Positions 1 to 64,000 of a stretch of DNA of 64,000 nucleotides are shown here, piece after piece; position 1 is the stretch's first letter; each line of letters starts with the position of its first letter. The stretch spans positions 124,001 to 188,000 of the forward strand of contig JALIHJ010000027.1 in the NCBI GenBank assembly GCA_022984795.1, in the 5' to 3' direction. The translations under genes were made by a program, and so were the position numbers. Under the pieces are notes generated by a model that saw only the letters and a program-made list of their open reading frames with translations, searched no databases and was not told the origin of the DNA. This DNA comes from Fabrea salina. Its lineage: Eukaryota > Ciliophora > Heterotrichea > Heterotrichida > Fabreidae.

Positions 1-2046
1 CAACCCTTATTGTCAGGCTGCACTAGCGCCCTTGAAGCGGAAAAGTCACTAGAGCTGAATGGCACTCACTTGTCATTCTTGTTTCTTTTCAAAACTACAA
101 ACCAAGTTACTTTTTGCGCCTACAGCAAAGACTTAGTGCTTCCTTCTAGTGAAGAAGAAAAGTTAAAATTACTGAAAGGCCTGGGAAAGCCAGCTAACCA
201 AAAGATTGGGACAATCACCTCCGAATCAGAAAAAACACTTTTACTTATCTACAGTAACTTATTTGTTCCTTGCAACATTTCGCAAAAAGACTTTCTGAAA
301 ATTGCGGACCAACAACTCAAGGTAAAAGAGGAGAATTTTAGGGCTCTCTTTAAGAACCAAACTTGCTCAAGTTCCAGTGAGAATCAAAATTCTCATTTAG
401 AAGAAAATCAAAGATTCAAAATAATTTACGAATACCTCAAACAAGGGTTTTCAAAACTGGGTATAAAAAACATTAAAGAAAAAGCAGAAAAAGATTCCAA
501 AATCGGGATGTTCGCTTTGTGCGACAAAAACTCCCAAGAGCCCATCCAGAAGTTCTTAGCTATGTTCAAAGTTGAAAACACTAACCTCACAATCAAATTC
601 TTGTTTTCTGTTAAAAACAGACCAGCTGTCTTCACTGAAGAAAAAACAAACGCACTCCTTAGTTTCATAAACGAAGCAAACTACTGCCTGCAAGGCGGGT
701 ACCTAAGCTTCGACTCTAAGAAAAGCCAAGTGCTGTTTGTAATGGATTGCTGCTTACTTGGACTTTCTGAAAAAGGAATTTTAGCCCTTCCCAAAACCAT
801 TCTAGAGTCTGGGTTAAAAGACTTTTCTAGAGCAGGAGCTGGGTTACTGAAAGTGTTCCAGAGTCAAGAAACTACCTCCAAAGAGTTACTGGAGTCCTGT
901 GGCTTAGTTCCTTACGACATTTATGGAAGTTCTGAGCTAGAAAAGAACGTTATTCCTTACTTTGGAACTAGTGAATTCCAAAGCGAAAAAAACCTAGCCG
1001 AGCTCATCATGAGACTCCACCTTAACGAAAAACTCTTTGTGATCGAAGAAGTTCTGCCTTCCAGAAAAGAAATTGTGGTGTCCAATTACAAAGGAGCTGA
1101 CCTAGGTTCTGTTTGCTTAAGTGAAAAAGCTCTTCAAGAATTCAGAAACACTGTTTGCAAGTTTTACAGCAACCAAATGATTTTTACTGACCTTGTGTCT
1201 AAAAACCTTATTTTGGACAAGTCAAACAAAATAAGGCTAAGAGTTAAAGAAGGACTAAGTCTAAGCAACTTCATTAAGCACAGTCCCCAAGTAACTATTG
1301 ACATCCACAAAAGAATAAACGAACTAGTCCAGAACTCTTTCACTAAAAAAGAAACTACTGCCCAGACTCTTAAACTCAGTTTAGACTCAAAAAGGTTGCT
1401 CATTGTTAGGAACTGCAAAGCTGGAAGACAAGCATTTGGAACTGAGTTTTCTCAGCCAGTAGAATACGAGTACATTTCTAGCGAAGAGCACTCTGCAGCT
1501 GTAGAGTCGTACGAGAACTATAAAAGACTAAACTTTCCAGGAATGCTGAAGTGTTTAGGGCTTTGTAAAGTTGAAGGAAAGCTGTACAGACTCTGGGAAG
1601 CCAGTCAAAGACTCTTTGAAGTGGGACAGTTTAGTCCTTTAGTGGAACAGCTAGAGTGGATGAAGCAGCTAGTTAGAATCCTTAAACTTTTAGGCTCAAG
1701 GAAAATCAACGTTTCTGAGTTTAGCATTTTTGACTTGTACTTAGACACCCAGCGTAGGATCAAGCTGAAACTCGACATAAAGGGCTCTACCTTACCTGGA
1801 TGGAAAGCACCAGAAGAATTCAGGAACCAAGAGATCTACAAAATAGGGCTTGTAATGTTCAGCTTGAGGTGCGGAGTTACCAATTTAGAAAACTACAACT
1901 TAGAAACTATAACTCAAGAACTCAAAAAGTCTTTAGACAAAGAACCTTGCTTGGAACTAGTCACCAGTATATTCAACCCAGAACTAGAAATTCACGAACT
2001 ACAGACACTACTTGAAAGAGTCATACTTACCCTAAAAAGTAAGTAA
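1..2046 (+). CDS. Kinase-like (probable pseudokinase) protein, 5' partial
   Basis: The frame is open from the first base, so the true start lies outside the window; 681 residues are visible, ending in TAA at 2044-2046. I do not recognise an orthologue. Two stretches look like worn protein-kinase landmarks. Near 1180-1250 the text TDLVSKNLILDKSNKIRLR resembles a catalytic loop (RDLKPENILLD...KLADFG), but the HRD histidine and the DFG aspartate are absent. Near 1798 GWKAPEEF and then EIYKIGLVMFSLRCG resemble the APE motif and helix F of a second kinase-like lobe. I infer a catalytically dead kinase fold, possibly two in tandem. It converges on the CLC gene with a 25-nt gap. Confidence that it is a real gene is high; the family call is weak. 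Confidence 0.6.
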   Translation, partial: QPLLSGCTSALEAEKSLELNGTHLSFLFLFKTTNQVTFCAYSKDLVLPSSEEEKLKLLKGLGKPANQKIGTITSESEKTLLLIYSNLFVPCNISQKDFLKIADQQLKVKEENFRALFKNQTCSSSSENQNSHLEENQRFKIIYEYLKQGFSKLGIKNIKEKAEKDSKIGMFALCDKNSQEPIQKFLAMFKVENTNLTIKFLFSVKNRPAVFTEEKTNALLSFINEANYCLQGGYLSFDSKKSQVLFVMDCCLLGLSEKGILALPKTILESGLKDFSRAGAGLLKVFQSQETTSKELLESCGLVPYDIYGSSELEKNVIPYFGTSEFQSEKNLAELIMRLHLNEKLFVIEEVLPSRKEIVVSNYKGADLGSVCLSEKALQEFRNTVCKFYSNQMIFTDLVSKNLILDKSNKIRLRVKEGLSLSNFIKHSPQVTIDIHKRINELVQNSFTKKETTAQTLKLSLDSKRLLIVRNCKAGRQAFGTEFSQPVEYEYISSEEHSAAVESYENYKRLNFPGMLKCLGLCKVEGKLYRLWEASQRLFEVGQFSPLVEQLEWMKQLVRILKLLGSRKINVSEFSIFDLYLDTQRRIKLKLDIKGSTLPGWKAPEEFRNQEIYKIGLVMFSLRCGVTNLENYNLETITQELKKSLDKEPCLELVTSIFNPELEIHELQTLLERVILTLKSK

Positions 2047-2071
2047 TATTCTTCTAATTAAATATTCAAAA

Positions 2072-4150
2072 TTAATTGTGATTAATAAAACTGTCTCTAG
2101 AAATAATGCCTACTAGTTTGCCGCCTCTGACTACGTAAAGTTGAGTTAATCCTAGCATGATAAACAAAAAGTGAACCTTAGCCAAAGGCGTGTTTTCAGG
2201 AATAGAAAGCGGAGCTTTGTCTAGGTGGAGCACTTCTGCTTCAAAGTCAACTTCAAAAGACCAGAACTCGTTTAACTCACTATCCCCAAGGTGTTCTTCA
2301 ATCGTAATGGTCTTTTTCAGTTCTTCGTGGACGTCTCTGCTTCCTGATAGCAGCCCAAAGTAAGTGTCGAGTTCTCTCCTGGTGTTTTGGCTGAAGTGCA
2401 AACTTTCTAGTGAGTACTGCTCTATCAAGTACCTTTGCAAGTTACTAACGCTTACGTCAGATACAAGGTACATTTGGTTGTCAACTATTGGAACCTTCGA
2501 AAGGGCAGTTCCACTTTCGAAAATAGTGTTTGCGAGGTCTCTGAGTGTGGAACTTATAGTTAAGCAAGTTAGTCTTTCAGCCATAACGTCTTTGGCTTCG
2601 TACTTGTAGAGTCTAGATGGTTTTAAAGCTGGCAAGTAAGGAAGTCCTTTCATTTCTAGAAGGACGTCGTATATAGACATGCTGAACCCGTTGCTTACTG
2701 CAAAGGATATAAGCACACCTACCATCATAGGCAGCATGTAGTTTATTTGGCCTGTAAGCTCAAACACTATAATAGCCACTGAGATCGTGTGAGTTACTGA
2801 AGAAGTCAAGGCTGCTGCACCTACTACTGCGTAGACTCCACTGTGTTCAGTTCCTAAAACAGTGTCTATCACAAGTCCAAAAAACCTTCCAAAAGCACTC
2901 CCCGCTGTAAACACAGGCGTAAAAACACCACAGGGAATCTGAAGACTGATGCTGAAAGCTGTTTGGATTATTTTGGCCAAAAAGTAAATCAAAAGGTTAA
3001 GTGCAATGCTAGGGGATCCCCAGTCAGCGTTTTCGTAAGTGGTGAGGTTGTCAGCTCTGAACATTTCGTTAATAATGACTTTATCAGAAAGCTGCAGGTA
3101 CTGTGTTGAAAAAGTAATCAGTGCACAAGCTAGTGTTACGTAGAAAATGTACCTAAACCTTGAGTGCACCTTAGGAAACTTTCTGTGAACCCTCATCAGT
3201 ATGAGTTTGCTTGCAGAGTTCACAAAAAGTGCGCCTACGACTCCACAAAGCAACCCCAGCAACGCAAAGCACAGAATCTCTAAGTTGAGTTCAAAAGGTT
3301 CAAAGTCAGTTAAGTTGATAAGGTCAGTCACCTCAGTCATGTGAAGCAGCGTAAAACTAATCACGCAAAATATAGCACAAAAAATCCCTTTCCACAAGTT
3401 GTTAACGATGTAGTAAGTAGCTGTTACTTCAATGCTGAAAAGAACTCCCCCAATAGGAGCTCCAAAAGTGGACGCTACGCCTGCAGCAACAGACGCTGCA
3501 AGTATCTGGTTTCTGATGGTTAAGTTATCGTGGAGACTCTTGAACATGCCTAACTTCATTAACTTGTTTCCAATGATAGCAGACACATGCACAAAAGGAC
3601 CCTCTTTGCCAATACTCAGCCCTGCAGCACTGGCTGCGACTAAACCTAGTATTTTGGAAAAAAAAGTTGGGAAGCTGAGGTACTTAGACAAGTGCACTCC
3701 TGCTAAAATAGACTTCATCTCAGGAATTCCAGAGCCTTCGGCATCGCTACTGATCCACTTGCCACAAGCCCCTGCAAGGGCTCCAAAAACCATAGAGTAA
3801 ACCACCCAAATAAACAAGTTGCCTACTCCGCTTTCAGAACTTGCAAGAAACTTCCTAAACCCCAGAAGTTTTTCGGACGAGTAGTCTATTGTGAAGCCCA
3901 AAGTAGCTGAGCAGAACCCAAGCAGCATCAGAACTAACCACACTGAAGGATTCAGAATATGGTAGCTGTGGAGCAGTTTGTTGAGTTTGGATTTGCCTTC
4001 TGAGGGTTCAAGTATGTCATTTCTGGCTACTTCTTCAATGTTGGTGAAGAAGTCAGTAATGATGTAGTTGGAACGCGTTATTTTAATGGGGTCTGGCTTC
4101 AAGACTCCAATTTTAGAGTCTTCAAAGTTCACGGCTAACTCACGAGACAT
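2072..4150 (-). CDS. CLC-family chloride channel with CBS domains
   Basis: Membrane chloride conductance protein of 692 residues. Conserved CLC signatures appear in order: GSGIPEMK near residue 137, GKEGPFVH near 180 with the gating glutamate present, and PCGVFTPVF near 405. About ten or more hydrophobic helices run from residue 60 to 510, followed by a cytoplasmic tail with two CBS-like segments (about 520-690). In the segment GGVLFSIEVTATYY the position that is the 'proton glutamate' in exchangers is valine, as in ClC-1/ClC-2, so I infer a channel rather than a Cl-/H+ antiporter. Start ATG at 4148-4150 follows an AT-rich TAATAATTAA; stop TAA. Confidence 0.93.
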   Translation of the reverse strand: MSRELAVNFEDSKIGVLKPDPIKITRSNYIITDFFTNIEEVARNDILEPSEGKSKLNKLLHSYHILNPSVWLVLMLLGFCSATLGFTIDYSSEKLLGFRKFLASSESGVGNLFIWVVYSMVFGALAGACGKWISSDAEGSGIPEMKSILAGVHLSKYLSFPTFFSKILGLVAASAAGLSIGKEGPFVHVSAIIGNKLMKLGMFKSLHDNLTIRNQILAASVAAGVASTFGAPIGGVLFSIEVTATYYIVNNLWKGIFCAIFCVISFTLLHMTEVTDLINLTDFEPFELNLEILCFALLGLLCGVVGALFVNSASKLILMRVHRKFPKVHSRFRYIFYVTLACALITFSTQYLQLSDKVIINEMFRADNLTTYENADWGSPSIALNLLIYFLAKIIQTAFSISLQIPCGVFTPVFTAGSAFGRFFGLVIDTVLGTEHSGVYAVVGAAALTSSVTHTISVAIIVFELTGQINYMLPMMVGVLISFAVSNGFSMSIYDVLLEMKGLPYLPALKPSRLYKYEAKDVMAERLTCLTISSTLRDLANTIFESGTALSKVPIVDNQMYLVSDVSVSNLQRYLIEQYSLESLHFSQNTRRELDTYFGLLSGSRDVHEELKKTITIEEHLGDSELNEFWSFEVDFEAEVLHLDKAPLSIPENTPLAKVHFLFIMLGLTQLYVVRGGKLVGIISRDSFINHN

Positions 4151-4187
4151 TTAATTATTACTTGTCAAAAAAGTTTTTAGGGTTTTC

Positions 4188-7100
4188 TTAGAGTTTCTTG
4201 CCTCCTTTCAACTTGGTGACTTCCCGCATAACGTTTCTTTGGAAAACTTCAAGAGTCATGTCGTCTTGGAACACAAAAGCGTGCTTTGTCCGGTCAATTT
4301 CCAAAATGATTTTGAAGTCCGATGTTTTAGGAACTTTTGCACGGTCGCATTTTCCTAGGTCGAATTCTTTGTAGATCTTAAACAAGTTAGGCTCAATTGC
4401 CCTTGTTGTCACTACTTGAGAGGTTAACTCAACAGAAGTGGCTGGGTTAAAAAAGTTCCAGTGCTTAAAGTTACAGTCCAGGAGAAGTAATGAGTTTTTG
4501 CTGGTCAAAACTGCTAAATAGCAGTTCTCAAAGACTTTGGGCTTACTAAACATAGCAAAGCCCTTTCTGGGGTTGTATGAGCAAAATATAGCCTTTTTAA
4601 CTTGCCCTTTGTCGTGTCTGAATAAAAGGTTTTCTAAGGAGTCTCTTAAACAAAAGTCTTCCATCAAGCTATGAGAACCTAAGTCTTCTGTAAAGTCTTC
4701 ATTGAGGTCTCCTGTTTCTATTTCAGCTTTTAACTCTGACAAAAGCTCACTCAACTGTTTTCCTCCAGAGTAATACTTGCACCTGAAAGTTAAGTACTTG
4801 GGGTTCTTTTTAAAGTTATGCTCGATGGAAAACAGCTGGGGAATTTCTGGGAAAGTGACTACTTTAGAAATATCTCTGAACTCAATGTGCATTCCGTAAG
4901 AAGGAGGAGAGGGACAGAACCTGTCTTCTCCACAAAGCGGACATGGCGGAGAAGTAGCAGGGTTCAGCAAGTAAAAACACCTAGAAGTCACCACTACTAG
5001 TTTTTTCTCCCACTTGCTGGAATTAAACATGTCAGTCCAACAAATGCCAGCAATTCTTTCTCTAACTTTGCTTTGGGGCAGTTTGAACTGAGCGGACTCT
5101 TCCTTCATGTACTTAGTTAGTTCAATAGTAAACAAAATAAAGCTGGCCTTGTTCAAGACTTCTTGGATGTAAGATGGGTTCATGACTTTGCTCTCAAAGA
5201 CCGTTCCTACTTTGCAGAACTCAATTACTCTGTACTTTGACTCCTGGCAAATAGCAAGGTGCATCCCTAACAAGTCGCCTATTTGTTCTCTGGACTTGTC
5301 TAGGTACTCCATTTCTTTTTCTGGTTTTTTATACGCGTTGGGATCCATTCTTTCGTTTTTGGTCATAATGTAAAAAAGCATTTCTACGTAACTTTTTATT
5401 GAAGAAACTGGTACCAGTTCTTGCAGTAGGTAAGCTGCAACCTGCTCCTGGACACTTCTAATCACCTGGGAAGTCCTTTCTATGTACACTGTTTCGTCGT
5501 TTTCGGACCACTGGAAGGTGTTCACCGCTTGTGAAATGCTGTTTCCTACAGAAGCTAACTCAGATATTAAGAACTCGTCTTCCTTTGAAAGAGGGTTTCT
5601 TTCTTGGTTTGCTATTTTGAACTCAATGAATTCAATGATCTCGTTGAGTGCCAGCGAAATAGTTTCAAATAAAATAGTGTCTTCTTGCACTCTGAAGTTG
5701 TGCACTGGCGAAAGCCTAATTATGTGTTTAACTACACGTAAGTACTTTGCTCCTAGGGCTGCGTACTTCCAACCTGTGGTAGCGCACAGTTTAGTGATGT
5801 TTTGCAAAGTAGTTGGGTGCTTTAGCTGGCTCAAAACTTCCATTCTGGTATTTAGTGGACCAAATTCTATTGCAGAATAGCAGCATCTGAGAAAAGCCGC
5901 AAGTACCAGTGCCCTGAGTTCTAGTTTTTCGTTTTGTGGTGTATAAATGTCCACCATGCCGAGTTCTTTAGAAACTGCGTAAGAGTTGCTGCTGCCAATA
6001 TCTTCGCCTTCCATAGCTTTTTTAAGCAAGTTAGGGTCTTCGGTTTCTAAATTTTCTATGTCTTGCAAACTAAGACTTTTCTTTTCTTTTTGTTCAGTTT
6101 TTTCCTTTTCATTGAGGTACTTGTCATTGATTTCGTCCGTTTTAGCTAAAACTTGCCTTAACAAAGTGCTTTTTTCAAACTTAGGGTTATACTCTTCCTG
6201 CAGGGTTTTTTCTAAGTCTAAGTTCTCCATTGAACTTTTGCCCATTAAAAACATCAAAAGTGTGCTTACTGCTTTTAACTGGCAAAACTTTTGGTGCTGC
6301 ACGTAAAAGCCAGAAGACTTTTCTTCCTGGAACTCCTGAGCTGCTTCTGGGGAAATCCAAGTTGACCTTTCTTGGTTAACTCTTATACTCCAGGACTCCC
6401 TGTTGAACCTGATTAGTTCTTCTAGTTGGTTGCTTACAAACTTGCTTTCAAATACCCGGGTTTCTTTGAGTCCCATAAGCACGTCAGCCATCATTTGGAA
6501 CACTCTTAAAGCAACGTAGTCGTAAGGGTACAAGTGGTTGCTTCCTATTAAGCAGTTCAGAAGGCACTCTATCCTTTTGCCAACAAGAGTTCTTTCTATT
6601 TCAACTGGGGCTTCGTTTTCGGTTCTATAGAGTTCTTCAGCCTTCAAAATGCTTTTCATTTTCTCTTCGGCGTTTTTGTTTTCGAAAAAGGGCTTCAGTG
6701 ACTCAAAAGAAGAGCACTTTTTGAGAAACATCACACAAGAAAGCGTGAGGTAAAGTTTTTCTTTGTTTTCTTGTTCATTGTCCCGCAAGTCCCTTTGCTG
6801 GTTCCTGTTCAAAATACTTAAACACTCAGAAATCACCATTTCTCCAAACTTGTTTCGGAAGTCCTCGCCCTTCTCAGGGTCCGTTACTAACTTGTTCAGC
6901 AGTAAAAACACCTGTGAAAGCACTTCTTCAGTTCTCCCTACTCCTAAGTTTTTGTAGTTGCCAAGTATTCGCACGATGTGGCCTGTTTCTTCAATGTCTA
7001 TTTCTTCAATGGGAATCTTGTCCAGACACTTCACCACAGCTAGTTTAACTGAGTCGTTGGGTATTTCTAAGCAGTTAAAAAGATGCTCTTCTCTGTTGTT

Positions 7101-9317
7101 GGAGTTGAGTGTGTTGGAGATTTGTTTGCAAATTTCCTGAATCACTGGGGACTGGGTGTTTTCTTCAACTGACTTTTCAGAGAAAAACCTAATCAGGTCT
7201 ATAATTGAAACAAAAAGTTCGTGCAGGAACTTGTTAGTAAGCGAAGATATTACAATAGGTTCTTGCCCTACCATTGTGCCTTTGGCATACTTTTCCCCTA
7301 AAACACAGATGCTTTTGTACTTTTTCCCTCCTAAGTACCCCATGAAGGGCAGCATTTTCCGAAGTGACTCTGAAAAGTACTTAAACTGCTCGCTGTGCTC
7401 GTCACTCTGAAGTATCTTAGAATTCAAAATAGAACTCACTAGTTTAAGTATGCTAGTTAGCAAAACAGGGTCGATCCTAGGCATAATGGCTATGCTAAGT
7501 ATTTCTTCAAGTATTTGCCGAGCCGAAAACAGTATGTACTCTATGCACTTGCTGTCAGAGCTTAGTCCCCCTAAAGCGTTGAAGTAAGCTGTCATAAGTT
7601 TGTAAAACATTATTTCAGTGCTTTCTGTAGCTCCTCCAGACTCCCCTCCAAAACTGTACCCGTTAGCCTTGTAAAACATCAAGTACTCCCAAATGTCCCT
7701 CAGCAACTTCTGGTGTATTTCTTCTGTCACAAAAACTGAAGCTGCTTTGGCACTGTACGAACTTAAGTTTTGCATTATCTTAAGAACGTACTTGAGCCGC
7801 CGAATACTACTTTTAACTGTTTCTTGTTTGGCTAAAATGTTGCTAGGTTCAGTTTCCCTTTCCATAATTTTAAGCAGCTTTGCTGTAAAGTCAGCAACTC
7901 TTTTGGCAGTCATTGACTCAGCGTTTTTGCGTTCGTTAGCGGCAAAGGCTATTAAAGCCATTGCGTAGGAGTGCAGGTCTTCTTTGACTTCTTGAGGAAT
8001 TTCAGACTGCATGAGTTTTTCTTCTTCAAAGTTAACTTCCCTTTTAACCCAAATTACCATAGTGTCCACCAAGTCCTTTAGGATTTCAGAAATGTCTCTG
8101 TCTTTGCAGAGTCTAACAAGACCTTTCAAAAGGTCTTTAGAAACCCTGTCAACGTCCTGAACTTTAACCTTCGGTATGATGATTTTGCGTATGATTTCTT
8201 CAATTTCGCTGGCAACTTCAGGACCTGAAACTAGTAAGTCTTCAAGAGTCAGTAGGCACTTGTGTCCAAAGTTAGACTCTTCAACTTCACACAAACTAGC
8301 AACTATCCTTAGGACAGGCTTCCTCATTGTAGGCATATCTTCAATCATCATAACAGCTTCTTGCAGAAAAGAGTCAATGTTCATACTGATTGCACTTCTT
8401 TCCTCTGGTGAGTTGGCTTTGAAAATAATGAACCTTTCTTCTGGCTTGTTTACAATAGCTTCTACGTCTTGGGCTACTTTTTTGAACAAACTCAAGCACT
8501 GCGTAGGGTCGTTTTTGGCTTTTTGCAAGTTGATGTGGAGATCTTCTAGTTTAGGCATTTCTTGTAGGCTGTACTCTGGTTGGATGTTCCTTTTCTGGGG
8601 TTTTTCGCCGGTTTCCCTGTGAACTTCTTTAAGACTTTTCATAGGTTTTGCTTGAATCTCTTCTATAAAAGCCTTTGAAAGGGGTTCGTTGTTGAGTAAC
8701 TTAAGCCCAGAGAGTTCGTGAATCAAGTAAAACTCGTACTCTAGAATTGTTTCGCAAAAGGGGTTGTTCATGAGTCTGAGGTTTTCAAGCTTGGGTATGG
8801 TTTGCAAAGTACTTATGAACTGTTCGTACTCAAGAGCACTGAAGTCAATTCTGTTGTTTGACAAGTCTAAAGTTAGTAAGTTTTTGGTGCTGGACAGTTC
8901 CTGGAAGCCCGAGTTGATTTCGTTAAAACTCAAAAGAAGCTGTTCCAGTCTAGGAAGTCCACTTAAGTCAGGCATCTGAGTCAAGTAGTTCCTGCTTAAG
9001 TCCAGTTCCACTAAGTTGGGAAGACTTAAGTCAACTATAGTGATTAAGTTGTTGATTGCTAGGACTGTTTCGAGTTTAGAGAACTTATTCAGTAGTTTAT
9101 CTAGTTTGTCTAAAGCGTTATTTGAAGCATTGATGCGTCTTAGGTTCTTCCAAGAAACTCTTTTAAGTCCGTCAAGACTTTCGAGTTCAAACTTGTCTGA
9201 AGAAAAGTCTAAGTCAGAAATAGTGCTGTCTTCTATGTTTTCGCCCTTTGAAAGAGCAAGTTCACTTAAAACAGACTCTTCAAGGTAAGTGATTTTCTGA
9301 GTTTTAGTTCTTTTCAT
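4188..9317 (-). CDS. Large LRR protein with PH-like C-terminus
   Basis: Single exon, 1709 residues, no orthologue recognised. The N-terminus (about 45-220) holds five or more leucine-rich repeats of the LxxLxLSxNxI type. A long alpha-helical, armadillo-like middle follows (about 250-1350). The C-terminus (about 1420-1700) contains beta-rich segments reading like PH domains (WEKKLVVVTSRCFYLLNP) and a small cysteine cluster, CPLCGEDRFCP, that could bind zinc. This arrangement suggests a cytoplasmic or membrane-associated scaffold; that is inference. Its ATG (9315-9317) lies only 2 nt after the stop codon of the upstream FAM161-like gene, so its promoter must sit inside that gene. Confidence 0.85.
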   Translation of the reverse strand: MKRTKTQKITYLEESVLSELALSKGENIEDSTISDLDFSSDKFELESLDGLKRVSWKNLRRINASNNALDKLDKLLNKFSKLETVLAINNLITIVDLSLPNLVELDLSRNYLTQMPDLSGLPRLEQLLLSFNEINSGFQELSSTKNLLTLDLSNNRIDFSALEYEQFISTLQTIPKLENLRLMNNPFCETILEYEFYLIHELSGLKLLNNEPLSKAFIEEIQAKPMKSLKEVHRETGEKPQKRNIQPEYSLQEMPKLEDLHINLQKAKNDPTQCLSLFKKVAQDVEAIVNKPEERFIIFKANSPEERSAISMNIDSFLQEAVMMIEDMPTMRKPVLRIVASLCEVEESNFGHKCLLTLEDLLVSGPEVASEIEEIIRKIIIPKVKVQDVDRVSKDLLKGLVRLCKDRDISEILKDLVDTMVIWVKREVNFEEEKLMQSEIPQEVKEDLHSYAMALIAFAANERKNAESMTAKRVADFTAKLLKIMERETEPSNILAKQETVKSSIRRLKYVLKIMQNLSSYSAKAASVFVTEEIHQKLLRDIWEYLMFYKANGYSFGGESGGATESTEIMFYKLMTAYFNALGGLSSDSKCIEYILFSARQILEEILSIAIMPRIDPVLLTSILKLVSSILNSKILQSDEHSEQFKYFSESLRKMLPFMGYLGGKKYKSICVLGEKYAKGTMVGQEPIVISSLTNKFLHELFVSIIDLIRFFSEKSVEENTQSPVIQEICKQISNTLNSNNREEHLFNCLEIPNDSVKLAVVKCLDKIPIEEIDIEETGHIVRILGNYKNLGVGRTEEVLSQVFLLLNKLVTDPEKGEDFRNKFGEMVISECLSILNRNQQRDLRDNEQENKEKLYLTLSCVMFLKKCSSFESLKPFFENKNAEEKMKSILKAEELYRTENEAPVEIERTLVGKRIECLLNCLIGSNHLYPYDYVALRVFQMMADVLMGLKETRVFESKFVSNQLEELIRFNRESWSIRVNQERSTWISPEAAQEFQEEKSSGFYVQHQKFCQLKAVSTLLMFLMGKSSMENLDLEKTLQEEYNPKFEKSTLLRQVLAKTDEINDKYLNEKEKTEQKEKKSLSLQDIENLETEDPNLLKKAMEGEDIGSSNSYAVSKELGMVDIYTPQNEKLELRALVLAAFLRCCYSAIEFGPLNTRMEVLSQLKHPTTLQNITKLCATTGWKYAALGAKYLRVVKHIIRLSPVHNFRVQEDTILFETISLALNEIIEFIEFKIANQERNPLSKEDEFLISELASVGNSISQAVNTFQWSENDETVYIERTSQVIRSVQEQVAAYLLQELVPVSSIKSYVEMLFYIMTKNERMDPNAYKKPEKEMEYLDKSREQIGDLLGMHLAICQESKYRVIEFCKVGTVFESKVMNPSYIQEVLNKASFILFTIELTKYMKEESAQFKLPQSKVRERIAGICWTDMFNSSKWEKKLVVVTSRCFYLLNPATSPPCPLCGEDRFCPSPPSYGMHIEFRDISKVVTFPEIPQLFSIEHNFKKNPKYLTFRCKYYSGGKQLSELLSELKAEIETGDLNEDFTEDLGSHSLMEDFCLRDSLENLLFRHDKGQVKKAIFCSYNPRKGFAMFSKPKVFENCYLAVLTSKNSLLLLDCNFKHWNFFNPATSVELTSQVVTTRAIEPNLFKIYKEFDLGKCDRAKVPKTSDFKIILEIDRTKHAFVFQDDMTLEVFQRNVMREVTKLKGGKKL

Positions 9318-9319
9318 AT

Positions 9320-12300
9320 TTATATTATAAGTCTTCCAATTTTGACAAGGTACTCAGCTTCTTCAATAAGGTCTTTTTCTTCTTCGTTGAAGTAGTTGTC
9401 AATCGGGATTTTGGACTCTTGGAGTGACCTTTTGACTTTCAGTAGTGTTTTCATTTTAGCTTGGTTTTTGATAGCAGAGTCCGAAACGGTTTCTACTAAC
9501 AAAGGTCTGCTGTTAACTTTTTCCTGCATTTCTTTTAGTCTGTTTTTGTAGTCTTTGGTGTCGTTTTGGAGTTTCCTTTTGGCTTCTTCGTTTCTTTCTT
9601 TGTTTTTTTCTTGTTCGTCTTTTAATTTCTGGCGAATTACTTCTGAGTTCTGAACTCTTGCCTTTAAGTTTTCAGCTTTAGCTTTGCGTTTTTCTTCTTC
9701 TAGTTGGAGTTTGTGTGCTTTTTGTTCTTCTTCTTCTAGTTTTTTTCTTTTGAGTTCAACCATAGCTCTGACTTTTTTGGTGATTGCAGGTTCTACTTTG
9801 GGCTTTTTAGTGATTCCGTTAGAAGAAGACTTGCTGTAAGTAAGTCCCCAGTTAGCTTTGGCTTTGTCTTCTTCGTCAAGGGTTTCAGGGTGGGCGCTTT
9901 TCATTTTCTCTTTTTTGTACTGAGTTTTTTGTTCTTCACTGATGGAGTCTGTTTTGGAAAAGCTAAAAGGAAGGGGTTTGGTGGGTTTTCTGGCGTTTTT
10001 CTTGGCTTCAAGTGTTTTTTGGAAGGAGTGTTGTAGTTTTTTGAAGTCAGGAGGAGGTTTTGCAACAAAACTGCGGCTGGAGGACTCTTGGATAGTGGAT
10101 TGTTGTTGTTCCTTGACTTTTTGGTGCATTTCCATTCTAGGGGGCAGGCTGGCTTTTCGGAGTTTTTCTTGGGCTGCTTTGGATATTCTTTCTTCCCTTT
10201 GGGCTTTTTCTTCTGTTACCATTTTTTGGTAGAGTGGGACTGTGCTTTTCCAAGGAATGGGGTTGGCTTTGAAAGGAGTTTGCACAAAGGGTTCGGGTTC
10301 GGGTTTGGTTTTGTTTTTGTCTCTTTCGTAAAATGAAAATGGCTTTTCTCTGGACTTAGTCAGTTCTATAGAGTTGCGCTTCACTTCGAGTCTTTTGGTT
10401 TCTTGAGCTGCCATTATGCTTTCGTACTTAGGAACTACTACGTCTGAAGGAACTGGTTTGGCCCGGTACCTGTAGTTTAGGTGTTTTTCTTCTTCTAACT
10501 TGAGTTGTTTTAGGTATTCTTCGAACTTGGCTTCTCTGATGGACTTTTCTTTCACTTTGTCTCTGATGTCGAATTCAAAGGGTTCAGGCACAGTTAGGTT
10601 TGACTTAGGGTCATTTGCAGGTTGGAAGTTGCTTCTGCTGAGTGACTTTGAAAGCCCTCCAGAAAAGTTTTTAGAAAGCTTTTTGTCAAACTTAACAGTG
10701 CTTTTTTGTTCAAGGTTCTCTTCGGTTTGGGCTTGGGTTTCTTTAAGTTCCTTTTTAGACTTTTCGAGTTTCACGAATTTTTCTTTTTGTGCACTGTTGA
10801 AGTGACCAAGTGAAGACTTAGGTCTGCCTCTTCTGCTTAGAAAAGCCTTTACGTCAGCCCAGCTGATTAAAGAGTCTGCTTCTTTTTCCATTCTGCTTAA
10901 GACTTCTCCTAAGCTTTCGCGACCTATGCTGCAGAAGTCGTAGTTTTCCCTTGCTGTCATAGACAAAAACCCTTTTATTTGGGAGTCTTCTCTCATTCCA
11001 CTTATAAGGTCAAAGGTCGACACTTTGTTGTGGCTTCTAAAAGGAAGTGACTCAAACAAGTTCTCTATGATCTGTAAGTAGTAGTTGGGAAGGTCTAGTT
11101 CGTCTAAACTAGGGTCTTCTATTCCTGATTCTGAGTTAACAGTTTTTGGTTTCGAAAAAAAGTAGTCTAAAAACTGGTTCCAAGTTATGTGTTCTTCAGG
11201 GCCTTCCCCGTCAAACTCTATGAACTCAAGCATCGTTTCTAAGTTGAGTACTTGGTAGTCAGAAATCCTCACAGAGTCCACGTTTAGAATCTTAGCTACT
11301 TTTTCGTTTGCACGCATAGCGTTTGCAAGCTCACTTCTTTTCAAAGCAAGGTCTTGGTACTTGTCAGCAAATAAAAACACGTCTTCTAAAAGTTCCATGT
11401 GCTTGTTGGTGAGTAAGCACACAGGTTGTTCTTGCTTTATGATTCCTTTGGAAGTGGGTTTTTTCTTTTCTCTGGAAACTTTTGGCTTTTCTGGTTGAGT
11501 TTGCAAGTCAAAAAAGTCCACTAAGTCTTCAAAAGAAAACTCAAACTTTCCAGATAAGCCAATATTGGAAAAAACTTCTTCGAACCTTTCCATGTAGTGA
11601 GGGTGTTCTGCATGTTCTCTTAGTCCAAACAGTTCTGCTAAGTCCGGGTTTTGGTGGAATTCCTGCATCAGTTCAACTTTATCTATGGTGCCTGAGTTGT
11701 CTTTGTCGAGTTTTGAAAACATCCATCTTAAGAAAGTTACTTTTTCAAAGTCTCCTTTAGTTTTTTTGAGCACACAGGAAGCTTTAGAGTCCCTTTGGGC
11801 ACTTTTGGGTTTTTGGGAGACTCTTTTGTTTTCAAGGTACCTTTGGAACTTATCTTCGTATTTTTGTCTCGAAGGAGAAAACCTACTTTTGTGGGTTTGT
11901 TTGGGAGAAAAACTCCTGTAATTAAAGTTTTCTAGCACTTGAGTATTGCTTGGAGCTTGGTTTTTGGTTCTGTTGTACTCAGCTTGGAGTTCTAGTAGTT
12001 TGGCGCTTTGTTGTTCACGCAAGATTTCGATTTCTTCAATAGTTAGGTTTTGGTTGGAGGTGTTGTTTTGGTAAAAACTAGACGAAACCTGCCCTTGGGA
12101 TTTTAGTTGCTCACTTTGGGCTTTAAGTTGCTGGAGTCTGGCTTCAAGTGACTCTACGTAGTCAGGATTGTAAGTTTCCTCGTAGTTTTTTGTAAAGGAG
12201 TACTCAGGGAGTTTCGTTTGGGGTTTGGATGGCACAGAAAACCCCCCTCCGTAACTCTTTCGAAGGTGCACTTGGGAGTTTCCATAAAACTGACTAAGTG

Positions 12301-12331
12301 AAGAGTTCAAGTTGTTTTTGAAAGCTTCCAT
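9320..12331 (-). CDS. EF-hand plus FAM161 (UPF0564) domain protein
   Basis: 1003 residues, rich in Lys/Glu coiled coil. Residues 209-220 form a canonical EF-hand loop (DKDNSGTIDKVE) with calcium ligands at positions 1, 3, 5 and 12; further degenerate EF-hand-like segments follow to about residue 510. From about 590 to 900 the text carries FAM161 hallmarks: FEEYLKQLKLEEEKHL, YRAKPVPSDVVVPKYE, REKPFSFYERDK, FKANPIPWKSTVPLYQKM. FAM161 proteins bind microtubules at centrioles and ciliary bases. A calcium-binding head on a FAM161 protein is unusual as far as I know. The first 150 residues are predicted coiled coil. It lies head to head with ATE1, 29 nt apart. Confidence 0.8.
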   Translation of the reverse strand: MEAFKNNLNSSLSQFYGNSQVHLRKSYGGGFSVPSKPQTKLPEYSFTKNYEETYNPDYVESLEARLQQLKAQSEQLKSQGQVSSSFYQNNTSNQNLTIEEIEILREQQSAKLLELQAEYNRTKNQAPSNTQVLENFNYRSFSPKQTHKSRFSPSRQKYEDKFQRYLENKRVSQKPKSAQRDSKASCVLKKTKGDFEKVTFLRWMFSKLDKDNSGTIDKVELMQEFHQNPDLAELFGLREHAEHPHYMERFEEVFSNIGLSGKFEFSFEDLVDFFDLQTQPEKPKVSREKKKPTSKGIIKQEQPVCLLTNKHMELLEDVFLFADKYQDLALKRSELANAMRANEKVAKILNVDSVRISDYQVLNLETMLEFIEFDGEGPEEHITWNQFLDYFFSKPKTVNSESGIEDPSLDELDLPNYYLQIIENLFESLPFRSHNKVSTFDLISGMREDSQIKGFLSMTARENYDFCSIGRESLGEVLSRMEKEADSLISWADVKAFLSRRGRPKSSLGHFNSAQKEKFVKLEKSKKELKETQAQTEENLEQKSTVKFDKKLSKNFSGGLSKSLSRSNFQPANDPKSNLTVPEPFEFDIRDKVKEKSIREAKFEEYLKQLKLEEEKHLNYRYRAKPVPSDVVVPKYESIMAAQETKRLEVKRNSIELTKSREKPFSFYERDKNKTKPEPEPFVQTPFKANPIPWKSTVPLYQKMVTEEKAQREERISKAAQEKLRKASLPPRMEMHQKVKEQQQSTIQESSSRSFVAKPPPDFKKLQHSFQKTLEAKKNARKPTKPLPFSFSKTDSISEEQKTQYKKEKMKSAHPETLDEEDKAKANWGLTYSKSSSNGITKKPKVEPAITKKVRAMVELKRKKLEEEEQKAHKLQLEEEKRKAKAENLKARVQNSEVIRQKLKDEQEKNKERNEEAKRKLQNDTKDYKNRLKEMQEKVNSRPLLVETVSDSAIKNQAKMKTLLKVKRSLQESKIPIDNYFNEEEKDLIEEAEYLVKIGRLII

Positions 12332-12360
12332 TTATCTAGGGTTTAAATGCACTTCTTATA

Positions 12361-13806
12361 ATGTCTGCGATCAGAATCCTGGGGAAAAAGCAAAGTGGCC
12401 ACTGTGGCTACTGCAAGTCAAACAGCTTCAAAACTATAGGTGTAGTGTGTGAAGAAATGAAACCTAGTGACTACGAAGAAATGATGCTGCTGGGCTGGAG
12501 AAGGTGCGGAGACTATTACTACAAACCTGACGTTCAGAACTCTTGCTGCAAACTCAACACTATACGCTGTGATGCAGTCAACTTCCAAATGCACAAAAAG
12601 CAAAGAAAAGTTATGAATAAGTTCAATAACTACTTGCAAGGCACCAAACCAACTAACCAAAATAAAAGACAACAAAGAACTGCGAAAAAGCACATGATCC
12701 AGATTCCTAGTGAATTTAAGAACCTTGTTGTAAAGAACGTGACTGAGACCATGCTAAACTACAACTTAGAGTACCAAGAAAACTGTGCTCAGGTTACCAT
12801 GAACAGCCCTAAAAAGGCACAGTATGGGAACTACACCCTGAATTCCCCACTAGTTATATCTTCAGTAGCTAAGAAAAAGGGACTCCAAGTAAACTTGGAA
12901 GAACTTAGCCAGCACCTAGCAAGTCTTTTAGAAAAAGACTTTCAAAACACTAGTTGGAGTGTCATAAGCACCCAAAAGGGGTTTATCAACATTAAAGAAG
13001 AAGGCAAACTTAACGAAGAAGTTAAACTAGATTTAAGCATGGAAGAAAGCAAAGAACCCCACACTTATTCCTGGGAAATAGTTCAGGACGACTTTTCTGA
13101 GGAGTCCTATCAACTGTACAAAAAGTACCAAATCTCAATTCACAAAGACCCTCCTTCCAAGCTTTCAGAGTCCCAGTACACAAACTTTCTGTGCGAGTCT
13201 TCCCTAGTTAGAGAACAACCCTCAGAAAGCAATAAGTTGGGCTTAGGGAGTTTCCACATTCTACACTATATTGACAGTAAGCTTTTTGCAGTGGGGGTGC
13301 TGGACATACTGCCTTCAGGTATAAGTTCTGTGTACTTTTTTTACGACCCAGAGTACAGCTTTTTGTCCCCAGGAGTGTGGGGCGCAGTTCAAGAGATTAT
13401 GCTGGTGTCTAACAACTCTTACAAGTATTACTACATGGGCTACTTCATTGAAACCTGCCAAAAAATGAGGTACAAAGCAGAGTACTTGCCCTCCGAATTA
13501 CTGTGTCCGCAAAAGTACATATGGGTACCTATCCAAGACTGCCTAAAAGACAAGTCGCACGGGTTCTTGTCACTGCACCAAACTAATCAAGAAACTAGTC
13601 AACAGTCCAAAAACCCCAACATGGATACTTCAAACATTGACATTGAAAGTTTTATTTATTCAAATGCCAAAATCCTAATTCAAAACACTGTAGTTCCTCT
13701 GAATGTGATTAACGAAAGAGGCCAAGCCATTTTAAAAGATATACTAACTGACCTGTTAGAAGCACTTGGCAAGTCACTGTTCCAGAGACTAGTTTTTGCA
13801 GTGTAA
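12361..13806 (+). CDS. ATE1: Arginyl-tRNA--protein transferase
   Basis: Transfers arginine from Arg-tRNA to N-terminal Asp, Glu or oxidised Cys, creating degrons of the Arg/N-degron pathway. 481 residues, close to the family length. The N-terminal domain shows the conserved cysteines C15, C18 (HCGYC) and C62, C63 (SCC), which hold a regulatory Fe-S cluster in characterised enzymes. The C-terminal GNAT-like half includes LGSFHILHYIDSKLFAVGVLDILP and FYDPEYSFLSPGVWG, both typical of the family. The ATG at 12361 follows TTCTTATA. It converges on METTL17 with 8 nt between stops. Confidence 0.96.
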   Translation: MSAIRILGKKQSGHCGYCKSNSFKTIGVVCEEMKPSDYEEMMLLGWRRCGDYYYKPDVQNSCCKLNTIRCDAVNFQMHKKQRKVMNKFNNYLQGTKPTNQNKRQQRTAKKHMIQIPSEFKNLVVKNVTETMLNYNLEYQENCAQVTMNSPKKAQYGNYTLNSPLVISSVAKKKGLQVNLEELSQHLASLLEKDFQNTSWSVISTQKGFINIKEEGKLNEEVKLDLSMEESKEPHTYSWEIVQDDFSEESYQLYKKYQISIHKDPPSKLSESQYTNFLCESSLVREQPSESNKLGLGSFHILHYIDSKLFAVGVLDILPSGISSVYFFYDPEYSFLSPGVWGAVQEIMLVSNNSYKYYYMGYFIETCQKMRYKAEYLPSELLCPQKYIWVPIQDCLKDKSHGFLSLHQTNQETSQQSKNPNMDTSNIDIESFIYSNAKILIQNTVVPLNVINERGQAILKDILTDLLEALGKSLFQRLVFAV

Positions 13807-13814
13807 TTAAGTTA

Positions 13815-15242
13815 TTAACTAAAAGGCCACAAGTCACCCCAGCCAGCTTTTCTAACATATTTGTAAATATGGTTTGGAAGTTTTCCTTTGGTTTTGGTTA
13901 CTCTTTGGAGTGTTTCTGACTCGCGTGTGCACAAGTCCATTACTACATGCTTTTGTCTTTTGATGTTTGGACGCACTATACGGGGCCAGAAGTAAGACTT
14001 TTCAGCCAAAGAAGTAGTTTCTTGGGGGTCGTTGTACTTTTGTCTGGGGAGTTCTCCTTTGTAAATTAGCAAGTAAGAGAACTTTTCGTTTTCTTCCATC
14101 CTTGCTGTCGAAGGTTTAGAAATGACTTTTTTGGGGTACTTCACTACGAACTGAGAAAAGTGACACCAGGAATCAGGGTGGTTTGCCAAAGGGCAGGTTC
14201 CTTCGTGTGGACAAGGAGCTAAAATGTTGGCTTCTTCTCTGCTTTTAGACTCTATTACCCAGTTTCTAACTGAATTTATGATTCTGTGGCCTTTAGGCGT
14301 TCCTGGTTCTATAAACAACAGCATTCCTTTTGTCCTTTCCCAAAGTGCCTCCAAAATCAACTTTCTGCTTTCTGAGTCTTCGACTTCAGTTAAAACGTAG
14401 TTGCAAGTCACTATGTCAAATACTCCTTCTTCCTGAGTCGTGCTGGGCAAGTTAGCTAAGCTTTCAAACCACTTGAACTGAGGTACTTCAAAACTTATTT
14501 TCTTGCCAACAGTCCGCATGGCTTTGGAAGGGTCCACACTAGCTATTATGTCCAATTTAGGGTAGAGACTCATAGCAGCCCAGCCCGTAGCTCCAGTTCC
14601 AGCTCCGAAGTCAAGTACTTTTTTGGGTTCGAAAAGTGGAAGTCTGTATTTAGCTTCGGACAAAGCTCTAACAGCAGAGGCATAGGTGCAAGGCATGCGC
14701 TTGTATGCGTAACCCACAGCGTGTTCTATTTGGTACTTCAAACTAACTTTGGGCTTGGAGAGTTTGGGTACTTCTTCGATTTTCCCAGAGAGTTCTTTAA
14801 GTCCTATTTGTTTAGGCATTTTGTAGTACAGTTGGTGTCTAAAAGCTTTGACATCAGGGTTAAGCATTTCTTCTGTTGTAGCAAAAGGCTTTGTGTGCGA
14901 AATGTCTGTAGGTTTTTCCAAACCGTACATTTCTGCGTAGGTTTGGGCTAATTTGTACCCCCAGTCCCTTATTTCGGGGTTCGGGTACTTGGAAAACACG
15001 CTTTGTGCGCCTCTGCATAGTGCATCGGGCATTTGGATTAAAGGCATGTGTCTTCTAGCCATCCAGACTTCGTCTATTTCTGGCTTTTTCGGAGTTTCTT
15101 GTGAAGGTTCTTGTGAAGTTTCTTGTGAAGTTTCTTGTGAAGTTTCTTGTGAAGTTTCTTGTGAAGGTTCTGAGAGTTTTTGTGTCTTTTGGACTCTTTT
15201 TACAGAACGTGCAAAGTACCTTTTCGTAACTTTATACAACAT
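13815..15242 (-). CDS. METTL17: Mitoribosome assembly methyltransferase-like protein (METTL17/Rsm22)
   Basis: Assembly factor of the mitochondrial small ribosomal subunit, 475 residues. The N-terminus MLYKVTKRYFARSVKRVQK is a basic, amphipathic mitochondrial presequence. A Rossmann-like SAM fold carries VLDFGAGTGATGW near residue 220 and SVDPSKAMR. The C-terminal CPHEGTCPL...WCHFSQ is the cysteine motif reported to bind an Fe-S cluster in METTL17/Rsm22. An (E-T/P-S-Q) tetrapeptide repeat of about six units lies just after the presequence and is encoded by a 12-bp tandem repeat. Start ATG at 15240-15242; stop TAA. Confidence 0.94.
   Translation of the reverse strand: MLYKVTKRYFARSVKRVQKTQKLSEPSQETSQETSQETSQETSQEPSQETPKKPEIDEVWMARRHMPLIQMPDALCRGAQSVFSKYPNPEIRDWGYKLAQTYAEMYGLEKPTDISHTKPFATTEEMLNPDVKAFRHQLYYKMPKQIGLKELSGKIEEVPKLSKPKVSLKYQIEHAVGYAYKRMPCTYASAVRALSEAKYRLPLFEPKKVLDFGAGTGATGWAAMSLYPKLDIIASVDPSKAMRTVGKKISFEVPQFKWFESLANLPSTTQEEGVFDIVTCNYVLTEVEDSESRKLILEALWERTKGMLLFIEPGTPKGHRIINSVRNWVIESKSREEANILAPCPHEGTCPLANHPDSWCHFSQFVVKYPKKVISKPSTARMEENEKFSYLLIYKGELPRQKYNDPQETTSLAEKSYFWPRIVRPNIKRQKHVVMDLCTRESETLQRVTKTKGKLPNHIYKYVRKAGWGDLWPFS
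15095..15166. repeat. 12-bp tandem repeat, six units, coding
   Basis: Six head-to-tail 12-bp units, consensus TTTCTTGTGAAG, with the outer units (2 and the flank after 6) differing by T to G. On the minus strand they encode the ETSQ/EPSQ repeat of the METTL17 N-terminal region. The unit length keeps the frame, so copy number can drift without breaking the gene. Confidence 0.95.
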
Positions 15243-15258
15243 ATTATAGCCATATTAC

Positions 15259-16245
15259 TTAAGAAAAGTGGATTTCAACAGTGTTGCTAATAACAGTTCT
15301 GCAAACTGGGCACTCAGAAAGTTGGTGGTTGCACTCCAAACACACACAAAGATGCCTACAAGGTTCAAAAATAACTTCTCTAGGGTTAGTTAAGCACACA
15401 CAGCACTCGTAACCAGGAGGCATTTCAACGTTTCTGTTGTGGATGCCCAGGATCCTTTCGTAGTCTTTTCTTTTCTTCTTCAAAAAGAACCCTCCTGCCA
15501 GTATTCCTAAAAACATAAGTTCAATTATGAGGGCAGTCAAGTAACCATTCCTTCTGTTTTCCAAAAGAGTTTCTTTGGGAAACCCTATGCTTTCGGCTAC
15601 CATCACTTTGTCTTTGCCTATTTGGATGACTTTGCCTATAGCAGTAATGTAAGAGTCAACTGCTAAAACCTTTTCTTTTTGCTTTTCGTAAACTTCAACT
15701 TCTATGGTGATTATTTTGGAAAGCAGAAAAGTCACCGAGGACAGCAGTGTTTTGATTATTTTGTTCCAAGAAAGACAATTGTAGCCTTTGTCAGAGTACA
15801 CTGTTTCTGCGTGGACTTCTGTCTTCTTGCAGGGTTTAACTGTAAGTGACTTTTTGTGTCCTGCCACTTCAAATTCTTTCTAGTTAGTTGTTACTTTTAT
15901 TGTTTTGGATTCTGACCTTATTCTAAACCCTAGCTGGTTGAACTTTTCACTGGTCAACTTAGAGTAAACTACTTGTTTATACTCTGAGTTGCTTAATTGG
16001 GACTGCGTAAGGGTTACTGAAAAACAATTAGCACTTCGAATCTTCCCAGAAACGCAGTAGCACCTTCCAGACAAACTTGAACTTCCCACTAAGTCATCTA
16101 TAGAAATATCTTTGGAAAACTTAAGTCTGTAGTAGTGCTGCGCAGTAAAAATCCCTAGCAAGCCAAATATAGTGCTGCCTACTGCCCCAACTGCAATAGC
16201 GAAGTTTTCTAACTTCTCTTGCTCCATTCCTGCTAAAATGTTCAT
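15259..16245 (-). CDS. MUL1: Mitochondrial E3 ubiquitin ligase MUL1-like, two exons
   Basis: Membrane-anchored RING E3 of 323 residues after removal of a 15-nt intron (15880-15894). Exon 1 (16245-15895) gives a transmembrane helix near residues 15-38 and the start of a GIDE/BAM-type domain; exon 2 (15879-15259) completes that domain, adds a second transmembrane segment (ALIIELMFLGILAGGFFL) and ends in a C3HC4 RING (CCVC...CRHLC...CPVC). Topology and length match MUL1/MAPL (about 350 residues), an outer-membrane mitochondrial ligase of dynamics and mitophagy. It sits 16 nt upstream of METTL17 on the same strand. Confidence 0.9.
15880..15894 (-). other. 15-nt intron (MUL1), phase 0
   Basis: Minus strand GTAACAACTAACTAG. 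Removal joins SKTIK to KEFEVAGHKK in frame and links the two halves of the MUL1 protein. A at position 10. Confidence 0.93.
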
Positions 16246-16255
16246 ATATTATTAC

Positions 16256-18547
16256 CTAATAATCGGTATTCCTAATCTTAGTTAGTTCACCGCTACTTTT
16301 AGCTTTTGAAGGTTCGTCAAGTAGGTCAGAAGTTTTGGAATGAGTAGTGTTTCTTCTTACTTTAGAACGGCGAGTCCACATATCCAAGTTAGTTTTCAAC
16401 TGCTCTAAGCAAGTTCGAGTTACTTCTTCTGAGTTCAAGTAAATGCACCAAACCTCGTAAAGGGGTATGCAGATGTTTTTTATAAACCCTGCTTGGCTTT
16501 TAGACACATCTGTAGTATTCCTGTCGCAGTACATAGACACAGGTTGGCTATGGGCCTTTTCAAGGTCGCCCTGGTTGAAAAATTCCTCACAAACTCTTTG
16601 ACTCCATCTATAATGGAGCTCTTCTGGCTTGCAGGAATGACCTATGTCAGCACACTTGAGTCCCATGGCTAAGACTTGGTTTTTGTCTTCATCAACTTGG
16701 ATATCAAAGTCGGACAAAGTGACAGCTCTTGTTTTAAACTTCCCAAGTATTTCAAAGTGACGCGACATGTCTGTTTGCAAAATCATTTCTATGATGAGTT
16801 TGCGGGCTCTGAACCAGTCACTATTGCTTAGATTCAGGAAGATGTTGGATTCTTCTTTGCTCATGAGTTTGAAAGTTCCTGCAGCATGCATATTTTCAAG
16901 TACACTGCTGTCGTTATACTCAATAGCGAGTTTGTCTCTGTTATTTACAAGGAACCTGTTAGTAACGGCAGGGTGTCCTAAGTCGTGTCCTAGTGCTGCT
17001 ATTATTGAGCTAAGGGTATCTAGGGTGTCTATCTTATTAAAGACGTCCGAATAACTAACGAAGAACAAAAGAGTGTGCAGAACGTCTGCAGCATGGCACG
17101 CGTTATGGTAAGGGTTTTGCTGGTAAGACTACATAAAACTTACTTTTTCTAGTTGTTGGAAGTATGTGTCGAACACCGAGTCAGGAATTCCAAAGGACTT
17201 GATTAGCCCCCACTTTTGGCCAAGGTACTTTGCTATGATGAAGATGCTTTGGCCTGTGGCTTCATAAACAAACCAAATGTCGAAGTTCCAGTTTTTGCCT
17301 ACGCCAGCTAGTACACTTTCAAGTTTATCTACTCCATAAGAACTGAAAGGAAAAGAAGGACTTCTTTCGTAAATTTCTTTCATAATAGTTCTTGTTTCCT
17401 CTGACTTTTCAGCTGAGTCCAAAGAAACCTCCATGAGCATTTGGGATATAAATGCTTTGTCTTGCTCGTCAATTTGATCAGTTTTGTTGAAATTCACGTG
17501 AAGGTTAGTTCCGTGGCCTATAGACTTTTTGATCTTTTCAATGTTTTTAGTAGCTTTTTTAAGGTCGTCTTTTACATCTTTGAACATGATGATTGAAATA
17601 GCTGACTTTATGGTGCTTTTCACATCATCACACATCTCCATGATCTGCTCGATATCAGAGTTGATCTTGGGAGAAACACTTACAATGTTATCTGTGCTGT
17701 TTGGTTTCTGGGAGTCTTCTTCTTTTTCTTTGCGCCAAAATAGTTGCCGAGCCCTGTACTCAGACTTCCTTGCTTCCACAACCAACAAAAAGTTAAAGAT
17801 CAGAGTAATCAAGAATTCGTTCATAAAGTAGTAGTAGTGGACTGAGGAAAATCCCAAGTGCATTCCTAAGTTCAGGAGTGTCCCAAATACAGTCAAAGCT
17901 AGAACGTATATGAAGCTTTCAAAAAGCACAATCCTGAACATAGCTAAAAAGCAACTCAGCAAAAAGCTTCCTAGTAAGTAACCTAGTTTCAAGTCTTCTC
18001 CAAGAATACCATTCAGAACCCTTTCGTCAATTAAAACAATGTGGGCTGCGATTAATAATCCAAGCACAAAGTACAATTCACGGTTGTACAACAAACAAAA
18101 GGGTACGTTTAGGACACAAATGAGAATGAGGATTCCGATGAAAAACACAAACCCCGAACTTAGAATAGTGCCAGTAAGAACCGCGTCAGAAATATCCCCT
18201 TGTGAATGCCGCAAAACTGAGAATATCACAGATATCCCCAAAAACCCGCATAAGAATATATAGAATACCATCAGGTTTGATTTAAACTCCGCAGAGGGCT
18301 TATCAAACCCAGGTTTCTCTCCATAAAGAGTAAGTCGGAACTTTTTTTCGAAATGTTTACTTGAAAAAGTAAGGTTGTTTGAGTCAATATCAATACTCTC
18401 CCTTTCATTATCCTGGTGGTCAAGTACTTTGTATGTGAGGGAACTGCTTTGTTGGTAAAATGACGACTCCACTTCTTTGCTTGGACTCGGCTTCACAACT
18501 GTTTTTTTCATTATGAAATTATGAACACAAAATTCCTTTAAATGCAT
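16256..18547 (-). CDS. Membrane cyclic-nucleotide phosphodiesterase, two exons
   Basis: Hydrolyses cAMP and/or cGMP; 758 residues after splicing out 17129-17143. The N-terminal half has about six transmembrane helices (about 80-270) and a cytoplasmic linker. The catalytic domain starts just after the intron: YHNACHAADVLH (about 475-486), then HDLGHPAVTN with the metal-binding HD at about 516-517, CADIGH with the second-metal Asp, and KSQAGF with the purine-clamp glutamine. All catalytic residues are present. Such membrane-PDE fusions are known in ciliates. A second possible start is the internal ATG of MKKTVVKPSP, 12 codons later. Stop TAG. Confidence 0.93.
17129..17143 (-). other. 15-nt intron (phosphodiesterase), phase 0
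   Basis: Minus strand GTAAGTTTTATGTAG. Removal joins QLEK to SYQQNPYHNACH and restores the first metal-binding histidine motif. A at position 10. Confidence 0.95.
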
Positions 18548-18611
18548 AAGTTGCTATTAAAGTTAAGAATTAACCCTCATAAGAAAATTTAGTCCGCAAA
18601 CGCATATTAAA
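18548..18611. promoter_or_regulatory. Divergent promoter region, PDE / small secreted protein
   Basis: At 64 bp this is the longest non-coding gap in the window. It is AT-rich and separates two divergent start codons. No further structure seen. Confidence 0.5.
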
Positions 18612-18836
18612 ATGGTTAAGGTCCTAGGCTTACTACTGATTATCTTAAGCATTTCAGCTTACTCTAAACACTCAGATCACAAGAGCGATCAAATAGCACC
18701 TAGCGGTTTTCTAAACCTCAATAGTGGAACAGTATTTTTGGAGCGCGAAAACCCCGGAACTCCTGTAACCCAAGAGGACTTAGATAACCTTTGGGAGTTT
18801 GCCATTAGTGTTGAAGAAGAGTCCGATCAATCTTAA
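18612..18836 (+). CDS. Small secreted or lumenal protein, 74 aa
   Basis: Short frame of 74 residues. MVKVLGLLLIILSISAYSK is a textbook signal peptide; the remaining 55 residues are acidic and hydrophilic (ending SVEEESDQS) with no cysteines. It fills the only spare interval between two minus-strand genes, and its start context (CATATTAAAATGG) matches the AT-rich starts of its neighbours. Stop TAA at 18834-18836, 10 nt from the stop of the p62-like gene. No family recognised. Confidence 0.65.
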   Translation: MVKVLGLLLIILSISAYSKHSDHKSDQIAPSGFLNLNSGTVFLERENPGTPVTQEDLDNLWEFAISVEEESDQS

Positions 18837-18846
18837 CTGCGTTTAA

Positions 18847-19965
18847 TTAACCAAGAAGCATATTGATTGCTGCCTGTTCGTCGTAGTTAGCCTTTACTAA
18901 GCACTGAAGTATGTTATCTTCTTCAAAGCCCATTTCTTTAAATTTGGTAACTAAAGCCCATAGTTTTTTGCCATCAAAGGAACTTTTGCTTTCTTCAAGG
19001 AGTTCTTGAGAGCTTTCTTGAGGAATCGACTTTTTAAGCTGCTCAAAGTCCTTTATTTCAGTGACACATTTTGGCAGAGTTTCAGGTTTCCTCATTTTGT
19101 ACATGTCGTGAGGATGGTCTGTTTGGTTTTCACAAACTTCACAAAAACTAACAGCGCATTCGGGGCAATAGTAACGTATTCCCACTATTGGAGAAACAGA
19201 GCAGTGCTCACAAGTGGCCTGGTGCTTTACCAAGATCCCAGACATTCTTAAAGTGTTAGCACTTTTCTGGAGTTCTTCACGCACTACTTCTCTGAGTGTT
19301 TCAAGCATTTGGTCACGGGCTTCTGTTGCTGTTACGCCGATGCCGTGAGTAACTTCAGTGCTGAGTCCTGTTGACTTCATTTCAACCCTTTTAGTTTCTA
19401 CTCCAACAGAACTCTTTTCAACAGGAACTGTTAGAGTCTCTCTTTGAGAAACTTCAAGTGCGTCTGAGCCAGTTTCGTTAGTGAACTTTCCACAAGACTG
19501 GTCTTGGGTTGAAATAACTTGCGTAGCAATGGCTTTTTCTTGAGTGTTTATGTTTGTGTTGCAGAAGTTTTCCTCAGTTAGAGGCATAGCTGAAATGCTG
19601 ACATCAGCTGATTCGGCATTTAGAGGTTTGGACTCTACTTCTTTTCCATAGTTCTGAGGGATTGGAATTGGTTCTTCTGATTCAGATTCCGAGTTGGCTA
19701 AGGGCAACTCTTGAAGAACAGACTTTTTGTGTTTGGAGGGTTCTACAATTAGTGTGAGTTGAGTTCCGTCTGCAAAAGACAGTGCTTCCCTAAACTCAAG
19801 TTCAGTGGAAATGGTGATTAGGTCGTCTTCTTCATCCCTGTATTGAATTGAGGGTTGGACTTCTCCGAAGGTTTCGCCAATTGCTTTCTTCAAGTCTTTG
19901 AAACTCTTAGGAAGTTCTTCAAGTGCCAGAGTGTTCTCTTGAAATACTAACTTAACAGAAGCCAT
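18847..19965 (-). CDS. p62/NBR1-like selective autophagy receptor (PB1-ZZ-UBA)
   Basis: 372 residues from the ATG at 19963-19965, which I prefer over an upstream non-ATG extension because it follows TAATATA and starts the PB1 fold exactly. PB1 domain at about 3-75, with the acidic OPCA-type stretch YRDEEDDLITI. A low-complexity middle leads to a ZZ zinc finger at about 250-295 (CEHCS...YYCPECAVSFCEVC...HPHDM) and a C-terminal UBA at about 335-372 (FKEMGFEEDNILQCL...AAINMLLG). This order is that of SQSTM1/p62 and NBR1, which link ubiquitinated cargo to autophagosomes. No clear LC3-interacting motif could be assigned. The start lies 4 nt after the ELP2 stop codon. Confidence 0.9.
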   Translation of the reverse strand: MASVKLVFQENTLALEELPKSFKDLKKAIGETFGEVQPSIQYRDEEDDLITISTELEFREALSFADGTQLTLIVEPSKHKKSVLQELPLANSESESEEPIPIPQNYGKEVESKPLNAESADVSISAMPLTEENFCNTNINTQEKAIATQVISTQDQSCGKFTNETGSDALEVSQRETLTVPVEKSSVGVETKRVEMKSTGLSTEVTHGIGVTATEARDQMLETLREVVREELQKSANTLRMSGILVKHQATCEHCSVSPIVGIRYYCPECAVSFCEVCENQTDHPHDMYKMRKPETLPKCVTEIKDFEQLKKSIPQESSQELLEESKSSFDGKKLWALVTKFKEMGFEEDNILQCLVKANYDEQAAINMLLG

Positions 19966-19969
19966 TATA

Positions 19970-21976
19970 TTAAAAGTTATTAGGCTCAATGTGTTCTATT
20001 CGGAGTGTATGGTCAGCACTTGCTGAAAACAGGTACTCTCCGTTCCATGCCAGCTTGTTTACGCACTTTCCGTGACTGTATCGTGTGAGTTCGCTTTTAG
20101 CATGAATTTCCCTTACACTGACTACTCCATTTTCCAGTCCAACTGCAATTATTTGAGGAGTTATCCAAGCACAAGCAGTCACTCCTGCAGAAAGTATTAA
20201 AGTGTCTAGGCATTCTCCTTGTTTGTTCCAGAGTTTAAGTCGTTTGTCTCTAGAGCCTGTTGAAAATATTTTGTCTTCAGGGTTCCACGCACAGCAGTAA
20301 ATCATTCTTGCGTGTGCTTGCGAGCTTTTGGAAACTCTGTACTCGCCATCCAAGAACTCATACAAACACCAGTTTCTGTCTCTCGAAACTGAAAGTAAAA
20401 ACTTGTCGTCGTGCGAAAAAGCTAAGTCAGTAACTGTCAAGTTATGGAACTCCAATGTTTGGAGTTGTGACTTCTGTTCTAAGTTCCACAAAAATACTTT
20501 AGCGTACTCAGCTGACTGGGCTTTTGAAGCTGAAGCTAGCACTGGATAAGTGTAGCCGGTAGCTAAAGTAACCACTTCGTATCCGTGCCCGTACAACTTG
20601 CAAGCTTCAGGCCATAAAGTGTGGTTAGTCAAAACATCTTCTGTGATTTTGTAGTTAGAAATGTCAATTTCTTGGTCGGTTGCTTTAGTCATGAGTCCCA
20701 GTGCTTGGCCTGCACCTGCAGTGACTCCCTCTAATTCAACTCCACACTCGTTCCTCAAAACATCTGCACTCACTTTAGAAAAGTCAAAGAGCCGCAGAAC
20801 TTTTTCATCGCCTCCTGAAACTAGAGTGTTTTTAAACAAAGCTATTGTGTTAAGGTCGTAGCCGTGAATCATGGGTCTAGAAACTTCTCTCCAGACTCCT
20901 CTAGCCTCTGACCAAAGTCTAGTTGTTTGGTCTAAACTTGAAGTAACTACAAACTGGGAGTTTGCCACTAAACCTGTAATGCCCCCAAAGTGTCCAGTTG
21001 GTGCAATTTGGCTTTTCCACTCTCCTTCTTCAAAGTTCCATCTGTAAAACCCACCTGAGTAACTATACGCCATAATTAGGTTGTCACTGCAAACTACTCC
21101 GAAAAACATATACTTAGAGTTGCCGATTTGCCCCATTGAAGCCTTTGGAACCCAAGTGCCCGACCTGGAATCTTCTGTCCAAACAAGTACACTGCAGTCA
21201 TGCGAAGAACTTACAATGCTGTTTCCCATCCACTTTAGGCAACTAACACAGTTAGAGTGCTCCATCAAAACAGCCTCCAGTTTGCAGGACATGTTAACTT
21301 GGTCTAAGGGGTAGAGTCCTTGGGAGTCCAGTGAAGACTCTGGAATTTCTTTGAAGAACTTCCAAATCCTTACTTGTCCTTCTTGTCCTCCACTTGCAAG
21401 AAACAACTCCTGGTTCAGTTCTTGGAACTCTAAAGTTCTGACTGTGCGGGAGTGCCCTTCTAGTGAGTTGAGAAAAACCCACTCTCCTTCTAACTTAGCG
21501 AACAAGTGAATTTTGGCGTCTGCACCTCCTAAAGCCAGGAAGCTAGTGGAGCAGTAAGTGATTTGCGCAGAGCACTCTTGAAGGTTGCTTGAAAAGCACA
21601 GCTCTGTTTCTAGTTCAAGTCTTTCGCCCAAACTGTACATTCTCACTATTCCATCAGAAGTAATAACACATACTTCTTTTCCTACTCCGATTTCGATCAG
21701 AGGACCTGAAAGTATGATTTCTTGGTGTTGTTGGTGGTTCTTCCAAACATAAAGCTTTTTGTCACAGCCCCCTGAAAACACATACTCGTTTGTATGCTTC
21801 ACACAGTTCACTTTGTCTTTATGAGCAGCTAAACTAAATGTTGTTGTGTGTGTTTCTAGGTTGTGCACCAGAACTTCTGTTCCTGAGCAGTAATACAACA
21901 AAGGATACGCTAGATCTGCAGCTCCAAAAGTCCCATTGCACCCTCCTGCTATCTGGACTGTCCTGACTTGTGCCAT
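19970..21976 (-). CDS. ELP2: Elongator complex subunit 2
   Basis: WD40-repeat scaffold of Elongator, which modifies wobble uridines in tRNA. 668 residues with about 12-14 WD repeats forming two propellers. Diagnostic text includes LWPEACKLYGHGYEVV, LASASKAQ, and TVTDLAFSHDDKFLLSVSRDRNW, all characteristic of ELP2 rather than generic WD proteins. Intronless. Start ATG at 21974-21976 after TAATAA; stop TAA at 19970-19972, only 4 nt before the next gene starts. Confidence 0.95.
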   Translation of the reverse strand: MAQVRTVQIAGGCNGTFGAADLAYPLLYYCSGTEVLVHNLETHTTTFSLAAHKDKVNCVKHTNEYVFSGGCDKKLYVWKNHQQHQEIILSGPLIEIGVGKEVCVITSDGIVRMYSLGERLELETELCFSSNLQECSAQITYCSTSFLALGGADAKIHLFAKLEGEWVFLNSLEGHSRTVRTLEFQELNQELFLASGGQEGQVRIWKFFKEIPESSLDSQGLYPLDQVNMSCKLEAVLMEHSNCVSCLKWMGNSIVSSSHDCSVLVWTEDSRSGTWVPKASMGQIGNSKYMFFGVVCSDNLIMAYSYSGGFYRWNFEEGEWKSQIAPTGHFGGITGLVANSQFVVTSSLDQTTRLWSEARGVWREVSRPMIHGYDLNTIALFKNTLVSGGDEKVLRLFDFSKVSADVLRNECGVELEGVTAGAGQALGLMTKATDQEIDISNYKITEDVLTNHTLWPEACKLYGHGYEVVTLATGYTYPVLASASKAQSAEYAKVFLWNLEQKSQLQTLEFHNLTVTDLAFSHDDKFLLSVSRDRNWCLYEFLDGEYRVSKSSQAHARMIYCCAWNPEDKIFSTGSRDKRLKLWNKQGECLDTLILSAGVTACAWITPQIIAVGLENGVVSVREIHAKSELTRYSHGKCVNKLAWNGEYLFSASADHTLRIEHIEPNNF

Positions 21977-22014
21977 TTATTACTAAGTAAAGAATTACTA
22001 TAATAATTTCTGGA

Positions 22015-22422
22015 ATGTTTGCTAGGAACTTACTGTGTAAACTCAAACCAGTTCTAAGGAACTTTAGCATGTCAGAGCACCAGTACCATCAGCTTGCCAA
22101 CAGCTTTTTGGAGGTAAAGTCTAGTTAGCATATTACAGAGCAACTAGAAGACTTGGGGTGTATTGAAGACATACAAACTACAGAAGGAGTTGTAACAGTT
22201 AAGTGCAGTGACAACAAAACCTTTGTGTTAAACAAACAGTCTCCAAATAAACAGATTTGGCTTAGTTCACCCTTATCGTAAAACTTACTTAGAGGCCCCA
22301 AAAGGTATGACTACATTGACGGTGCTTGGACTAGTTTAAAGGACGGCCACAAGCTTACAAATTTGCTTTCAGACGAATTTAGCAGCCTTTGCAAAACTCA
22401 AGTTAACATTGAAGAGGAGTAA
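22015..22422 (+). CDS. FXN: Frataxin, three exons
   Basis: Iron-binding activator of mitochondrial Fe-S cluster assembly. Two 15-nt introns (22114-22128, 22278-22292) split the frame, so it is easily missed. Spliced product is 125 residues. The N-terminus [18 protein letters not shown] is a basic presequence; I chose this ATG over the in-frame one at 22069 because it supplies targeting. The mature part has the acidic helix ([21 protein letters not shown]) and the family hallmark [20 protein letters not shown], followed by YDY and W. Exon lengths 99, 149 and 130 nt. Stop TAA; MPST starts 6 nt downstream. Confidence 0.96.
22114..22128 (+). other. 15-nt intron 1 (FXN), phase 0
   Basis: GTAAAGTCTAGTTAG, A at position 10. 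Removal joins SFLE to [10 protein letters not shown]. Confidence 0.95.
22278..22292 (+). other. 15-nt intron 2 (FXN), phase 2
   Basis: GTAAAACTTACTTAG, A at position 10. Removal creates the conserved SSPLSGPKRY block across the junction. Confidence 0.96.
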
Positions 22423-22428
22423 TAATAA

Positions 22429-23271
22429 ATGGTAGAAGAAAGCAACATTTTTTTGAGCACCCAAGAATTACAGGAACTCATTGACTCTGGGTCTTGCCAA
22501 GTAATAGACTCGACCATTATACCTGGAGCAAGCGCTTTGGAAGCTCACTTTGAAACCCGCATTAAGTCTGCTAAGTTCTTTAACATTCTAGAAATCAAGG
22601 ACAAAACCAGCAGTCACACTTGTGCAATGCCTTCTCAAAACGACTTTACTGAGTTCATGAAACAACTAGGCCTTCCAAATGATGGCAGACTGGTTGTAGT
22701 TTACGATCAACAAGGAGTAACTACTTCACCCAGGGGCTGGTTCATGCTTAAGTACTTCGGCTATCCCCAAGTAAGGATCCTTGACGGAGGACTTCCCAAA
22801 TGGGTTAGTGAGTCCAGACCTACCGAAAGTGGAACTTACCCCCATATGCAAAATGCAAGTGTAGAGCCTAGTCTCTACCAGTTCAGCGAACACCCCGAAA
22901 CGAGGGCCCTCTTCGAAGACATTAAGACTCTAGTTGAGAAAAAAACTGAAGGAGACAATTCAGTTCAGTTCTGGGACCCAAGACCTCCTTCTGTTTTTGA
23001 AAGTGGAAGCATTCCTTATGCCCACAATTTCCCAGCCAAAGACTGCTTTAACGAAGACAAAACAATTAAACCCAAGCAAGAAGTGGAAAGACTAATGAGG
23101 GAGAATGGAATAGACTTGGACAAAACAGTGATTACTAGTTGCTTGAAAGGAAACACTTCTAGTTTGGGGTACATGCTTTTGAAGTACGTTGGGAAGCAAG
23201 AAGCCAAGAACTACACTGGTTCCTACGAAGAATGGGTAATGTTTACACAGAAAGCTTTCAATGAAGCATAA
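22429..23271 (+). CDS. Two-domain rhodanese / 3-mercaptopyruvate sulfurtransferase
   Basis: Sulfur transferase of 280 residues with tandem rhodanese domains (about 5-140 and 160-275). Family text includes RIKSAKFFNI, VVVYDQQGVTTSPRGWFMLKYFGYPQVRILDGGLPKW and WDPRP. The catalytic cysteine is at about residue 238 in SCLKGNTSS; the loop CLKGNT differs from the usual CGSGVT of mercaptopyruvate and CRKGVT of thiosulfate sulfurtransferases, so the substrate is uncertain. No obvious presequence. It follows frataxin by 6 nt on the same strand, and both serve sulfur or Fe-S chemistry. Confidence 0.9.
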   Translation: MVEESNIFLSTQELQELIDSGSCQVIDSTIIPGASALEAHFETRIKSAKFFNILEIKDKTSSHTCAMPSQNDFTEFMKQLGLPNDGRLVVVYDQQGVTTSPRGWFMLKYFGYPQVRILDGGLPKWVSESRPTESGTYPHMQNASVEPSLYQFSEHPETRALFEDIKTLVEKKTEGDNSVQFWDPRPPSVFESGSIPYAHNFPAKDCFNEDKTIKPKQEVERLMRENGIDLDKTVITSCLKGNTSSLGYMLLKYVGKQEAKNYTGSYEEWVMFTQKAFNEA

Positions 23272-23274
23272 GCT

Positions 23275-24513
23275 TTAACTAATCACCTTTTCAAAGCCTG
23301 AGTTCTTTATAGCTGAGTTTTTTTGCCCGTTTAAAATTCCAAATTGTATGTTTATCATGTCTTTGATCATCTGGATGTTTTGAAACTTCTTTTTAAGAGG
23401 GTAGTCTAGTAGTTGAGGCTCTTTGTTGACTTCTAGAAACCAAAGATGAAGGTTGCTGTCTAGCAGCAAGTCTACTCCAAATAACTCAAACACTCCTGGG
23501 TGGTGCAGTAGTTTGTGTTCTACTGCTTTGGCTAAGTGGTAAAGAATACTTTTGGCTGGCTTTCTTATAAAAGACTCAACCCAAGCAGCTTCCATTTCTC
23601 TAAACAAAATGCAGTGTTCTTCAAAGCTCTCTGAAAGTAAGTAAGTGTTAGTGAGGTGGGAATATTTCTAACTAATAGTTACGTTGTTACTGGTGTAGGG
23701 TTCTTTGGCTAACTGAATAAACCCGTCATGGTAAAGCACTGTGATTGGGTTTAAGTCTGCAATGAGCATAAACACCCTTATTCCTACTTTGTGGTTATTG
23801 TGCAAGTAAGGGTTTTGAATGTACTTTTGGAAAATTGCGTTTGGGTTTCCACAGAGGTTTTTCTGTGGGGTTTCTGAGTTCATTAGCTTAATTTCCCTGC
23901 CTCTGTGGGCATCTGTCTTGGTAATGTAAGAAACTTCTTTACTTGAGTTTTTAAGTAACTCGGTAGCTTGCAAGCACTCAAGTGGATCGTTTAGGTCCAG
24001 AGTTAGGGGCATGAAGTCCTTTGGAAAGCCTCCAAAGTAACTCTTCAGCAAAGAGTGGAATTTTTGTCTGTGAGTAAGGTAATTGTGTCCTGGAATGTGG
24101 TTGTACCTTTGCTGTTCGCACAAAAAGTGCCTTCCGATATGATGTCTTAAGTGCCACTCTGGCCAACTAGTCATGAAAATACTAATGTCTGTGCTAAGTT
24201 CTTTTTTAGACCCAAAGTGGTTTTGTAAAACCTGGGCTACTAGGCTAGTGTTTTTGTAGTCGGAATATATTTTGTGTTTGGGCTCTGCTGCATAGCAGTA
24301 GTCATCCTGGTTCACAATGTCTGAGTGAGGTGTTTTAACATAAGAACTATACATGTATTCTTTCCAAGCTTCACTATAGTAAACACTTTCCCAGTATATT
24401 CCTAATTTGTACTTTACAAATTTAGCTAGTGAGTGTCTCCAAGCATAAAGACTAATCAGTCCGAGGCATGCTAAATTCAAAAGCACAACAAATAAAATTC
24501 CTCTAAGCACCAT
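23275..24513 (-). CDS. TTL-family (tubulin ligase-like) enzyme with N-terminal membrane anchor, two exons
   Basis: ATP-dependent amino-acid ligase fold of 407 residues after removing 23668-23682. Core residues are intact: TKTDAHRGREI (P-loop-like), FQKYIQNPYL, KVGIRVFMLI and, in exon 2, FGVDLLLDSNLHLWFLEVN with the metal-binding D and ExN. The first 25 residues (MVLRGILFVVLLNLACLGLISLYAW) form a hydrophobic signal-anchor, which is not typical of tubulin glutamylases, glycylases or TTL, so the substrate may not be tubulin. It shares an 11-nt divergent start region with CFAP54. Confidence 0.87.
23668..23682 (-). other. 15-nt intron (TTL-like), phase 0
   Basis: Minus strand GTAACTATTAGTTAG, A at position 10. 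Removal joins YTSNN to KYSHLTNTYLLSES. Confidence 0.94.
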
Positions 24514-24524
24514 AGCAGTTATAA
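24514..24524. promoter_or_regulatory. 11-nt divergent start region, TTL-like / CFAP54
   Basis: CAT-AGCAGTTATAA-ATG: only 11 nt separate the two start codons, with TATAA directly before the CFAP54 ATG. Confidence 0.6.
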
Positions 24525-27500
24525 ATGGAGCGCGGTCAATACCCAGTTGCTGAAGAACTCCAACAATTCTTAGAAGACTCTAAAGCTTCACTTGAAAAAC
24601 TTCTTAAAGTTGATGAAGAAGTTAAACGCAGGGACACTGCAGACTTAGTTATCCAAACACTCACTCAAATCCAAACTGCTATGAAGAACGTAATGGAACA
24701 AAACCAAAAAGTCCAAGAAACCTCTTACTGGGCACTGTTGAACGCCACAGTGGATATTTACCACTACTGTTGCTTGTTGCGTAAAAGTAACTACGGAAAA
24801 GAAAGTAGTAAGTTCCTGGCTTGGTGCATGATGGTCATGGAAAACAACGTAGTTTTGTGTGCTACGAAGCACCTTAACTGGAGAGTTAGGTTGTACTCAG
24901 AACTTGCAGAGACCTACGAAGAACTGGGAGCTTTCAAAGCTGCAAGCAAAGTAGTTGCCCACGGGCTAAAGCAAGTCCAGGAACTAAAAGAAGTTGAGGA
25001 GTGTGAGCCTCCTCTTCCAGAAGTAACACTCTACACTTTGCAGTCTGCAACTAACCAGTTGAAAGCTTTAGACATGAAGTACGGACTTTTGCAGGGAACC
25101 CTTATGCCTGACCAGTGGAAAAAAAGACTTGAGGAGTTCCCTAACAAAGAAGACAAAATAAAAGCTGCTTTTAAGTGCCTAAACTTAGTTAAGGGCAGAA
25201 CAATACAGCAAACGGGCAACTCTGTGAATTGGAAAACTTTGGTTACCACTTACACAGTTGACTTAGTTTCTCAGGACATCCAAACAGTGTGCAAAGCACT
25301 TGAAGAAATCGATCAGAAAAGAAAAAGAGACTCTTATTACTCCCAAGTAAGTTCTGACCACTCTGAGTCTCCAGAAGAAGTTTTGAACCGCAACAGAGAA
25401 GCAGACTCCCAAATGACTAAAGAAACTGTGTGGAAAAAAGCCAGTGAAAGCGCAAGCTTAGAAACCCACCTTGAACTTTTGAGTTTTTGTTACGATTGCA
25501 AACTTTGGGACTTGTTTTACAACCTTAGTGAGTGGGCTGAAACCAGACTTAAGTACAGAAGAATAGAAGCCCCGCTTGTCACAGACCTCAACTTAATTAC
25601 CTCAAAGCTGCCTGACAGCAAGATTCCTAAAGGCTACGATAAAATAGATGTAGACTTAAACATTGCGCACTTAAAACAAGAATACACAAGACTAGGAATC
25701 CAACAAAAAGAAGAAAAGAAAGTCGACCCTAAAACTAAAGCAAAAACTCCTCCAGTTAAAACTGAAGAGCCTGCAGTTACTGCAAGTGTGGACCATACTT
25801 ACGTATACTTGTTAGTTAAAAGGTCAGAAACTGAAGAGCAGGCCTTATGTTCTTTAGATGTTTGGTTTTCCCAACCTAAACAAGGCATTGCTATTCCGAT
25901 CCAAACCTTCAAAAACACTGGCAGTACTCCTTTTGCAGTTTTTGGAAAAGACTCACAACCAGGGAAGCAAATAACTGACGTCAAACCTTTAATAGCCAAA
26001 CACCCAGATGCCCAACCACCTCTAGACTACCACAAAGTTCCTTTGGACCTTAGGCAAACGCCCTCTGAAGAAGAAAGACGCCCTAATAACACCTATGTTT
26101 ATTTGTGCTACAAAAATGAAGAAAAACTAGTTTCTTTAGAAAGGAACTATAGAGTAATGAAAGCTTTACGCAGACTCGAACAAGACAAGGCCAAAGAAAA
26201 AGAACCTGATGAATTTGGAATCAGCTGGCAAGTAAGTTTGCTAACAGAGATAACCGACGAACTTTTTAAAGCAACTTCAGGACCACTAGGGGTCGTTTAT
26301 GCTAACGACTTTCCAGACGACTTAGTAGACACTTGTCTTAAACTTTGGGATGAGTTTGTTTTGCCTGTGCTCAAAAACAAAGAAACTGCTTTTGAAAGGT
26401 TTAAAAATGCCGAAACAGACCATCAAGTAGCTGAAAAGTGGAATGAAGTAAAGGAAAGTTTGGCTGAGTGCATGAAAACTATTCTAAGCGTACTTACTAC
26501 AAGGGTGAAGTTTGAAGACATTATTACGCTGCTGCACATAGGCTTGAGTTTAAGTAAAGTTCAGGAGGAAGCCCAGAACTACAGGTACTCAATTCAAACT
26601 CTAAGAATGGTTTTGGAGAAGCTCCACCAGTACAAAGAAAAGTCTTACAAAAGAGGCATCAGTGCCAAAAACGACAAAGTTTTAGAAAGCTCTGTGTCTT
26701 GCGACTTAGAGTTGCTGCTTCAACTTAGAGAAGAAATCCATTCAGAAGCCCTGAACTGGGAACACCTAACAGCAAAAAGTTTAAGAGAAGCTGTGAGGAA
26801 GAAAAAACTCGACAACGAAGAAGCCCAAGAAGAAGAGTGGGAAGTACTCACTAAAACCAAAGAAAAAGAAAAACTAGCTCAAGAAAAAGCCCAAAGAAAA
26901 GCCCGAAAAATAGTAACTGAGTTTGAAATAGAACTTAACAACCTGCACACCGAAGTACTAGCTAACTTGTTTAGAGTTGAACTTAAACTAGACTACTCCA
27001 AAAGAACTGAGTACACCCAAGTCAGAAACACTTTTTCAGGCAAAAAGCTAGACACGGGAGGCTTGAGTTCAGGGCTAACTGCTAAACTTAAACTGGGCAA
27101 AGGAAAAACCGCCACCCAAATCAGAAAAAACGCCACAGACTTAAAACAAACCTTGCAAGAGTCTGGAATAGTTCCACCTAACAGACCACCTCCTTCTAAA
27201 GTTGAGAAAATGCTAATAGCTGAAAACGGAAAGAACCCCTACACTCTCGGCTTACTCTATATGCAAATGGCTGCCTTCAAGTCAAACAAACAAGAACAAA
27301 AGTCACTTTTAAAAGAAAGTTTAAAGTACTTAGCTGAAGCAGAAAACTTAGAAAAGCAAATGGCTACTCACGCTGCTCAATCAGCTCCTGAAGTACTTGC
27401 TGCAAGACTTTTTGACTACAGAAAAAAAGATAACCACCACAACCACTACCCTTTTAAGCACTTAGCCGACAACCTTTTGGCGCCTCCTAGGAACTTCCCT

Positions 27501-30500
27501 TCCAAACCTTCAATTATTTCAAGAACTATGAACACCATCACTGTAAAACTTCCTTTTTTCAACCCTAAAATTCACGATAAGTTCAACATCCCCAAAGTAG
27601 CTTGGCTGAGTCTTTACGGAAAAGAAACTAAGTCAGGAACTAACGTGAGTTTAACAAGCAAAGAGTTCAAAGGCCTAGGAGAAAAACACCTTATTGACGA
27701 AGTCATAACAATTGAAGGCCTAACACCTTACCAAACTTACCACTTTGCTGCAGCTGCTTTCACAGAAGAAGGCGAGTGCATTGGAGGAATTGGCGAAACG
27801 GGGGAAGAAGTCCACACTTTGTTTCCTCTTCCAATTCCTGTGCTTTACTCCTACATAGCTCAAAATGCCTTTAAACTAGGTCATAACTTTATAGCCCTTA
27901 AAGCTATTGAAAAGGTTATGAACCACTACTTAGAGCCTAACTGCGGAAGCTACATACTTCAGTCAAGTTTATGTCTTAAAAAGGTTTACGCTTCTTCTTC
28001 AGCCGAACTAAGACACTTCACTAAAGCTTTACTAGTGTATGTGGAGTGCTTACTCCAAGCAGACAGACACAAAGAAAAAATGAAGCTTTTAAGAGACCCC
28101 CTTTACAAGCCTTTACTAGTTTTAGACAAACAACAAAAAGAACAAAAACTCTCCAACTTACTTGTCCTTGCTTTGGAAGTTGCAGTCTCTACCTCAAATT
28201 ACTTCTATCTCAAAACTACTCTCCACCAAGTGTACTCTTTACTCCACAAACAGTTACCACTGCGCCCAGATGCTTTGTTGCATGTGTTGTTTAAAGCATA
28301 CTTAAGTTTACAAATTGTGCCAAACAACATTTGGGACTCTGAGTTCAGGAAGCTAGCTTGTTTGGTGTCCAAAGAGTTCTTTACAATGTTTTTAACTACT
28401 GGGGAGTACAGTTTAGTTTCTTCTGTAAAACCTAAGTTGCCTGTAGTTTGTTTTGACTCAGAAAAACTAGACCTTGTTTCTTTGAGTTTTCTAGAGTTTA
28501 CACTGCAGCACCCTGAGTTACAAGAACCCTCTAAACACATTTTAGAGCACTTTAAAGAAGCCACAGGACAACTCCCAGAAGAACAAAAACAACAACAAAG
28601 AAAAGCCCTAGAAGACCTCAACGAGCTGTGGCTAGGAGTCAAAACTACCCAAGACTTTGGGTTTTCTAAACTTAACAAAGACAACCCTAAGTACTTTGAG
28701 TTTGTGTGCAAGGTCCTTTGGACTATGGTTGACAAAGGAGTTCCACTTGAAACCATACTTCAGTTTGCTGGCCAGGTAACCGTTCCAAACTTGCCTCAAA
28801 TAGAAAAAGAAACCCAAACTCTTTTTGAACAACTTGAAAATGACCAGCCTGAGTTTTCTATAGAAGAAGAAGTTCCTGATTCCCACTTATTGCACTGGGG
28901 ATGTGAGTGGCACCTGCTCCAAGCTATACTTGCTTATATGCAAAACTGCAGTCCTAAAAAAGAAGAAAAAAGAGGTTCTTTCTTCGTTAAGTACATAGAC
29001 GTAGGCGAACTTATTAAAGAAAAAGAAGAACAAGAACCAACTGAACTGGAAAGGTTAATCACTGGACTTGTAAAAGCCAGCAAGTGTAGCCTTAAGAGCA
29101 AAAACTACTCTCAGCAAAACAACTGTGCTAAGTGGCTATGGAACGTTTTAAGCAGTGTGCTTCCTTCCCCCTCCAGCACCCTGCAAGATAACTCCTGGAA
29201 GTTAATAGTTGCTTTGGCTTTGGACGTTTTGGAACTTATTTGCAACTTCAAAGGAGCCAAAGACACAGTTGTGCAGATCCAAACAGGAACTATCACAGAG
29301 TCCTCTGCTTTTGAAGAAGAAGAATCTGAAGTTGCTTGGTTCCTAACTACTGAAATAGACATGACTCTTTACGCTAACTTGGTGAGCTTTGCTATCCAGA
29401 TCCTACTTGTCGCTGAAAAGTGGGAGTTCTTGCAATACGTGTGCAGAAAAATGAACATCCTTACTCAGAGTTACTACGCTAGTCAAATACTTCCTTTCCA
29501 AATCTACTCAGAAAAAGCCCTGTACGAAAGAGCACAAAGCATAAGACTGGAAGCAGAGAAAAATCTCCAAGAAAGAATAACAGCTTACGAAACCTGGAAA
29601 GCCACTTCCAAAAAGCGCAAGTCAAGACAAGCCCTTATTACTGGAGAAGTCCCTCAAGAAGAGCTTGACTTCCAAAGAGACCACCAGGAAATCTCTGAAA
29701 GCATTAAAAACTCTAAAGCTAAAGAGTCAGAACTGCTATCCCAACTCCAAAGCAGTGAAGCTGAACTGTCTGAAATCAAAAAAGGGGAAAGCAACGCACA
29801 CGAGAGTTTAATGCAGTCACGCAAACTACTTGAACAGTACTTAACTGAAGCAAGGAGTTTACAGGTTGAGTCCCAAGACTCAGCTGCAAAGGTCAAGAAA
29901 AGAGCCCACAAGGTTTTTGCTAACATGGTTCTGTCTACTTATAGAAAAACGGTGGAACTCCTTAGAAAAAGACAAGAAAAGTGGTTGTTAGCTCAGGCTT
30001 TAAACGAATTGGGGGGGCTGTGTTTTAGCGAAGGCTTGATGGAAGAAGCTGAAACTAGTTGGAGTGACTCTGTAGACACTATTTTCCAGAATTTGTACAT
30101 CATTGACAACTTTATGGACTACTTTGAACTTGAAACTGAGAATCAGTGGAAAACTGAAGTGAACCTTGCTCAAAAGTACGGTTTGAAGGAAGTTCTTTTA
30201 GGAGGGATTGTTCTTTGGAAGCTAGCAAGTGTGTGTTACGAAACTAACCAACTAGAAAAACACAAAAGATGCTTGTTGTTAGGAAGGCTATTGCTGTCTG
30301 CACCTTTTAGGTTGTCTCTTCCGCACCCTCAAAACTTAATAGACTTTGCCACTTACAGGATGCAAAACTTAACTCCAGGAGTTAACCTGTACGAACTTAG
30401 TGAAGACATTAAGCTTTCAGAGTTGGTGTTGGCTCTGCAAGACTTAGGAACTAACTTAGTGAACGCAGAGTTTTACTCTGACAGTTTGCCCTTGTTTACT

Positions 30501-33500
30501 TTTATGGAGTACTTGTCTGCTGACTACCTTTGGGATAAAACCCTAACTTTGAAGGCTAGAGTTTATAAAGCTATAGCTCTGGCTCACTTAGGCTACGTTA
30601 ACGAGTCTTTGTTTTTGTTGCAAAAAGTAACTTCTTTAAAAGACCTGCCTAGAGTAGGCAGCAGAAAATGCTTTTTAACTGACAAAGAAAACATTTACTT
30701 CTACCCTAAACTTAACTACGACAACTCAGAACCCCCTGAGTCTAACAATGAAGCTATTCAGAATTTACTTAAACTAGAAGTTCCTTCTTTACTTGTGCAA
30801 GAGTCCACTCCTTTGTTGCATCACTTAGCAAGTTACACCAAGGTTCTGATTTTGCTGTGCATTGGTAAAACAGAAAACATTGACAACCCACAGTCCGAAC
30901 AGTTAAAAGCAAATTTGCTCCAAGAAGCTGAAAAACTTTGCAGAGCTACTCTCAGGAACTTGTCTTTTGAAGAAGAAGTAGCTAGACTAGTTAGTGAGCA
31001 CACTGGGGAAGAGACTTTGCAGCAGTTTTTGTCTGCCAAATCCCCTAGCATAGAAGTTTCCGAGGTCACTATTAAGGACCCTATACTCAATAGCTTTTTA
31101 AAAGCCCAAGAACTCACTAGTGAAGCTGAGCAAAGAGTTAAAAGACTTGAACTGCAGTGCTACTTGCGAAAAACTCTAGCACTTATTAAGCAGTTCCAAG
31201 GAGATCTTACTTCTGCATGCAAAGTTCTAAGACAAGCTCTTGTGAACCTTCAAAGTTACTCCCAAGGAGTTCTTAACGTTGAAAATGGAACAGAAGGACA
31301 ACTCAAAGCTGAAGACAAAAAAGAGCCACCTAAAAAAGGCACCAAAGAACCTGCACCTTCAGATCCCGAGGAAAAAAACCTAAGGGAGTCTAAACTCAAC
31401 GAACTACTTAGCAATTGGGAGTACAGGAACTTGCCCTCTGGTTTAGTTTTTCTAAGTGTAAAAAGAGACTTAGTTAAGACGCTGTACTACCAAGGAAGGT
31501 GGGAAGAAGCTTTGGGGTACATTGAAAGTTTAAAGTCTGAAAGTGAACAACTCCAGGACAGCAAAAGTTTAAGAGTTGCCTTGGAAGTCCAAGCCTGCAT
31601 TATGCTTAGAACTGGGAAAATAGACAGTGGCATTGACTTGTTTGAAAAAGTAAGAGTTGAGGCACATAATAGGAAACAAAACGACATAAGTCTTATAGCA
31701 GCTCTTGGGAACTACTCTGAGTTTTTGCACGAAAGAACTCACTGGAAGGAATCCTTAGAGGTGGCAAAAACTGCCAGAAAGTTAGTTTGGGACCTTATGC
31801 TTAAAAACGGGTTGTCTGTGGAAGAAGACTACACCAACAAAGACCTGGACTCCAAAGAAGTCAAAATAGTAGTTAAAAGGAAAGAAGAGTCCAAAGTTGA
31901 ACAAGGAAAAAAGCCACCCCAAACTGAAACAGTTTTTGTGGAGGAGTTGGTTTCTCCTGAGCAACACAACTCGGGAAAAGTGCCTGCCAACATTTACTTA
32001 ACTCACTTAGAAATCCTTGTTAAGTTGGAAATAAAGTACTCTGTTTACTTAATGCAAAACGATACAAACTACAGCCAAACCAAAGAAGTGTTCCAAATAG
32101 TTTTGGGAGCTGAAAAACTTGCTTTTAGAACAGTCCACTTGAACCCAACACTAGTTACCAAAATACTCAAACTGAAAGCACAGCTGAAACGTTTAGAGTT
32201 TTTAAAGTGCCTCTATGACTATCAAGGCTACTACTTAGCTAAGGCTTCCCAAAGAAAAAGGTACAGACAAATCTCTAAGAAAATCCCATCTTATTCTTTG
32301 GGTTCAGGAAGGTTGTTGCTGCACCTTCCTAACTTTTCGCAGCACTTAAAAGAAGACTGGCTGCCTTTACTGGACCAAGCTTACTCCTACTTAGAACAAG
32401 CTATTCAAAGTTCCAATTCAGAAACCATCCTAAACGGTCCCCACGAAGTACTTAAGGAACTCTACCAAGTACTTGTGCTCCAGAGAGAATACAGACCTAG
32501 GGTGGGCTACAAGTACCTTCCTAACCCCAGTGAAGACTCAGAAGAAGCACCCTACGAAGAGTTACTTAGGACTGAACAAACTAAAGTCCACCAAGTCACC
32601 AAAAACATGGTGAAGGCACTCCAATGTGCTCAGGAGTTGTTCCAAAACAAAGTATCTGTGGCTGAACAGTTTTCTCAGTTTTCTACAGTAGCTTTGGACT
32701 CAAATAAGATTTCTAAGTGCATAGTTCAGGACATTTTAGAAAGTGACTACATTCAAAAGAAGTCTTATTCCCCTGGACTCTTCGATGAGGCCAAAAAGAA
32801 AAACTCAGCTACCTGCATTGACTTCATTACTTATTTAGTCAGACACCACTACGAACTCAGCAGCTTGAGCTTCGGAAAAGAGTTTTTGGAACACAAGGTT
32901 AACAAACTCCACAAAGAGTTAGCAGTTAACTGCCAAGCCTATTCAGTTAAGTGCAAAGTAGCCTGGGAAAAGTGTGAAGCAAGCGAACCTGAAGAAACCA
33001 TAGTGCCTATAGGGACAATGATGGGTACCTGGACTAGGAAAAGAACTTTGGAAGGCAAAGAAATGATGTACTTAAGTTACTTAGCAGCTCCTCTAGACTC
33101 AGAAGGAATCATCAAGACTCCAGTAGAAGACGAGGAACAAGACCCTTTGGAGTACTCCAACAAAGACTTGTTTTTGTACGGAGAAGTGCGCATTGGAGAG
33201 TATGCACTCAACAGAATCTCCCAGAGTTTCAGAGACATTAAAGACAAAGTTAAAGTTGCTTACAAGCACTCTGAAGACAAAAAGATGAGGGACCTCAACA
33301 GGTGCAAACTAGAAGTTATAGATGAGCTCAGAGAAATCGCTTACGTGTTCGAGCCTAGCTTAAAAGAAGCCAAGGATGACAACCTTTCCCTGAAACAAGA
33401 AAAGGTTGAGAAAAGTGTTAAGTCTTTTGTGCCTGAAATCAACTCTGAGAACTTAGACATGCTAATTGAAATGACCTCGCAGACCTTTAGCTTCAAGCAA

Positions 33501-33551
33501 CCAAACATCAACGCTATCGTTAGGATATTCCACTCTTTAAGGTATTCTTAG
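24525..33551 (+). CDS. CFAP54: Central-apparatus protein CFAP54
   Basis: Structural protein of the ciliary central pair (C1d projection with CFAP46, CFAP74 and CFAP221). 3008 residues in a single uninterrupted frame, close to the roughly 3000 of animal orthologues. The N-terminal helical block reads LAWCMMVMENNVVLCATKHLNWRVRLYSELAETYE, typical of CFAP54. A fibronectin-III-like domain lies at about 993-1100 (GLTPYQTYHFAAAAFTEEGECIGGIGETGEEV), again a CFAP54 hallmark. The rest is TPR-like helical repeat with charged linkers. Stop TAG at 33549-33551 overlaps the stop codon of the convergent DGK gene. Confidence 0.92.
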   Translation: MERGQYPVAEELQQFLEDSKASLEKLLKVDEEVKRRDTADLVIQTLTQIQTAMKNVMEQNQKVQETSYWALLNATVDIYHYCCLLRKSNYGKESSKFLAWCMMVMENNVVLCATKHLNWRVRLYSELAETYEELGAFKAASKVVAHGLKQVQELKEVEECEPPLPEVTLYTLQSATNQLKALDMKYGLLQGTLMPDQWKKRLEEFPNKEDKIKAAFKCLNLVKGRTIQQTGNSVNWKTLVTTYTVDLVSQDIQTVCKALEEIDQKRKRDSYYSQVSSDHSESPEEVLNRNREADSQMTKETVWKKASESASLETHLELLSFCYDCKLWDLFYNLSEWAETRLKYRRIEAPLVTDLNLITSKLPDSKIPKGYDKIDVDLNIAHLKQEYTRLGIQQKEEKKVDPKTKAKTPPVKTEEPAVTASVDHTYVYLLVKRSETEEQALCSLDVWFSQPKQGIAIPIQTFKNTGSTPFAVFGKDSQPGKQITDVKPLIAKHPDAQPPLDYHKVPLDLRQTPSEEERRPNNTYVYLCYKNEEKLVSLERNYRVMKALRRLEQDKAKEKEPDEFGISWQVSLLTEITDELFKATSGPLGVVYANDFPDDLVDTCLKLWDEFVLPVLKNKETAFERFKNAETDHQVAEKWNEVKESLAECMKTILSVLTTRVKFEDIITLLHIGLSLSKVQEEAQNYRYSIQTLRMVLEKLHQYKEKSYKRGISAKNDKVLESSVSCDLELLLQLREEIHSEALNWEHLTAKSLREAVRKKKLDNEEAQEEEWEVLTKTKEKEKLAQEKAQRKARKIVTEFEIELNNLHTEVLANLFRVELKLDYSKRTEYTQVRNTFSGKKLDTGGLSSGLTAKLKLGKGKTATQIRKNATDLKQTLQESGIVPPNRPPPSKVEKMLIAENGKNPYTLGLLYMQMAAFKSNKQEQKSLLKESLKYLAEAENLEKQMATHAAQSAPEVLAARLFDYRKKDNHHNHYPFKHLADNLLAPPRNFPSKPSIISRTMNTITVKLPFFNPKIHDKFNIPKVAWLSLYGKETKSGTNVSLTSKEFKGLGEKHLIDEVITIEGLTPYQTYHFAAAAFTEEGECIGGIGETGEEVHTLFPLPIPVLYSYIAQNAFKLGHNFIALKAIEKVMNHYLEPNCGSYILQSSLCLKKVYASSSAELRHFTKALLVYVECLLQADRHKEKMKLLRDPLYKPLLVLDKQQKEQKLSNLLVLALEVAVSTSNYFYLKTTLHQVYSLLHKQLPLRPDALLHVLFKAYLSLQIVPNNIWDSEFRKLACLVSKEFFTMFLTTGEYSLVSSVKPKLPVVCFDSEKLDLVSLSFLEFTLQHPELQEPSKHILEHFKEATGQLPEEQKQQQRKALEDLNELWLGVKTTQDFGFSKLNKDNPKYFEFVCKVLWTMVDKGVPLETILQFAGQVTVPNLPQIEKETQTLFEQLENDQPEFSIEEEVPDSHLLHWGCEWHLLQAILAYMQNCSPKKEEKRGSFFVKYIDVGELIKEKEEQEPTELERLITGLVKASKCSLKSKNYSQQNNCAKWLWNVLSSVLPSPSSTLQDNSWKLIVALALDVLELICNFKGAKDTVVQIQTGTITESSAFEEEESEVAWFLTTEIDMTLYANLVSFAIQILLVAEKWEFLQYVCRKMNILTQSYYASQILPFQIYSEKALYERAQSIRLEAEKNLQERITAYETWKATSKKRKSRQALITGEVPQEELDFQRDHQEISESIKNSKAKESELLSQLQSSEAELSEIKKGESNAHESLMQSRKLLEQYLTEARSLQVESQDSAAKVKKRAHKVFANMVLSTYRKTVELLRKRQEKWLLAQALNELGGLCFSEGLMEEAETSWSDSVDTIFQNLYIIDNFMDYFELETENQWKTEVNLAQKYGLKEVLLGGIVLWKLASVCYETNQLEKHKRCLLLGRLLLSAPFRLSLPHPQNLIDFATYRMQNLTPGVNLYELSEDIKLSELVLALQDLGTNLVNAEFYSDSLPLFTFMEYLSADYLWDKTLTLKARVYKAIALAHLGYVNESLFLLQKVTSLKDLPRVGSRKCFLTDKENIYFYPKLNYDNSEPPESNNEAIQNLLKLEVPSLLVQESTPLLHHLASYTKVLILLCIGKTENIDNPQSEQLKANLLQEAEKLCRATLRNLSFEEEVARLVSEHTGEETLQQFLSAKSPSIEVSEVTIKDPILNSFLKAQELTSEAEQRVKRLELQCYLRKTLALIKQFQGDLTSACKVLRQALVNLQSYSQGVLNVENGTEGQLKAEDKKEPPKKGTKEPAPSDPEEKNLRESKLNELLSNWEYRNLPSGLVFLSVKRDLVKTLYYQGRWEEALGYIESLKSESEQLQDSKSLRVALEVQACIMLRTGKIDSGIDLFEKVRVEAHNRKQNDISLIAALGNYSEFLHERTHWKESLEVAKTARKLVWDLMLKNGLSVEEDYTNKDLDSKEVKIVVKRKEESKVEQGKKPPQTETVFVEELVSPEQHNSGKVPANIYLTHLEILVKLEIKYSVYLMQNDTNYSQTKEVFQIVLGAEKLAFRTVHLNPTLVTKILKLKAQLKRLEFLKCLYDYQGYYLAKASQRKRYRQISKKIPSYSLGSGRLLLHLPNFSQHLKEDWLPLLDQAYSYLEQAIQSSNSETILNGPHEVLKELYQVLVLQREYRPRVGYKYLPNPSEDSEEAPYEELLRTEQTKVHQVTKNMVKALQCAQELFQNKVSVAEQFSQFSTVALDSNKISKCIVQDILESDYIQKKSYSPGLFDEAKKKNSATCIDFITYLVRHHYELSSLSFGKEFLEHKVNKLHKELAVNCQAYSVKCKVAWEKCEASEPEETIVPIGTMMGTWTRKRTLEGKEMMYLSYLAAPLDSEGIIKTPVEDEEQDPLEYSNKDLFLYGEVRIGEYALNRISQSFRDIKDKVKVAYKHSEDKKMRDLNRCKLEVIDELREIAYVFEPSLKEAKDDNLSLKQEKVEKSVKSFVPEINSENLDMLIEMTSQTFSFKQPNINAIVRIFHSLRYS

Positions 33552-35242
33552 ATATTACACCTATTTGCAAATTCCTTAAGTAGCACGTCTTTTTGGTCTT
33601 GCTTAATGATATTGTTGACTTCAGCCCAGTTCAGAACGTCCATGACTTTTTTAGCAACTCTTTGGTACTTCTCTACAGTCTTTGAAAGCATTACTACTTG
33701 GTCCTTGACTTCTATGTTGACTTTTAGGGGTCCTTGGATTATTTCAGGTTCCCCGTCTATGTGCAAAGGCACCTCTTCTTTTCCTTGGATTTCAAGTGTC
33801 AGTTTCCTGCCTTGGGCTACCCTAACAGCTTTGGAGAGCCCTACTTGGCACTCTCCCAAGTGCAGTATGCTTTTGATACCTACTATTTCCAGGACTCCGT
33901 CTTGCTTGCTAGGTTTGGTTTGTTTGTTCTTTTTAGGAGTCCAAGACTCCCCACAAGAGGACTCTGACAAATAGTCTTCTTCGTCAACTCCCCACATGTC
34001 AATTCCAGAAGAGTAACTACTGATGTTCATGATTAGAATTCCTTCTAAGTAAGGAAGTTTTACTCTTTTGTTGTCGCATTTAAGATTCACTCTGCTGGCA
34101 AAGTCTTTGCAGGCCCTTTGGAAGATCTGTCTCCCTCCCAACTGGCTGTAAATAAACCTGTTTCCAGACCTGCTTTTGAAAAGGTAAGGTCTGCTTTCTC
34201 TTAAAGAGTGAAAGTCATGGGCTATCTTGGCGTCTAAGCCCAACCCAATGTAGTTAGTCATGACTTGGGACTTTTTGATGTTTCTGTTGTGCAAGCACAC
34301 ATTCCACCTGTCCAAAAAGGAAATGTGAGCAACGCCAAGTTCTTTCAGGGTTTTTTCAGCCTTGTTTTTCATAGACTCAAAGTTTTTGGACTCTCTTGAA
34401 CTCATCCCTTTGCCCCAGTTAAGTACATAAGATAAGTCATTTCCTGTTCCTAGTGGAAATATCCCTATTGGGGGCACTGCTTGGTTGGAGTGTTCGTCGT
34501 AAAACTTAGAAAGCACCCTTGAAACTGTTCCGTCTCCTCCAGCTACTAAAACTCTTAGGTTTTTTACTCCTTCAAAGTACTTAAGTCGGTCGAGTCCGTC
34601 TTGCATTAAGTTCACTACCTGAATAGGGTTCAAGAGCCAGTAAAAAGCCCTAAGAGCCATTTCACCTGCTTGGCCTCCACTTTTGGGGTTGATAATAACT
34701 ACCAGTGGCCTGACACTAGGCTCAAGTTCAGTTATTTTAAGTGAATCCAAACTAACACTTGTTGGCGGGACAACACTTCTGTTGTCTAAGTTACAAACCT
34801 CAGATGCGTACTGGATGCAGTTTTTGTGGTAACTAAAGTGGCACCAAGTACAAGTTAAACTGGGAACCTCGTAAACAGTTCCACAGAGCATGCCACACTT
34901 GTAGCAAGTAGAGTCTGGAGGCAGGTAAACTTCTACCCAGTGATGCTTGAGTGCTTTGTTAGAAACTGGTTTGCAGCCCTTAGTGTGGCGGGAACAGTAC
35001 ATGTGAGAACTAATCTGGCACACTTTACACTGGACTCCATTAAGTCCAAACCACCCCCCAATGACTCCAGAACAAAACTTGCATATTGGGAGCGAGTTAT
35101 CTTTAATTGGGGACCACTGATGTTCTCCTAAATAGGTGCCTTTGCGCGTTGCTGTCATGGACAAGTTTTTTCCTTTGAGTTTTAAAGCAAGCAGCCAGAT
35201 TGAAGATACCAAACCCACTACCACAATGTACCAGAAAACCAT
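33548..35242 (-). CDS. Diacylglycerol kinase, epsilon-type architecture
   Basis: Phosphorylates diacylglycerol to phosphatidic acid. 564 residues, matching mammalian DGK-epsilon (567) in length and layout: N-terminal hydrophobic helix (MVFWYIVVVGLVSSIWLLAL), two C1 zinc domains (about 45-100 and 108-160, full H/C sets such as CKFCSG...CKVCQ...H), catalytic domain with IINPKSGG and VAGGDGTVSRVL, then PLGTGNDLSYVLNWG, and the accessory domain to the end. No calcium-binding EF-hands. The stop TAA (33548-33550) overlaps the CFAP54 stop. Confidence 0.95.
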   Translation of the reverse strand: MVFWYIVVVGLVSSIWLLALKLKGKNLSMTATRKGTYLGEHQWSPIKDNSLPICKFCSGVIGGWFGLNGVQCKVCQISSHMYCSRHTKGCKPVSNKALKHHWVEVYLPPDSTCYKCGMLCGTVYEVPSLTCTWCHFSYHKNCIQYASEVCNLDNRSVVPPTSVSLDSLKITELEPSVRPLVVIINPKSGGQAGEMALRAFYWLLNPIQVVNLMQDGLDRLKYFEGVKNLRVLVAGGDGTVSRVLSKFYDEHSNQAVPPIGIFPLGTGNDLSYVLNWGKGMSSRESKNFESMKNKAEKTLKELGVAHISFLDRWNVCLHNRNIKKSQVMTNYIGLGLDAKIAHDFHSLRESRPYLFKSRSGNRFIYSQLGGRQIFQRACKDFASRVNLKCDNKRVKLPYLEGILIMNISSYSSGIDMWGVDEEDYLSESSCGESWTPKKNKQTKPSKQDGVLEIVGIKSILHLGECQVGLSKAVRVAQGRKLTLEIQGKEEVPLHIDGEPEIIQGPLKVNIEVKDQVVMLSKTVEKYQRVAKKVMDVLNWAEVNNIIKQDQKDVLLKEFANRCNI

Positions 35243-35252
35243 TTACATATAA
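35243..35252. promoter_or_regulatory. 10-nt divergent start region, DGK / small mitochondrial protein
   Basis: CAT-TTACATATAA-ATG: ten bases between start codons, with ATATAA directly before the plus-strand ATG. Confidence 0.55.
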
Positions 35253-35612
35253 ATGCTCTTTTCAAGAAACCCCAGGTTCAGGACACTTTCTAAAGTATAC
35301 GGGTTTTTTTTAGTCATAGGCTCTGGAAGTTGGTTTTGGCTGAAGAAAAGTAATCTTTAAAAAGATTCACTTGCAATTTCGCAGTTTTGCAAAACCCAAG
35401 TAAACGAGTTCCAGAACCAACAGTCTTTGTACCACAAGTGGGAAAAAGCTTACAAGGACTCCTGTCTGAATCAACAAGTTGCTTCTAAAACACACTCCAA
35501 ACAAGTCAACGAAATCCTAGAAAAAATAAAGCACGACCAACTCAAGAAGCAACAGATAATGGACGAAGAAGAGTTTGTGAGGATGAAAATCTCAAAGAGT
35601 TTTTGGAAGTAA
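35253..35612 (+). CDS. Small mitochondrial membrane protein, two exons, unknown
   Basis: 114 residues after removal of a 15-nt intron (35350-35364). The N-terminus MLFSRNPRFRTLSKVYGFF is a basic presequence-like segment that runs into a hydrophobic stretch (VYGFFLVIGSGSWFWL). The rest is a charged helix (KWEKAYKDSCLNQQVASK) ending ISKSFWK. No family recognised. Size and topology resemble respiratory-chain assembly factors, but that is only a guess. It lies 23 nt upstream of the mitochondrial ribosomal protein uL24m on the same strand. Stop TAA. Confidence 0.75.
35350..35364 (+). other. 15-nt intron with atypical 3' end, phase 1
   Basis: GTAATCTTTAAAAAG. A at position 10 fits the rule, but the end is AAAAG, not TAG. 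Removal joins WLKK to NSLAISQF and opens a single frame to 35612. Confidence 0.75.
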
Positions 35613-35635
35613 TCTAATAACTAGTATGGTTATAA

Positions 35636-36211
35636 ATGCTTTGCAGGATAGCTAGGTTCTTTGCTTACAGACCTAAACAAGTTCCTCTTAAAAGGTGGAA
35701 CATCACTACAGGTGACGAAGTAGCTGTGATATCAGGGAAAGACAAGGGCAAAACTGGGAAGGTCTTTAAAGTCAAGCGGAAGCACAACCTTGTCTTTGTT
35801 TCAGGAGTCAACATTAAAACCAAACACAACCAACCTAGCATGGAGGTCCAAGAAGGTTCTCGTGAACAAAAAGAGTTCCCCATCCACGTTTCAAACGTAG
35901 CTTTAATTGACCCTGAAACTAGTAAACCTACTAGGATTTCTTACGGGTTCTTAGAAGAAGGAACTAAAGTAAGGATTTCTAAAAAAAGCGGGGCAATGAT
36001 TCCTAAACCTGAAAGGCCTGAAGTTAAGTACATCCAAAGACACTCTAGCAAACGTAAGTGACACTTAGAGGACGGAATTAAAGACACTCCTCCTGACCTA
36101 GCTACTTCAGTGACTTATGAAGGAGAGGACTTTGAGGCTGTAAAAGCTAACTTTGAAGAGCACATCAAGAAAGTTGAAGAGCAAGCTTCTTGGCTTGTCT
36201 TTAAAGACTAA
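35636..36211 (+). CDS. MRPL24: Mitochondrial large-subunit ribosomal protein uL24m, two exons
   Basis: 186 residues after splicing 36054-36068. The N-terminus MLCRIARFFAYRPKQVPLKRW is mitochondrial-type. The KOW motif follows (TGDEVAVISGKDKGKTGKVFKV), then NLVFVSGVNIKTKHNQPS and EFPIHVSNVALIDPETSKPTRI, all standard for L24. Exon 2 adds an acidic tail (about 47 residues) ending SWLVFKD. The stop TAA (36209-36211) overlaps the stop of the convergent polymerase-like gene. Start ATG follows TTATAA. Confidence 0.95.
36054..36068 (+). other. 15-nt intron (uL24m), phase 1
   Basis: GTAAGTGACACTTAG, A at position 10. Without removal the frame ends at the internal TGA two codons in. Confidence 0.93.
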
Positions 36212-37452
36212 CTATTACTTATGAACTTTTCAAGAGTCAGAGGTTTTGAAACCTTAAGCTTTTTAGAAGGCTTTGAGTCTGGCAGTACTGAAGAAAACAA
36301 GTTCGCAAACTCATTTAGCTTCTTTTTGGGCTTAGCTGGCTTTTTATCGAGCAGTTCGGATCCAGTTACTGATACTTTTCTGATGTTGCTTGGAAATGTT
36401 TCTTTGGGAATTAGTTCTGAAAGGCTTTGAAAAGACCGGAACTTCCTGATGTAGGAGTTGCATTGGGTGTCTTCTAGAGTCACACAAAACTTTAGGGCGT
36501 CTTTGTTTTTTAGGTTTAGTTTAAAGGCTAAGTAACTGCACAAGCCTTTAAAAGCTTCTTCTAAAAGCCAAGGGTCTTCAATAGGCAGAGTTAACTTAGC
36601 AGTGACTTTTGGTGAACATTCGAGTTCTTGCATTCCTAAAGCAACTTTTATAAGGAAGTTCTGTTTATCCTGAGTGAATCCTAAAAGAATCTCTTTGGGG
36701 TGGTTAAGAATATCTCCGCAGGTGTAGATTCCTAAAAGTCTAAGTTTGTAAGCCATTGCTTTGCTTATGCCAGGAACCTTTCCAACAGGAACTACCTGCA
36801 TAAACTCAACTATTTGGTTGTTTTCATGGCGCACCAAACACACTGAATCAGGTTTGGCAATGGAGTTTGCAATCCTAGCAAGCATCTTGTTGCAAGCAGC
36901 TCCAATAGAGACTTGGAAGCCAAGTTGGTTAATTATGAACTTGATTTCTTCACAAACTTCTTCAAGGTCTGTTTTCCTTGCTTTAAGGACGTGAGAAACG
37001 TCTAAAAGGACTTTTCGAAAGTTTTTATGTTCAAAGTTGGGGTCATAAACTCCCAAAACTGCTTTGATCTTTGAAAACTCTTCTTGGTACATTGTAAAGT
37101 TTGCCGGGACAAAAACTATGCTACGGCAAAGCAACTTAGCCGTTGAAAAAAGCATTCCAACTTTTACTGAGTACTCAGCCGCCAAAGTGTTAAAAGAAAC
37201 TACTAAGCCGTTAGAAACCACAGCTAAGGGTTTGTCTTTAAGGTTTGGGTTGTTTCTGGCTTCTACAGTTCCACAAAACAGATAAATATCTAGGTGTATC
37301 CAAGTTCCTGAGTAGTCCCTTTTGCTTTGGACTTGCTGGAGTTTTGCTCTGAATTTGTGGTTGAGTTGTTCTAGGTACTCAGAGCTTTTTTGGGTCATCT
37401 TTTGTTTTAAAAACTTAACTTTTCTGGGAAGTTCTTCGAGAGTAAACTCCAT
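36208..37452 (-). CDS. Y-family DNA polymerase-like protein, catalytic acids lost
   Basis: 414 residues from the ATG at 37450-37452 (MEFTLEELP). Palm text RNNPNLKDKPLAVVSNGLVV, VKVGM and VSIGAACNKMLARIANSIAKPD place it near Pol kappa/DinB; a C-terminal little-finger-like region follows. The first catalytic Asp is present (D55 in HLDIYLFC), but the steric-gate Tyr position is C60, and the invariant D-E of the 'SxDEAYLDVT' motif reads R146-K147 (NFRKVLLDVS). These changes should abolish metal binding, so I infer a non-catalytic relative. Stop TAG overlaps the uL24m stop. Divergent from the TFIIIC gene, 5 nt apart. Confidence 0.88.
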   Translation of the reverse strand: MEFTLEELPRKVKFLKQKMTQKSSEYLEQLNHKFRAKLQQVQSKRDYSGTWIHLDIYLFCGTVEARNNPNLKDKPLAVVSNGLVVSFNTLAAEYSVKVGMLFSTAKLLCRSIVFVPANFTMYQEEFSKIKAVLGVYDPNFEHKNFRKVLLDVSHVLKARKTDLEEVCEEIKFIINQLGFQVSIGAACNKMLARIANSIAKPDSVCLVRHENNQIVEFMQVVPVGKVPGISKAMAYKLRLLGIYTCGDILNHPKEILLGFTQDKQNFLIKVALGMQELECSPKVTAKLTLPIEDPWLLEEAFKGLCSYLAFKLNLKNKDALKFCVTLEDTQCNSYIRKFRSFQSLSELIPKETFPSNIRKVSVTGSELLDKKPAKPKKKLNEFANLFSSVLPDSKPSKKLKVSKPLTLEKFISNS

Positions 37453-37457
37453 TATAA
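37453..37457. promoter_or_regulatory. 5-nt divergent start region, polymerase-like / TFIIIC subunit
   Basis: CAT-TATAA-ATG: the shortest divergent spacing in the window. The two start codons flank a bare TATAA. Confidence 0.6.
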
Positions 37458-38270
37458 ATGTCAAGTGAACTATACGACTTTGACTTTGAGTTGCCAGAAG
37501 ACCCCCAAAGTATTTTACAAAACCTCAGTATACACAAAGAGTCCAACTCTTGGGAATTACTTGCACCTTCTTTTTACACTAAACAAAAACTAACCCAGTC
37601 ACAGCCTTTTGCGTTTAAGTAAGCTTTACTTAGTCCTTTCACGCCAATTAAGTCTGAAGAAATAGAAAGCGAACCTAAACCTATCAAGAGTTACTCTGTT
37701 CCTTTTGAAGTCAAAGAAGTTCCCCTTGAACCTATTTGCAAGCAGCCCAACCAAAGCGAGTACTTCCACTTAATTCAGGCTTTGTTTCAGGAAAGACCTA
37801 TTTGGCTCAAAAATGCCCTAATTCAGAACTTGCCCAACCACGAAGCCCTTTCACAGAACCACTTAAAACAGTAACAACCACTTAGCATATTAGCTTGGAT
37901 TGCATACAGCTTTGAAAGCGGACCTTGGAGAAACGCTTACGTAAAACTAGGCTTCAACCCCAAAGAACACCCCTCGAGTGTCATATACCAAGTTATTGAC
38001 TTCAGATCGCGTGAAGAAGCTCCAGTGGGAAACAGGGGTTTGTACGACTTTACTTTTTCTAGTTTGCCCAAACAACAAGGCCAACTGTATCAGTTTTGCG
38101 ACATCAAAGACGACAAAATCAAGCAACTACTACTAAGTCCGGAGTCTCTGACTGGGGAGTGTAATGTAAGCTTTACACAGAAAAAAACTGGCTGGCTAAC
38201 TAAAGAAGCTTATGAAAACATCAGAGCCATAGTCAAACAGATTTACTTCAAACTCAAGATGAAGAGTTAG
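37458..38270 (+). CDS. GTF3C5: TFIIIC subunit 5-like (tau95), short form, three exons
   Basis: RNA polymerase III factor subunit that contacts the A-box. 260 residues after removing introns 37619-37633 and 37871-37885. The core DNA-binding block is clear: RPIWLKNALIQNL, HLKHILAWIAYSFESGPWRNAYVKLGFNP and YQVIDFRSREE, matching the family pattern 'GPWR...GYDPR...YQ.IDFR'. Animal and yeast proteins are 500-650 residues, with an N-terminal triple-barrel dimerisation domain; here only about 90 mostly charged residues precede the DNA-binding block, so that domain seems absent or separately encoded. Stop TAG. DENN protein follows by 12 nt. Confidence 0.82.
37619..37633 (+). other. 15-nt intron 1 (GTF3C5), phase 2
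   Basis: GTAAGCTTTACTTAG, A at position 10. Joins QPFAF to NPFTPIKSEE. Confidence 0.93.
37871..37885 (+). other. 15-nt intron 2 (GTF3C5), phase 2
   Basis: GTAACAACCACTTAG, A at position 10. Joins QNHLK to HILAWIAYSFESGPW, a conserved block. Confidence 0.94.
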
Positions 38271-38282
38271 TTAGTTAATATA

Positions 38283-40763
38283 ATGGAAGAAATATTTAAA
38301 GACCAAGAAACTCCACCAATAAAGCTCATAGAGTCAATACTGGTCATAGGGTTCCAGACTAACACTCTCCGAAAGATGTTTTTAGAAGGAAAGACTTCTG
38401 AGGTTCCGGAGTTAATTGCTCAGTTGCCTGCAACTCATAATGAATTCACTCCTAACCACATAAGTCTTTTGTTCACCCACTCCACTCTTAAGTTTGAAAC
38501 AGAGCCTAAGTTTCCACACTACTTTTCAACTACTTTTGCAGACAGAGGCCACTTGCACTGCTTAATTACCTACGAAAAAATAAGTCCCAGCGTAGTGGAA
38601 TTCACTAAAGAACGCAGAGTGCCGAAAGGAGTGTTCAACTACATTCCTAAAAAAGAAAATACCCAAAGTAACGAACCCCAGTTTTACGTTCCTGTGGTCT
38701 TAGGAATTCTAACTAAAACTAACTACATTGACTGTTTTAGAAACCTTTTGAAACAACTGCACTTGTACCTCTCTCTTGTTTTGGAAAACGAAGATAAGCA
38801 CCTCAACAACAAGTTTGCTAGTTCTGAGTTTTTGAGACTTTCGAGTTTTTTGCTCAACGACATGATAGTTCCCCCTCTAGACATTAAGTTAAGTATCAGC
38901 ATAGGCACAGAAAAGGTAGGCTTGCCTGTAAACTGCCTCAAAAGACTTCCACACAACGAAAGCTGTGTAGCAGTGCTGCTAGACTTAATTGACATTAGAA
39001 ACATTATTGAGTTTTGGGAGGCGATTTTGCTGAACAGGTACTCCTTTGTTTTAAGCTGCAACGAGTACTTGATATACTTGGTGCTGGAGGCTTTTAACTC
39101 TTTGTTGTTTCCTACTCAGTGGGCACTTAGTTACTTTCCAGTGCTGCCTGACCACTTGTTTGAGTTGGTGGGAGCTCCTCAACCCGTTATTCTAGGTTTC
39201 AACAGCACTAATATAACCCTAGACAGAATAGCTCAAGAAACTACAGAGTGTACTGTTTTGGACATAGACTCCAACTTGCTGTACTCCCATGAAATTTTGC
39301 TGTGCAACTGTGTTAAGTCTACTATTAGTCAGAAACTCCAGTTAATCAAAGCTTACTACTACGTAAGTAAAGAAAGACTCAACACGTTTAAAATGAACAA
39401 GCTAGAAAAAAACCTAGACGACCAACAGTTCGTGGAAGCTGCTAGAGACTTGCTGCGTTTAGAAGGCTTAGAAAAAGAAGACTTGTTTGTAACTTTGATA
39501 AGGCACGCTTTTTTTTCGGAGATTTGTAAAACACTGTACAACTTTGAGGAGTACTTGCTTTATAACTCGAAAAACAAAGTGTACGAGTGGAACACAAAGG
39601 AGTTCCTGCCAACTGTAGAGACTTGTGGCGAAAGCTGTAAAATGATTCAGTTTTGGACTAGGTTCACAGAGTGCCAGGCTTTCATTGAGTTCATGCAGTA
39701 CTACGGCAAGTACGACGAAAGCCTGTTTGTAAGGTTCCAGCAGATCCTTAAAAACATCCAAAACGGAACTTACAACATGCAAGTGAGCAACTCTAACTTT
39801 TCAATGAACTTCAAACCCTATTTAAAGCCTCAAGAAATGTTCCAGAACTGGATAGACTCCTTGGAGTCCTTGGATGGCAACACTCCTAAAGCCAGCTTTC
39901 AAAAGGACTCTGCTTTGAAATTTCTGAAAGCACTCAGTGATTCTCTGAGTCAAAAAAAAGGCTACTGGAGCTCCTTAGAAGTTTTTAAAAGAAGAGGAAG
40001 CAGGAAAATGACACTTCTGAACCTTCCTGCAAGGAACTTAATTGACGATAGAAGTTCTATTAACTTGTACTACGGGAAGTATGGAATTGTAAGGTTACTA
40101 AACGTGCTGTACCCTATAGACAAAAGCATTTCTAAGTCGCCTGCTTATTTTGACGAAGAAAAAGACTACTTCAAAAGTGTAATTAGTTCTGGTTTTGAGG
40201 CTTTTAGTTACAAAGAAGAGATTCCGGTTGAAATAGCTAAGTCTTCTGTACTGCACTCTCTCAAGAAGTTGCTGGACTTTTTGCCTAAAGACTTGGAGTT
40301 TCCTGACTTTGACTGTCCTTTGAATTTTTGCGACTACAAAGAAGTGGTTTCTGAAATGCTTATGGACCTTTCAGTTCCAATATTCAGCAAGCAAAGCACT
40401 GTTGACTCCCATATTTTGCCTAAAATCGAGTACAAGCTAGAGGCAAGTCCTAACTCTTGGGAATTACACGCCATCAAACTGCACTATAAACTGAGGAAAG
40501 GGGACTCTAGGCCAGACTACTTGCTAGGAATATGCAGAGAAATCAACAATCTTAACCCACTTGCTTTGCCTAGATACTTTACTGTGAAACTAATTGATTC
40601 CATCTACAAAAGGAATCGGCCTTTAATTAACAAGCTGGCTGAGACTGAGGGCCTTTTAGCAGAAATGGCCAGCAAGTACTTAGAAGCCAAAGAAGCCATT
40701 TGTGGAAGAAGAAGTCAGGCTAGTGAAACTGCAACTTCAGAAGAAGCTTTAGAAAACAAGTAA
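38283..40763 (+). CDS. DENN-domain protein (probable Rab GEF)
   Basis: 826 residues, single exon. The N-terminal part reads as a tripartite DENN module: uDENN with LIESILVIGFQTNTLRK and FTPNHISLLFTHSTLKFE, then FYVPVVLGILTKTNYIDCFRNLLKQL, and cDENN with ALSYFPVLPDHLFELVGAPQPVILGFNS followed by CTVLDIDSN. This is the order in DENND Rab guanine-exchange factors. The C-terminal half is helical with no recognised domain. Rab partner cannot be deduced. The gene ends TAA and is followed by TAATAA and the next ATG. Confidence 0.85.
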   Translation: MEEIFKDQETPPIKLIESILVIGFQTNTLRKMFLEGKTSEVPELIAQLPATHNEFTPNHISLLFTHSTLKFETEPKFPHYFSTTFADRGHLHCLITYEKISPSVVEFTKERRVPKGVFNYIPKKENTQSNEPQFYVPVVLGILTKTNYIDCFRNLLKQLHLYLSLVLENEDKHLNNKFASSEFLRLSSFLLNDMIVPPLDIKLSISIGTEKVGLPVNCLKRLPHNESCVAVLLDLIDIRNIIEFWEAILLNRYSFVLSCNEYLIYLVLEAFNSLLFPTQWALSYFPVLPDHLFELVGAPQPVILGFNSTNITLDRIAQETTECTVLDIDSNLLYSHEILLCNCVKSTISQKLQLIKAYYYVSKERLNTFKMNKLEKNLDDQQFVEAARDLLRLEGLEKEDLFVTLIRHAFFSEICKTLYNFEEYLLYNSKNKVYEWNTKEFLPTVETCGESCKMIQFWTRFTECQAFIEFMQYYGKYDESLFVRFQQILKNIQNGTYNMQVSNSNFSMNFKPYLKPQEMFQNWIDSLESLDGNTPKASFQKDSALKFLKALSDSLSQKKGYWSSLEVFKRRGSRKMTLLNLPARNLIDDRSSINLYYGKYGIVRLLNVLYPIDKSISKSPAYFDEEKDYFKSVISSGFEAFSYKEEIPVEIAKSSVLHSLKKLLDFLPKDLEFPDFDCPLNFCDYKEVVSEMLMDLSVPIFSKQSTVDSHILPKIEYKLEASPNSWELHAIKLHYKLRKGDSRPDYLLGICREINNLNPLALPRYFTVKLIDSIYKRNRPLINKLAETEGLLAEMASKYLEAKEAICGRRSQASETATSEEALENK

Positions 40764-40769
40764 TAATAA

Positions 40770-41333
40770 ATGGTATCCAGAGGTGAAGCAGAAACCCAAG
40801 TGCTCAAGCAAAACGTAGAAGACCAACTGCAAAGACTGATAACTCAACTAAGAGACCTTGAAGAAAACAAAGAAGACCTGGAAGAAGAAGAGTACAATTC
40901 CATGAAACAAGATACTATTCTTCAAATGCAAGAGTTCGAAAAGCAACTAGACAAGTGGAAAAGTGGAGACATCTCTTTAATAGACGAAATCAATAGAATC
41001 CAAATTGCAATTAGGCAAGCAGTTTCAGAGTCTTTCAAAACTCCAGACGTAATCCAGATGTTTGCCTCAAAACAACCACAACAGTTAAGATCCAGACTTG
41101 AAGAACTCGAAAGGGACCGTCACCTTAATAAAATCAATCAGCAAGACTTTGAAGCCAAAAAACTCGAAGTACTGGTAGCCTTGAGTAAACTAGAAGAACC
41201 ACTTTCAGAAGAAGAGCAAGAGTTTTTGGTTTCTTTTAGCTCAGCTGGAAACCGAGTAGCAACTTCAGGGAACGACCAAGTAGACAAACAAGAACTTCTT
41301 TCTCACGCCAAAAAGAACTTCCAGAACTACTAA
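40770..41333 (+). CDS. Coiled-coil protein, 187 aa, unknown
   Basis: Acidic, strongly helical protein: QLQRLITQLRDLEENKEDLEEEE and repeated EEL/EKL heptads, no other motif. Could be a structural or adaptor protein; I do not recognise it. It starts 6 nt after the DENN gene in the junction TAATAATAAATGGTA and ends 5 nt from the EMC10 stop on the other strand. Confidence 0.8.
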   Translation: MVSRGEAETQVLKQNVEDQLQRLITQLRDLEENKEDLEEEEYNSMKQDTILQMQEFEKQLDKWKSGDISLIDEINRIQIAIRQAVSESFKTPDVIQMFASKQPQQLRSRLEELERDRHLNKINQQDFEAKKLEVLVALSKLEEPLSEEEQEFLVSFSSAGNRVATSGNDQVDKQELLSHAKKNFQNY

Positions 41334-41338
41334 GTTAA

Positions 41339-41954
41339 TTAACGGCCTTCTTGTTGTGGAGGACCTCCAGTACTCATGAATATAAAAGCTCCTATCAGCA
41401 TTAACCACCACTACATAGTTACTTACGTATTTTCTGAAAAAGCCTGGTTCGGGGGGTTCCTCTACTTTGGGAGGAGCAAAGTAAGGCTTAGAGGGTTCTT
41501 TTGGCATAACTGCGTAAGCTGTAGTTTGGGGCTTAAGTGCAGTGGTGAGGGTGCTGCAACTAGCAGTGGCTCCAAAGTACTCAAGTGCTAAGACTTCTCC
41601 AGTTTCTTGGTTTACTTGGAGTTGGAGTGTGTCTAGTAAGTCTGAGCCCAAAAGATTGCAGGAAGGTACAACTGCTTGGAGGAACTTGCCTTTGTCTCCT
41701 TCACTGTACATTCCAACGAAGTAAAAGCCGTTAGGGTTGACTTTTTGCTTGGCAAAGGATGTGTTGACTACTGATACATTGGGTTTCCTTCGCTTGTCTC
41801 CGTAAGAAGACACCAAAACGTTTCCTCTTTCTTGCCAAGTTGTTCCGTCGTAAGACTGGTAAAGTTTGAAACTCAGTTTGATAGTGCCGGCAGGAAAGTC
41901 TGTGTTTTCGAACCCTAGAACAAAACAGCTTAGTAGCATAAACACTAAGTTCAT
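41339..41954 (-). CDS. EMC10: ER membrane complex subunit 10, two exons
   Basis: Lumenal/membrane subunit of the EMC insertase; 199 residues. Start ATG at 41952-41954 gives a signal peptide (MNLVFMLLSCFVLGFENTDF), then a beta-rich lumenal domain (IKLSFKLYQSYDG...GFYFVGMYSEGDKGKFLQAVVPSCNLLGSDL). A 16-nt intron (41411-41426) leads to the last exon encoding the membrane helix and the typical Gly/Pro-rich end (WWLMLIGAFIFMSTGGPPQQ). Without the intron the reading continues falsely to 41265. The start lies 7 nt from the start of the divergent gene. Confidence 0.92.
41411..41426 (-). other. 16-nt intron (EMC10), phase 0
   Basis: Minus strand GTAAGTAACTATGTAG. A at position 11, still six bases before the 3' end. 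Removal is needed to reach the WWLMLIGAFIFMSTGG end of EMC10. Confidence 0.93.
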
Positions 41955-41961
41955 TTTATTA
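41955..41961. promoter_or_regulatory. 7-nt divergent start region, EMC10 / kinase-like gene
   Basis: CAT-TTTATTA-ATG: seven bases separate the two start codons. Confidence 0.6.
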
Positions 41962-44019
41962 ATGTCCACTATAGAAGAAAAGAGGAAGCAGTTTTCTCTG
42001 ATACTCAAAGAAACCTTCAATCAAGCTAAGTTAAAGGAACTCTCTACCCAGAGTTCTTTGCCTACAGCTACTCAGACTTTTGAAAACAAAGCTAAGTACC
42101 AAACTATAGACGCGGGAGACACTGCAATTTCTTTTTCTTCAGCTAAAATGCAGCAGTTCTTCCGCGCAGAAGAAACCTTTTTAGAAACTAGCGAAGACTT
42201 TCTGCACCAAGTCCACCCCTTCTGCAGAGTTTTTACGGGCGAAGACTTAGTGCATGCCTCTGAAAATATAGTTTCGGAGGTTGCTAGGTTCTGTCTTGTT
42301 TCTAGTTTGGGAGAAGAAGCTTCTGAGGAAAACATAGAGATGCTGGACTCTTCAAACGAAGTTCCTTACGTGGCGTTTAAGATTCAAAATGTTGAAGAAC
42401 TTCCTCGGGAAGTCCGCATAAGGAGACTAGGCAACTTAGAAGGCAAAGACTCCTTGGAAACTAGGTTCTCACTCACAAACGAGTACGAACTCAAAGCGTG
42501 GTACTATGCCAGACTTACAAAAATAGACCCTACAGTGTGCCCTTCTACTTTTGGATTCAAAGTTGGGCCAGTTGACGAAAACTTAGAAGTGACTAGGGCT
42601 TACTCTGTTGAAGACTACCAAGGAGAGATGTTTCTTGACTGTGTTACTCGCAAAATGAAGCAACACAGACAACTAGAAACAAAAGAAAACTCAACTTTAG
42701 TTCAAAACAGACGGGGATCCATGAGTGCTTTTCTCTGGGGAAAGAAAATTGCTGAAACTGTGAAGTGCCTAGAAAAGTTCCACAGCGAAGAAATAGAAGA
42801 CTGTGGAGGACTTTACTGGAGAACTGGAAAGCCAGTAGGCTTGCTGGACCTAGGCAGTTTTTGTGCTCTCGAAACCCAAAAGTACCTTAACTTCATTGAG
42901 GACATTCGGTCTGTTTGGAGTTCTTACATTTCGCCCTCAGAAATCCAAAAAGTAGAAACTACTCTTGATAGAGTCCTCCAAAGCGAAGCTTTTGTTGAAG
43001 CTTGTGAAGAAAAGAACCTAAGGATTCTGCCTGAGTTTCTGACTTATAAAGACATTCGAGTTTACAACTACACCAGCGACTCCAACAAAGCAAGACAAAA
43101 ACTTAACTTCCTTTCTCCCAGACACCTTATAAAGCTTTCGGAGGCCCCAGATGAGAACCCAATTAAAAACGAGCAAGGGATTGCAATTACTAACGCTGTT
43201 CCTGCAAAGTGCAACCAATACCGCTTGGCAGCCAACATACTGTGGATACTTGAGTTTTACTTAAACAAACTAGACAGGAAAGTCAATAGCCTTGAACTCG
43301 AAATAGCTGAGTACGAAGCACTTCTTGTGTCTTTGTTAGAAGGCTTCCAAATTAACTACGGGAAAAGCCAAAACTTCGAGGGTATTTCTATGCTTAGAAT
43401 GGAGTACTTTTTGTTTAGTTTGTGGCAAACCTGGAAAACCCTACTGGGTTACTTTGAAGTTGAAGAAAGGAAAAACCAAGTACTTAAACTCAGAGATGAA
43501 GCTATCAAAAACAGAACAAGTGATTGGAAAGCAGAAGTGCACAGAGCTTCTAAAGAAGTTGAGTCTTTGCAAGCAGAACAAGAAACTTGGGAGTATGAGT
43601 TAACTCACTCTTTAGAACACTTAGCTAGCATTGACATAAACTACTCAGCTCACAGCCAGGACTCTGAAACGATACTGATTCACCACCTAAGGTACTTCAA
43701 GCACTTTGGGTTTGAAAGCTGGGAACCCAACTTAGAACATCCCAAATTTAGAGACACCATTGTGCAAAAGAAATTTCCTAGAATTCCAGCTAGTTTGTCT
43801 GGACTAGTAGTGAGTGAGTTGTCTTCAATCCAGCAAAGGTGGCTGAATCCTTCTAGGTTCGAAAGAACTGCTTTAAGACCGGTTCCTGAAGAAGCTTACA
43901 AATACGAGTCTAAACCTGTTGAAGCAACTAAGTGGGTCACTCACCAAAGAATCAAAAAACTCACTCAAGGCGCCATACAACTTCTAATGCAAAAAATAGG
44001 TGTAAAATTCAATAAGTAA
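41962..44019 (+). CDS. Kinase-like / coiled-coil protein, unknown
   Basis: 685 residues from the ATG at 41962 (MSTIEEKRK); a longer in-frame extension upstream would run through the EMC10 start and is not favoured. Around residues 215-330 the text resembles a degenerate kinase core (KIAETVKCLEKFHSEEIEDCGG followed by VGLLDLGSF, where DLG would stand for DFG), without the HRD aspartate. The C-terminal third is coiled coil. Function unknown; the pseudokinase reading is tentative. Its stop lies 2 nt from the LRRCC1-like stop. Confidence 0.6.
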   Translation: MSTIEEKRKQFSLILKETFNQAKLKELSTQSSLPTATQTFENKAKYQTIDAGDTAISFSSAKMQQFFRAEETFLETSEDFLHQVHPFCRVFTGEDLVHASENIVSEVARFCLVSSLGEEASEENIEMLDSSNEVPYVAFKIQNVEELPREVRIRRLGNLEGKDSLETRFSLTNEYELKAWYYARLTKIDPTVCPSTFGFKVGPVDENLEVTRAYSVEDYQGEMFLDCVTRKMKQHRQLETKENSTLVQNRRGSMSAFLWGKKIAETVKCLEKFHSEEIEDCGGLYWRTGKPVGLLDLGSFCALETQKYLNFIEDIRSVWSSYISPSEIQKVETTLDRVLQSEAFVEACEEKNLRILPEFLTYKDIRVYNYTSDSNKARQKLNFLSPRHLIKLSEAPDENPIKNEQGIAITNAVPAKCNQYRLAANILWILEFYLNKLDRKVNSLELEIAEYEALLVSLLEGFQINYGKSQNFEGISMLRMEYFLFSLWQTWKTLLGYFEVEERKNQVLKLRDEAIKNRTSDWKAEVHRASKEVESLQAEQETWEYELTHSLEHLASIDINYSAHSQDSETILIHHLRYFKHFGFESWEPNLEHPKFRDTIVQKKFPRIPASLSGLVVSELSSIQQRWLNPSRFERTALRPVPEEAYKYESKPVEATKWVTHQRIKKLTQGAIQLLMQKIGVKFNK

Positions 44020-44021
44020 CA

Positions 44022-46616
44022 TTAACTAAAAAGTTTAGAAAGTTGCTGTATGGTGTCTGAGGCTTGCTTTTTTTGCTTGTCCATTTCTAAAAGAACCACT
44101 CTCATTTCTTCAGTCATTTCTTTGTTTTTAGCGTTGGCTTCTTGCAACTCCCAACTGATGTTGTCCCTTTCTTGTTCTAGTTCTTGAATCACTAAGCACT
44201 TTTCCTTAAGTTCTTTTTCTTTGCTGATCAAAGAAGCATTTAATTCGTCCCTGAAGAGTTTTAAGTCTTGGATTATGTGGTTTTTTTCTTCAGTGATTTC
44301 TTGTATTTTGTATTCTTTGGCTTCTTGGAGTTGTCTAACTTCTGTTTCAATGAACTCAAGCATTTCAGCTTTTTCTTCAAGTTGTTTTTCGTAGTCACCT
44401 ATGGTTTCTTTGTAGGCTTCTCTTTTCTTTTCGAGTTCGTTTACTTTGCCTTCTAATTCATAAATGTAGTTTTGTTGGTTTTCTTCTGCGTTCTTAAGTT
44501 TTTCTATTTCGTCGTAGCAGTCTTCTAGTTTCCGTTTGTAGTTTTCAGTGTGTTGACTTCTTTGTGACTTGATTTTGGAAAGTTCTTCTTCGTAGTTTTT
44601 AAGGTTGTCTTTAAGACTTTTAAGAGTGTTTGTTTGGTCTTTTATTATAGCGTTTTTGGTGCAAATGGAGTCTTCGAGTTCGGTTAGTTTTTCTTTGAGT
44701 TCTTTAGTTTCTCCTGAGAAGTTAGACTCTGTTTTGCTTAACTTAGTTTCCAGTGTGAGTGTTTTTTCTTTGGAGTACTCTAGTTCTTCTTTTAACTCGT
44801 TTGTTTCCCTTTGCAGTTTTTTGATTTGTTTGTTTTTAGTAGTGATTTCGTTTTCGAACTCAGAGTTTTCTTTTTGGGACTCTTGGTAGTTGGACTGAAG
44901 GGCAGAGTTTTTGGCCTGGAGTTTAGTAATGCTGGTTTCTAGTTCTTGTATTTGTTGGTTAAGTTCAGAGGTTTCTTGTTTCTTTGCAGTTCTTTCTGTT
45001 TCAATTTGTTCTTGGAGTTCTTTGACGAGTTCAGTTAGGTCTGAAATGATTTCTTTTGCTTGGGTTTCTTTTTGGACTGAGATTTTAAGCATTTCTTGTA
45101 AGTCGTACTTTTCTTTTTTGAAGGATTCTATTTGGTTTTGGAGTTCTTTAGTGTTTTCTTTAAGAGTGTATTCTTTGTTTTGGAGTTCAGTTTGGAGTTC
45201 CCATACTTTAGTTCGCAGTTCTTCTTTTTCACTGAATACCATTTTTTGGGCTTTTTCTCTTTCTTGTTCAGAGACTCCTGAGAGTTGTTCTTTTAAGTCG
45301 TTGATAAACTTGTCTTTACCAGCCATTGCTTCTTTGAACTTGGAACTCCAGTTTTCGTCAAACTTGTCGTTGAGTTGAAGGATTTCTTGGTTCTTTTGGT
45401 GCAGAGAAGCTACTTCTTGGTCCTTTTGCTCTAAGAGTCTGCAGAGCTCGTTGTACTTGGACTCTAGTTGTTCATACTGCTCTATGGCCTTTGAAGAGCT
45501 TTCTAGGGACTTAGCATGCATATCTCCAATTTTTTCTTCGGAGTGCTTAAGGTTTAGTTTGGTTTCTAGTAAGTGTTTTTCTAAGTGTTGTATTTGTTCT
45601 TCTTTCTTTTTAAGTTCTGAGTCAATTTGTGCCTTAGTTTTTTGGACTTCAGCAATTTGTTGCACATAACTAGAAACTTGGCAGTGTAATTCTGAAATAG
45701 CTTTGTCTTTAAGTTCAATTACTCCATACATCCGTTTGCACTCAGTCTCAACTTGCCTGGTTTGTTCTTCTTTTTCAAATAGTTTCTTTTGGAGTCTTTT
45801 GGACTCTTTTTCTACTTCTTTTATGTTGTACTTTAAGTCTTTGATTTCTTTTTCGTACTCAAAAGCCTTTTCAGAAAACTTCTTTTCTCTGGTTTCTTGT
45901 CTGGAGTAAAGTTGGTTGTTTTCGTAGTGCAACTGCTGGTTTTCTGCTTGGAGTTGCTTAAGATGCTCTGTAACTTGGAAGTTCATAGTTTGAGTTACTT
46001 TTGGGGAGGGTGGGGGCGACTTCTTTTTAGGCGGGGCTTGAGGTCTAGTTTGAGTTTCAGCTTTCTTAGTGTCTTTTTGGTCAAGGAACTTTAACTGGGG
46101 CAAGCAGTTGATGACAGTGTACTCGTAAGAAGGGTCTCTGCACACTGGGTTGGAGCCAGACTGAGTGTGGAAAGTAACATCTTGGAGATTTTTGCACCCA
46201 GACAAGTGTTTTAGTTCCTGAACTTCAGAAATGTTGTTGCCTCTGAGGTCTAGCACTCTAAAGTAAGGGTAGTTGTCTCCGTAAAGTTGTTTGAGATTGT
46301 AAAGTGAAGTGACTTTATTGAAACTCAGTACTAGTTTTTCCAAAGAAAATAGTTCACTCAGTCCATTGATAACTCTTATGTTGTTGCAGGAAAGGTTCAC
46401 CACTCTAAGGTTGTGCATGTGGTACAGTGCTTCTATTCTTTGAATGGAGTTTGAAGACAGGTTTAAATCTTCAAGTTTTTCTAAGTGTTCAATTCCTTGC
46501 ATGGACACAAGCGAGTTGCAGTGCAGAACTCTTAACTTAACTAAATTAGGTTTTGACTGGAGTTCTTCTAGTTCAGACAAACTTTTTATATCCCCGGCAT
46601 AGTAAGAATACTCCAT
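44022..46616 (-). CDS. LRRCC1/VFL1-like centriolar protein (LRR + coiled coil)
   Basis: 864 residues. An N-terminal SDS22-type LRR block (about 1-180: LEDLNLSSNSIQRIEAL, LRVVNLSCNNIRVINGL, FRVLDLRGNNISEV) is closed by an LRR cap (NPVCRDPSYEYTVINCLPQLKFLDQ). Residues about 225-860 are continuous coiled coil. This layout is that of LRRCC1/VFL1, which sets rotational polarity of centrioles and basal bodies; other LRR-coiled-coil ciliary proteins are possible. The ATG (46614-46616) directly abuts the stop codon of the upstream K+ channel and is in frame with it. Confidence 0.72.
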   Translation of the reverse strand: MEYSYYAGDIKSLSELEELQSKPNLVKLRVLHCNSLVSMQGIEHLEKLEDLNLSSNSIQRIEALYHMHNLRVVNLSCNNIRVINGLSELFSLEKLVLSFNKVTSLYNLKQLYGDNYPYFRVLDLRGNNISEVQELKHLSGCKNLQDVTFHTQSGSNPVCRDPSYEYTVINCLPQLKFLDQKDTKKAETQTRPQAPPKKKSPPPSPKVTQTMNFQVTEHLKQLQAENQQLHYENNQLYSRQETREKKFSEKAFEYEKEIKDLKYNIKEVEKESKRLQKKLFEKEEQTRQVETECKRMYGVIELKDKAISELHCQVSSYVQQIAEVQKTKAQIDSELKKKEEQIQHLEKHLLETKLNLKHSEEKIGDMHAKSLESSSKAIEQYEQLESKYNELCRLLEQKDQEVASLHQKNQEILQLNDKFDENWSSKFKEAMAGKDKFINDLKEQLSGVSEQEREKAQKMVFSEKEELRTKVWELQTELQNKEYTLKENTKELQNQIESFKKEKYDLQEMLKISVQKETQAKEIISDLTELVKELQEQIETERTAKKQETSELNQQIQELETSITKLQAKNSALQSNYQESQKENSEFENEITTKNKQIKKLQRETNELKEELEYSKEKTLTLETKLSKTESNFSGETKELKEKLTELEDSICTKNAIIKDQTNTLKSLKDNLKNYEEELSKIKSQRSQHTENYKRKLEDCYDEIEKLKNAEENQQNYIYELEGKVNELEKKREAYKETIGDYEKQLEEKAEMLEFIETEVRQLQEAKEYKIQEITEEKNHIIQDLKLFRDELNASLISKEKELKEKCLVIQELEQERDNISWELQEANAKNKEMTEEMRVVLLEMDKQKKQASDTIQQLSKLFS

Positions 46617-47888
46617 TTAATTATTGAGTTTTTCTAGGATCAAGTCTAGTTTGCCCTTGACTTCTTCTACTGAAGATTCTAAGTCACTTAGTCTTTTCTC
46701 AACTTGATCGTTGCTAGGCCCTTCGTAGCCTTTTAGCTGTCTGAAGTTTTCAACCTTTGACAAAACCCTTCCCCAAGACTTCATCTTGTTAGAGTGCATG
46801 CCTGCAGTTTCTTTGTGGAACTTAAAGGCTGTTGTGATAGCATCACCTGCAGCCTTACTAACAGTAATACTGTCGTAAGCGCCCTGTTCTTTGTTGCTGA
46901 ACTCAAGGAAACTCCCCATACTTGCAAACACAATTGCCAAAACAACGCCACCCCACAAAGCTGCAAACACAATAATTAGTCTTCCCAAAGTAGTTTCTGG
47001 GTACAAGTCTCCATAACCAACTGTAGTCATAGTAATAATCACCAGCCAAAAGTCATTTCCTGCGTAGTTAAAGTCTAAGCCATCTTCTTTAACCATAGGG
47101 CGTTCCATAACTCGCAACACTAGTCCTATGACTACTACCGAAGGCACCAAAAAGAACAAAAACACCATCTGCAAAGGTCTTTCTTTCATGTAGCATTTCA
47201 AAGAAAACACAGCTGAAGTGTTGATTCCGAACTTTTCGCAATGTCTCATTGCAATTTGGTTTTGGAACTTCCCAAAGTTAAAGAACGACAAAACCAAAAA
47301 CAGTATTCTGCAGTACATCACTGCGTAGAAAAGCTCTGACAAGTAGTAGCAAACGTTTATGTTTTTGAAAGAGTTCTGCTCTGGAATGTGCATTTCCAAA
47401 GACATTCCAGGATAAGGTAGTATCAGGAACAGCACTATTGCATAAATGGTTTCACCACCAATAATCTTCCTCCAGGTGATTCTTTGTTTCATTCTAAGAA
47501 TTTCAAAGAGAGTGATCTTTCTTAACGCAGGCAACTCAGCGTAAGTGTCAGGCAATTGCTTCTGCCAATGCAAGTAAAAAATCCTGTAAGGAAATATGAA
47601 ACCGATTGCAAGAAAACTCATAACCAGGGCAACCCACCTGTACGCTGGACTAACGTCACTATTAGTACTGCAGTTTTGGGCGTCCCTTTCAATTGGGTAG
47701 CGCCTTTCGTAGTCTATCAAAGCTGGAATTATGGCAAGCGTTCCTAAAGAAGAGTACACAAGATGGTAGAACCTCCACTTGTCAAACAGCTTTTTGGACT
47801 TAGCAATCCCTGTAGAGTGAATCTGGCTTTTTTCCTTGGGCTTATTGGGTATTAGTGGCTCTTTTGAAACCATACTGATTGAGGCCAT
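46617..47888 (-). CDS. SK-like six-helix potassium channel
   Basis: 423 residues, six membrane helices. The pore helix and selectivity filter read IITMTTVGYGDLYPET near residue 284-298. There is no arginine-rich S4. After S6 the segment SKAAGDAITTAFKFHKE resembles the calmodulin-binding helix of SK channels, and the C-terminus ends in a short coiled coil (LSDLESSVEEVKGKLDLILEKL). I infer a Ca2+/calmodulin-gated K+ channel, a family expanded in ciliates and linked to membrane excitability. Stop TAA is followed immediately by the next ATG. Confidence 0.88.
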   Translation of the reverse strand: MASISMVSKEPLIPNKPKEKSQIHSTGIAKSKKLFDKWRFYHLVYSSLGTLAIIPALIDYERRYPIERDAQNCSTNSDVSPAYRWVALVMSFLAIGFIFPYRIFYLHWQKQLPDTYAELPALRKITLFEILRMKQRITWRKIIGGETIYAIVLFLILPYPGMSLEMHIPEQNSFKNINVCYYLSELFYAVMYCRILFLVLSFFNFGKFQNQIAMRHCEKFGINTSAVFSLKCYMKERPLQMVFLFFLVPSVVVIGLVLRVMERPMVKEDGLDFNYAGNDFWLVIITMTTVGYGDLYPETTLGRLIIVFAALWGGVVLAIVFASMGSFLEFSNKEQGAYDSITVSKAAGDAITTAFKFHKETAGMHSNKMKSWGRVLSKVENFRQLKGYEGPSNDQVEKRLSDLESSVEEVKGKLDLILEKLNN

Positions 47889-47925
47889 AGTGAATTATTA
47901 CTGCTAGTTAAAAGTGTTGAAAAAA
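47889..47925. promoter_or_regulatory. 37-nt divergent start region, K+ channel / carboxypeptidase
   Basis: AT-rich region between divergent starts, with TAATAATTC before the channel ATG (minus strand). No other element seen. Confidence 0.5.
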
Positions 47926-49281
47926 ATGAAATTCCTGATACTGAGTTGTGTGTTCCTGCTTTGCCTCGGGGACAAGGAAGCAGACAGGGTTTACAAATTG
48001 CCAGGCAATAACCTTCCTAACCCCGACTTTAAGATGTACTCAGGCTACTTGCCTATTGAAGATGGCAATGGGAAACAGATTCATTACTTCTTTGTGACCA
48101 CTAAAAGTCAAGACCCAACAAAAGACCCTTTGACTTTATGGTTGAACGGAGGCCCAGGCTGCTCCTCTATGGAAGGAGCCCTTATGGAAAACGGTCCTTA
48201 CCGCGTTGACGAAGTTGATTCTAAGATTTACGTTAATGAGTACGCTTGGAATAATGCTTCCAACATGCTTTACTTCGAGTCACCAGCAGGTGTCGGTTAC
48301 AGCATTTTGGGAGACCCTAGCAACAAAAACACCAATGATAAAATCACTGCTAGCGACAACTTAAAAGCTCTTTTGGCTTGGTTCAAAAGGTTCCCCGAGT
48401 ACAACACCACCAGTTTCTATATAACAGGAGAGAGCTACGCTGGTATCTATGTACCTACTCTAGCTTACCAAATACAGTACCACAACAACTATACCAAGAA
48501 CAACGACATCATAAACCTGAAGGGAATCATGGTAGGAAACGGAGTGGTAGACTGGAATGTTGACGCAGACAGTGCCTGGCCTTACTTTTTGTGGTGGCAT
48601 GGACTCATCCCCTACGAAGTCTGGACTCTTTGGGATGAATACAAGTGCAAAACTCTAGACCTTATCACGGAAAAAAACCCTGACACTCACTGCTTAAACG
48701 CTTACAACAGAATGCTTTACTTGTTCACTGGAGTCAACTACTATGACATCTACAGGGAGTGCTACTGGCCAAGTTCAAGGGACACCCACAAAGTTAAGTT
48801 CACTAATAGCTTAGGCGGCATTTCAAATTGCTTGCCTGACACTGGACTGACTGACTACATGAACCAACCAGGAGTTAGAAGCGCTTTAAACATTGATTCT
48901 AGCCTTGGACCTTGGCAAGAATGCACCAACGCCATCAACTACACCATAGACTATAGTGTAGGTTCTTACTACACCTACCCAGTCCTTATCAACTCAGGAA
49001 TTAACATCAGAATTTACAGTGGAGACACTGATTCAGCTGTGCCAACGTGCGGAACTAGACAGTGGATCAAGAGACTGCAAGATAACCAAAATCTCAACAT
49101 TAATTCGAACTGGAAGGAGTGGCACATGGACAACCAAGTAGCAGGGTTCTACGAAACTTATAACCAAGGAAACTTTACCTTCATGACTATCAAGGGAACT
49201 GGGCACATGTCTATTCAGTGGAAGAGGCCTGAGGGTTTCCATATGTTTGAAACCTTCCTAAACGATAATAGAGACCCCTAA
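47926..49281 (+). CDS. Serine carboxypeptidase (S10 family)
   Basis: Lysosomal or secreted carboxypeptidase, 451 residues from the ATG at 47926, which gives a clean signal peptide (MKFLILSCVFLLCLGDKEA). The S10 core is complete: LTLWLNGGPGCSSMEGA oxyanion region, catalytic Ser near residue 170 in GESYAG, catalytic Asp near 367-369 in YSGDTDSAVP, and His near 427 in GTGHMSIQWKRPEGF. Several N-glycosylation sites (NNAS, NTTS, NYT) fit a secretory-route enzyme. Ends TAA, 43 nt before USP30. Confidence 0.96.
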   Translation: MKFLILSCVFLLCLGDKEADRVYKLPGNNLPNPDFKMYSGYLPIEDGNGKQIHYFFVTTKSQDPTKDPLTLWLNGGPGCSSMEGALMENGPYRVDEVDSKIYVNEYAWNNASNMLYFESPAGVGYSILGDPSNKNTNDKITASDNLKALLAWFKRFPEYNTTSFYITGESYAGIYVPTLAYQIQYHNNYTKNNDIINLKGIMVGNGVVDWNVDADSAWPYFLWWHGLIPYEVWTLWDEYKCKTLDLITEKNPDTHCLNAYNRMLYLFTGVNYYDIYRECYWPSSRDTHKVKFTNSLGGISNCLPDTGLTDYMNQPGVRSALNIDSSLGPWQECTNAINYTIDYSVGSYYTYPVLINSGINIRIYSGDTDSAVPTCGTRQWIKRLQDNQNLNINSNWKEWHMDNQVAGFYETYNQGNFTFMTIKGTGHMSIQWKRPEGFHMFETFLNDNRDP

Positions 49282-49324
49282 GTAACAAGGTTGGTATGAG
49301 TCGCCCTTAGTTAGCTTAATAAAA

Positions 49325-50416
49325 ATGAACATACTTCAGAATTTAGGTTATTTAGCACTCGGAGGAATAGGTGCAGGTTTGCTTTGCGTAGCTTTGTTTG
49401 GTGAAAGTTCCAAAGGACTTTACGGTATATATAACATTGGAAACACTTGCTTTCTCAATTCCCTTTTGCAGGCTTTAGGCTCTTGCAAGTCCTTCAGGGA
49501 CTACATCAAGAACTTGCGTCCTAAAGCCCACTCAGCTGAGGACTCGGATGCTATGATTGTAAAACACCTGCGGAAAGTCATTTTATCTTTACAAACTGCA
49601 ACTGAGACTGTAGACCCTAGGAGTTTAATTAGTTCACTTTCCCTTAAGTTTCCTATATATGGAGACCAACACGACCCACACGAAATATTTTACACTATTT
49701 TAGAAAGCTTAAGCAACATCCAGTTAAGAGCTGTGCACTCTTTTTGCCCTCCCAAACAAGAAAACCCCTTGTTTTTAGTTACGAGTTCCCAAGTAGTTTG
49801 CAAAAGCTGCGGGTACTCCTCTTTGAATCTTGCAACAGAGTACGACTTAACACTAAGCATCAGTAGATCCCTTTCTTTGAGTTTAGGCTCTGTTGCTTCT
49901 GCAGACCACCTTAGTGACGTAGTTTGCATGAACTGCTCCATTGAGTCGAGTTTGGAACTTTTAGAGTCAAAAGGAATCCACGCTTTAGCTTCTAATTTGA
50001 AAGAACTAAAAGTCAACCCCTACTTGGCTGAAGAAGAAGATTTAGTTATAAAGGAAAGAAGAGAAGCTTCTCTACTTAGGAAAGTTGCTAGGCTTCCTAG
50101 GTTACTGTGTTTTCACTTAAACAGACTAGTTAACGAAATGGGACTCCCTGTGAAAAACAACTCTTTTTTCCAGTTCCCTCAGAAACTCAGAGTTGGGGAA
50201 GGTATTCTTTTGCAGAAAACTCAAGAAGTGGAGTACGAGTTAAAAGCTGTAATAGAACACTTGGGAGGCAGTTCAAGTGGCCACTACGTTACTTACAAAC
50301 TTGAAGACTCTACTTGGTTTAGGTGCTCAGATGACAAAGTTGCAGAAGTTCCTTTAAACGAAGTGTTGAATGCCCAGGCATACATGCTTTTCTATGAAAG
50401 CAGTTTTGGTCAGTAA
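49325..50416 (+). CDS. USP30: Membrane-anchored deubiquitinase, USP30-like
   Basis: 363 residues. An N-terminal membrane helix (LGYLALGGIGAGLLCVALFG) precedes the USP Cys box GIYNIGNTCFLNSLLQALG (Cys near residue 42), as in USP30, which sits on the mitochondrial outer membrane and opposes mitophagy. A zinc-knuckle CKSCG...CMNC is present. The His box is SSGHYVTY (His near 320), and the following WFRCSDDKV matches the USP30 'SDDTV' in which serine replaces the usual third-triad residue. Shorter than human USP30 (517). Stop TAA, 2 nt from the convergent gene's stop. Confidence 0.9.
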   Translation: MNILQNLGYLALGGIGAGLLCVALFGESSKGLYGIYNIGNTCFLNSLLQALGSCKSFRDYIKNLRPKAHSAEDSDAMIVKHLRKVILSLQTATETVDPRSLISSLSLKFPIYGDQHDPHEIFYTILESLSNIQLRAVHSFCPPKQENPLFLVTSSQVVCKSCGYSSLNLATEYDLTLSISRSLSLSLGSVASADHLSDVVCMNCSIESSLELLESKGIHALASNLKELKVNPYLAEEEDLVIKERREASLLRKVARLPRLLCFHLNRLVNEMGLPVKNNSFFQFPQKLRVGEGILLQKTQEVEYELKAVIEHLGGSSSGHYVTYKLEDSTWFRCSDDKVAEVPLNEVLNAQAYMLFYESSFGQ

Positions 50417-50418
50417 GT

Positions 50419-51648
50419 TCATTGAATTAAATTTAGAGCTTTTAACTGTGGAAGCACGTTACTGATATAAGGACTGTCTAAAGAGTCAAACTTTAGGTCT
50501 AGCTTGTGGAAGTTCTCCCAAAACTCTTTGTTGTTGTTTTTAGTTTCAAGCATAGTCACTAAGATCTTTTTTTGGTGAAGAGGACTAATGCTTTCTCTGT
50601 GTTCGAAAATCCACCTGATTACCTTTGCCTCGTACTCTGGGTTAGGAGGTGACCTAATCACTGAGTACAAGTAAACGCCTAGGGTATTTTTGCTGGCAAT
50701 TAACTCTTGGGGAAGTTCAGGTAAGTACTTAGGACATAATTCCATAATCCGTTTGTAGTCGAACTTTGAGTAAGAGTGAATGATCATAACTATATCGTTG
50801 ATGTTTTGTAAGTACATAAGTGGGTTTTCTAGGATGTGACTTTCGAACAAATTGTATATTTTTGAAAAAGAAACCACGTTTTTCATCTGGGAGTAGCAGT
50901 TGAGTATGATTGGAACAGTGCTAGGGTTGTCTATGGTAGGAATCTTTTCAATGATTGTGCTTTGGATCATTGCAAAAAAGTCCGAAGGACGTTTGTAAAC
51001 TACTTTGGACAGCAGAGAAAGAATTGAGCCTAGTTGTCGCAAGTTTAGTTGGTTTCTGTGTCTTAAAGTTTCTCTTTCAATAACATCGTACACGTACAAA
51101 TCCCATTCAAAACCCTCTGTAAGTAACCTAAGTTGTGTGGCAAGTCGCGGAATGTCACCGGCAGGGAATAATCCTTCAAGTTCTGTTATTTTCTTGCCTA
51201 GGAGCTGAATTAACTCTTGGGTTACAAACTCTGGGTACATTGCAAGTCCTTCCATGGACATCACTATGTTCTTAGTTTTAAACTTTGGGATGTGTCGAGG
51301 CAGTTCATCTACAATGGTTCCAACAAAGTATCTGTCTTCACAGCGGATTCTTTTAAGAACCCAAATAAGTATCGAGAGAGTTTCGGCATCATACCTATTT
51401 TTGTTGGATTTGTACTGGATTTTGATGCTTTCCCAGAGGTCCGGGTTGTCTGTGTACTTTCTCGATACACTTTTGAGAATTAATAAAATTGTGCCAAGTT
51501 CAATACTTTTGAGATTACTTTCTTTTAATATCTTTGAAAGTTCTCTGCGGTTATTTCCAAAAGCAGAGGTAGACTTGCACTCTGTTCTAATTTGCTGGAT
51601 TCTTGTTAACAAGCTAGACGCATAAAACCTGTATGCACTCCTAAACAT
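50419..51648 (-). CDS. Mitochondrial helical-repeat protein, unknown
   Basis: 409 residues. Starts MFRSAYRFYASSLLTRIQQIRTE, a presequence. The body is a chain of about 35-residue alpha-helical pairs (for example LRQLGSILSLLSKVVYKRPSDFF and VPIILNCYSQMKNVVSFSKIYN), resembling the helical repeats of FASTK/OPR/heptatricopeptide RNA-binding proteins; no RAP domain is visible at the end. A role in mitochondrial RNA or ribosome biology is inferred. Stop is TGA, one of four in the window. Divergent from the START-like gene with 7 nt between starts. Confidence 0.75.
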   Translation of the reverse strand: MFRSAYRFYASSLLTRIQQIRTECKSTSAFGNNRRELSKILKESNLKSIELGTILLILKSVSRKYTDNPDLWESIKIQYKSNKNRYDAETLSILIWVLKRIRCEDRYFVGTIVDELPRHIPKFKTKNIVMSMEGLAMYPEFVTQELIQLLGKKITELEGLFPAGDIPRLATQLRLLTEGFEWDLYVYDVIERETLRHRNQLNLRQLGSILSLLSKVVYKRPSDFFAMIQSTIIEKIPTIDNPSTVPIILNCYSQMKNVVSFSKIYNLFESHILENPLMYLQNINDIVMIIHSYSKFDYKRIMELCPKYLPELPQELIASKNTLGVYLYSVIRSPPNPEYEAKVIRWIFEHRESISPLHQKKILVTMLETKNNNKEFWENFHKLDLKFDSLDSPYISNVLPQLKALNLIQ

Positions 51649-51655
51649 ATTATAA
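51649..51655. promoter_or_regulatory. 7-nt divergent start region, helical-repeat / START-like
   Basis: CAT-ATTATAA-ATG: TATAA directly before the plus-strand ATG, seven bases between start codons. Confidence 0.6.
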
Positions 51656-52414
51656 ATGGGTTGCTGCCACTCCAGAGAAACTAACTATGAACCCTGCCAC
51701 TCCAAAGACATCTCAGTTTTGTACCCCAAAGGCTTGCCACAGAAACTACCCCAACTAATTGCTCAAGCAAAAGAATTAGGAATTAAAGAATTGAAGCAAC
51801 TAGAAGACGACAGAATTTCTGACCAGCTTAGTTACGTGGAGTTGCTCGACCGAGAAAACAACTGGCAAATAATGGACAGCAATGATATTTGCAATGTGGA
51901 AAAAATTTGCGGAAGCAAATTCCACCCTAGTTTTCCCGTGACAAAAATTACAATTAAGTTCGAAACTGTAGTTCCGTTGCAGGTTTTAATTGACCAACTC
52001 AACGAACCTACAAAAAGAATAAAGTGGGACAACAACTTTACCCAAATAAACATTTTGGAAGGAAAATACATAGAAGACTTTATTTGCCAACAGAAACTCA
52101 AAATTTTTATGTACAAAGGGGAGTACTTAGAAAGAAAAGTAACCACTTACCAAGGCAACTCAGTGATTATCTTTAGTTATTCCATTGAACACCCCCAATA
52201 CACACCTGTTAAGGGCTACACTAGAGGGTACATACTCTTAGGCGTTACTTACATAAAGGTTGAAAACGGTGTTTCAAAGGTAGTTGTGTACAACCAAATT
52301 GACCCCAACTGCAAAATTGCTAGTTTGACTACATCAATTGGAGTTAAGCAACTGAAGCTCTGGGCCAAGAAGTACTACAAAAGCGTAACTAGGGTAGCCT
52401 CTAACACTAAATAA
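51656..52414 (+). CDS. START-like lipid-binding protein with lipid anchor
   Basis: 252 residues. The N-terminus MGCCHS is a strong N-myristoylation plus palmitoylation signal. From about residue 60 the fold reads like START/SRPBCC: NNWQIMDSNDICNVEKICG, KRIKWDNNFTQINILE (the 'R..WD' hallmark), ERKVTTYQGNSVIIFSYSIEH and a C-terminal helix (LTTSIGVKQLKLWAKKYYKS). Inferred role: lipid transfer or sensing at a membrane. Ends TAA; the next gene starts 2 nt later. Confidence 0.8.
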   Translation: MGCCHSRETNYEPCHSKDISVLYPKGLPQKLPQLIAQAKELGIKELKQLEDDRISDQLSYVELLDRENNWQIMDSNDICNVEKICGSKFHPSFPVTKITIKFETVVPLQVLIDQLNEPTKRIKWDNNFTQINILEGKYIEDFICQQKLKIFMYKGEYLERKVTTYQGNSVIIFSYSIEHPQYTPVKGYTRGYILLGVTYIKVENGVSKVVVYNQIDPNCKIASLTTSIGVKQLKLWAKKYYKSVTRVASNTK

Positions 52415-52416
52415 AT

Positions 52417-52689
52417 ATGAATCCCCAATTAAAAGAACTTTTGGGAGTGGGTGCCGGATTTTTGGCACTGGTGGGTGCCTACAAAGGGTACAAGAAGTAC
52501 TCCAAAATAAAGAGTTCAGTTATTCTTCAACACTGCAAGGATGAAGTCATTGACCTCAAAGAACTTAGCTCAATGGAAAGCTACGCGCTCTACAAAGGTT
52601 GTTTGAGAGACATCCAAGCTGAAGGGGGGTACCTAGGGTACTCCCTAAGAGGTCCTTTCAAACTGGCCGAGAAGAGTAATTACACTTAG
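52417..52689 (+). CDS. Small single-pass membrane protein, 90 aa
   Basis: Hydrophobic N-terminus (LKELLGVGAGFLALVGAYKGYKK), then SVILQHCKDEVIDLKELSSM and ESYALYKGCLRDIQ. The membrane helix followed by a beta-like 'YALYKGCLRD' weakly recalls the start of the MUL1 GIDE domain, but no RING follows. No firm family. ATG 2 nt after the preceding stop (TAA-AT-ATG). Its stop TAG (52687-52689) overlaps the stop of the convergent coiled-coil gene. Confidence 0.7.
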   Translation: MNPQLKELLGVGAGFLALVGAYKGYKKYSKIKSSVILQHCKDEVIDLKELSSMESYALYKGCLRDIQAEGGYLGYSLRGPFKLAEKSNYT

Positions 52690-53672
52690 AAATCTTTTTT
52701 ATACTTTTTAAGAGTGTCAACCTGTGCCTGTAGGAAGTTAATGATCCTGTTTAAGGAAACTTCTTCTTCGATTTTAATGGCATGGGCAAGTTCGAGTCTT
52801 CTTATTTCGGCTCGGGGCGAGGGCAATTTAATATCCTGCTGGAAACTTTGTCCCATACTTGATAAGTTGAGTTTGGGAAGTGCAGGGTGGAACTTGCTTT
52901 CGTACTCGTTCTTGTCAGGCAGTTGCATGTCTTCTACTGAGGAATCAGAGGACCTCAGAGTTTCGCTTGAGTCATCGCTTTTTTGGTTGCAGTGCATGTA
53001 GCTTTCGTAGTTAAGGTCCAACCCATAAGTTTTGTTGAGTATTTCGTCTACTTTGCTTGAAAATTTGCCTTTTTTGCCTCTGAACTGGTTAAGTTCTTCT
53101 TCTAAGTCCCTGCATTTTTTGACTTCAACTTCTTTTTGGGACTCAGCCTGTTTGAGTTGCCTGGTGACTTTCTTAATGAGTTTTTGGCCCTCTTCAATGA
53201 TGATTACAGGGTCAGCCTTTTCTTCTTCTTTGAAGTTCTTCATTTCTTCGTCTAGTTGAGACAGGAACAACTCAAGTTTTTGAATTTCTTGTTCTTTTTC
53301 TTGTACTTGTTTCCTGAGTTGGATCATTTCTTGGTTTTTCGAAGAAATTAAGTTCTTTCTTCGTTTTTTGCTTTCGTTGCTTCTTTCGTTGGCAGTCATT
53401 ATTTTCACTTCGGCTTCTTGAGTTTGGGACTTAATTCTAGCTATAGCTTCTGAAATGCGTTTGTTTTCTGCTTGCAAGTACTCGTAAGCTTTGTGGGGGA
53501 TCAAAAGAGTAGAATCAGTTTCTTGGGAACAGTCTTTGGATGACTCTCCATAAAGAAAGTCAGAAATAATAGATTTGTTAACTGAAATGCTTTGTTCGAG
53601 GTCGTCAATTATGCTGCGGATTTCTTCTTCTTGGGGGTCAGAAGAGCCTTGGTTCTGTGTAGTAAAGGCCAT
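52686..53672 (-). CDS. Coiled-coil protein, 328 aa, unknown
   Basis: Residues about 65-200 and 285-325 form coiled coil (KNQEMIQLRKQVQEKEQEIQ), with a serine-rich acidic segment between (SDDSSETLRSSDSSVED). No family recognised; a basal-body or cytoskeletal role is possible but unsupported. Stop TAA (52686-52688) overlaps that of the convergent small gene. Divergent from the SIZ-like gene, 21 nt apart. Confidence 0.78.
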   Translation of the reverse strand: MAFTTQNQGSSDPQEEEIRSIIDDLEQSISVNKSIISDFLYGESSKDCSQETDSTLLIPHKAYEYLQAENKRISEAIARIKSQTQEAEVKIMTANERSNESKKRRKNLISSKNQEMIQLRKQVQEKEQEIQKLELFLSQLDEEMKNFKEEEKADPVIIIEEGQKLIKKVTRQLKQAESQKEVEVKKCRDLEEELNQFRGKKGKFSSKVDEILNKTYGLDLNYESYMHCNQKSDDSSETLRSSDSSVEDMQLPDKNEYESKFHPALPKLNLSSMGQSFQQDIKLPSPRAEIRRLELAHAIKIEEEVSLNRIINFLQAQVDTLKKYKKDF

Positions 53673-53693
53673 ATTATTAAAGATTCAGTATAA

Positions 53694-54977
53694 ATGGAAG
53701 GAAAATTCAATCAAGGCGTGTTGAAACTTCAGCAGCTAAAAGTAAATGATTTACGAAACGTTTGCAAAAGACTAAAACTTAAGTGTTCTGGCAAAAGAAC
53801 TGAATTGGAAAGCAGACTCATAACCTTTCTGCTGACTCCAGAAGGCCAAAAGGAAGCAAGGGAAAGTCTAGACCCTTCTTTTATAAGTAACTTCTACAGC
53901 CACTCCACCCAACTCACAAACTGCATTTGCGCGGGAAAGGGCGCAGGCCAAACTATTTCGTGCACTCGCTGTAAAGGACTTTCCCACGTCAACTGCATTT
54001 CGCATTGTGCAAAAATGAACCACTACGAATGTCCAGAATGCCAGTTTTTGCAAATGGAACCACTCGACCAAGTAGTAGAATGCATTGCTAAACCATTTTT
54101 AGTAGTCTCCAAAGGCATTTCAAACAACAACACACAGCACTTCGAGTTCCCTCAAAACAAGTTAGAGCAGTTATTTAAGGCCAAAGGGGAACTTCAAGTC
54201 CAAGTAAGGTGTCTCAAACTAGACGGATCAGGGTTCACTCAGCAATGGCCTAAGTTAGGGTGCCTTGTTGTGAACGAAGCACTTGCACAGGAATTCAGAC
54301 CTCCTCAAAACCACAACGCCAAAAAGCGCAAGGATGAACCACTTAACGTCACTATGATTCTGAAAAACCAAAACTCTATTTCTGTAGTTAAAATGAATGA
54401 TCCAGACACCTACGTGGCTGGGGTTTTTCTTGTGAGTATCAAAAAGGAAGAAGAAGTTATCCGTGCAATTAAACTAAAACCTAAAGTTTCCATCGAAGAA
54501 GCCAAACTTTTCGTAACTAAAAAACTAAACCTTGGAGACTCAGAAATAGGAACTCAGTGTGTAAAGCTTTCAGTAAAGTGTCCTTTCACAATGACTTTGA
54601 TGGAAACTCCTGTGAGAGGAGTGAACTGTGACCACATCCAGTGCTTCAACTTAGACCCCTTTATTCGGCTCCAAAGGTCTTCTAGAGTTAACAGGTGGAA
54701 GTGTCCTATCTGCAAAGGATTTGCCTTTAACTTAGTAGTTGACGAGTTCTTTGAAACAATCATAGAAGAAGCAAGGAAAGTTGAGGATCCTCATGGAGTG
54801 GAACTTTACAATGACGCAAGTTACAGAATCATTGACTTTGAGGAGTACTTAGTTAACCAAGAAAAAACTACTCAGAAAAACCCTTTCAAAAGAAAGCTAA
54901 CTGAAACCAACCCAATTCCTTCAAAAAAACTAAAGTCTTCTCCCGAAGGGTCTTCTTCGTGTCCAATAGAACTTTAA
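53694..54977 (+). CDS. SIZ/PIAS-type SUMO E3 ligase
   Basis: 427 residues with the plant/yeast SIZ1 order. SAP domain at about 10-45 (LKVNDLRNVCKRLKLKCSGKRTELESRL). PHD finger at about 82-125 (CICAGKGAG...CTRCKGLSHVNC...YECPEC). A PINIT-like region follows at about 140-270. The SP-RING lies at about 290-345 (VKCPFTMTLMETPVRG, CDHIQCFNLDPFI, WKCPICKG). A basic tail ends KRKLTETNPIPSKKLKSS. It would direct SUMO to nuclear substrates. Start ATG follows AGTATAA. Confidence 0.93.
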   Translation: MEGKFNQGVLKLQQLKVNDLRNVCKRLKLKCSGKRTELESRLITFLLTPEGQKEARESLDPSFISNFYSHSTQLTNCICAGKGAGQTISCTRCKGLSHVNCISHCAKMNHYECPECQFLQMEPLDQVVECIAKPFLVVSKGISNNNTQHFEFPQNKLEQLFKAKGELQVQVRCLKLDGSGFTQQWPKLGCLVVNEALAQEFRPPQNHNAKKRKDEPLNVTMILKNQNSISVVKMNDPDTYVAGVFLVSIKKEEEVIRAIKLKPKVSIEEAKLFVTKKLNLGDSEIGTQCVKLSVKCPFTMTLMETPVRGVNCDHIQCFNLDPFIRLQRSSRVNRWKCPICKGFAFNLVVDEFFETIIEEARKVEDPHGVELYNDASYRIIDFEEYLVNQEKTTQKNPFKRKLTETNPIPSKKLKSSPEGSSSCPIEL

Positions 54978-54984
54978 TATAACT

Positions 54985-55290
54985 TCACTTTAACTTATTT
55001 TTCGTATAAAAAGCCAAAAGTCCAGAAACCAACTCCAAAGGGTCCTTTTGCCTTAAAGTTTCCAAAAAAGGCGGCAGTTCAGTTGGTTCGGTCCCAGTTA
55101 CTAGTGCTTGGGCAAAAGCCTTAATGCTAGAGTCTTCTTCTGGAGAATCTTGGTGGAGTTTTTCAATTTTTTGAAGGGGAATGTTGAAGTAGGGCTTTTC
55201 TTCAACTGACTCGCAACTATGGGCTTGTTCTCTGATTTTTTTAACTCGGGAATGAATAGCTCTATGTTGTTGTTCTAAGTTTTGTTCCAT
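54985..55290 (-). CDS. Small helical protein, 101 aa, unknown
   Basis: MEQNLEQQHRAIHSRVKKIR starts a short charged, helical protein with no recognised domain. It sits between IWR1 (5 nt upstream on the same strand) and the SIZ-like stop (7 nt away). Stop is TGA. Start context TAATAAATATG fits the local rule, which supports a real gene. Confidence 0.7.
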   Translation of the reverse strand: MEQNLEQQHRAIHSRVKKIREQAHSCESVEEKPYFNIPLQKIEKLHQDSPEEDSSIKAFAQALVTGTEPTELPPFLETLRQKDPLELVSGLLAFYTKNKLK

Positions 55291-55295
55291 ATTTA

Positions 55296-55898
55296 TTAGT
55301 ACTCAAAGTCAGAGTCACCTGAAGAGTGTGTGGCGTCAGATTCTGTGTCGGGATAGTCGTTCCAGGGGTGGTCTTCGCGATTAGAGTCCTCTGAGTCACA
55401 ACTTTCTAGGTACTCGTCTTCGGAGTCAACTATTTCTTGGTAGTTAAACACACCCGAAACCTTGAAAAGTTCTTCTTCAGGGACTTCACAGAGTTCGTAC
55501 TCATCTACTTCACAAGCTTCTTTAGGATCTAGGGAACTGACTCCAAGAGGTCTAAGGGGTTGTCCATTACAGTATATAGTTTCAGAAGAGTACTCAAGTG
55601 TAAGAGTTTCTCTGAACTGAACAGCTTTGGCTAAACGCTGGGCTTTAGCACTTAAGTTGCGGGTTTTTACACTTGCATCTTTTACGTAGGAATGCATATC
55701 CTGATCAAAAGACTGGAAAGAACGCTCTGATGGCTGAGGCCTTTTAAGCTTTAATGCAATGTGCACAGGACTCAAGGAAAGGCTAGCTAAGGACTTTTCA
55801 ATTGACTTGTGGCGCTTAGAGGTGTTTTCTTGGAGCAAAATCATGTCTGCAGGTTCTTCTTCTCTTTTCCTTTTGACCCTCACAACTACTTCAGACAT
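55296..55898 (-). CDS. IWR1: IWR1/SLC7A6OS-like RNA polymerase II import factor
   Basis: 200 residues. The N-terminus VVVRVKRKREEEPADMILLQ matches the family opening 'RVKRKR.EEPAD.L'. The C-terminal acidic block EDSNREDHPWNDYPD is the second hallmark ('D.EDSN.E....N.YPDE'). Iwr1 binds assembled RNA polymerase II and guides it into the nucleus. A middle segment with VDEYELCEVPEEEL also fits. Starts 4 nt after the DHHC gene's stop. Confidence 0.88.
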   Translation of the reverse strand: MSEVVVRVKRKREEEPADMILLQENTSKRHKSIEKSLASLSLSPVHIALKLKRPQPSERSFQSFDQDMHSYVKDASVKTRNLSAKAQRLAKAVQFRETLTLEYSSETIYCNGQPLRPLGVSSLDPKEACEVDEYELCEVPEEELFKVSGVFNYQEIVDSEDEYLESCDSEDSNREDHPWNDYPDTESDATHSSGDSDFEY

Positions 55899-55902
55899 TA
55901 TT

Positions 55903-57039
55903 TTAAGTTCTGTTAAGCATTATAGACTCCCCAGACTGCAAACTAAGTGGTCTTCCTGAAAAAATTCCAGTGTTCTTGAGAAACTCACTTTCTTCGGGAG
56001 CAGAAAGTGACTCATCAAACACTTTCTTCAGTGAGTTGAGTTTACTGATTTTAGGGGTTGAAATGCTGAGCACAGCTTCTTGGGCAGGTGAGACGGTATA
56101 AAACTCCGTGTTGGAAGTTGCAGGGACTTTAAAACTAAAATGCCTTTTTTGCCTTTTATAACAAATAATGTTGTAGATGTTTAAGAACCAGTTCAAGTAA
56201 AAAGGGTTGTAGTTGGGGGCATTCCAAACCTTTTTCAAAACTTCATAAGTAGTTTGACTACTAAGTACCAAGTAAGTGTGGAAACATGTTAGTCCCAAAA
56301 CGAACCAGGAAATGCAAACTGAGTAAATCAAAAATACTACAGTTCCTCCTGTTTGTTCTAAAGCTTCCATAAAAGCTTCACTAGCTTCTAAGTTTTTTTC
56401 TGACTGGATTTCGTTTGAAACTTTAATTAAGTACCGGACGCTTATAACTGCAGAAAAAATAATGCTGAGCGAGGTGCTATACAAAAACCCTATAAAGAAC
56501 CTATAGTTTCTTTTAGCAACACAGTTGCCGAGCCAAGGGCAGTGATGGTCAAACCTTTCAACACACAAGTCACAGTCAGGGCAGTGAGAACAGCGCGGAG
56601 GGCGCAAAAGGTAGCAGGTTTCGCAGTACTTGAGTTTCAAGTTCCTTCCCAAAGCCGGGACCAAAAAGTGTTTTTGGTGCAAAGGGGAGGGTTTCGATGA
56701 TTCTTTTTTAGTAACGTAGGAAAAGGTAGGCGCGCCCAAAGGACCTTTTGCAAATGGAGGTTGTTGCATAGGCAAGTACCCAGGGTCTGTAGTCGAAGTT
56801 ATTACAAGAAAACACAAAGAACTAAACGTAAAAACCAAGTGAGTTCCAGTTACTAACCAGGGAAACTCAATCGATGTTGAGAATAGAAAAACTAACGAAG
56901 GCACAAAAATCATGCAGAAAGTTATAACTGCTCTGTGGACGTCTGGTCTAAGTAAACATTACCCTGACATAATTCTTCCTCTGCAGAAGAACTTGTTTTT
57001 GCCTGGCCACTGTTGGTAGGATTTAATTCCAAGTTCCAT
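55903..57039 (-). CDS. DHHC palmitoyltransferase, two exons
   Basis: Protein S-acyltransferase, 373 residues after removal of 56948-56962. Exon 1 gives the family start YQQWPGKNKFFCRGRIMSG, completed by PDV in exon 2. Four membrane helices, the TTDPGYLP (DPG) motif, and the cysteine-rich domain KYCETCYLLRPPRCSHCPDCDLCVERFDHHCPWLGNC with DHHC at about 159-162. C-terminal TTxE-like and aromatic motifs are not obvious. Start ATG at 57037-57039, 14 nt from the divergent gene. Confidence 0.95.
56948..56962 (-). other. 15-nt intron (DHHC), phase 2
   Basis: Minus strand GTAATGTTTACTTAG, A at position 10. Joins GRIMSG to PDVHRAVITF. Confidence 0.94.
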
Positions 57040-57053
57040 TTTAGTACTTTAGT
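57040..57053. promoter_or_regulatory. 14-nt divergent start region, DHHC / helical-repeat protein
   Basis: CAT-TTTAGTACTTTAGT-ATG: fourteen bases, near-palindromic around AGTACT. Confidence 0.5.
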
Positions 57054-58445
57054 ATGAAAATGTTTGCCTGCTTAGTTAGAATGAAGCACGTCCAGGTTAC
57101 TTCTAAGTCAATGCAAGCCTTGCTTCAGCAAATAGACAACACAAGTCTTCCAAAGAACTTGCATACTCCAGAACTGAAAGAACATATTTCTTTACTAGAG
57201 CAAATGCAAGCTCCTGCCATTCTTAAACTGCACGAACTAGACAACTCCCAACTAATCAAACTAGTTAAGCACTACGCCACATACCAACTTTCTTCTGAAG
57301 ACCTTTACTCAGCTGTGGCCTCACAGTTCTTTAAAAGATCCCATTCCTTTACTTTGGACGAACTAGTTGAACTTGTGTACTTCATGGCCAGAACTGGGGG
57401 AAACGAAAGGATTTTTAGCGTTTCAGACAACTTAATTGTAAAGGACCCTTTTAAAATAACTCCTGAACTTGCTGGCAAAATCAGTTTTGCGTACGGGTTG
57501 CGGAATGAAGGCAGTGAAACTTTGTGGAAGGCCCTAGCTAATGTATTTAAAGTAGGTTACCAAGACTTTTCTTTAGACGAAGGACTTTTGTTTGTGACTG
57601 GAGTCCAAAAAAAGCAATACAAAGACACCCAACTGTTAACAGTAATTGAAAACTGGGGAAAGAACCATGTTGAAGAAATGGACCCTTTGCAGTTCACACA
57701 GTTGCTGTACAGCTTTTTGAAACTAAACACTTCTAATAGTTCACTCAAAGCTTTAGAAGAAAGAATCCCCGTCCAAGACATGTACTCACGCGAAGTAGAA
57801 AAACTCCTGGGCTGCTACTTAGTCCACAACAGAGAGTTGCCAAACGACTTACTTCTTGAAAGAGCACTTTGGCTTATCTCGAATTCCCAGGTTTCGCCAG
57901 CAGAACTTTCTCATCTCATTTACACACTAAGAGGCTACCCACACACCCAAGAACACTTCCACCAAATAAGCAAGCTTTTGCTAGAAACTCTTGAGCTTTG
58001 CAACCCACAAGAAGTAGTTTCTTTGTTTGTAGCAGTGATTTCAACAGGCACCGAAACTTCTGAAGTCCTTGAAGCCTTTAAAGCCAACTTCAGAGACATA
58101 AGTCCCCAGCAGTTACTCAAGGTTGTGTCTAGTCTAGCTAGAAGAGGCGAGTTGTTCAAAGAAGCCACTGAACCTATACTCAACCAAGCACTTGTATTTG
58201 TAAAGGCCAGGAACTTGTCAACCAGTGAGTTTACTTTTCTGATGTACTGCTTATGCAAACTCAACTACCAGAACAAGGTTTTTTGGGACGAAGCTTTGAG
58301 ACAAGCTAAGTTTTTCAGAGTCGAAAACGCAGACGAGTACATGCAACTTTACTTGACTGTAAAGGACCTAGCCCAGCTGGGAGTTGACCCTACAAAGACC
58401 TTAAACTACTTAGAAACGAGTTACGAAAAAACCGATAATAAATAA
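57054..58445 (+). CDS. Mitochondrial helical-repeat protein, unknown
   Basis: 463 residues. MKMFACLVRMKHVQVTSKSM is presequence-like. The rest is a run of about ten helical pairs (HELDNSQLIKLVKHYATYQ, SPAELSHLIYTLRGYP, SPQQLLKVVSSLARRG, STSEFTFLMYCLCKL) spaced about 35-38 residues apart, similar in style to the protein at 50419-51648 and to FASTK/heptatricopeptide-type RNA-binding proteins. No RAP domain. Role in organelle RNA metabolism is inferred. Confidence 0.75.
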   Translation: MKMFACLVRMKHVQVTSKSMQALLQQIDNTSLPKNLHTPELKEHISLLEQMQAPAILKLHELDNSQLIKLVKHYATYQLSSEDLYSAVASQFFKRSHSFTLDELVELVYFMARTGGNERIFSVSDNLIVKDPFKITPELAGKISFAYGLRNEGSETLWKALANVFKVGYQDFSLDEGLLFVTGVQKKQYKDTQLLTVIENWGKNHVEEMDPLQFTQLLYSFLKLNTSNSSLKALEERIPVQDMYSREVEKLLGCYLVHNRELPNDLLLERALWLISNSQVSPAELSHLIYTLRGYPHTQEHFHQISKLLLETLELCNPQEVVSLFVAVISTGTETSEVLEAFKANFRDISPQQLLKVVSSLARRGELFKEATEPILNQALVFVKARNLSTSEFTFLMYCLCKLNYQNKVFWDEALRQAKFFRVENADEYMQLYLTVKDLAQLGVDPTKTLNYLETSYEKTDNK

Positions 58446-58486
58446 TCAGAATCAAGCGTAAAGATCAGGGATCATTCTTTTGTTCA
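58446..58486. other. 41-nt convergent gap, no feature seen
   Basis: Separates the stops of the helical-repeat gene and the TBC gene; at 41 nt this is among the longest gaps in the window. No hairpin or motif noted. Confidence 0.5.
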
Positions 58487-59786
58487 TCAGTCATTTTTAG
58501 TTAACATACTTTGGAGTGAGTAAAGAAGGTCAATGGCTTCTTTGGTAGAGGTAAGGTTGAATTCTTTGTGTGAAACCTGAGAAAAAACTAGGGTTTTAGT
58601 CCGGTTTACAAGGTTCAACATTTTTTCAAAGGACTTTTGTTTCTGCTTTTTGGGAACAAACTTCTCTCCAAAAGACTCTATGAATTTTTCTAAACCTGTT
58701 CTGCGCTGGGTCTTCCTTGTAGGGGAAGAAGGAAGTACCTCCGGGCTGTCTTTTAGGTACCTTACTGCACAGGGAATGAGCTTTTCCACACTAACTTCTT
58801 CAAAAGGCTTGACAAGAATCTCCAGAAGCATAGAAGAGTCCGCACTCAGTACTAAATAAACCTTACATTGTTCACGCTTGGCCACTAGCAAAGCCACCGA
58901 AAAGTAGTTAAGTAGTTTGAGTTCCTGCATCTCTCTCCTAGTTGCAAACACTGCATCCCAAACTTTAATAGTGTCCAAAATGCTAAACTCCCTGCTAAAC
59001 ATGCACCTCAGCCACCTGATTAAGTACAGTTGGGACTCTATGTTGTTTCTTTGAAGGTGTTTGTAAAGCTCAGAGTCAACTGCTTGCAAGATTCTGTGGT
59101 GGATGTAGTGGCATCGTCTTAAAACAGCAGAAGCTTCTCCAGAGCTGCTTTTGTCTACTCTGACAACTTCTGAAAAGGCGTCAGACTCTTGCCCAATCAC
59201 TTGGCTAAACAAGTCTTCTTGCCCCAGTTGCATAATTTTGTCAAACAACCAGTACAAGTCAGGCTCCAAGTGCTCCCAACTGCAAATTCCATCAATAGTT
59301 TCTGACTCAGTAAGCCCCACGTAGAGTATTATGGCAGCAATTTCGTTCATTCCTTGCTTGTAGCCTATTTTGTGGTTCATGCTCCACACAAACAAAGCGT
59401 TTTGGAGAGTTTCTTTGTTTTCTTCTGACTGAAAAAGTTGTAGTTTTTGGTGAGTGCGGTCTACGTCAAGACGGATAAGGTTCTTCATTTCTTGGTTTCT
59501 AAAGTAAGTGTTCCAGGGGTTCTAACTGATTATTGCTTACTGAGTTGGAAACTGAAAGTGGGTTGTTTATCAAGGGGTCTAGTTCTTCGTTCAGTTTTGG
59601 TTCTAGTTTAGCTTTCAATTCGTAGTACTCCTGTCTTTTGTCCCAGGTTGTTTGGACCCAGGCTTCGTAAGGACCACTGAACATACCTAACAGAATCCTC
59701 CAAGTGGCTATTCGGTTGTTTAAAAGTCCGTCCAAAGCCTTTTTTGTAAGTTCTTCGAAACTTATCTGTGAGTACCAAGGCTCCAT
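58487..59786 (-). CDS. TBC-domain Rab GTPase-activating protein, two exons
   Basis: 426 residues after removal of a 19-nt intron (59522-59540). Exon 1: TWRILLGMFSG and the linker (EAWVQTTWDKRQEYYELK). The junction restores NPWNTYFRNQEMKNLIRLDVDRT, the TBC block carrying the arginine finger. The glutamine finger follows (GYKQGMNEIAAIILYVG), then ELYKHLQRNNIESQLYLIRWLRCMFSREF. The layout is closest to TBC1D5/TBC1D13-type proteins. Both catalytic fingers are intact. Stop TGA at 58487-58489. Confidence 0.92.
59522..59540 (-). other. 19-nt intron (TBC), phase 0
   Basis: Minus strand GTAAGCAATAATCAGTTAG. Only removal of 19 nt (1 mod 3) restores the frame to NPWNTYFRNQE. A is six bases before the 3' end, as in the others. 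An inner 15-nt GTAAG...CAG unit would leave a stop in frame. Confidence 0.85.
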
Positions 59787-59810
59787 TAGTATTAAGTTTT
59801 GACAATTTAA

Positions 59811-60149
59811 TTAACCGTGCTTGTAAACTAAAAAGCAGTGCTGGTTAACCCAGAACTGCAGGCAGTGACCAGCTTCATAGTTAAAGTAACAACCAAAACC
59901 CCTTCCTACAACTACGTTCCAGCAACCTCCTAGTTTGGTTTCAAGTCCTTTTTTAATAACTTCTGCACACTCAAAGTAATACTTCTTGTCTCCTTTGCTC
60001 AGAAGTCGAAGAGAGTCTTCGCAAATTTCAATGACAGTTTCTTGCATCTCAGTTGGCATGTCAATGTAGTCAAACTCTGGCTGCCGAAAGGACTCTTGGT
60101 TCAAAGCCTGACTTTGGGACTTGCGGGAAGACAGTTCTGGTTTTGACAT
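59811..60149 (-). CDS. Dynein light chain LC8-type, divergent
   Basis: 112 residues; the LC8 fold starts near residue 31 (MPTEMQETVIEICEDSLRLL), then YYFECAEVIKKGLETKLGGCWNVVVGRGFGCYFNYEAGHCLQFWVNQHCFLVYK. The pattern 'W..VVGR.FG......E' is that of DYNLL. A 30-residue Ser/Gln-rich N-terminal extension and several substitutions (aromatic Tyr of the dimer interface becomes other residues) mark it as a divergent paralogue of this dynein/adaptor hub. Confidence 0.87.
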   Translation of the reverse strand: MSKPELSSRKSQSQALNQESFRQPEFDYIDMPTEMQETVIEICEDSLRLLSKGDKKYYFECAEVIKKGLETKLGGCWNVVVGRGFGCYFNYEAGHCLQFWVNQHCFLVYKHG

Positions 60150-60165
60150 TTATAAGATTAAATAA

Positions 60166-63100
60166 CTACTTAGCAATCCAGTCTTCTTGTTGCACAAGAC
60201 ATACACATAGCGGAATTTCTAGGATCTTGTCAATCTTAGTGTGGAAGAGTCCAAAAATAAAACTGTCTTTAAGGATTTTGCCCTTTGGGGAAATTTTAAG
60301 AATTCCAGGGTGTGGCTGCGAAACGGTTTGAGTTAAAAGAGTGTGTTCTTGGCACCTACTTACGTAAAGACTTACTTCGTCTTCTTCAGTTTGAGGAGGA
60401 ATTTCATAACCCTTAATCCAGGGAATCTCCCACTTAACTTGCTTGTTAAAAGCAGGAACCCAGAGTTCTGACCCGAAACTGCCTGCGTCAGGCATTTCTT
60501 TAAGCATGTCTTCTATTTTGTAAAACAAGTCTGTTTTGAAGTACTTAAGTTCTGAGTTGAGTTCTTCAAGCATCCCTCTGTACCTTATGAAAAAAGCTTG
60601 CAAGTTAGGCGAACTTGTAGGCACTCTGAAAAACTCAGTGTTGTCGTCCCCTTTGTAGTGCTTTATGTCTTTGTTTTTGAACCTCAGGAACTTGTAAACC
60701 TTTTCATTAACTGTGTGGTCAACATGCGTTGCACCTACCCACTTAAGGTTTAAGTCTAGGATTGAACCACTTAGTTTAGCTTGAGTTGCGCTGAACTTTA
60801 GGTTTTTCTGGCTGAAAAATGACTGGATTTCTTGAGTGTTTTCTGAAACAAGATTTTCAATCAAGGGAAAGTTAAAGGAGTCCGTAGAGTTAATTATCTC
60901 TAGAACGTCTGAAATGTCTCCTTGGAGTTTAGTTTTGCAGTAGTCAGTTAGTTTGATTTGACCTTTGTCTAGTTTTCCAAACAAACTAAGTATGGAACTT
61001 AGTAGGATCTGTCTGTTTCCAACTTGAATCATTTCGTTTACAGCTTTTTCGTCAGCGTCTAAGTTTTCTCTGGTGGTTTCTATCAAGCACCCGTTTAGTA
61101 AGCTCAGTTTAGGTTCCTCAATTTTCAAACTGCTTTTTAGGTTATTGGGCCGAGTTTTGCCCATCACATCAATTTTGATTCCAAACTCTGGAATTGAGTA
61201 CTGAGTTTTCCACTTAAACTTGAGTTCGGTGTACTTAGCTTTGATTTCTCTGGGGAGTTCAGGGATTCCTCCTGTCATGTAAAGGTTCACTCTGATTTCC
61301 TGGCAAGGGTCTAGTTTCCACAAAAACTCCACTGCTTTGTCTAAAATCATCATGTAAGCAGAGTCACTTAAAGAAGAGTAGTGGACAAGCACTAACTGCC
61401 TGTCTTCTTTGCTAGGGTCGAACTTAAAGGCTAAAAGTCCAACAATCTTGTTTTGGGACAAAGCCCAGTACCAACAAGGGTCTGTGCCTTTTTCAAGTTC
61501 CTGTTCTAAAATGTCAATTTGGGGCAAAACTTGTAGTTGTAGCTCAGGAATGTTTTCGTAGTAGTCTTCTAGGATCTTGCTCATAGTTTCTTCGTAAGCT
61601 TTCACAGGCTTAAAGTCCACTGAAGTTAAGTTTTCAAGTACTTCTAAGTCGGCAAACTCAAACTTATAGTCCTCTTCTTCTTTTTTGCTGGGAATTGGTG
61701 ACTCTTCAGACTCGTTTGGCATTTCGTTGCTTCCAATGCTGTATTGGGCAGGACTGTGTATTCCTGGAGTAAATATTTCATTAGTGTTGTCTTCAGCCAC
61801 TTCAGGATGTATGTTTAGTGTTGGAACTGTTCTTTTCTTTTCATTGTCCCTTTCGAACTCTAGTATGTTTTCAGCTACTTTCTGCAACCAGTCCAAGCCA
61901 ATAAACTCGCTTAAGTACTCGTTGTAAATCATGTCAGCAATTTTGTAGTTCTCTAATTCTTTTTCCCTTTGTTCTAGCTTAAGTCTTTCTTCTTCGTCCT
62001 GAATCGACTTTCTTTTAGTAACAAGGGCTTTGTTGATGCTTTCGTCAGCCATGTGGTCAAGTTTTGTTTCTTCAATAACAGTTTCTACTAAGTTCCTATA
62101 AATCATGTCTGAAATCTGCGAGTCTATGATTTCTAGGGACTTTTTGAACCTTTCTTCTTCTTCTTTGCGTTTTTTGTCTTCAAGTGCTTTTTTGCGGTCT
62201 TCTTCTTCTTTGCGTTTTTTGTCTTCAAGTGCTTTTTTGCGGTCTTCTTCTTCTTTGCGTTTTTTGTCTTCAAGTTCTTTTTTGAGTTTGAGTTCTTCTT
62301 CTTGCTTTCTCTTGCGTTCTTCTTGTTCTTTGCGTTTTTTCTCTTCAAGCTCAAGTCTTTTTTTCATTTCTTCTTCATTTTTTTTGCGTGCAGCTTCTTC
62401 CTTTTGTTTTTTCTTGAGTTCTTCCATTTCTTTTTTGAACTTTAAAGCTTCTTCTTTTTCCTTGCGTTTTCTCTCAGCAGCTTCTCTTTTCCTTCTTTCA
62501 GCGTCTTCGAGTTCTTGTTTTTTTTTCTCATCTTCTTCAGTTTTGCGTTTGGCAGCTGCTTCCCTTTCTAGTTTTATCCTTTGCTTTTCTTCTTCGACTT
62601 CGTCTTCAACTATCTCTTCTACTATGGTTTGGAGTCCGTTTCCCATAATCATTCTGTAAATGTAGTCTTGGAGCTTTTCGTTTATGTCGGAGTAAGAGTC
62701 TCCTAACTCTTGGTTCCTGGTTTCCTCCAGAATCACCATTTCTGCAAGTCTAACTCGCCGGATCAAAGCTGAGTGCAAAGGAATCACTACTTGACCGTCA
62801 GATAAAAAGTAGTTGTGCTCCTTTTTCTTAGAGGAACTTGAAGACCCCTTTGGCTTTGAAGGAGTTATCAAAAGCGGGTCTGGTTGCTCTGAAAACTTCA
62901 GAATCTTCGCAAACTCTGACTCAAGCAAAAAGTCCATGTCGTTTTTCATCTTGCACAGGTAGTTTTCACCTTCCCACAAAAAAGGAATTGGCTTGGGGTT
63001 CTTCAAAGCGTCCTTGTGCATCATCAAGGCATAAGCTAGCTTCTCCCGCCAACGCACTATACTTTCGCAGGCATTCAGCGTCAACATTCTGTGAGCGTGT

Positions 63101-63663
63101 AGTAACTCTGCGCATTCTAGAGTGACGTCTTTCATGGTTTCCCACTTAGGAGCTTCTACGAGGTACGAAAGCATTTCGTGAATGCTGTTTAAGCTTTCTT
63201 CCCTAGCTGCAATGGCTTTAAGTGCTATTTGGGTAGAACTTCTGTGTTCTTTTAAGTCTTCAATCTCTTTAGATATGATTGGAAGTGCCTTGTTGACGTG
63301 CAGCGAAAAAACGGCTTCTCTGAAAGGGATCCGCTGGGCTTCGGGTATGTTGTTGTTTTCCCACTCCTTTTCAATTTCATTCACTAAGTTATTGAAAATC
63401 TGGTCGTCACCCAGCAAGTTTTTTTGCGAACTCTTGGCTGAGTTAACACCTCTAGTTCTTGCGGAGTTGTCCCGGGATTTGGAGCCTCTTTTGTCTCGGC
63501 TTTTGAGTTTCCTAACAACGCGTTCTACGTTTAAATTACCTGAAGGCTCAAATTCTGAATTCAATCCTTCTAGTCTGCCAAGCCAGAACCTATCGTCCCA
63601 AGGTTGCTTTTTCTAATTAGTTTTTACTTTTTTACTCGATCCTTTCACCTTTGGTGTTGCCAT
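60166..63663 (-). CDS. Large coiled-coil protein with possible GNAT-like region, two exons
   Basis: 1160 residues. Exon 1 is only 12 codons (MATPKVKGSSKK), followed by a 15-nt intron (63613-63627) and KKQPWDDRFWLGRL in exon 2. Residues about 330-500 are a charged single-helix/coiled coil (KKRKEEEDRKKALEDKKRK repeats, partly a 45-bp DNA repeat). Between about 660 and 830, WYWALSQNKIVGLLAF...LVLVHYSSLSDSAYMMILDKAVEFL resembles a GNAT acetyltransferase fold, without a clear acetyl-CoA loop. No orthologue recognised. Stop TAG. Confidence 0.78.
62161..62284. repeat. 45-bp tandem repeat, about 2.7 copies, coding
   Basis: Unit starts at 62161, 62206 and 62251, each beginning TTCTTTGCGTTTTTTGTCTT. 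On the minus strand each encodes a 15-residue KKRKEEEDRKKALED coiled-coil unit. The first two copies are identical by eye, so the duplication is recent. Confidence 0.95.
63613..63627 (-). other. 15-nt intron (large coiled-coil gene), phase 0
   Basis: Minus strand GTAAAAACTAATTAG, A at position 10. Joins a 12-codon first exon to the main exon. Confidence 0.9.
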
Positions 63664-63699
63664 TTATAAGTAACAGTTATTAAAGTTTAACCTATTAAA

Positions 63700-64000
63700 T
63701 CAACTAGAGTCTTTTGTTTCGTCTAAGTATCTGAAGGCGCTCTTTCCTTGCAGACTTAAAGAAGGCTCAAGCCTTTGGGAGTAGTTTACCCTCAATAAAC
63801 TCCTTCTATATAAGTAACTCATTCCAATGCACGCTAAAATCACCAAACTGCTGGCTAGCATGTAGTATTTAAGAATACTTTGGCTTTGGTCACTAATCTT
63901 TCCGTCAAAGCGATTGTAAACCAAAACTCCAATAGCAAAAGCCAAGTGCACAATAAAAATCATCAGCACAAAAGTAAGGTAACAGCAGTTCGATTCAACA
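63700..64000 (-). CDS. Membrane protein, 5' partial, unknown
   Basis: The frame is open to the window edge; about 100 residues are visible. Two hydrophobic segments (FIVHLAFAIGVLVY and YYMLASSLVILACIGMSYLY) flank a short polar loop (NRFDGKISDQSQSILK), followed by a basic/polar tail ending FRYLDETKDSS. Probably the C-terminal end of a multi-pass membrane protein. Stop TGA at 63700-63702. No family recognised. Confidence 0.7.
   Translation of the reverse strand, partial: VESNCCYLTFVLMIFIVHLAFAIGVLVYNRFDGKISDQSQSILKYYMLASSLVILACIGMSYLYRRSLLRVNYSQRLEPSLSLQGKSAFRYLDETKDSS

What the first reader, a model, noticed from the sequence alone, without database searches (positions are those of the whole stretch)
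15880..63627. Thirteen tiny introns, nearly all exactly 15 nt, with an invariant A six bases from the 3' end
I found 13 introns by rejoining broken genes: eleven of 15 nt, one of 16, one of 19. All start GTAA, twelve end TAG, and all have A at position -6. The 15-nt class is known from Stentor and Blepharisma. The branch point, polypyrimidine tract and both splice sites must all fit in 15 bases, near the physical limit for a spliceosome. The fixed -6 A even when length changes suggests the distance from branch A to 3' site is the measured quantity.
Basis: partly seen in the sequence, partly recalled or inferred. Interest (0 to 1): 0.78.

Follow-up and report, generated by a model that had tools for sequence, protein, structure and literature searches.

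The report
Fifteen-nucleotide introns of a heterotrich ciliate

Summary
A gene finder told only GT-AG chose 15 nt for 8 of 12 short introns, against 0 of 97 under 14 decoy dinucleotide pairs. Homology favours removal at 8 of 9 testable junctions and disfavours it at one. They are best read as U2-type introns of a standard-code heterotrich ciliate.

The class is published. In Stentor coeruleus the branch A is at position 10 of 15-mers and 11 of 16-mers, -6 in both (PMC9505925).

Added here: a frame-keeping, stop-less 15-mer (58852-58866) invisible to broken-gene reading; the 19-mer as a natural test of distance rules; and extreme packing, 41 gene models covering 98.6% of the window.

The parts
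15880..15894 (-). 15-nt intron, phase 0, GTAACAACTAACTAG, in a RING-finger membrane protein gene (15259-16245)
   Evidence: in-frame TAG removed; chosen without motif; only frame-restoring GT-AG pair of 25 nt or less; junction outside the Pfam domains found, so homology untested
17129..17143 (-). 15-nt intron, phase 0, GTAAGTTTTATGTAG, in a cyclic-nucleotide phosphodiesterase gene (16256-18511)
   Evidence: best PDB match 211.1 bits spliced, 204.2 retained
22114..22128 (+). 15-nt intron, phase 0, GTAAAGTCTAGTTAG, in the frataxin gene (22015-22422)
   Evidence: Frataxin_Cyay 115.1 bits spliced, 107.3 with this intron retained
22278..22292 (+). 15-nt intron, phase 2, GTAAAACTTACTTAG, second intron of the frataxin gene
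   Evidence: 115.1 bits spliced, 103.6 with this intron retained
23668..23682 (-). 15-nt intron, phase 0, GTAACTATTAGTTAG, in a tubulin-tyrosine-ligase-like gene (23275-24513)
   Evidence: in-frame TAG, chosen without motif; AGAINST: Pfam TTL 108.8 bits spliced, 111.8 retained
35350..35364 (+). 15-nt intron, phase 1, GTAATCTTTAAAAAG (AAG acceptor), in a small gene (35253-35612)
   Evidence: in-frame TAA; chosen without motif (chose a 51-nt intron from the same donor); protein not given to a family search; weakest of the 13
36054..36068 (+). 15-nt intron, phase 1 with in-frame TGA, GTAAGTGACACTTAG, in the mitochondrial uL24 gene (35636-36211)
   Evidence: 165.3 bits spliced, 157.3 retained against 6z1p_Ay; spliced alignment gap-free across the junction
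37619..37633 (+). 15-nt intron, phase 2, GTAAGCTTTACTTAG, in a TFIIIC (Tau95) gene (37458-38270)
   Evidence: Tau95 99.2 bits spliced, 98.5 retained; matched stretch starts at profile position 4 spliced, 51 retained
37871..37885 (+). 15-nt intron, phase 2, GTAACAACCACTTAG, second intron of the Tau95 gene
   Evidence: 99.2 bits spliced, 88.6 retained
41411..41426 (-). 16-nt intron, phase 0, GTAAGTAACTATGTAG, in an EMC10-like gene (41339-41954)
   Evidence: found by eye, not by the gene finder; spliced form matches EMC10 (Pfam 19.2 bits, below the curated 23; PDB 6ww7_I E=1.2e-4, alignment crossing the junction); retained form, cut at the gene end, has no Pfam match
56948..56962 (-). 15-nt intron, phase 2, GTAATGTTTACTTAG, in a DHHC palmitoyltransferase gene (55903-57039)
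   Evidence: 158.6 bits spliced, 154.9 retained against ZDHHC9; spliced alignment gap-free across the junction
   Evidence: RabGAP-TBC 107.2 vs 106.0 and RabGap-TBC_2 44.8 vs 39.0 bits spliced vs retained; 6d0s_A 50 vs 46.3 bits; the two best PDB matches stop before the junction and hardly change
59522..59540 (-). 19-nt intron, phase 0, GTAAGCAATAATCAGTTAG, in the same TBC gene; contains the nested 15-mer GTAAGCAATAATCAG
   Evidence: only frame-restoring GT-AG pair of 25 nt or less; chosen without motif, not; junction just outside the Pfam match, homology untested
63525..63539 (-). unproven candidate: 15-nt phase-1 motif with no in-frame stop, GTAATTTAAACGTAG, in gene 60166-63663
   Evidence: motif and a motif-rewarding gene-finder run only; host protein has no Pfam match
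63613..63627 (-). 15-nt intron, phase 0, GTAAAAACTAATTAG, in gene 60166-63663
   Evidence: in-frame TAG; chosen without motif; no homologue to test

Best explanation
These are spliceosomal (U2-type) introns of a heterotrich ciliate's macronuclear genome, of the 15/16-nt class known from Stentor and Blepharisma. Shown here: position, length, GTAA...TAG ends, the A at -6, restoration of reading frames and of conserved proteins. Inferred from Stentor and general splicing knowledge: GUAA is read by U1 and then by U6, the A at -6 is the branch nucleotide held out of a weak U2 duplex, branching gives a lariat loop of about 10 nt with a 5-nt tail, and TAG is the acceptor. Because the 5' splice site (1-6) and the branch region (about 5-11) overlap, U1 and U2 can hardly sit on the intron together, so recognition is probably a hand-over and not a cross-intron bridge. 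The ends also supply a safeguard: in phase 0 the TAG and in phase 2 the TAA of GTAA is an in-frame stop if a 15-mer is retained. Only phase 1 lacks a built-in stop.
For: Thirteen elements matching one consensus. Gene finding with GT-AG only: 8 of 12 introns at 15 nt, 0 of 97 for decoys. No 15-mer motif in 45,282 bases of sense coding DNA of 22 of the 30 intron-free models. Homology better when spliced at 8 of 9 testable listed junctions and at 58852. Ciliary genes (CFAP54, dynein light chain, FAM161) and a standard code (stops TAA 31, TAG 6, TGA 3; one further model's end was set wrongly and not counted). Stentor precedent: BP-A at 10 in 15-mers and 11 in 16-mers (PMC9505925). Heterotrichs stated to have about 95% 15-bp introns, the rest 16 (PMC11441545).
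Against: No RNA data. The TTL domain scores 3.0 bits higher with intron 23668 retained, and Tau95 loses only 0.7 bits when 37619 is retained. Four listed introns (15880, 35350, 59522, 63613) have no usable homology test. 35350 ends AAG. The 16-mer was not chosen by any gene-finder run. A 19-nt intron lies outside the 15/16 range stated for heterotrichs. No Rfam family, snRNAs included, matched in the window, so snRNA pairing could not be examined. The heterotrich assignment was not tested by a tree.
Confidence: 0.95

Rival explanations
1. Stop-codon readthrough or a context-dependent genetic code, not splicing: the ribosome reads through stops that lie in frame-keeping 15-mers, adding five residues.
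For: Eleven of 13 are 15 nt, keep the frame and contain an in-frame stop, so readthrough would also yield a full-length protein; TTL scores slightly better with the insert.
Against: The 16-mer and 19-mer shift the frame. The stops sit inside GTAA...AG elements with A at -6. TAA, TAG and TGA all end gene models here. Insertion lowers the match of PDE, frataxin (two), Tau95 (two, one by 0.7 bits only), uL24m and DHHC.
Confidence: 0.02
2. The 59522 'intron' is not 19 nt: it is a sequencing or assembly indel, or a 15-nt intron (GTAAGCAATAATCAG) used in an alternative, frame-shifting way.
For: The nested 15-mer fits the consensus except CAG for TAG; published heterotrich introns are given as 15 or 16 nt; the 19-mer was chosen in motif-free but not; GTAA...TAG elements of 19 nt are as common in the window (19) as those of 15 nt (18).
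Against: It is the only frame-restoring GT-AG pair of 25 nt or less; GTAA...TAG with A at -6 and length 13, 16, 19 or 22 occurs in only 0.5% of 45-nt stretches of sense coding DNA; using the 15-mer gives an early stop.
Confidence: 0.15
3. Some are germline DNA elements (IES-like) removed from DNA and not RNA introns.
For: Ciliates do remove short DNA segments from coding regions in development (PMC9942806, passages).
Against: GT-AG ends with a branch-like A at fixed distance are splicing signals; the IESs described in the passage seen are bounded by repeats that include TA and peak at 26-28 bp in Paramecium, the shortest case named there. No second, uninterrupted copy was looked for.
Confidence: 0.02

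Closest known systems
15/16-nt introns of Stentor coeruleus (PMC9505925: abstract and sections 1, 2.1, 2.5, 2.6 read)
   Same: Length (8173 of 8806 are 15 nt, 633 are 16), GUA start, mostly AG end, A at position 10 or 11 (that is -6), standard genetic code, a minority of genes with introns (18%)
   Different: Less AT-rich here (70% in the 13 introns, against 75.6%); one 19-nt intron here; GC3s 40.9% here against 28.3% for S. coeruleus (PMC8927777, passages); 11 of 41 gene models have introns here
15/16-bp introns of Blepharisma stoltei (PMC9942806: passages read)
   Same: Predominantly 15 and 16 bp in a gene-dense macronucleus
   Different: Blepharisma reads UGA as tryptophan and is 66% AT; this window uses TGA as a stop and is 60% AT
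16/17-nt introns of mikrocytids (PMC10245619: part of the abstract and passages read)
   Same: Very narrow length range near the lower limit, conserved sequence
   Different: Parasites with highly reduced spliceosomes; 16 or 17 nt and not 15
Loxodes magnus introns (PMC11441545: passages read)
   Same: Tiny introns in the sister group of heterotrichs
   Different: Mean 19.3, mode 17 bp, 3n lengths depleted, under 16 bp negligible

Membership tests
heterotrich 15/16-nt intron class | dominant length 15 nt with a minority of 16 | tested here: met
   11 of 13 at 15, one at 16, one at 19; the 19-mer is an exception
heterotrich 15/16-nt intron class | GTA start and AG end | tested here: met
   13 of 13 GTAA and AG; 12 of 13 TAG
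heterotrich 15/16-nt intron class | A at -6 (position 10 of 15, 11 of 16) | tested here: met
   13 of 13
heterotrich 15/16-nt intron class | removed from mRNA | not testable with these tools
   no RNA data; frames and proteins restored
heterotrich 15/16-nt intron class | A at -6 is the branch nucleotide | not testable with these tools
   needs lariat sequencing
macronuclear genome of a heterotrich ciliate | phylogenetic placement among heterotrichs | not tested
   held no genome for the window; one viral-contig scan found no relative; no tree was built
Stentor coeruleus itself | base composition of its genes (GC3s about 28%) | tested here: not met
   GC3s 40.9% against 28.3%
Blepharisma | UGA read as tryptophan | tested here: not met
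   TGA ends 3 gene models; tryptophan is TGG 199 times in the 25 training ORFs, which stay open for 330 codons or more with TGA as a stop

The most novel reading that the evidence does not exclude
In a heterotrich with almost only 15-nt (3n) introns, the intron ends themselves serve as the retention alarm: GTAA and TAG supply a stop in phases 2 and 0, while phase-1 introns without a stop exist, are silent to frame-based gene finding, and should be under selection against. The 19-nt TBC intron, which holds a consensus-like 15-mer ending CAG inside it, is a natural competition experiment that would show whether the spliceosome measures from the branch A to the acceptor, from the donor to the branch A, or simply prefers TAG.
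Probability: 0.3. Interest if true: 0.5.

Novelty: new member of a known kind. Interest (0 to 1): 0.3.

Why it matters
It adds a standard-code, very compact genome stretch of about 40% GC to those with the smallest known spliceosomal introns, and so separates the intron rules (15 nt, A at -6) from the AT-richness of Stentor and Blepharisma. The 16-mer and 19-mer make the question 'which distance does the spliceosome measure?' testable by lariat sequencing of two named introns. The stop-less phase-1 intron warns that frame-based annotation of such genomes can keep five-residue inserts that are really introns.

Tried and rejected
Rejected as introns. 35609-35624, a 16-mer with A at -6: it overlaps the stop of the gene before it, and the next gene, uL24m, starts after it. 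Elements chosen by gene-finder runs and not accepted: 72-106, 22239-22292, 35350-35400, 41495-41549 and 54961-55013 (longer than 30 nt); 81-106, 22265-22294, 37613-37633 and 41521-41542; 21856-21874, 36208-36218, 41545-41563, 41721-41734 and 52676-52689. They lie in small genes read on the wrong strand, or cost nothing to leave out; 35350-35400, 37613-37633 and the two at 22239 and 22265 contain an accepted 15-mer. Other 16-mers with A at -6 (8 in all): 6422, 24402 and 31458 lie in open frames that they would break; 9840 and 22121 are antisense; 21983 is undecided; 41411 is accepted; 35609 is rejected as above.

A phase-1 excess of stop-less 15-mers: 2 observed in 62,628 bases of coding DNA of 40 genes against 0.41 expected under synonymous shuffling, 17 of 300 shuffles reaching 2 (one small gene there was read one base out of frame). 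That is suggestive only. Antisense to genes the same motif also occurs twice (45686+ and 59310+).

Led nowhere: Rfam at gathering and relaxed thresholds gave no family; ARAGORN found no tRNA; a viral-contig scan with the dynein light chain found no relative. I ran no structure prediction and did not use the genome-collection scan, since that collection holds prokaryotes only.

Considered and not tested: pairing between GTAA and the TTAC seen in three introns (22278, 37619, 56948); with such short arms composition alone could give it.
Full report
WHAT WAS CHECKED. I trained a codon model on 25 long open frames, ran a gene finder that knew only GT-AG and one with a motif bonus, and inspected ambiguous regions in three frames. 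The 16-mer was found by eye; no gene-finder run chose it.

MORE THAN CHANCE. (1) GTAA...TAG elements number 18 at 15 nt against a mean of 8.9 per length at 17 other lengths (12-30, without 15 and 16); length 19 also has 19, so the count is not unique. The A at -6 is: 14 of 18 at 15 nt and 8 of 12 at 16 nt, against 47 of 151 at the other lengths and 7 of 19 at 19 nt (Fisher for 15 nt p = 0.00018). Of the 14, twelve lie on the sense strand of genes (ten of the thirteen, plus 58852 and 63525) and two are antisense (45686+, 59310+; positions, genes). (2) With lengths of 10-30 allowed, the gene finder chose 12 GT-AG introns, 8 of them 15 nt; with 14 decoy dinucleotide pairs it chose 97, none of 15 nt. 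Seven of the eight are exactly on the list; the other, 22124-22138, is a shifted alternative. Six listed introns were not recovered exactly in that run (22114, 22278, 37619, 41411, 56948, 59522); 59522 was recovered. (3) In 45,282 bases of sense coding DNA of 22 of the 30 intron-free models no 45-nt stretch contains the 15-mer motif. (4) For 8 of 13 the listed intron is the only frame-restoring GT-AG pair of 25 nt or less; longer ones exist at every locus.

HOMOLOGY ACROSS JUNCTIONS. Spliced against retained, in bits: PDE 211.1/204.2; frataxin 115.1/107.3 and 115.1/103.6; uL24m 165.3/157.3, gap-free across the junction against 6z1p_Ay (I recall 6z1p as the Tetrahymena mitoribosome, the tool gives only the molecule name); Tau95 99.2/98.5 and 99.2/88.6; DHHC 158.6/154.9, gap-free against ZDHHC9; EMC10 19.2 (below the curated 23) against no match, with the spliced C-terminus aligned to EMC10 of 6ww7. 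Against: TTL 108.8 spliced, 111.8 retained. So 8 of 9 testable listed introns are favoured, 37619 only by 0.7 bits. Four of the 13 (15880, 35350, 59522, 63613) could not be tested this way. Any five-residue insert tends to lower a score, so the gap-free alignments weigh more than the differences.

A MISSED KIND. A 15-nt intron in phase 1 keeps the frame and need not contain a stop, so reading for broken genes cannot find it. One such element, 58852-58866 in the TBC gene, is supported: RabGAP-TBC 107.2/106.0, RabGap-TBC_2 44.8/39.0 and 6d0s_A 50/46.3, whose alignment runs on through the junction only when spliced. The two best PDB matches (1fkm_A, 2g77_A) stop before the junction and hardly change. 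Another, 63525-63539, has no homologue to test. The phases of the eleven listed 15-mers are 5 in phase 0, 2 in phase 1 and 4 in phase 2. All eleven carry a stop, but that is how they were found.

WHOSE GENOME. Ciliary genes (CFAP54, dynein light chain, FAM161), the standard code with TAA, TAG and TGA as stops (31, 6 and 3 of 41 models; one model's end was set wrongly and not counted), and 15-nt introns point to a standard-code heterotrich. It is not Blepharisma (UGA = Trp, 66% AT), and by composition not S. coeruleus (GC3s 28.3%, against 40.9% here). Fabrea salina is a candidate: it uses the canonical code (PMC10553269, passages), and a paper titled 'An extremely streamlined macronuclear genome' is cited for it (seen only as a reference title; that it has tiny introns is my recollection of the abstract). 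This was not tested.

MECHANISM. The likely mechanism is ordinary U2-type splicing on a minimal substrate: donor GUAA, branch A at -6 preceded by U or C (13 of 13), TAG acceptor. The lariat loop would be 10 nt with a 5-nt tail, as proposed for Stentor. The overlap of donor and branch regions suggests sequential and not simultaneous binding of U1 and U2; this is inference.

THE DISTANCE CLAIM. Two introns differ from 15 nt. The 16-mer has A at -6 and T at +10, which favours the branch-to-acceptor rule. The 19-mer has A at both, and its first 15 bases form a consensus-like intron ending CAG; using it would shift the frame into an early stop. It therefore does not discriminate. Stentor already provides the statistic: 442 of 633 16-mers with A at position 11.

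STANDING. The length class, the ends and the -6 A are published for Stentor, and the length class for Blepharisma. The statement that heterotrich introns are about 95% 15 bp and the rest 16 (PMC11441545, passages) makes the 19-mer an outlier worth checking. In other ciliates short 3n introns are mostly under-represented and enriched in stops (PMC5014332, passages; the words Stentor and heterotrich do not occur in that text). Paper searches made. The 2017 Stentor genome paper and the Fabrea genome paper are not held.

Noticed in passing
1-64000: Extreme packing: 41 gene models cover 98.6% of the window; median gap 4 nt tail-to-tail, 10 nt tandem, 21 nt head-to-head. If the models are right, promoters and 3' ends must overlap neighbouring genes. 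Several small models have no family match.
   Followed up: partly
33548-33551, 36208-36211, 52686-52689: Three convergent gene pairs share a 4-nt overlap in which the two stop codons interlock (TTAG or CTAA read as a stop on both strands).
   Followed up: no
37452-37458, 41954-41962, 51648-51656: Divergent start codons only 5-7 nt apart, leaving little room for separate promoters or leaders.
   Followed up: no
coding sequence of 40 genes: Asn, Asp, His and Tyr codons end in C at nearly the same 83% (0.829, 0.831, 0.827, 0.835), while Phe is 36% C and Cys 64% C. These are the four boxes read by queuosine-type tRNAs (recalled).
   Followed up: no
21983-21998 (-): GTAATTCTTTACTTAG, a 16-mer fitting the intron consensus with A at -6, lies six bases upstream of the start codon of a WD40 gene; it could be a leader intron or chance.
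   Followed up: partly
35003-35252: The longest gene-free gap (250 nt, between divergent genes) has no Rfam match even at E up to 1.
   Followed up: partly
15093-15171 and 62153-62284: Coding tandem repeats with units divisible by three: 12 bp, 6.6 copies, in the Rsm22-like gene, and 45 bp, 2.9 copies, in gene 60166-63663.
   Followed up: no
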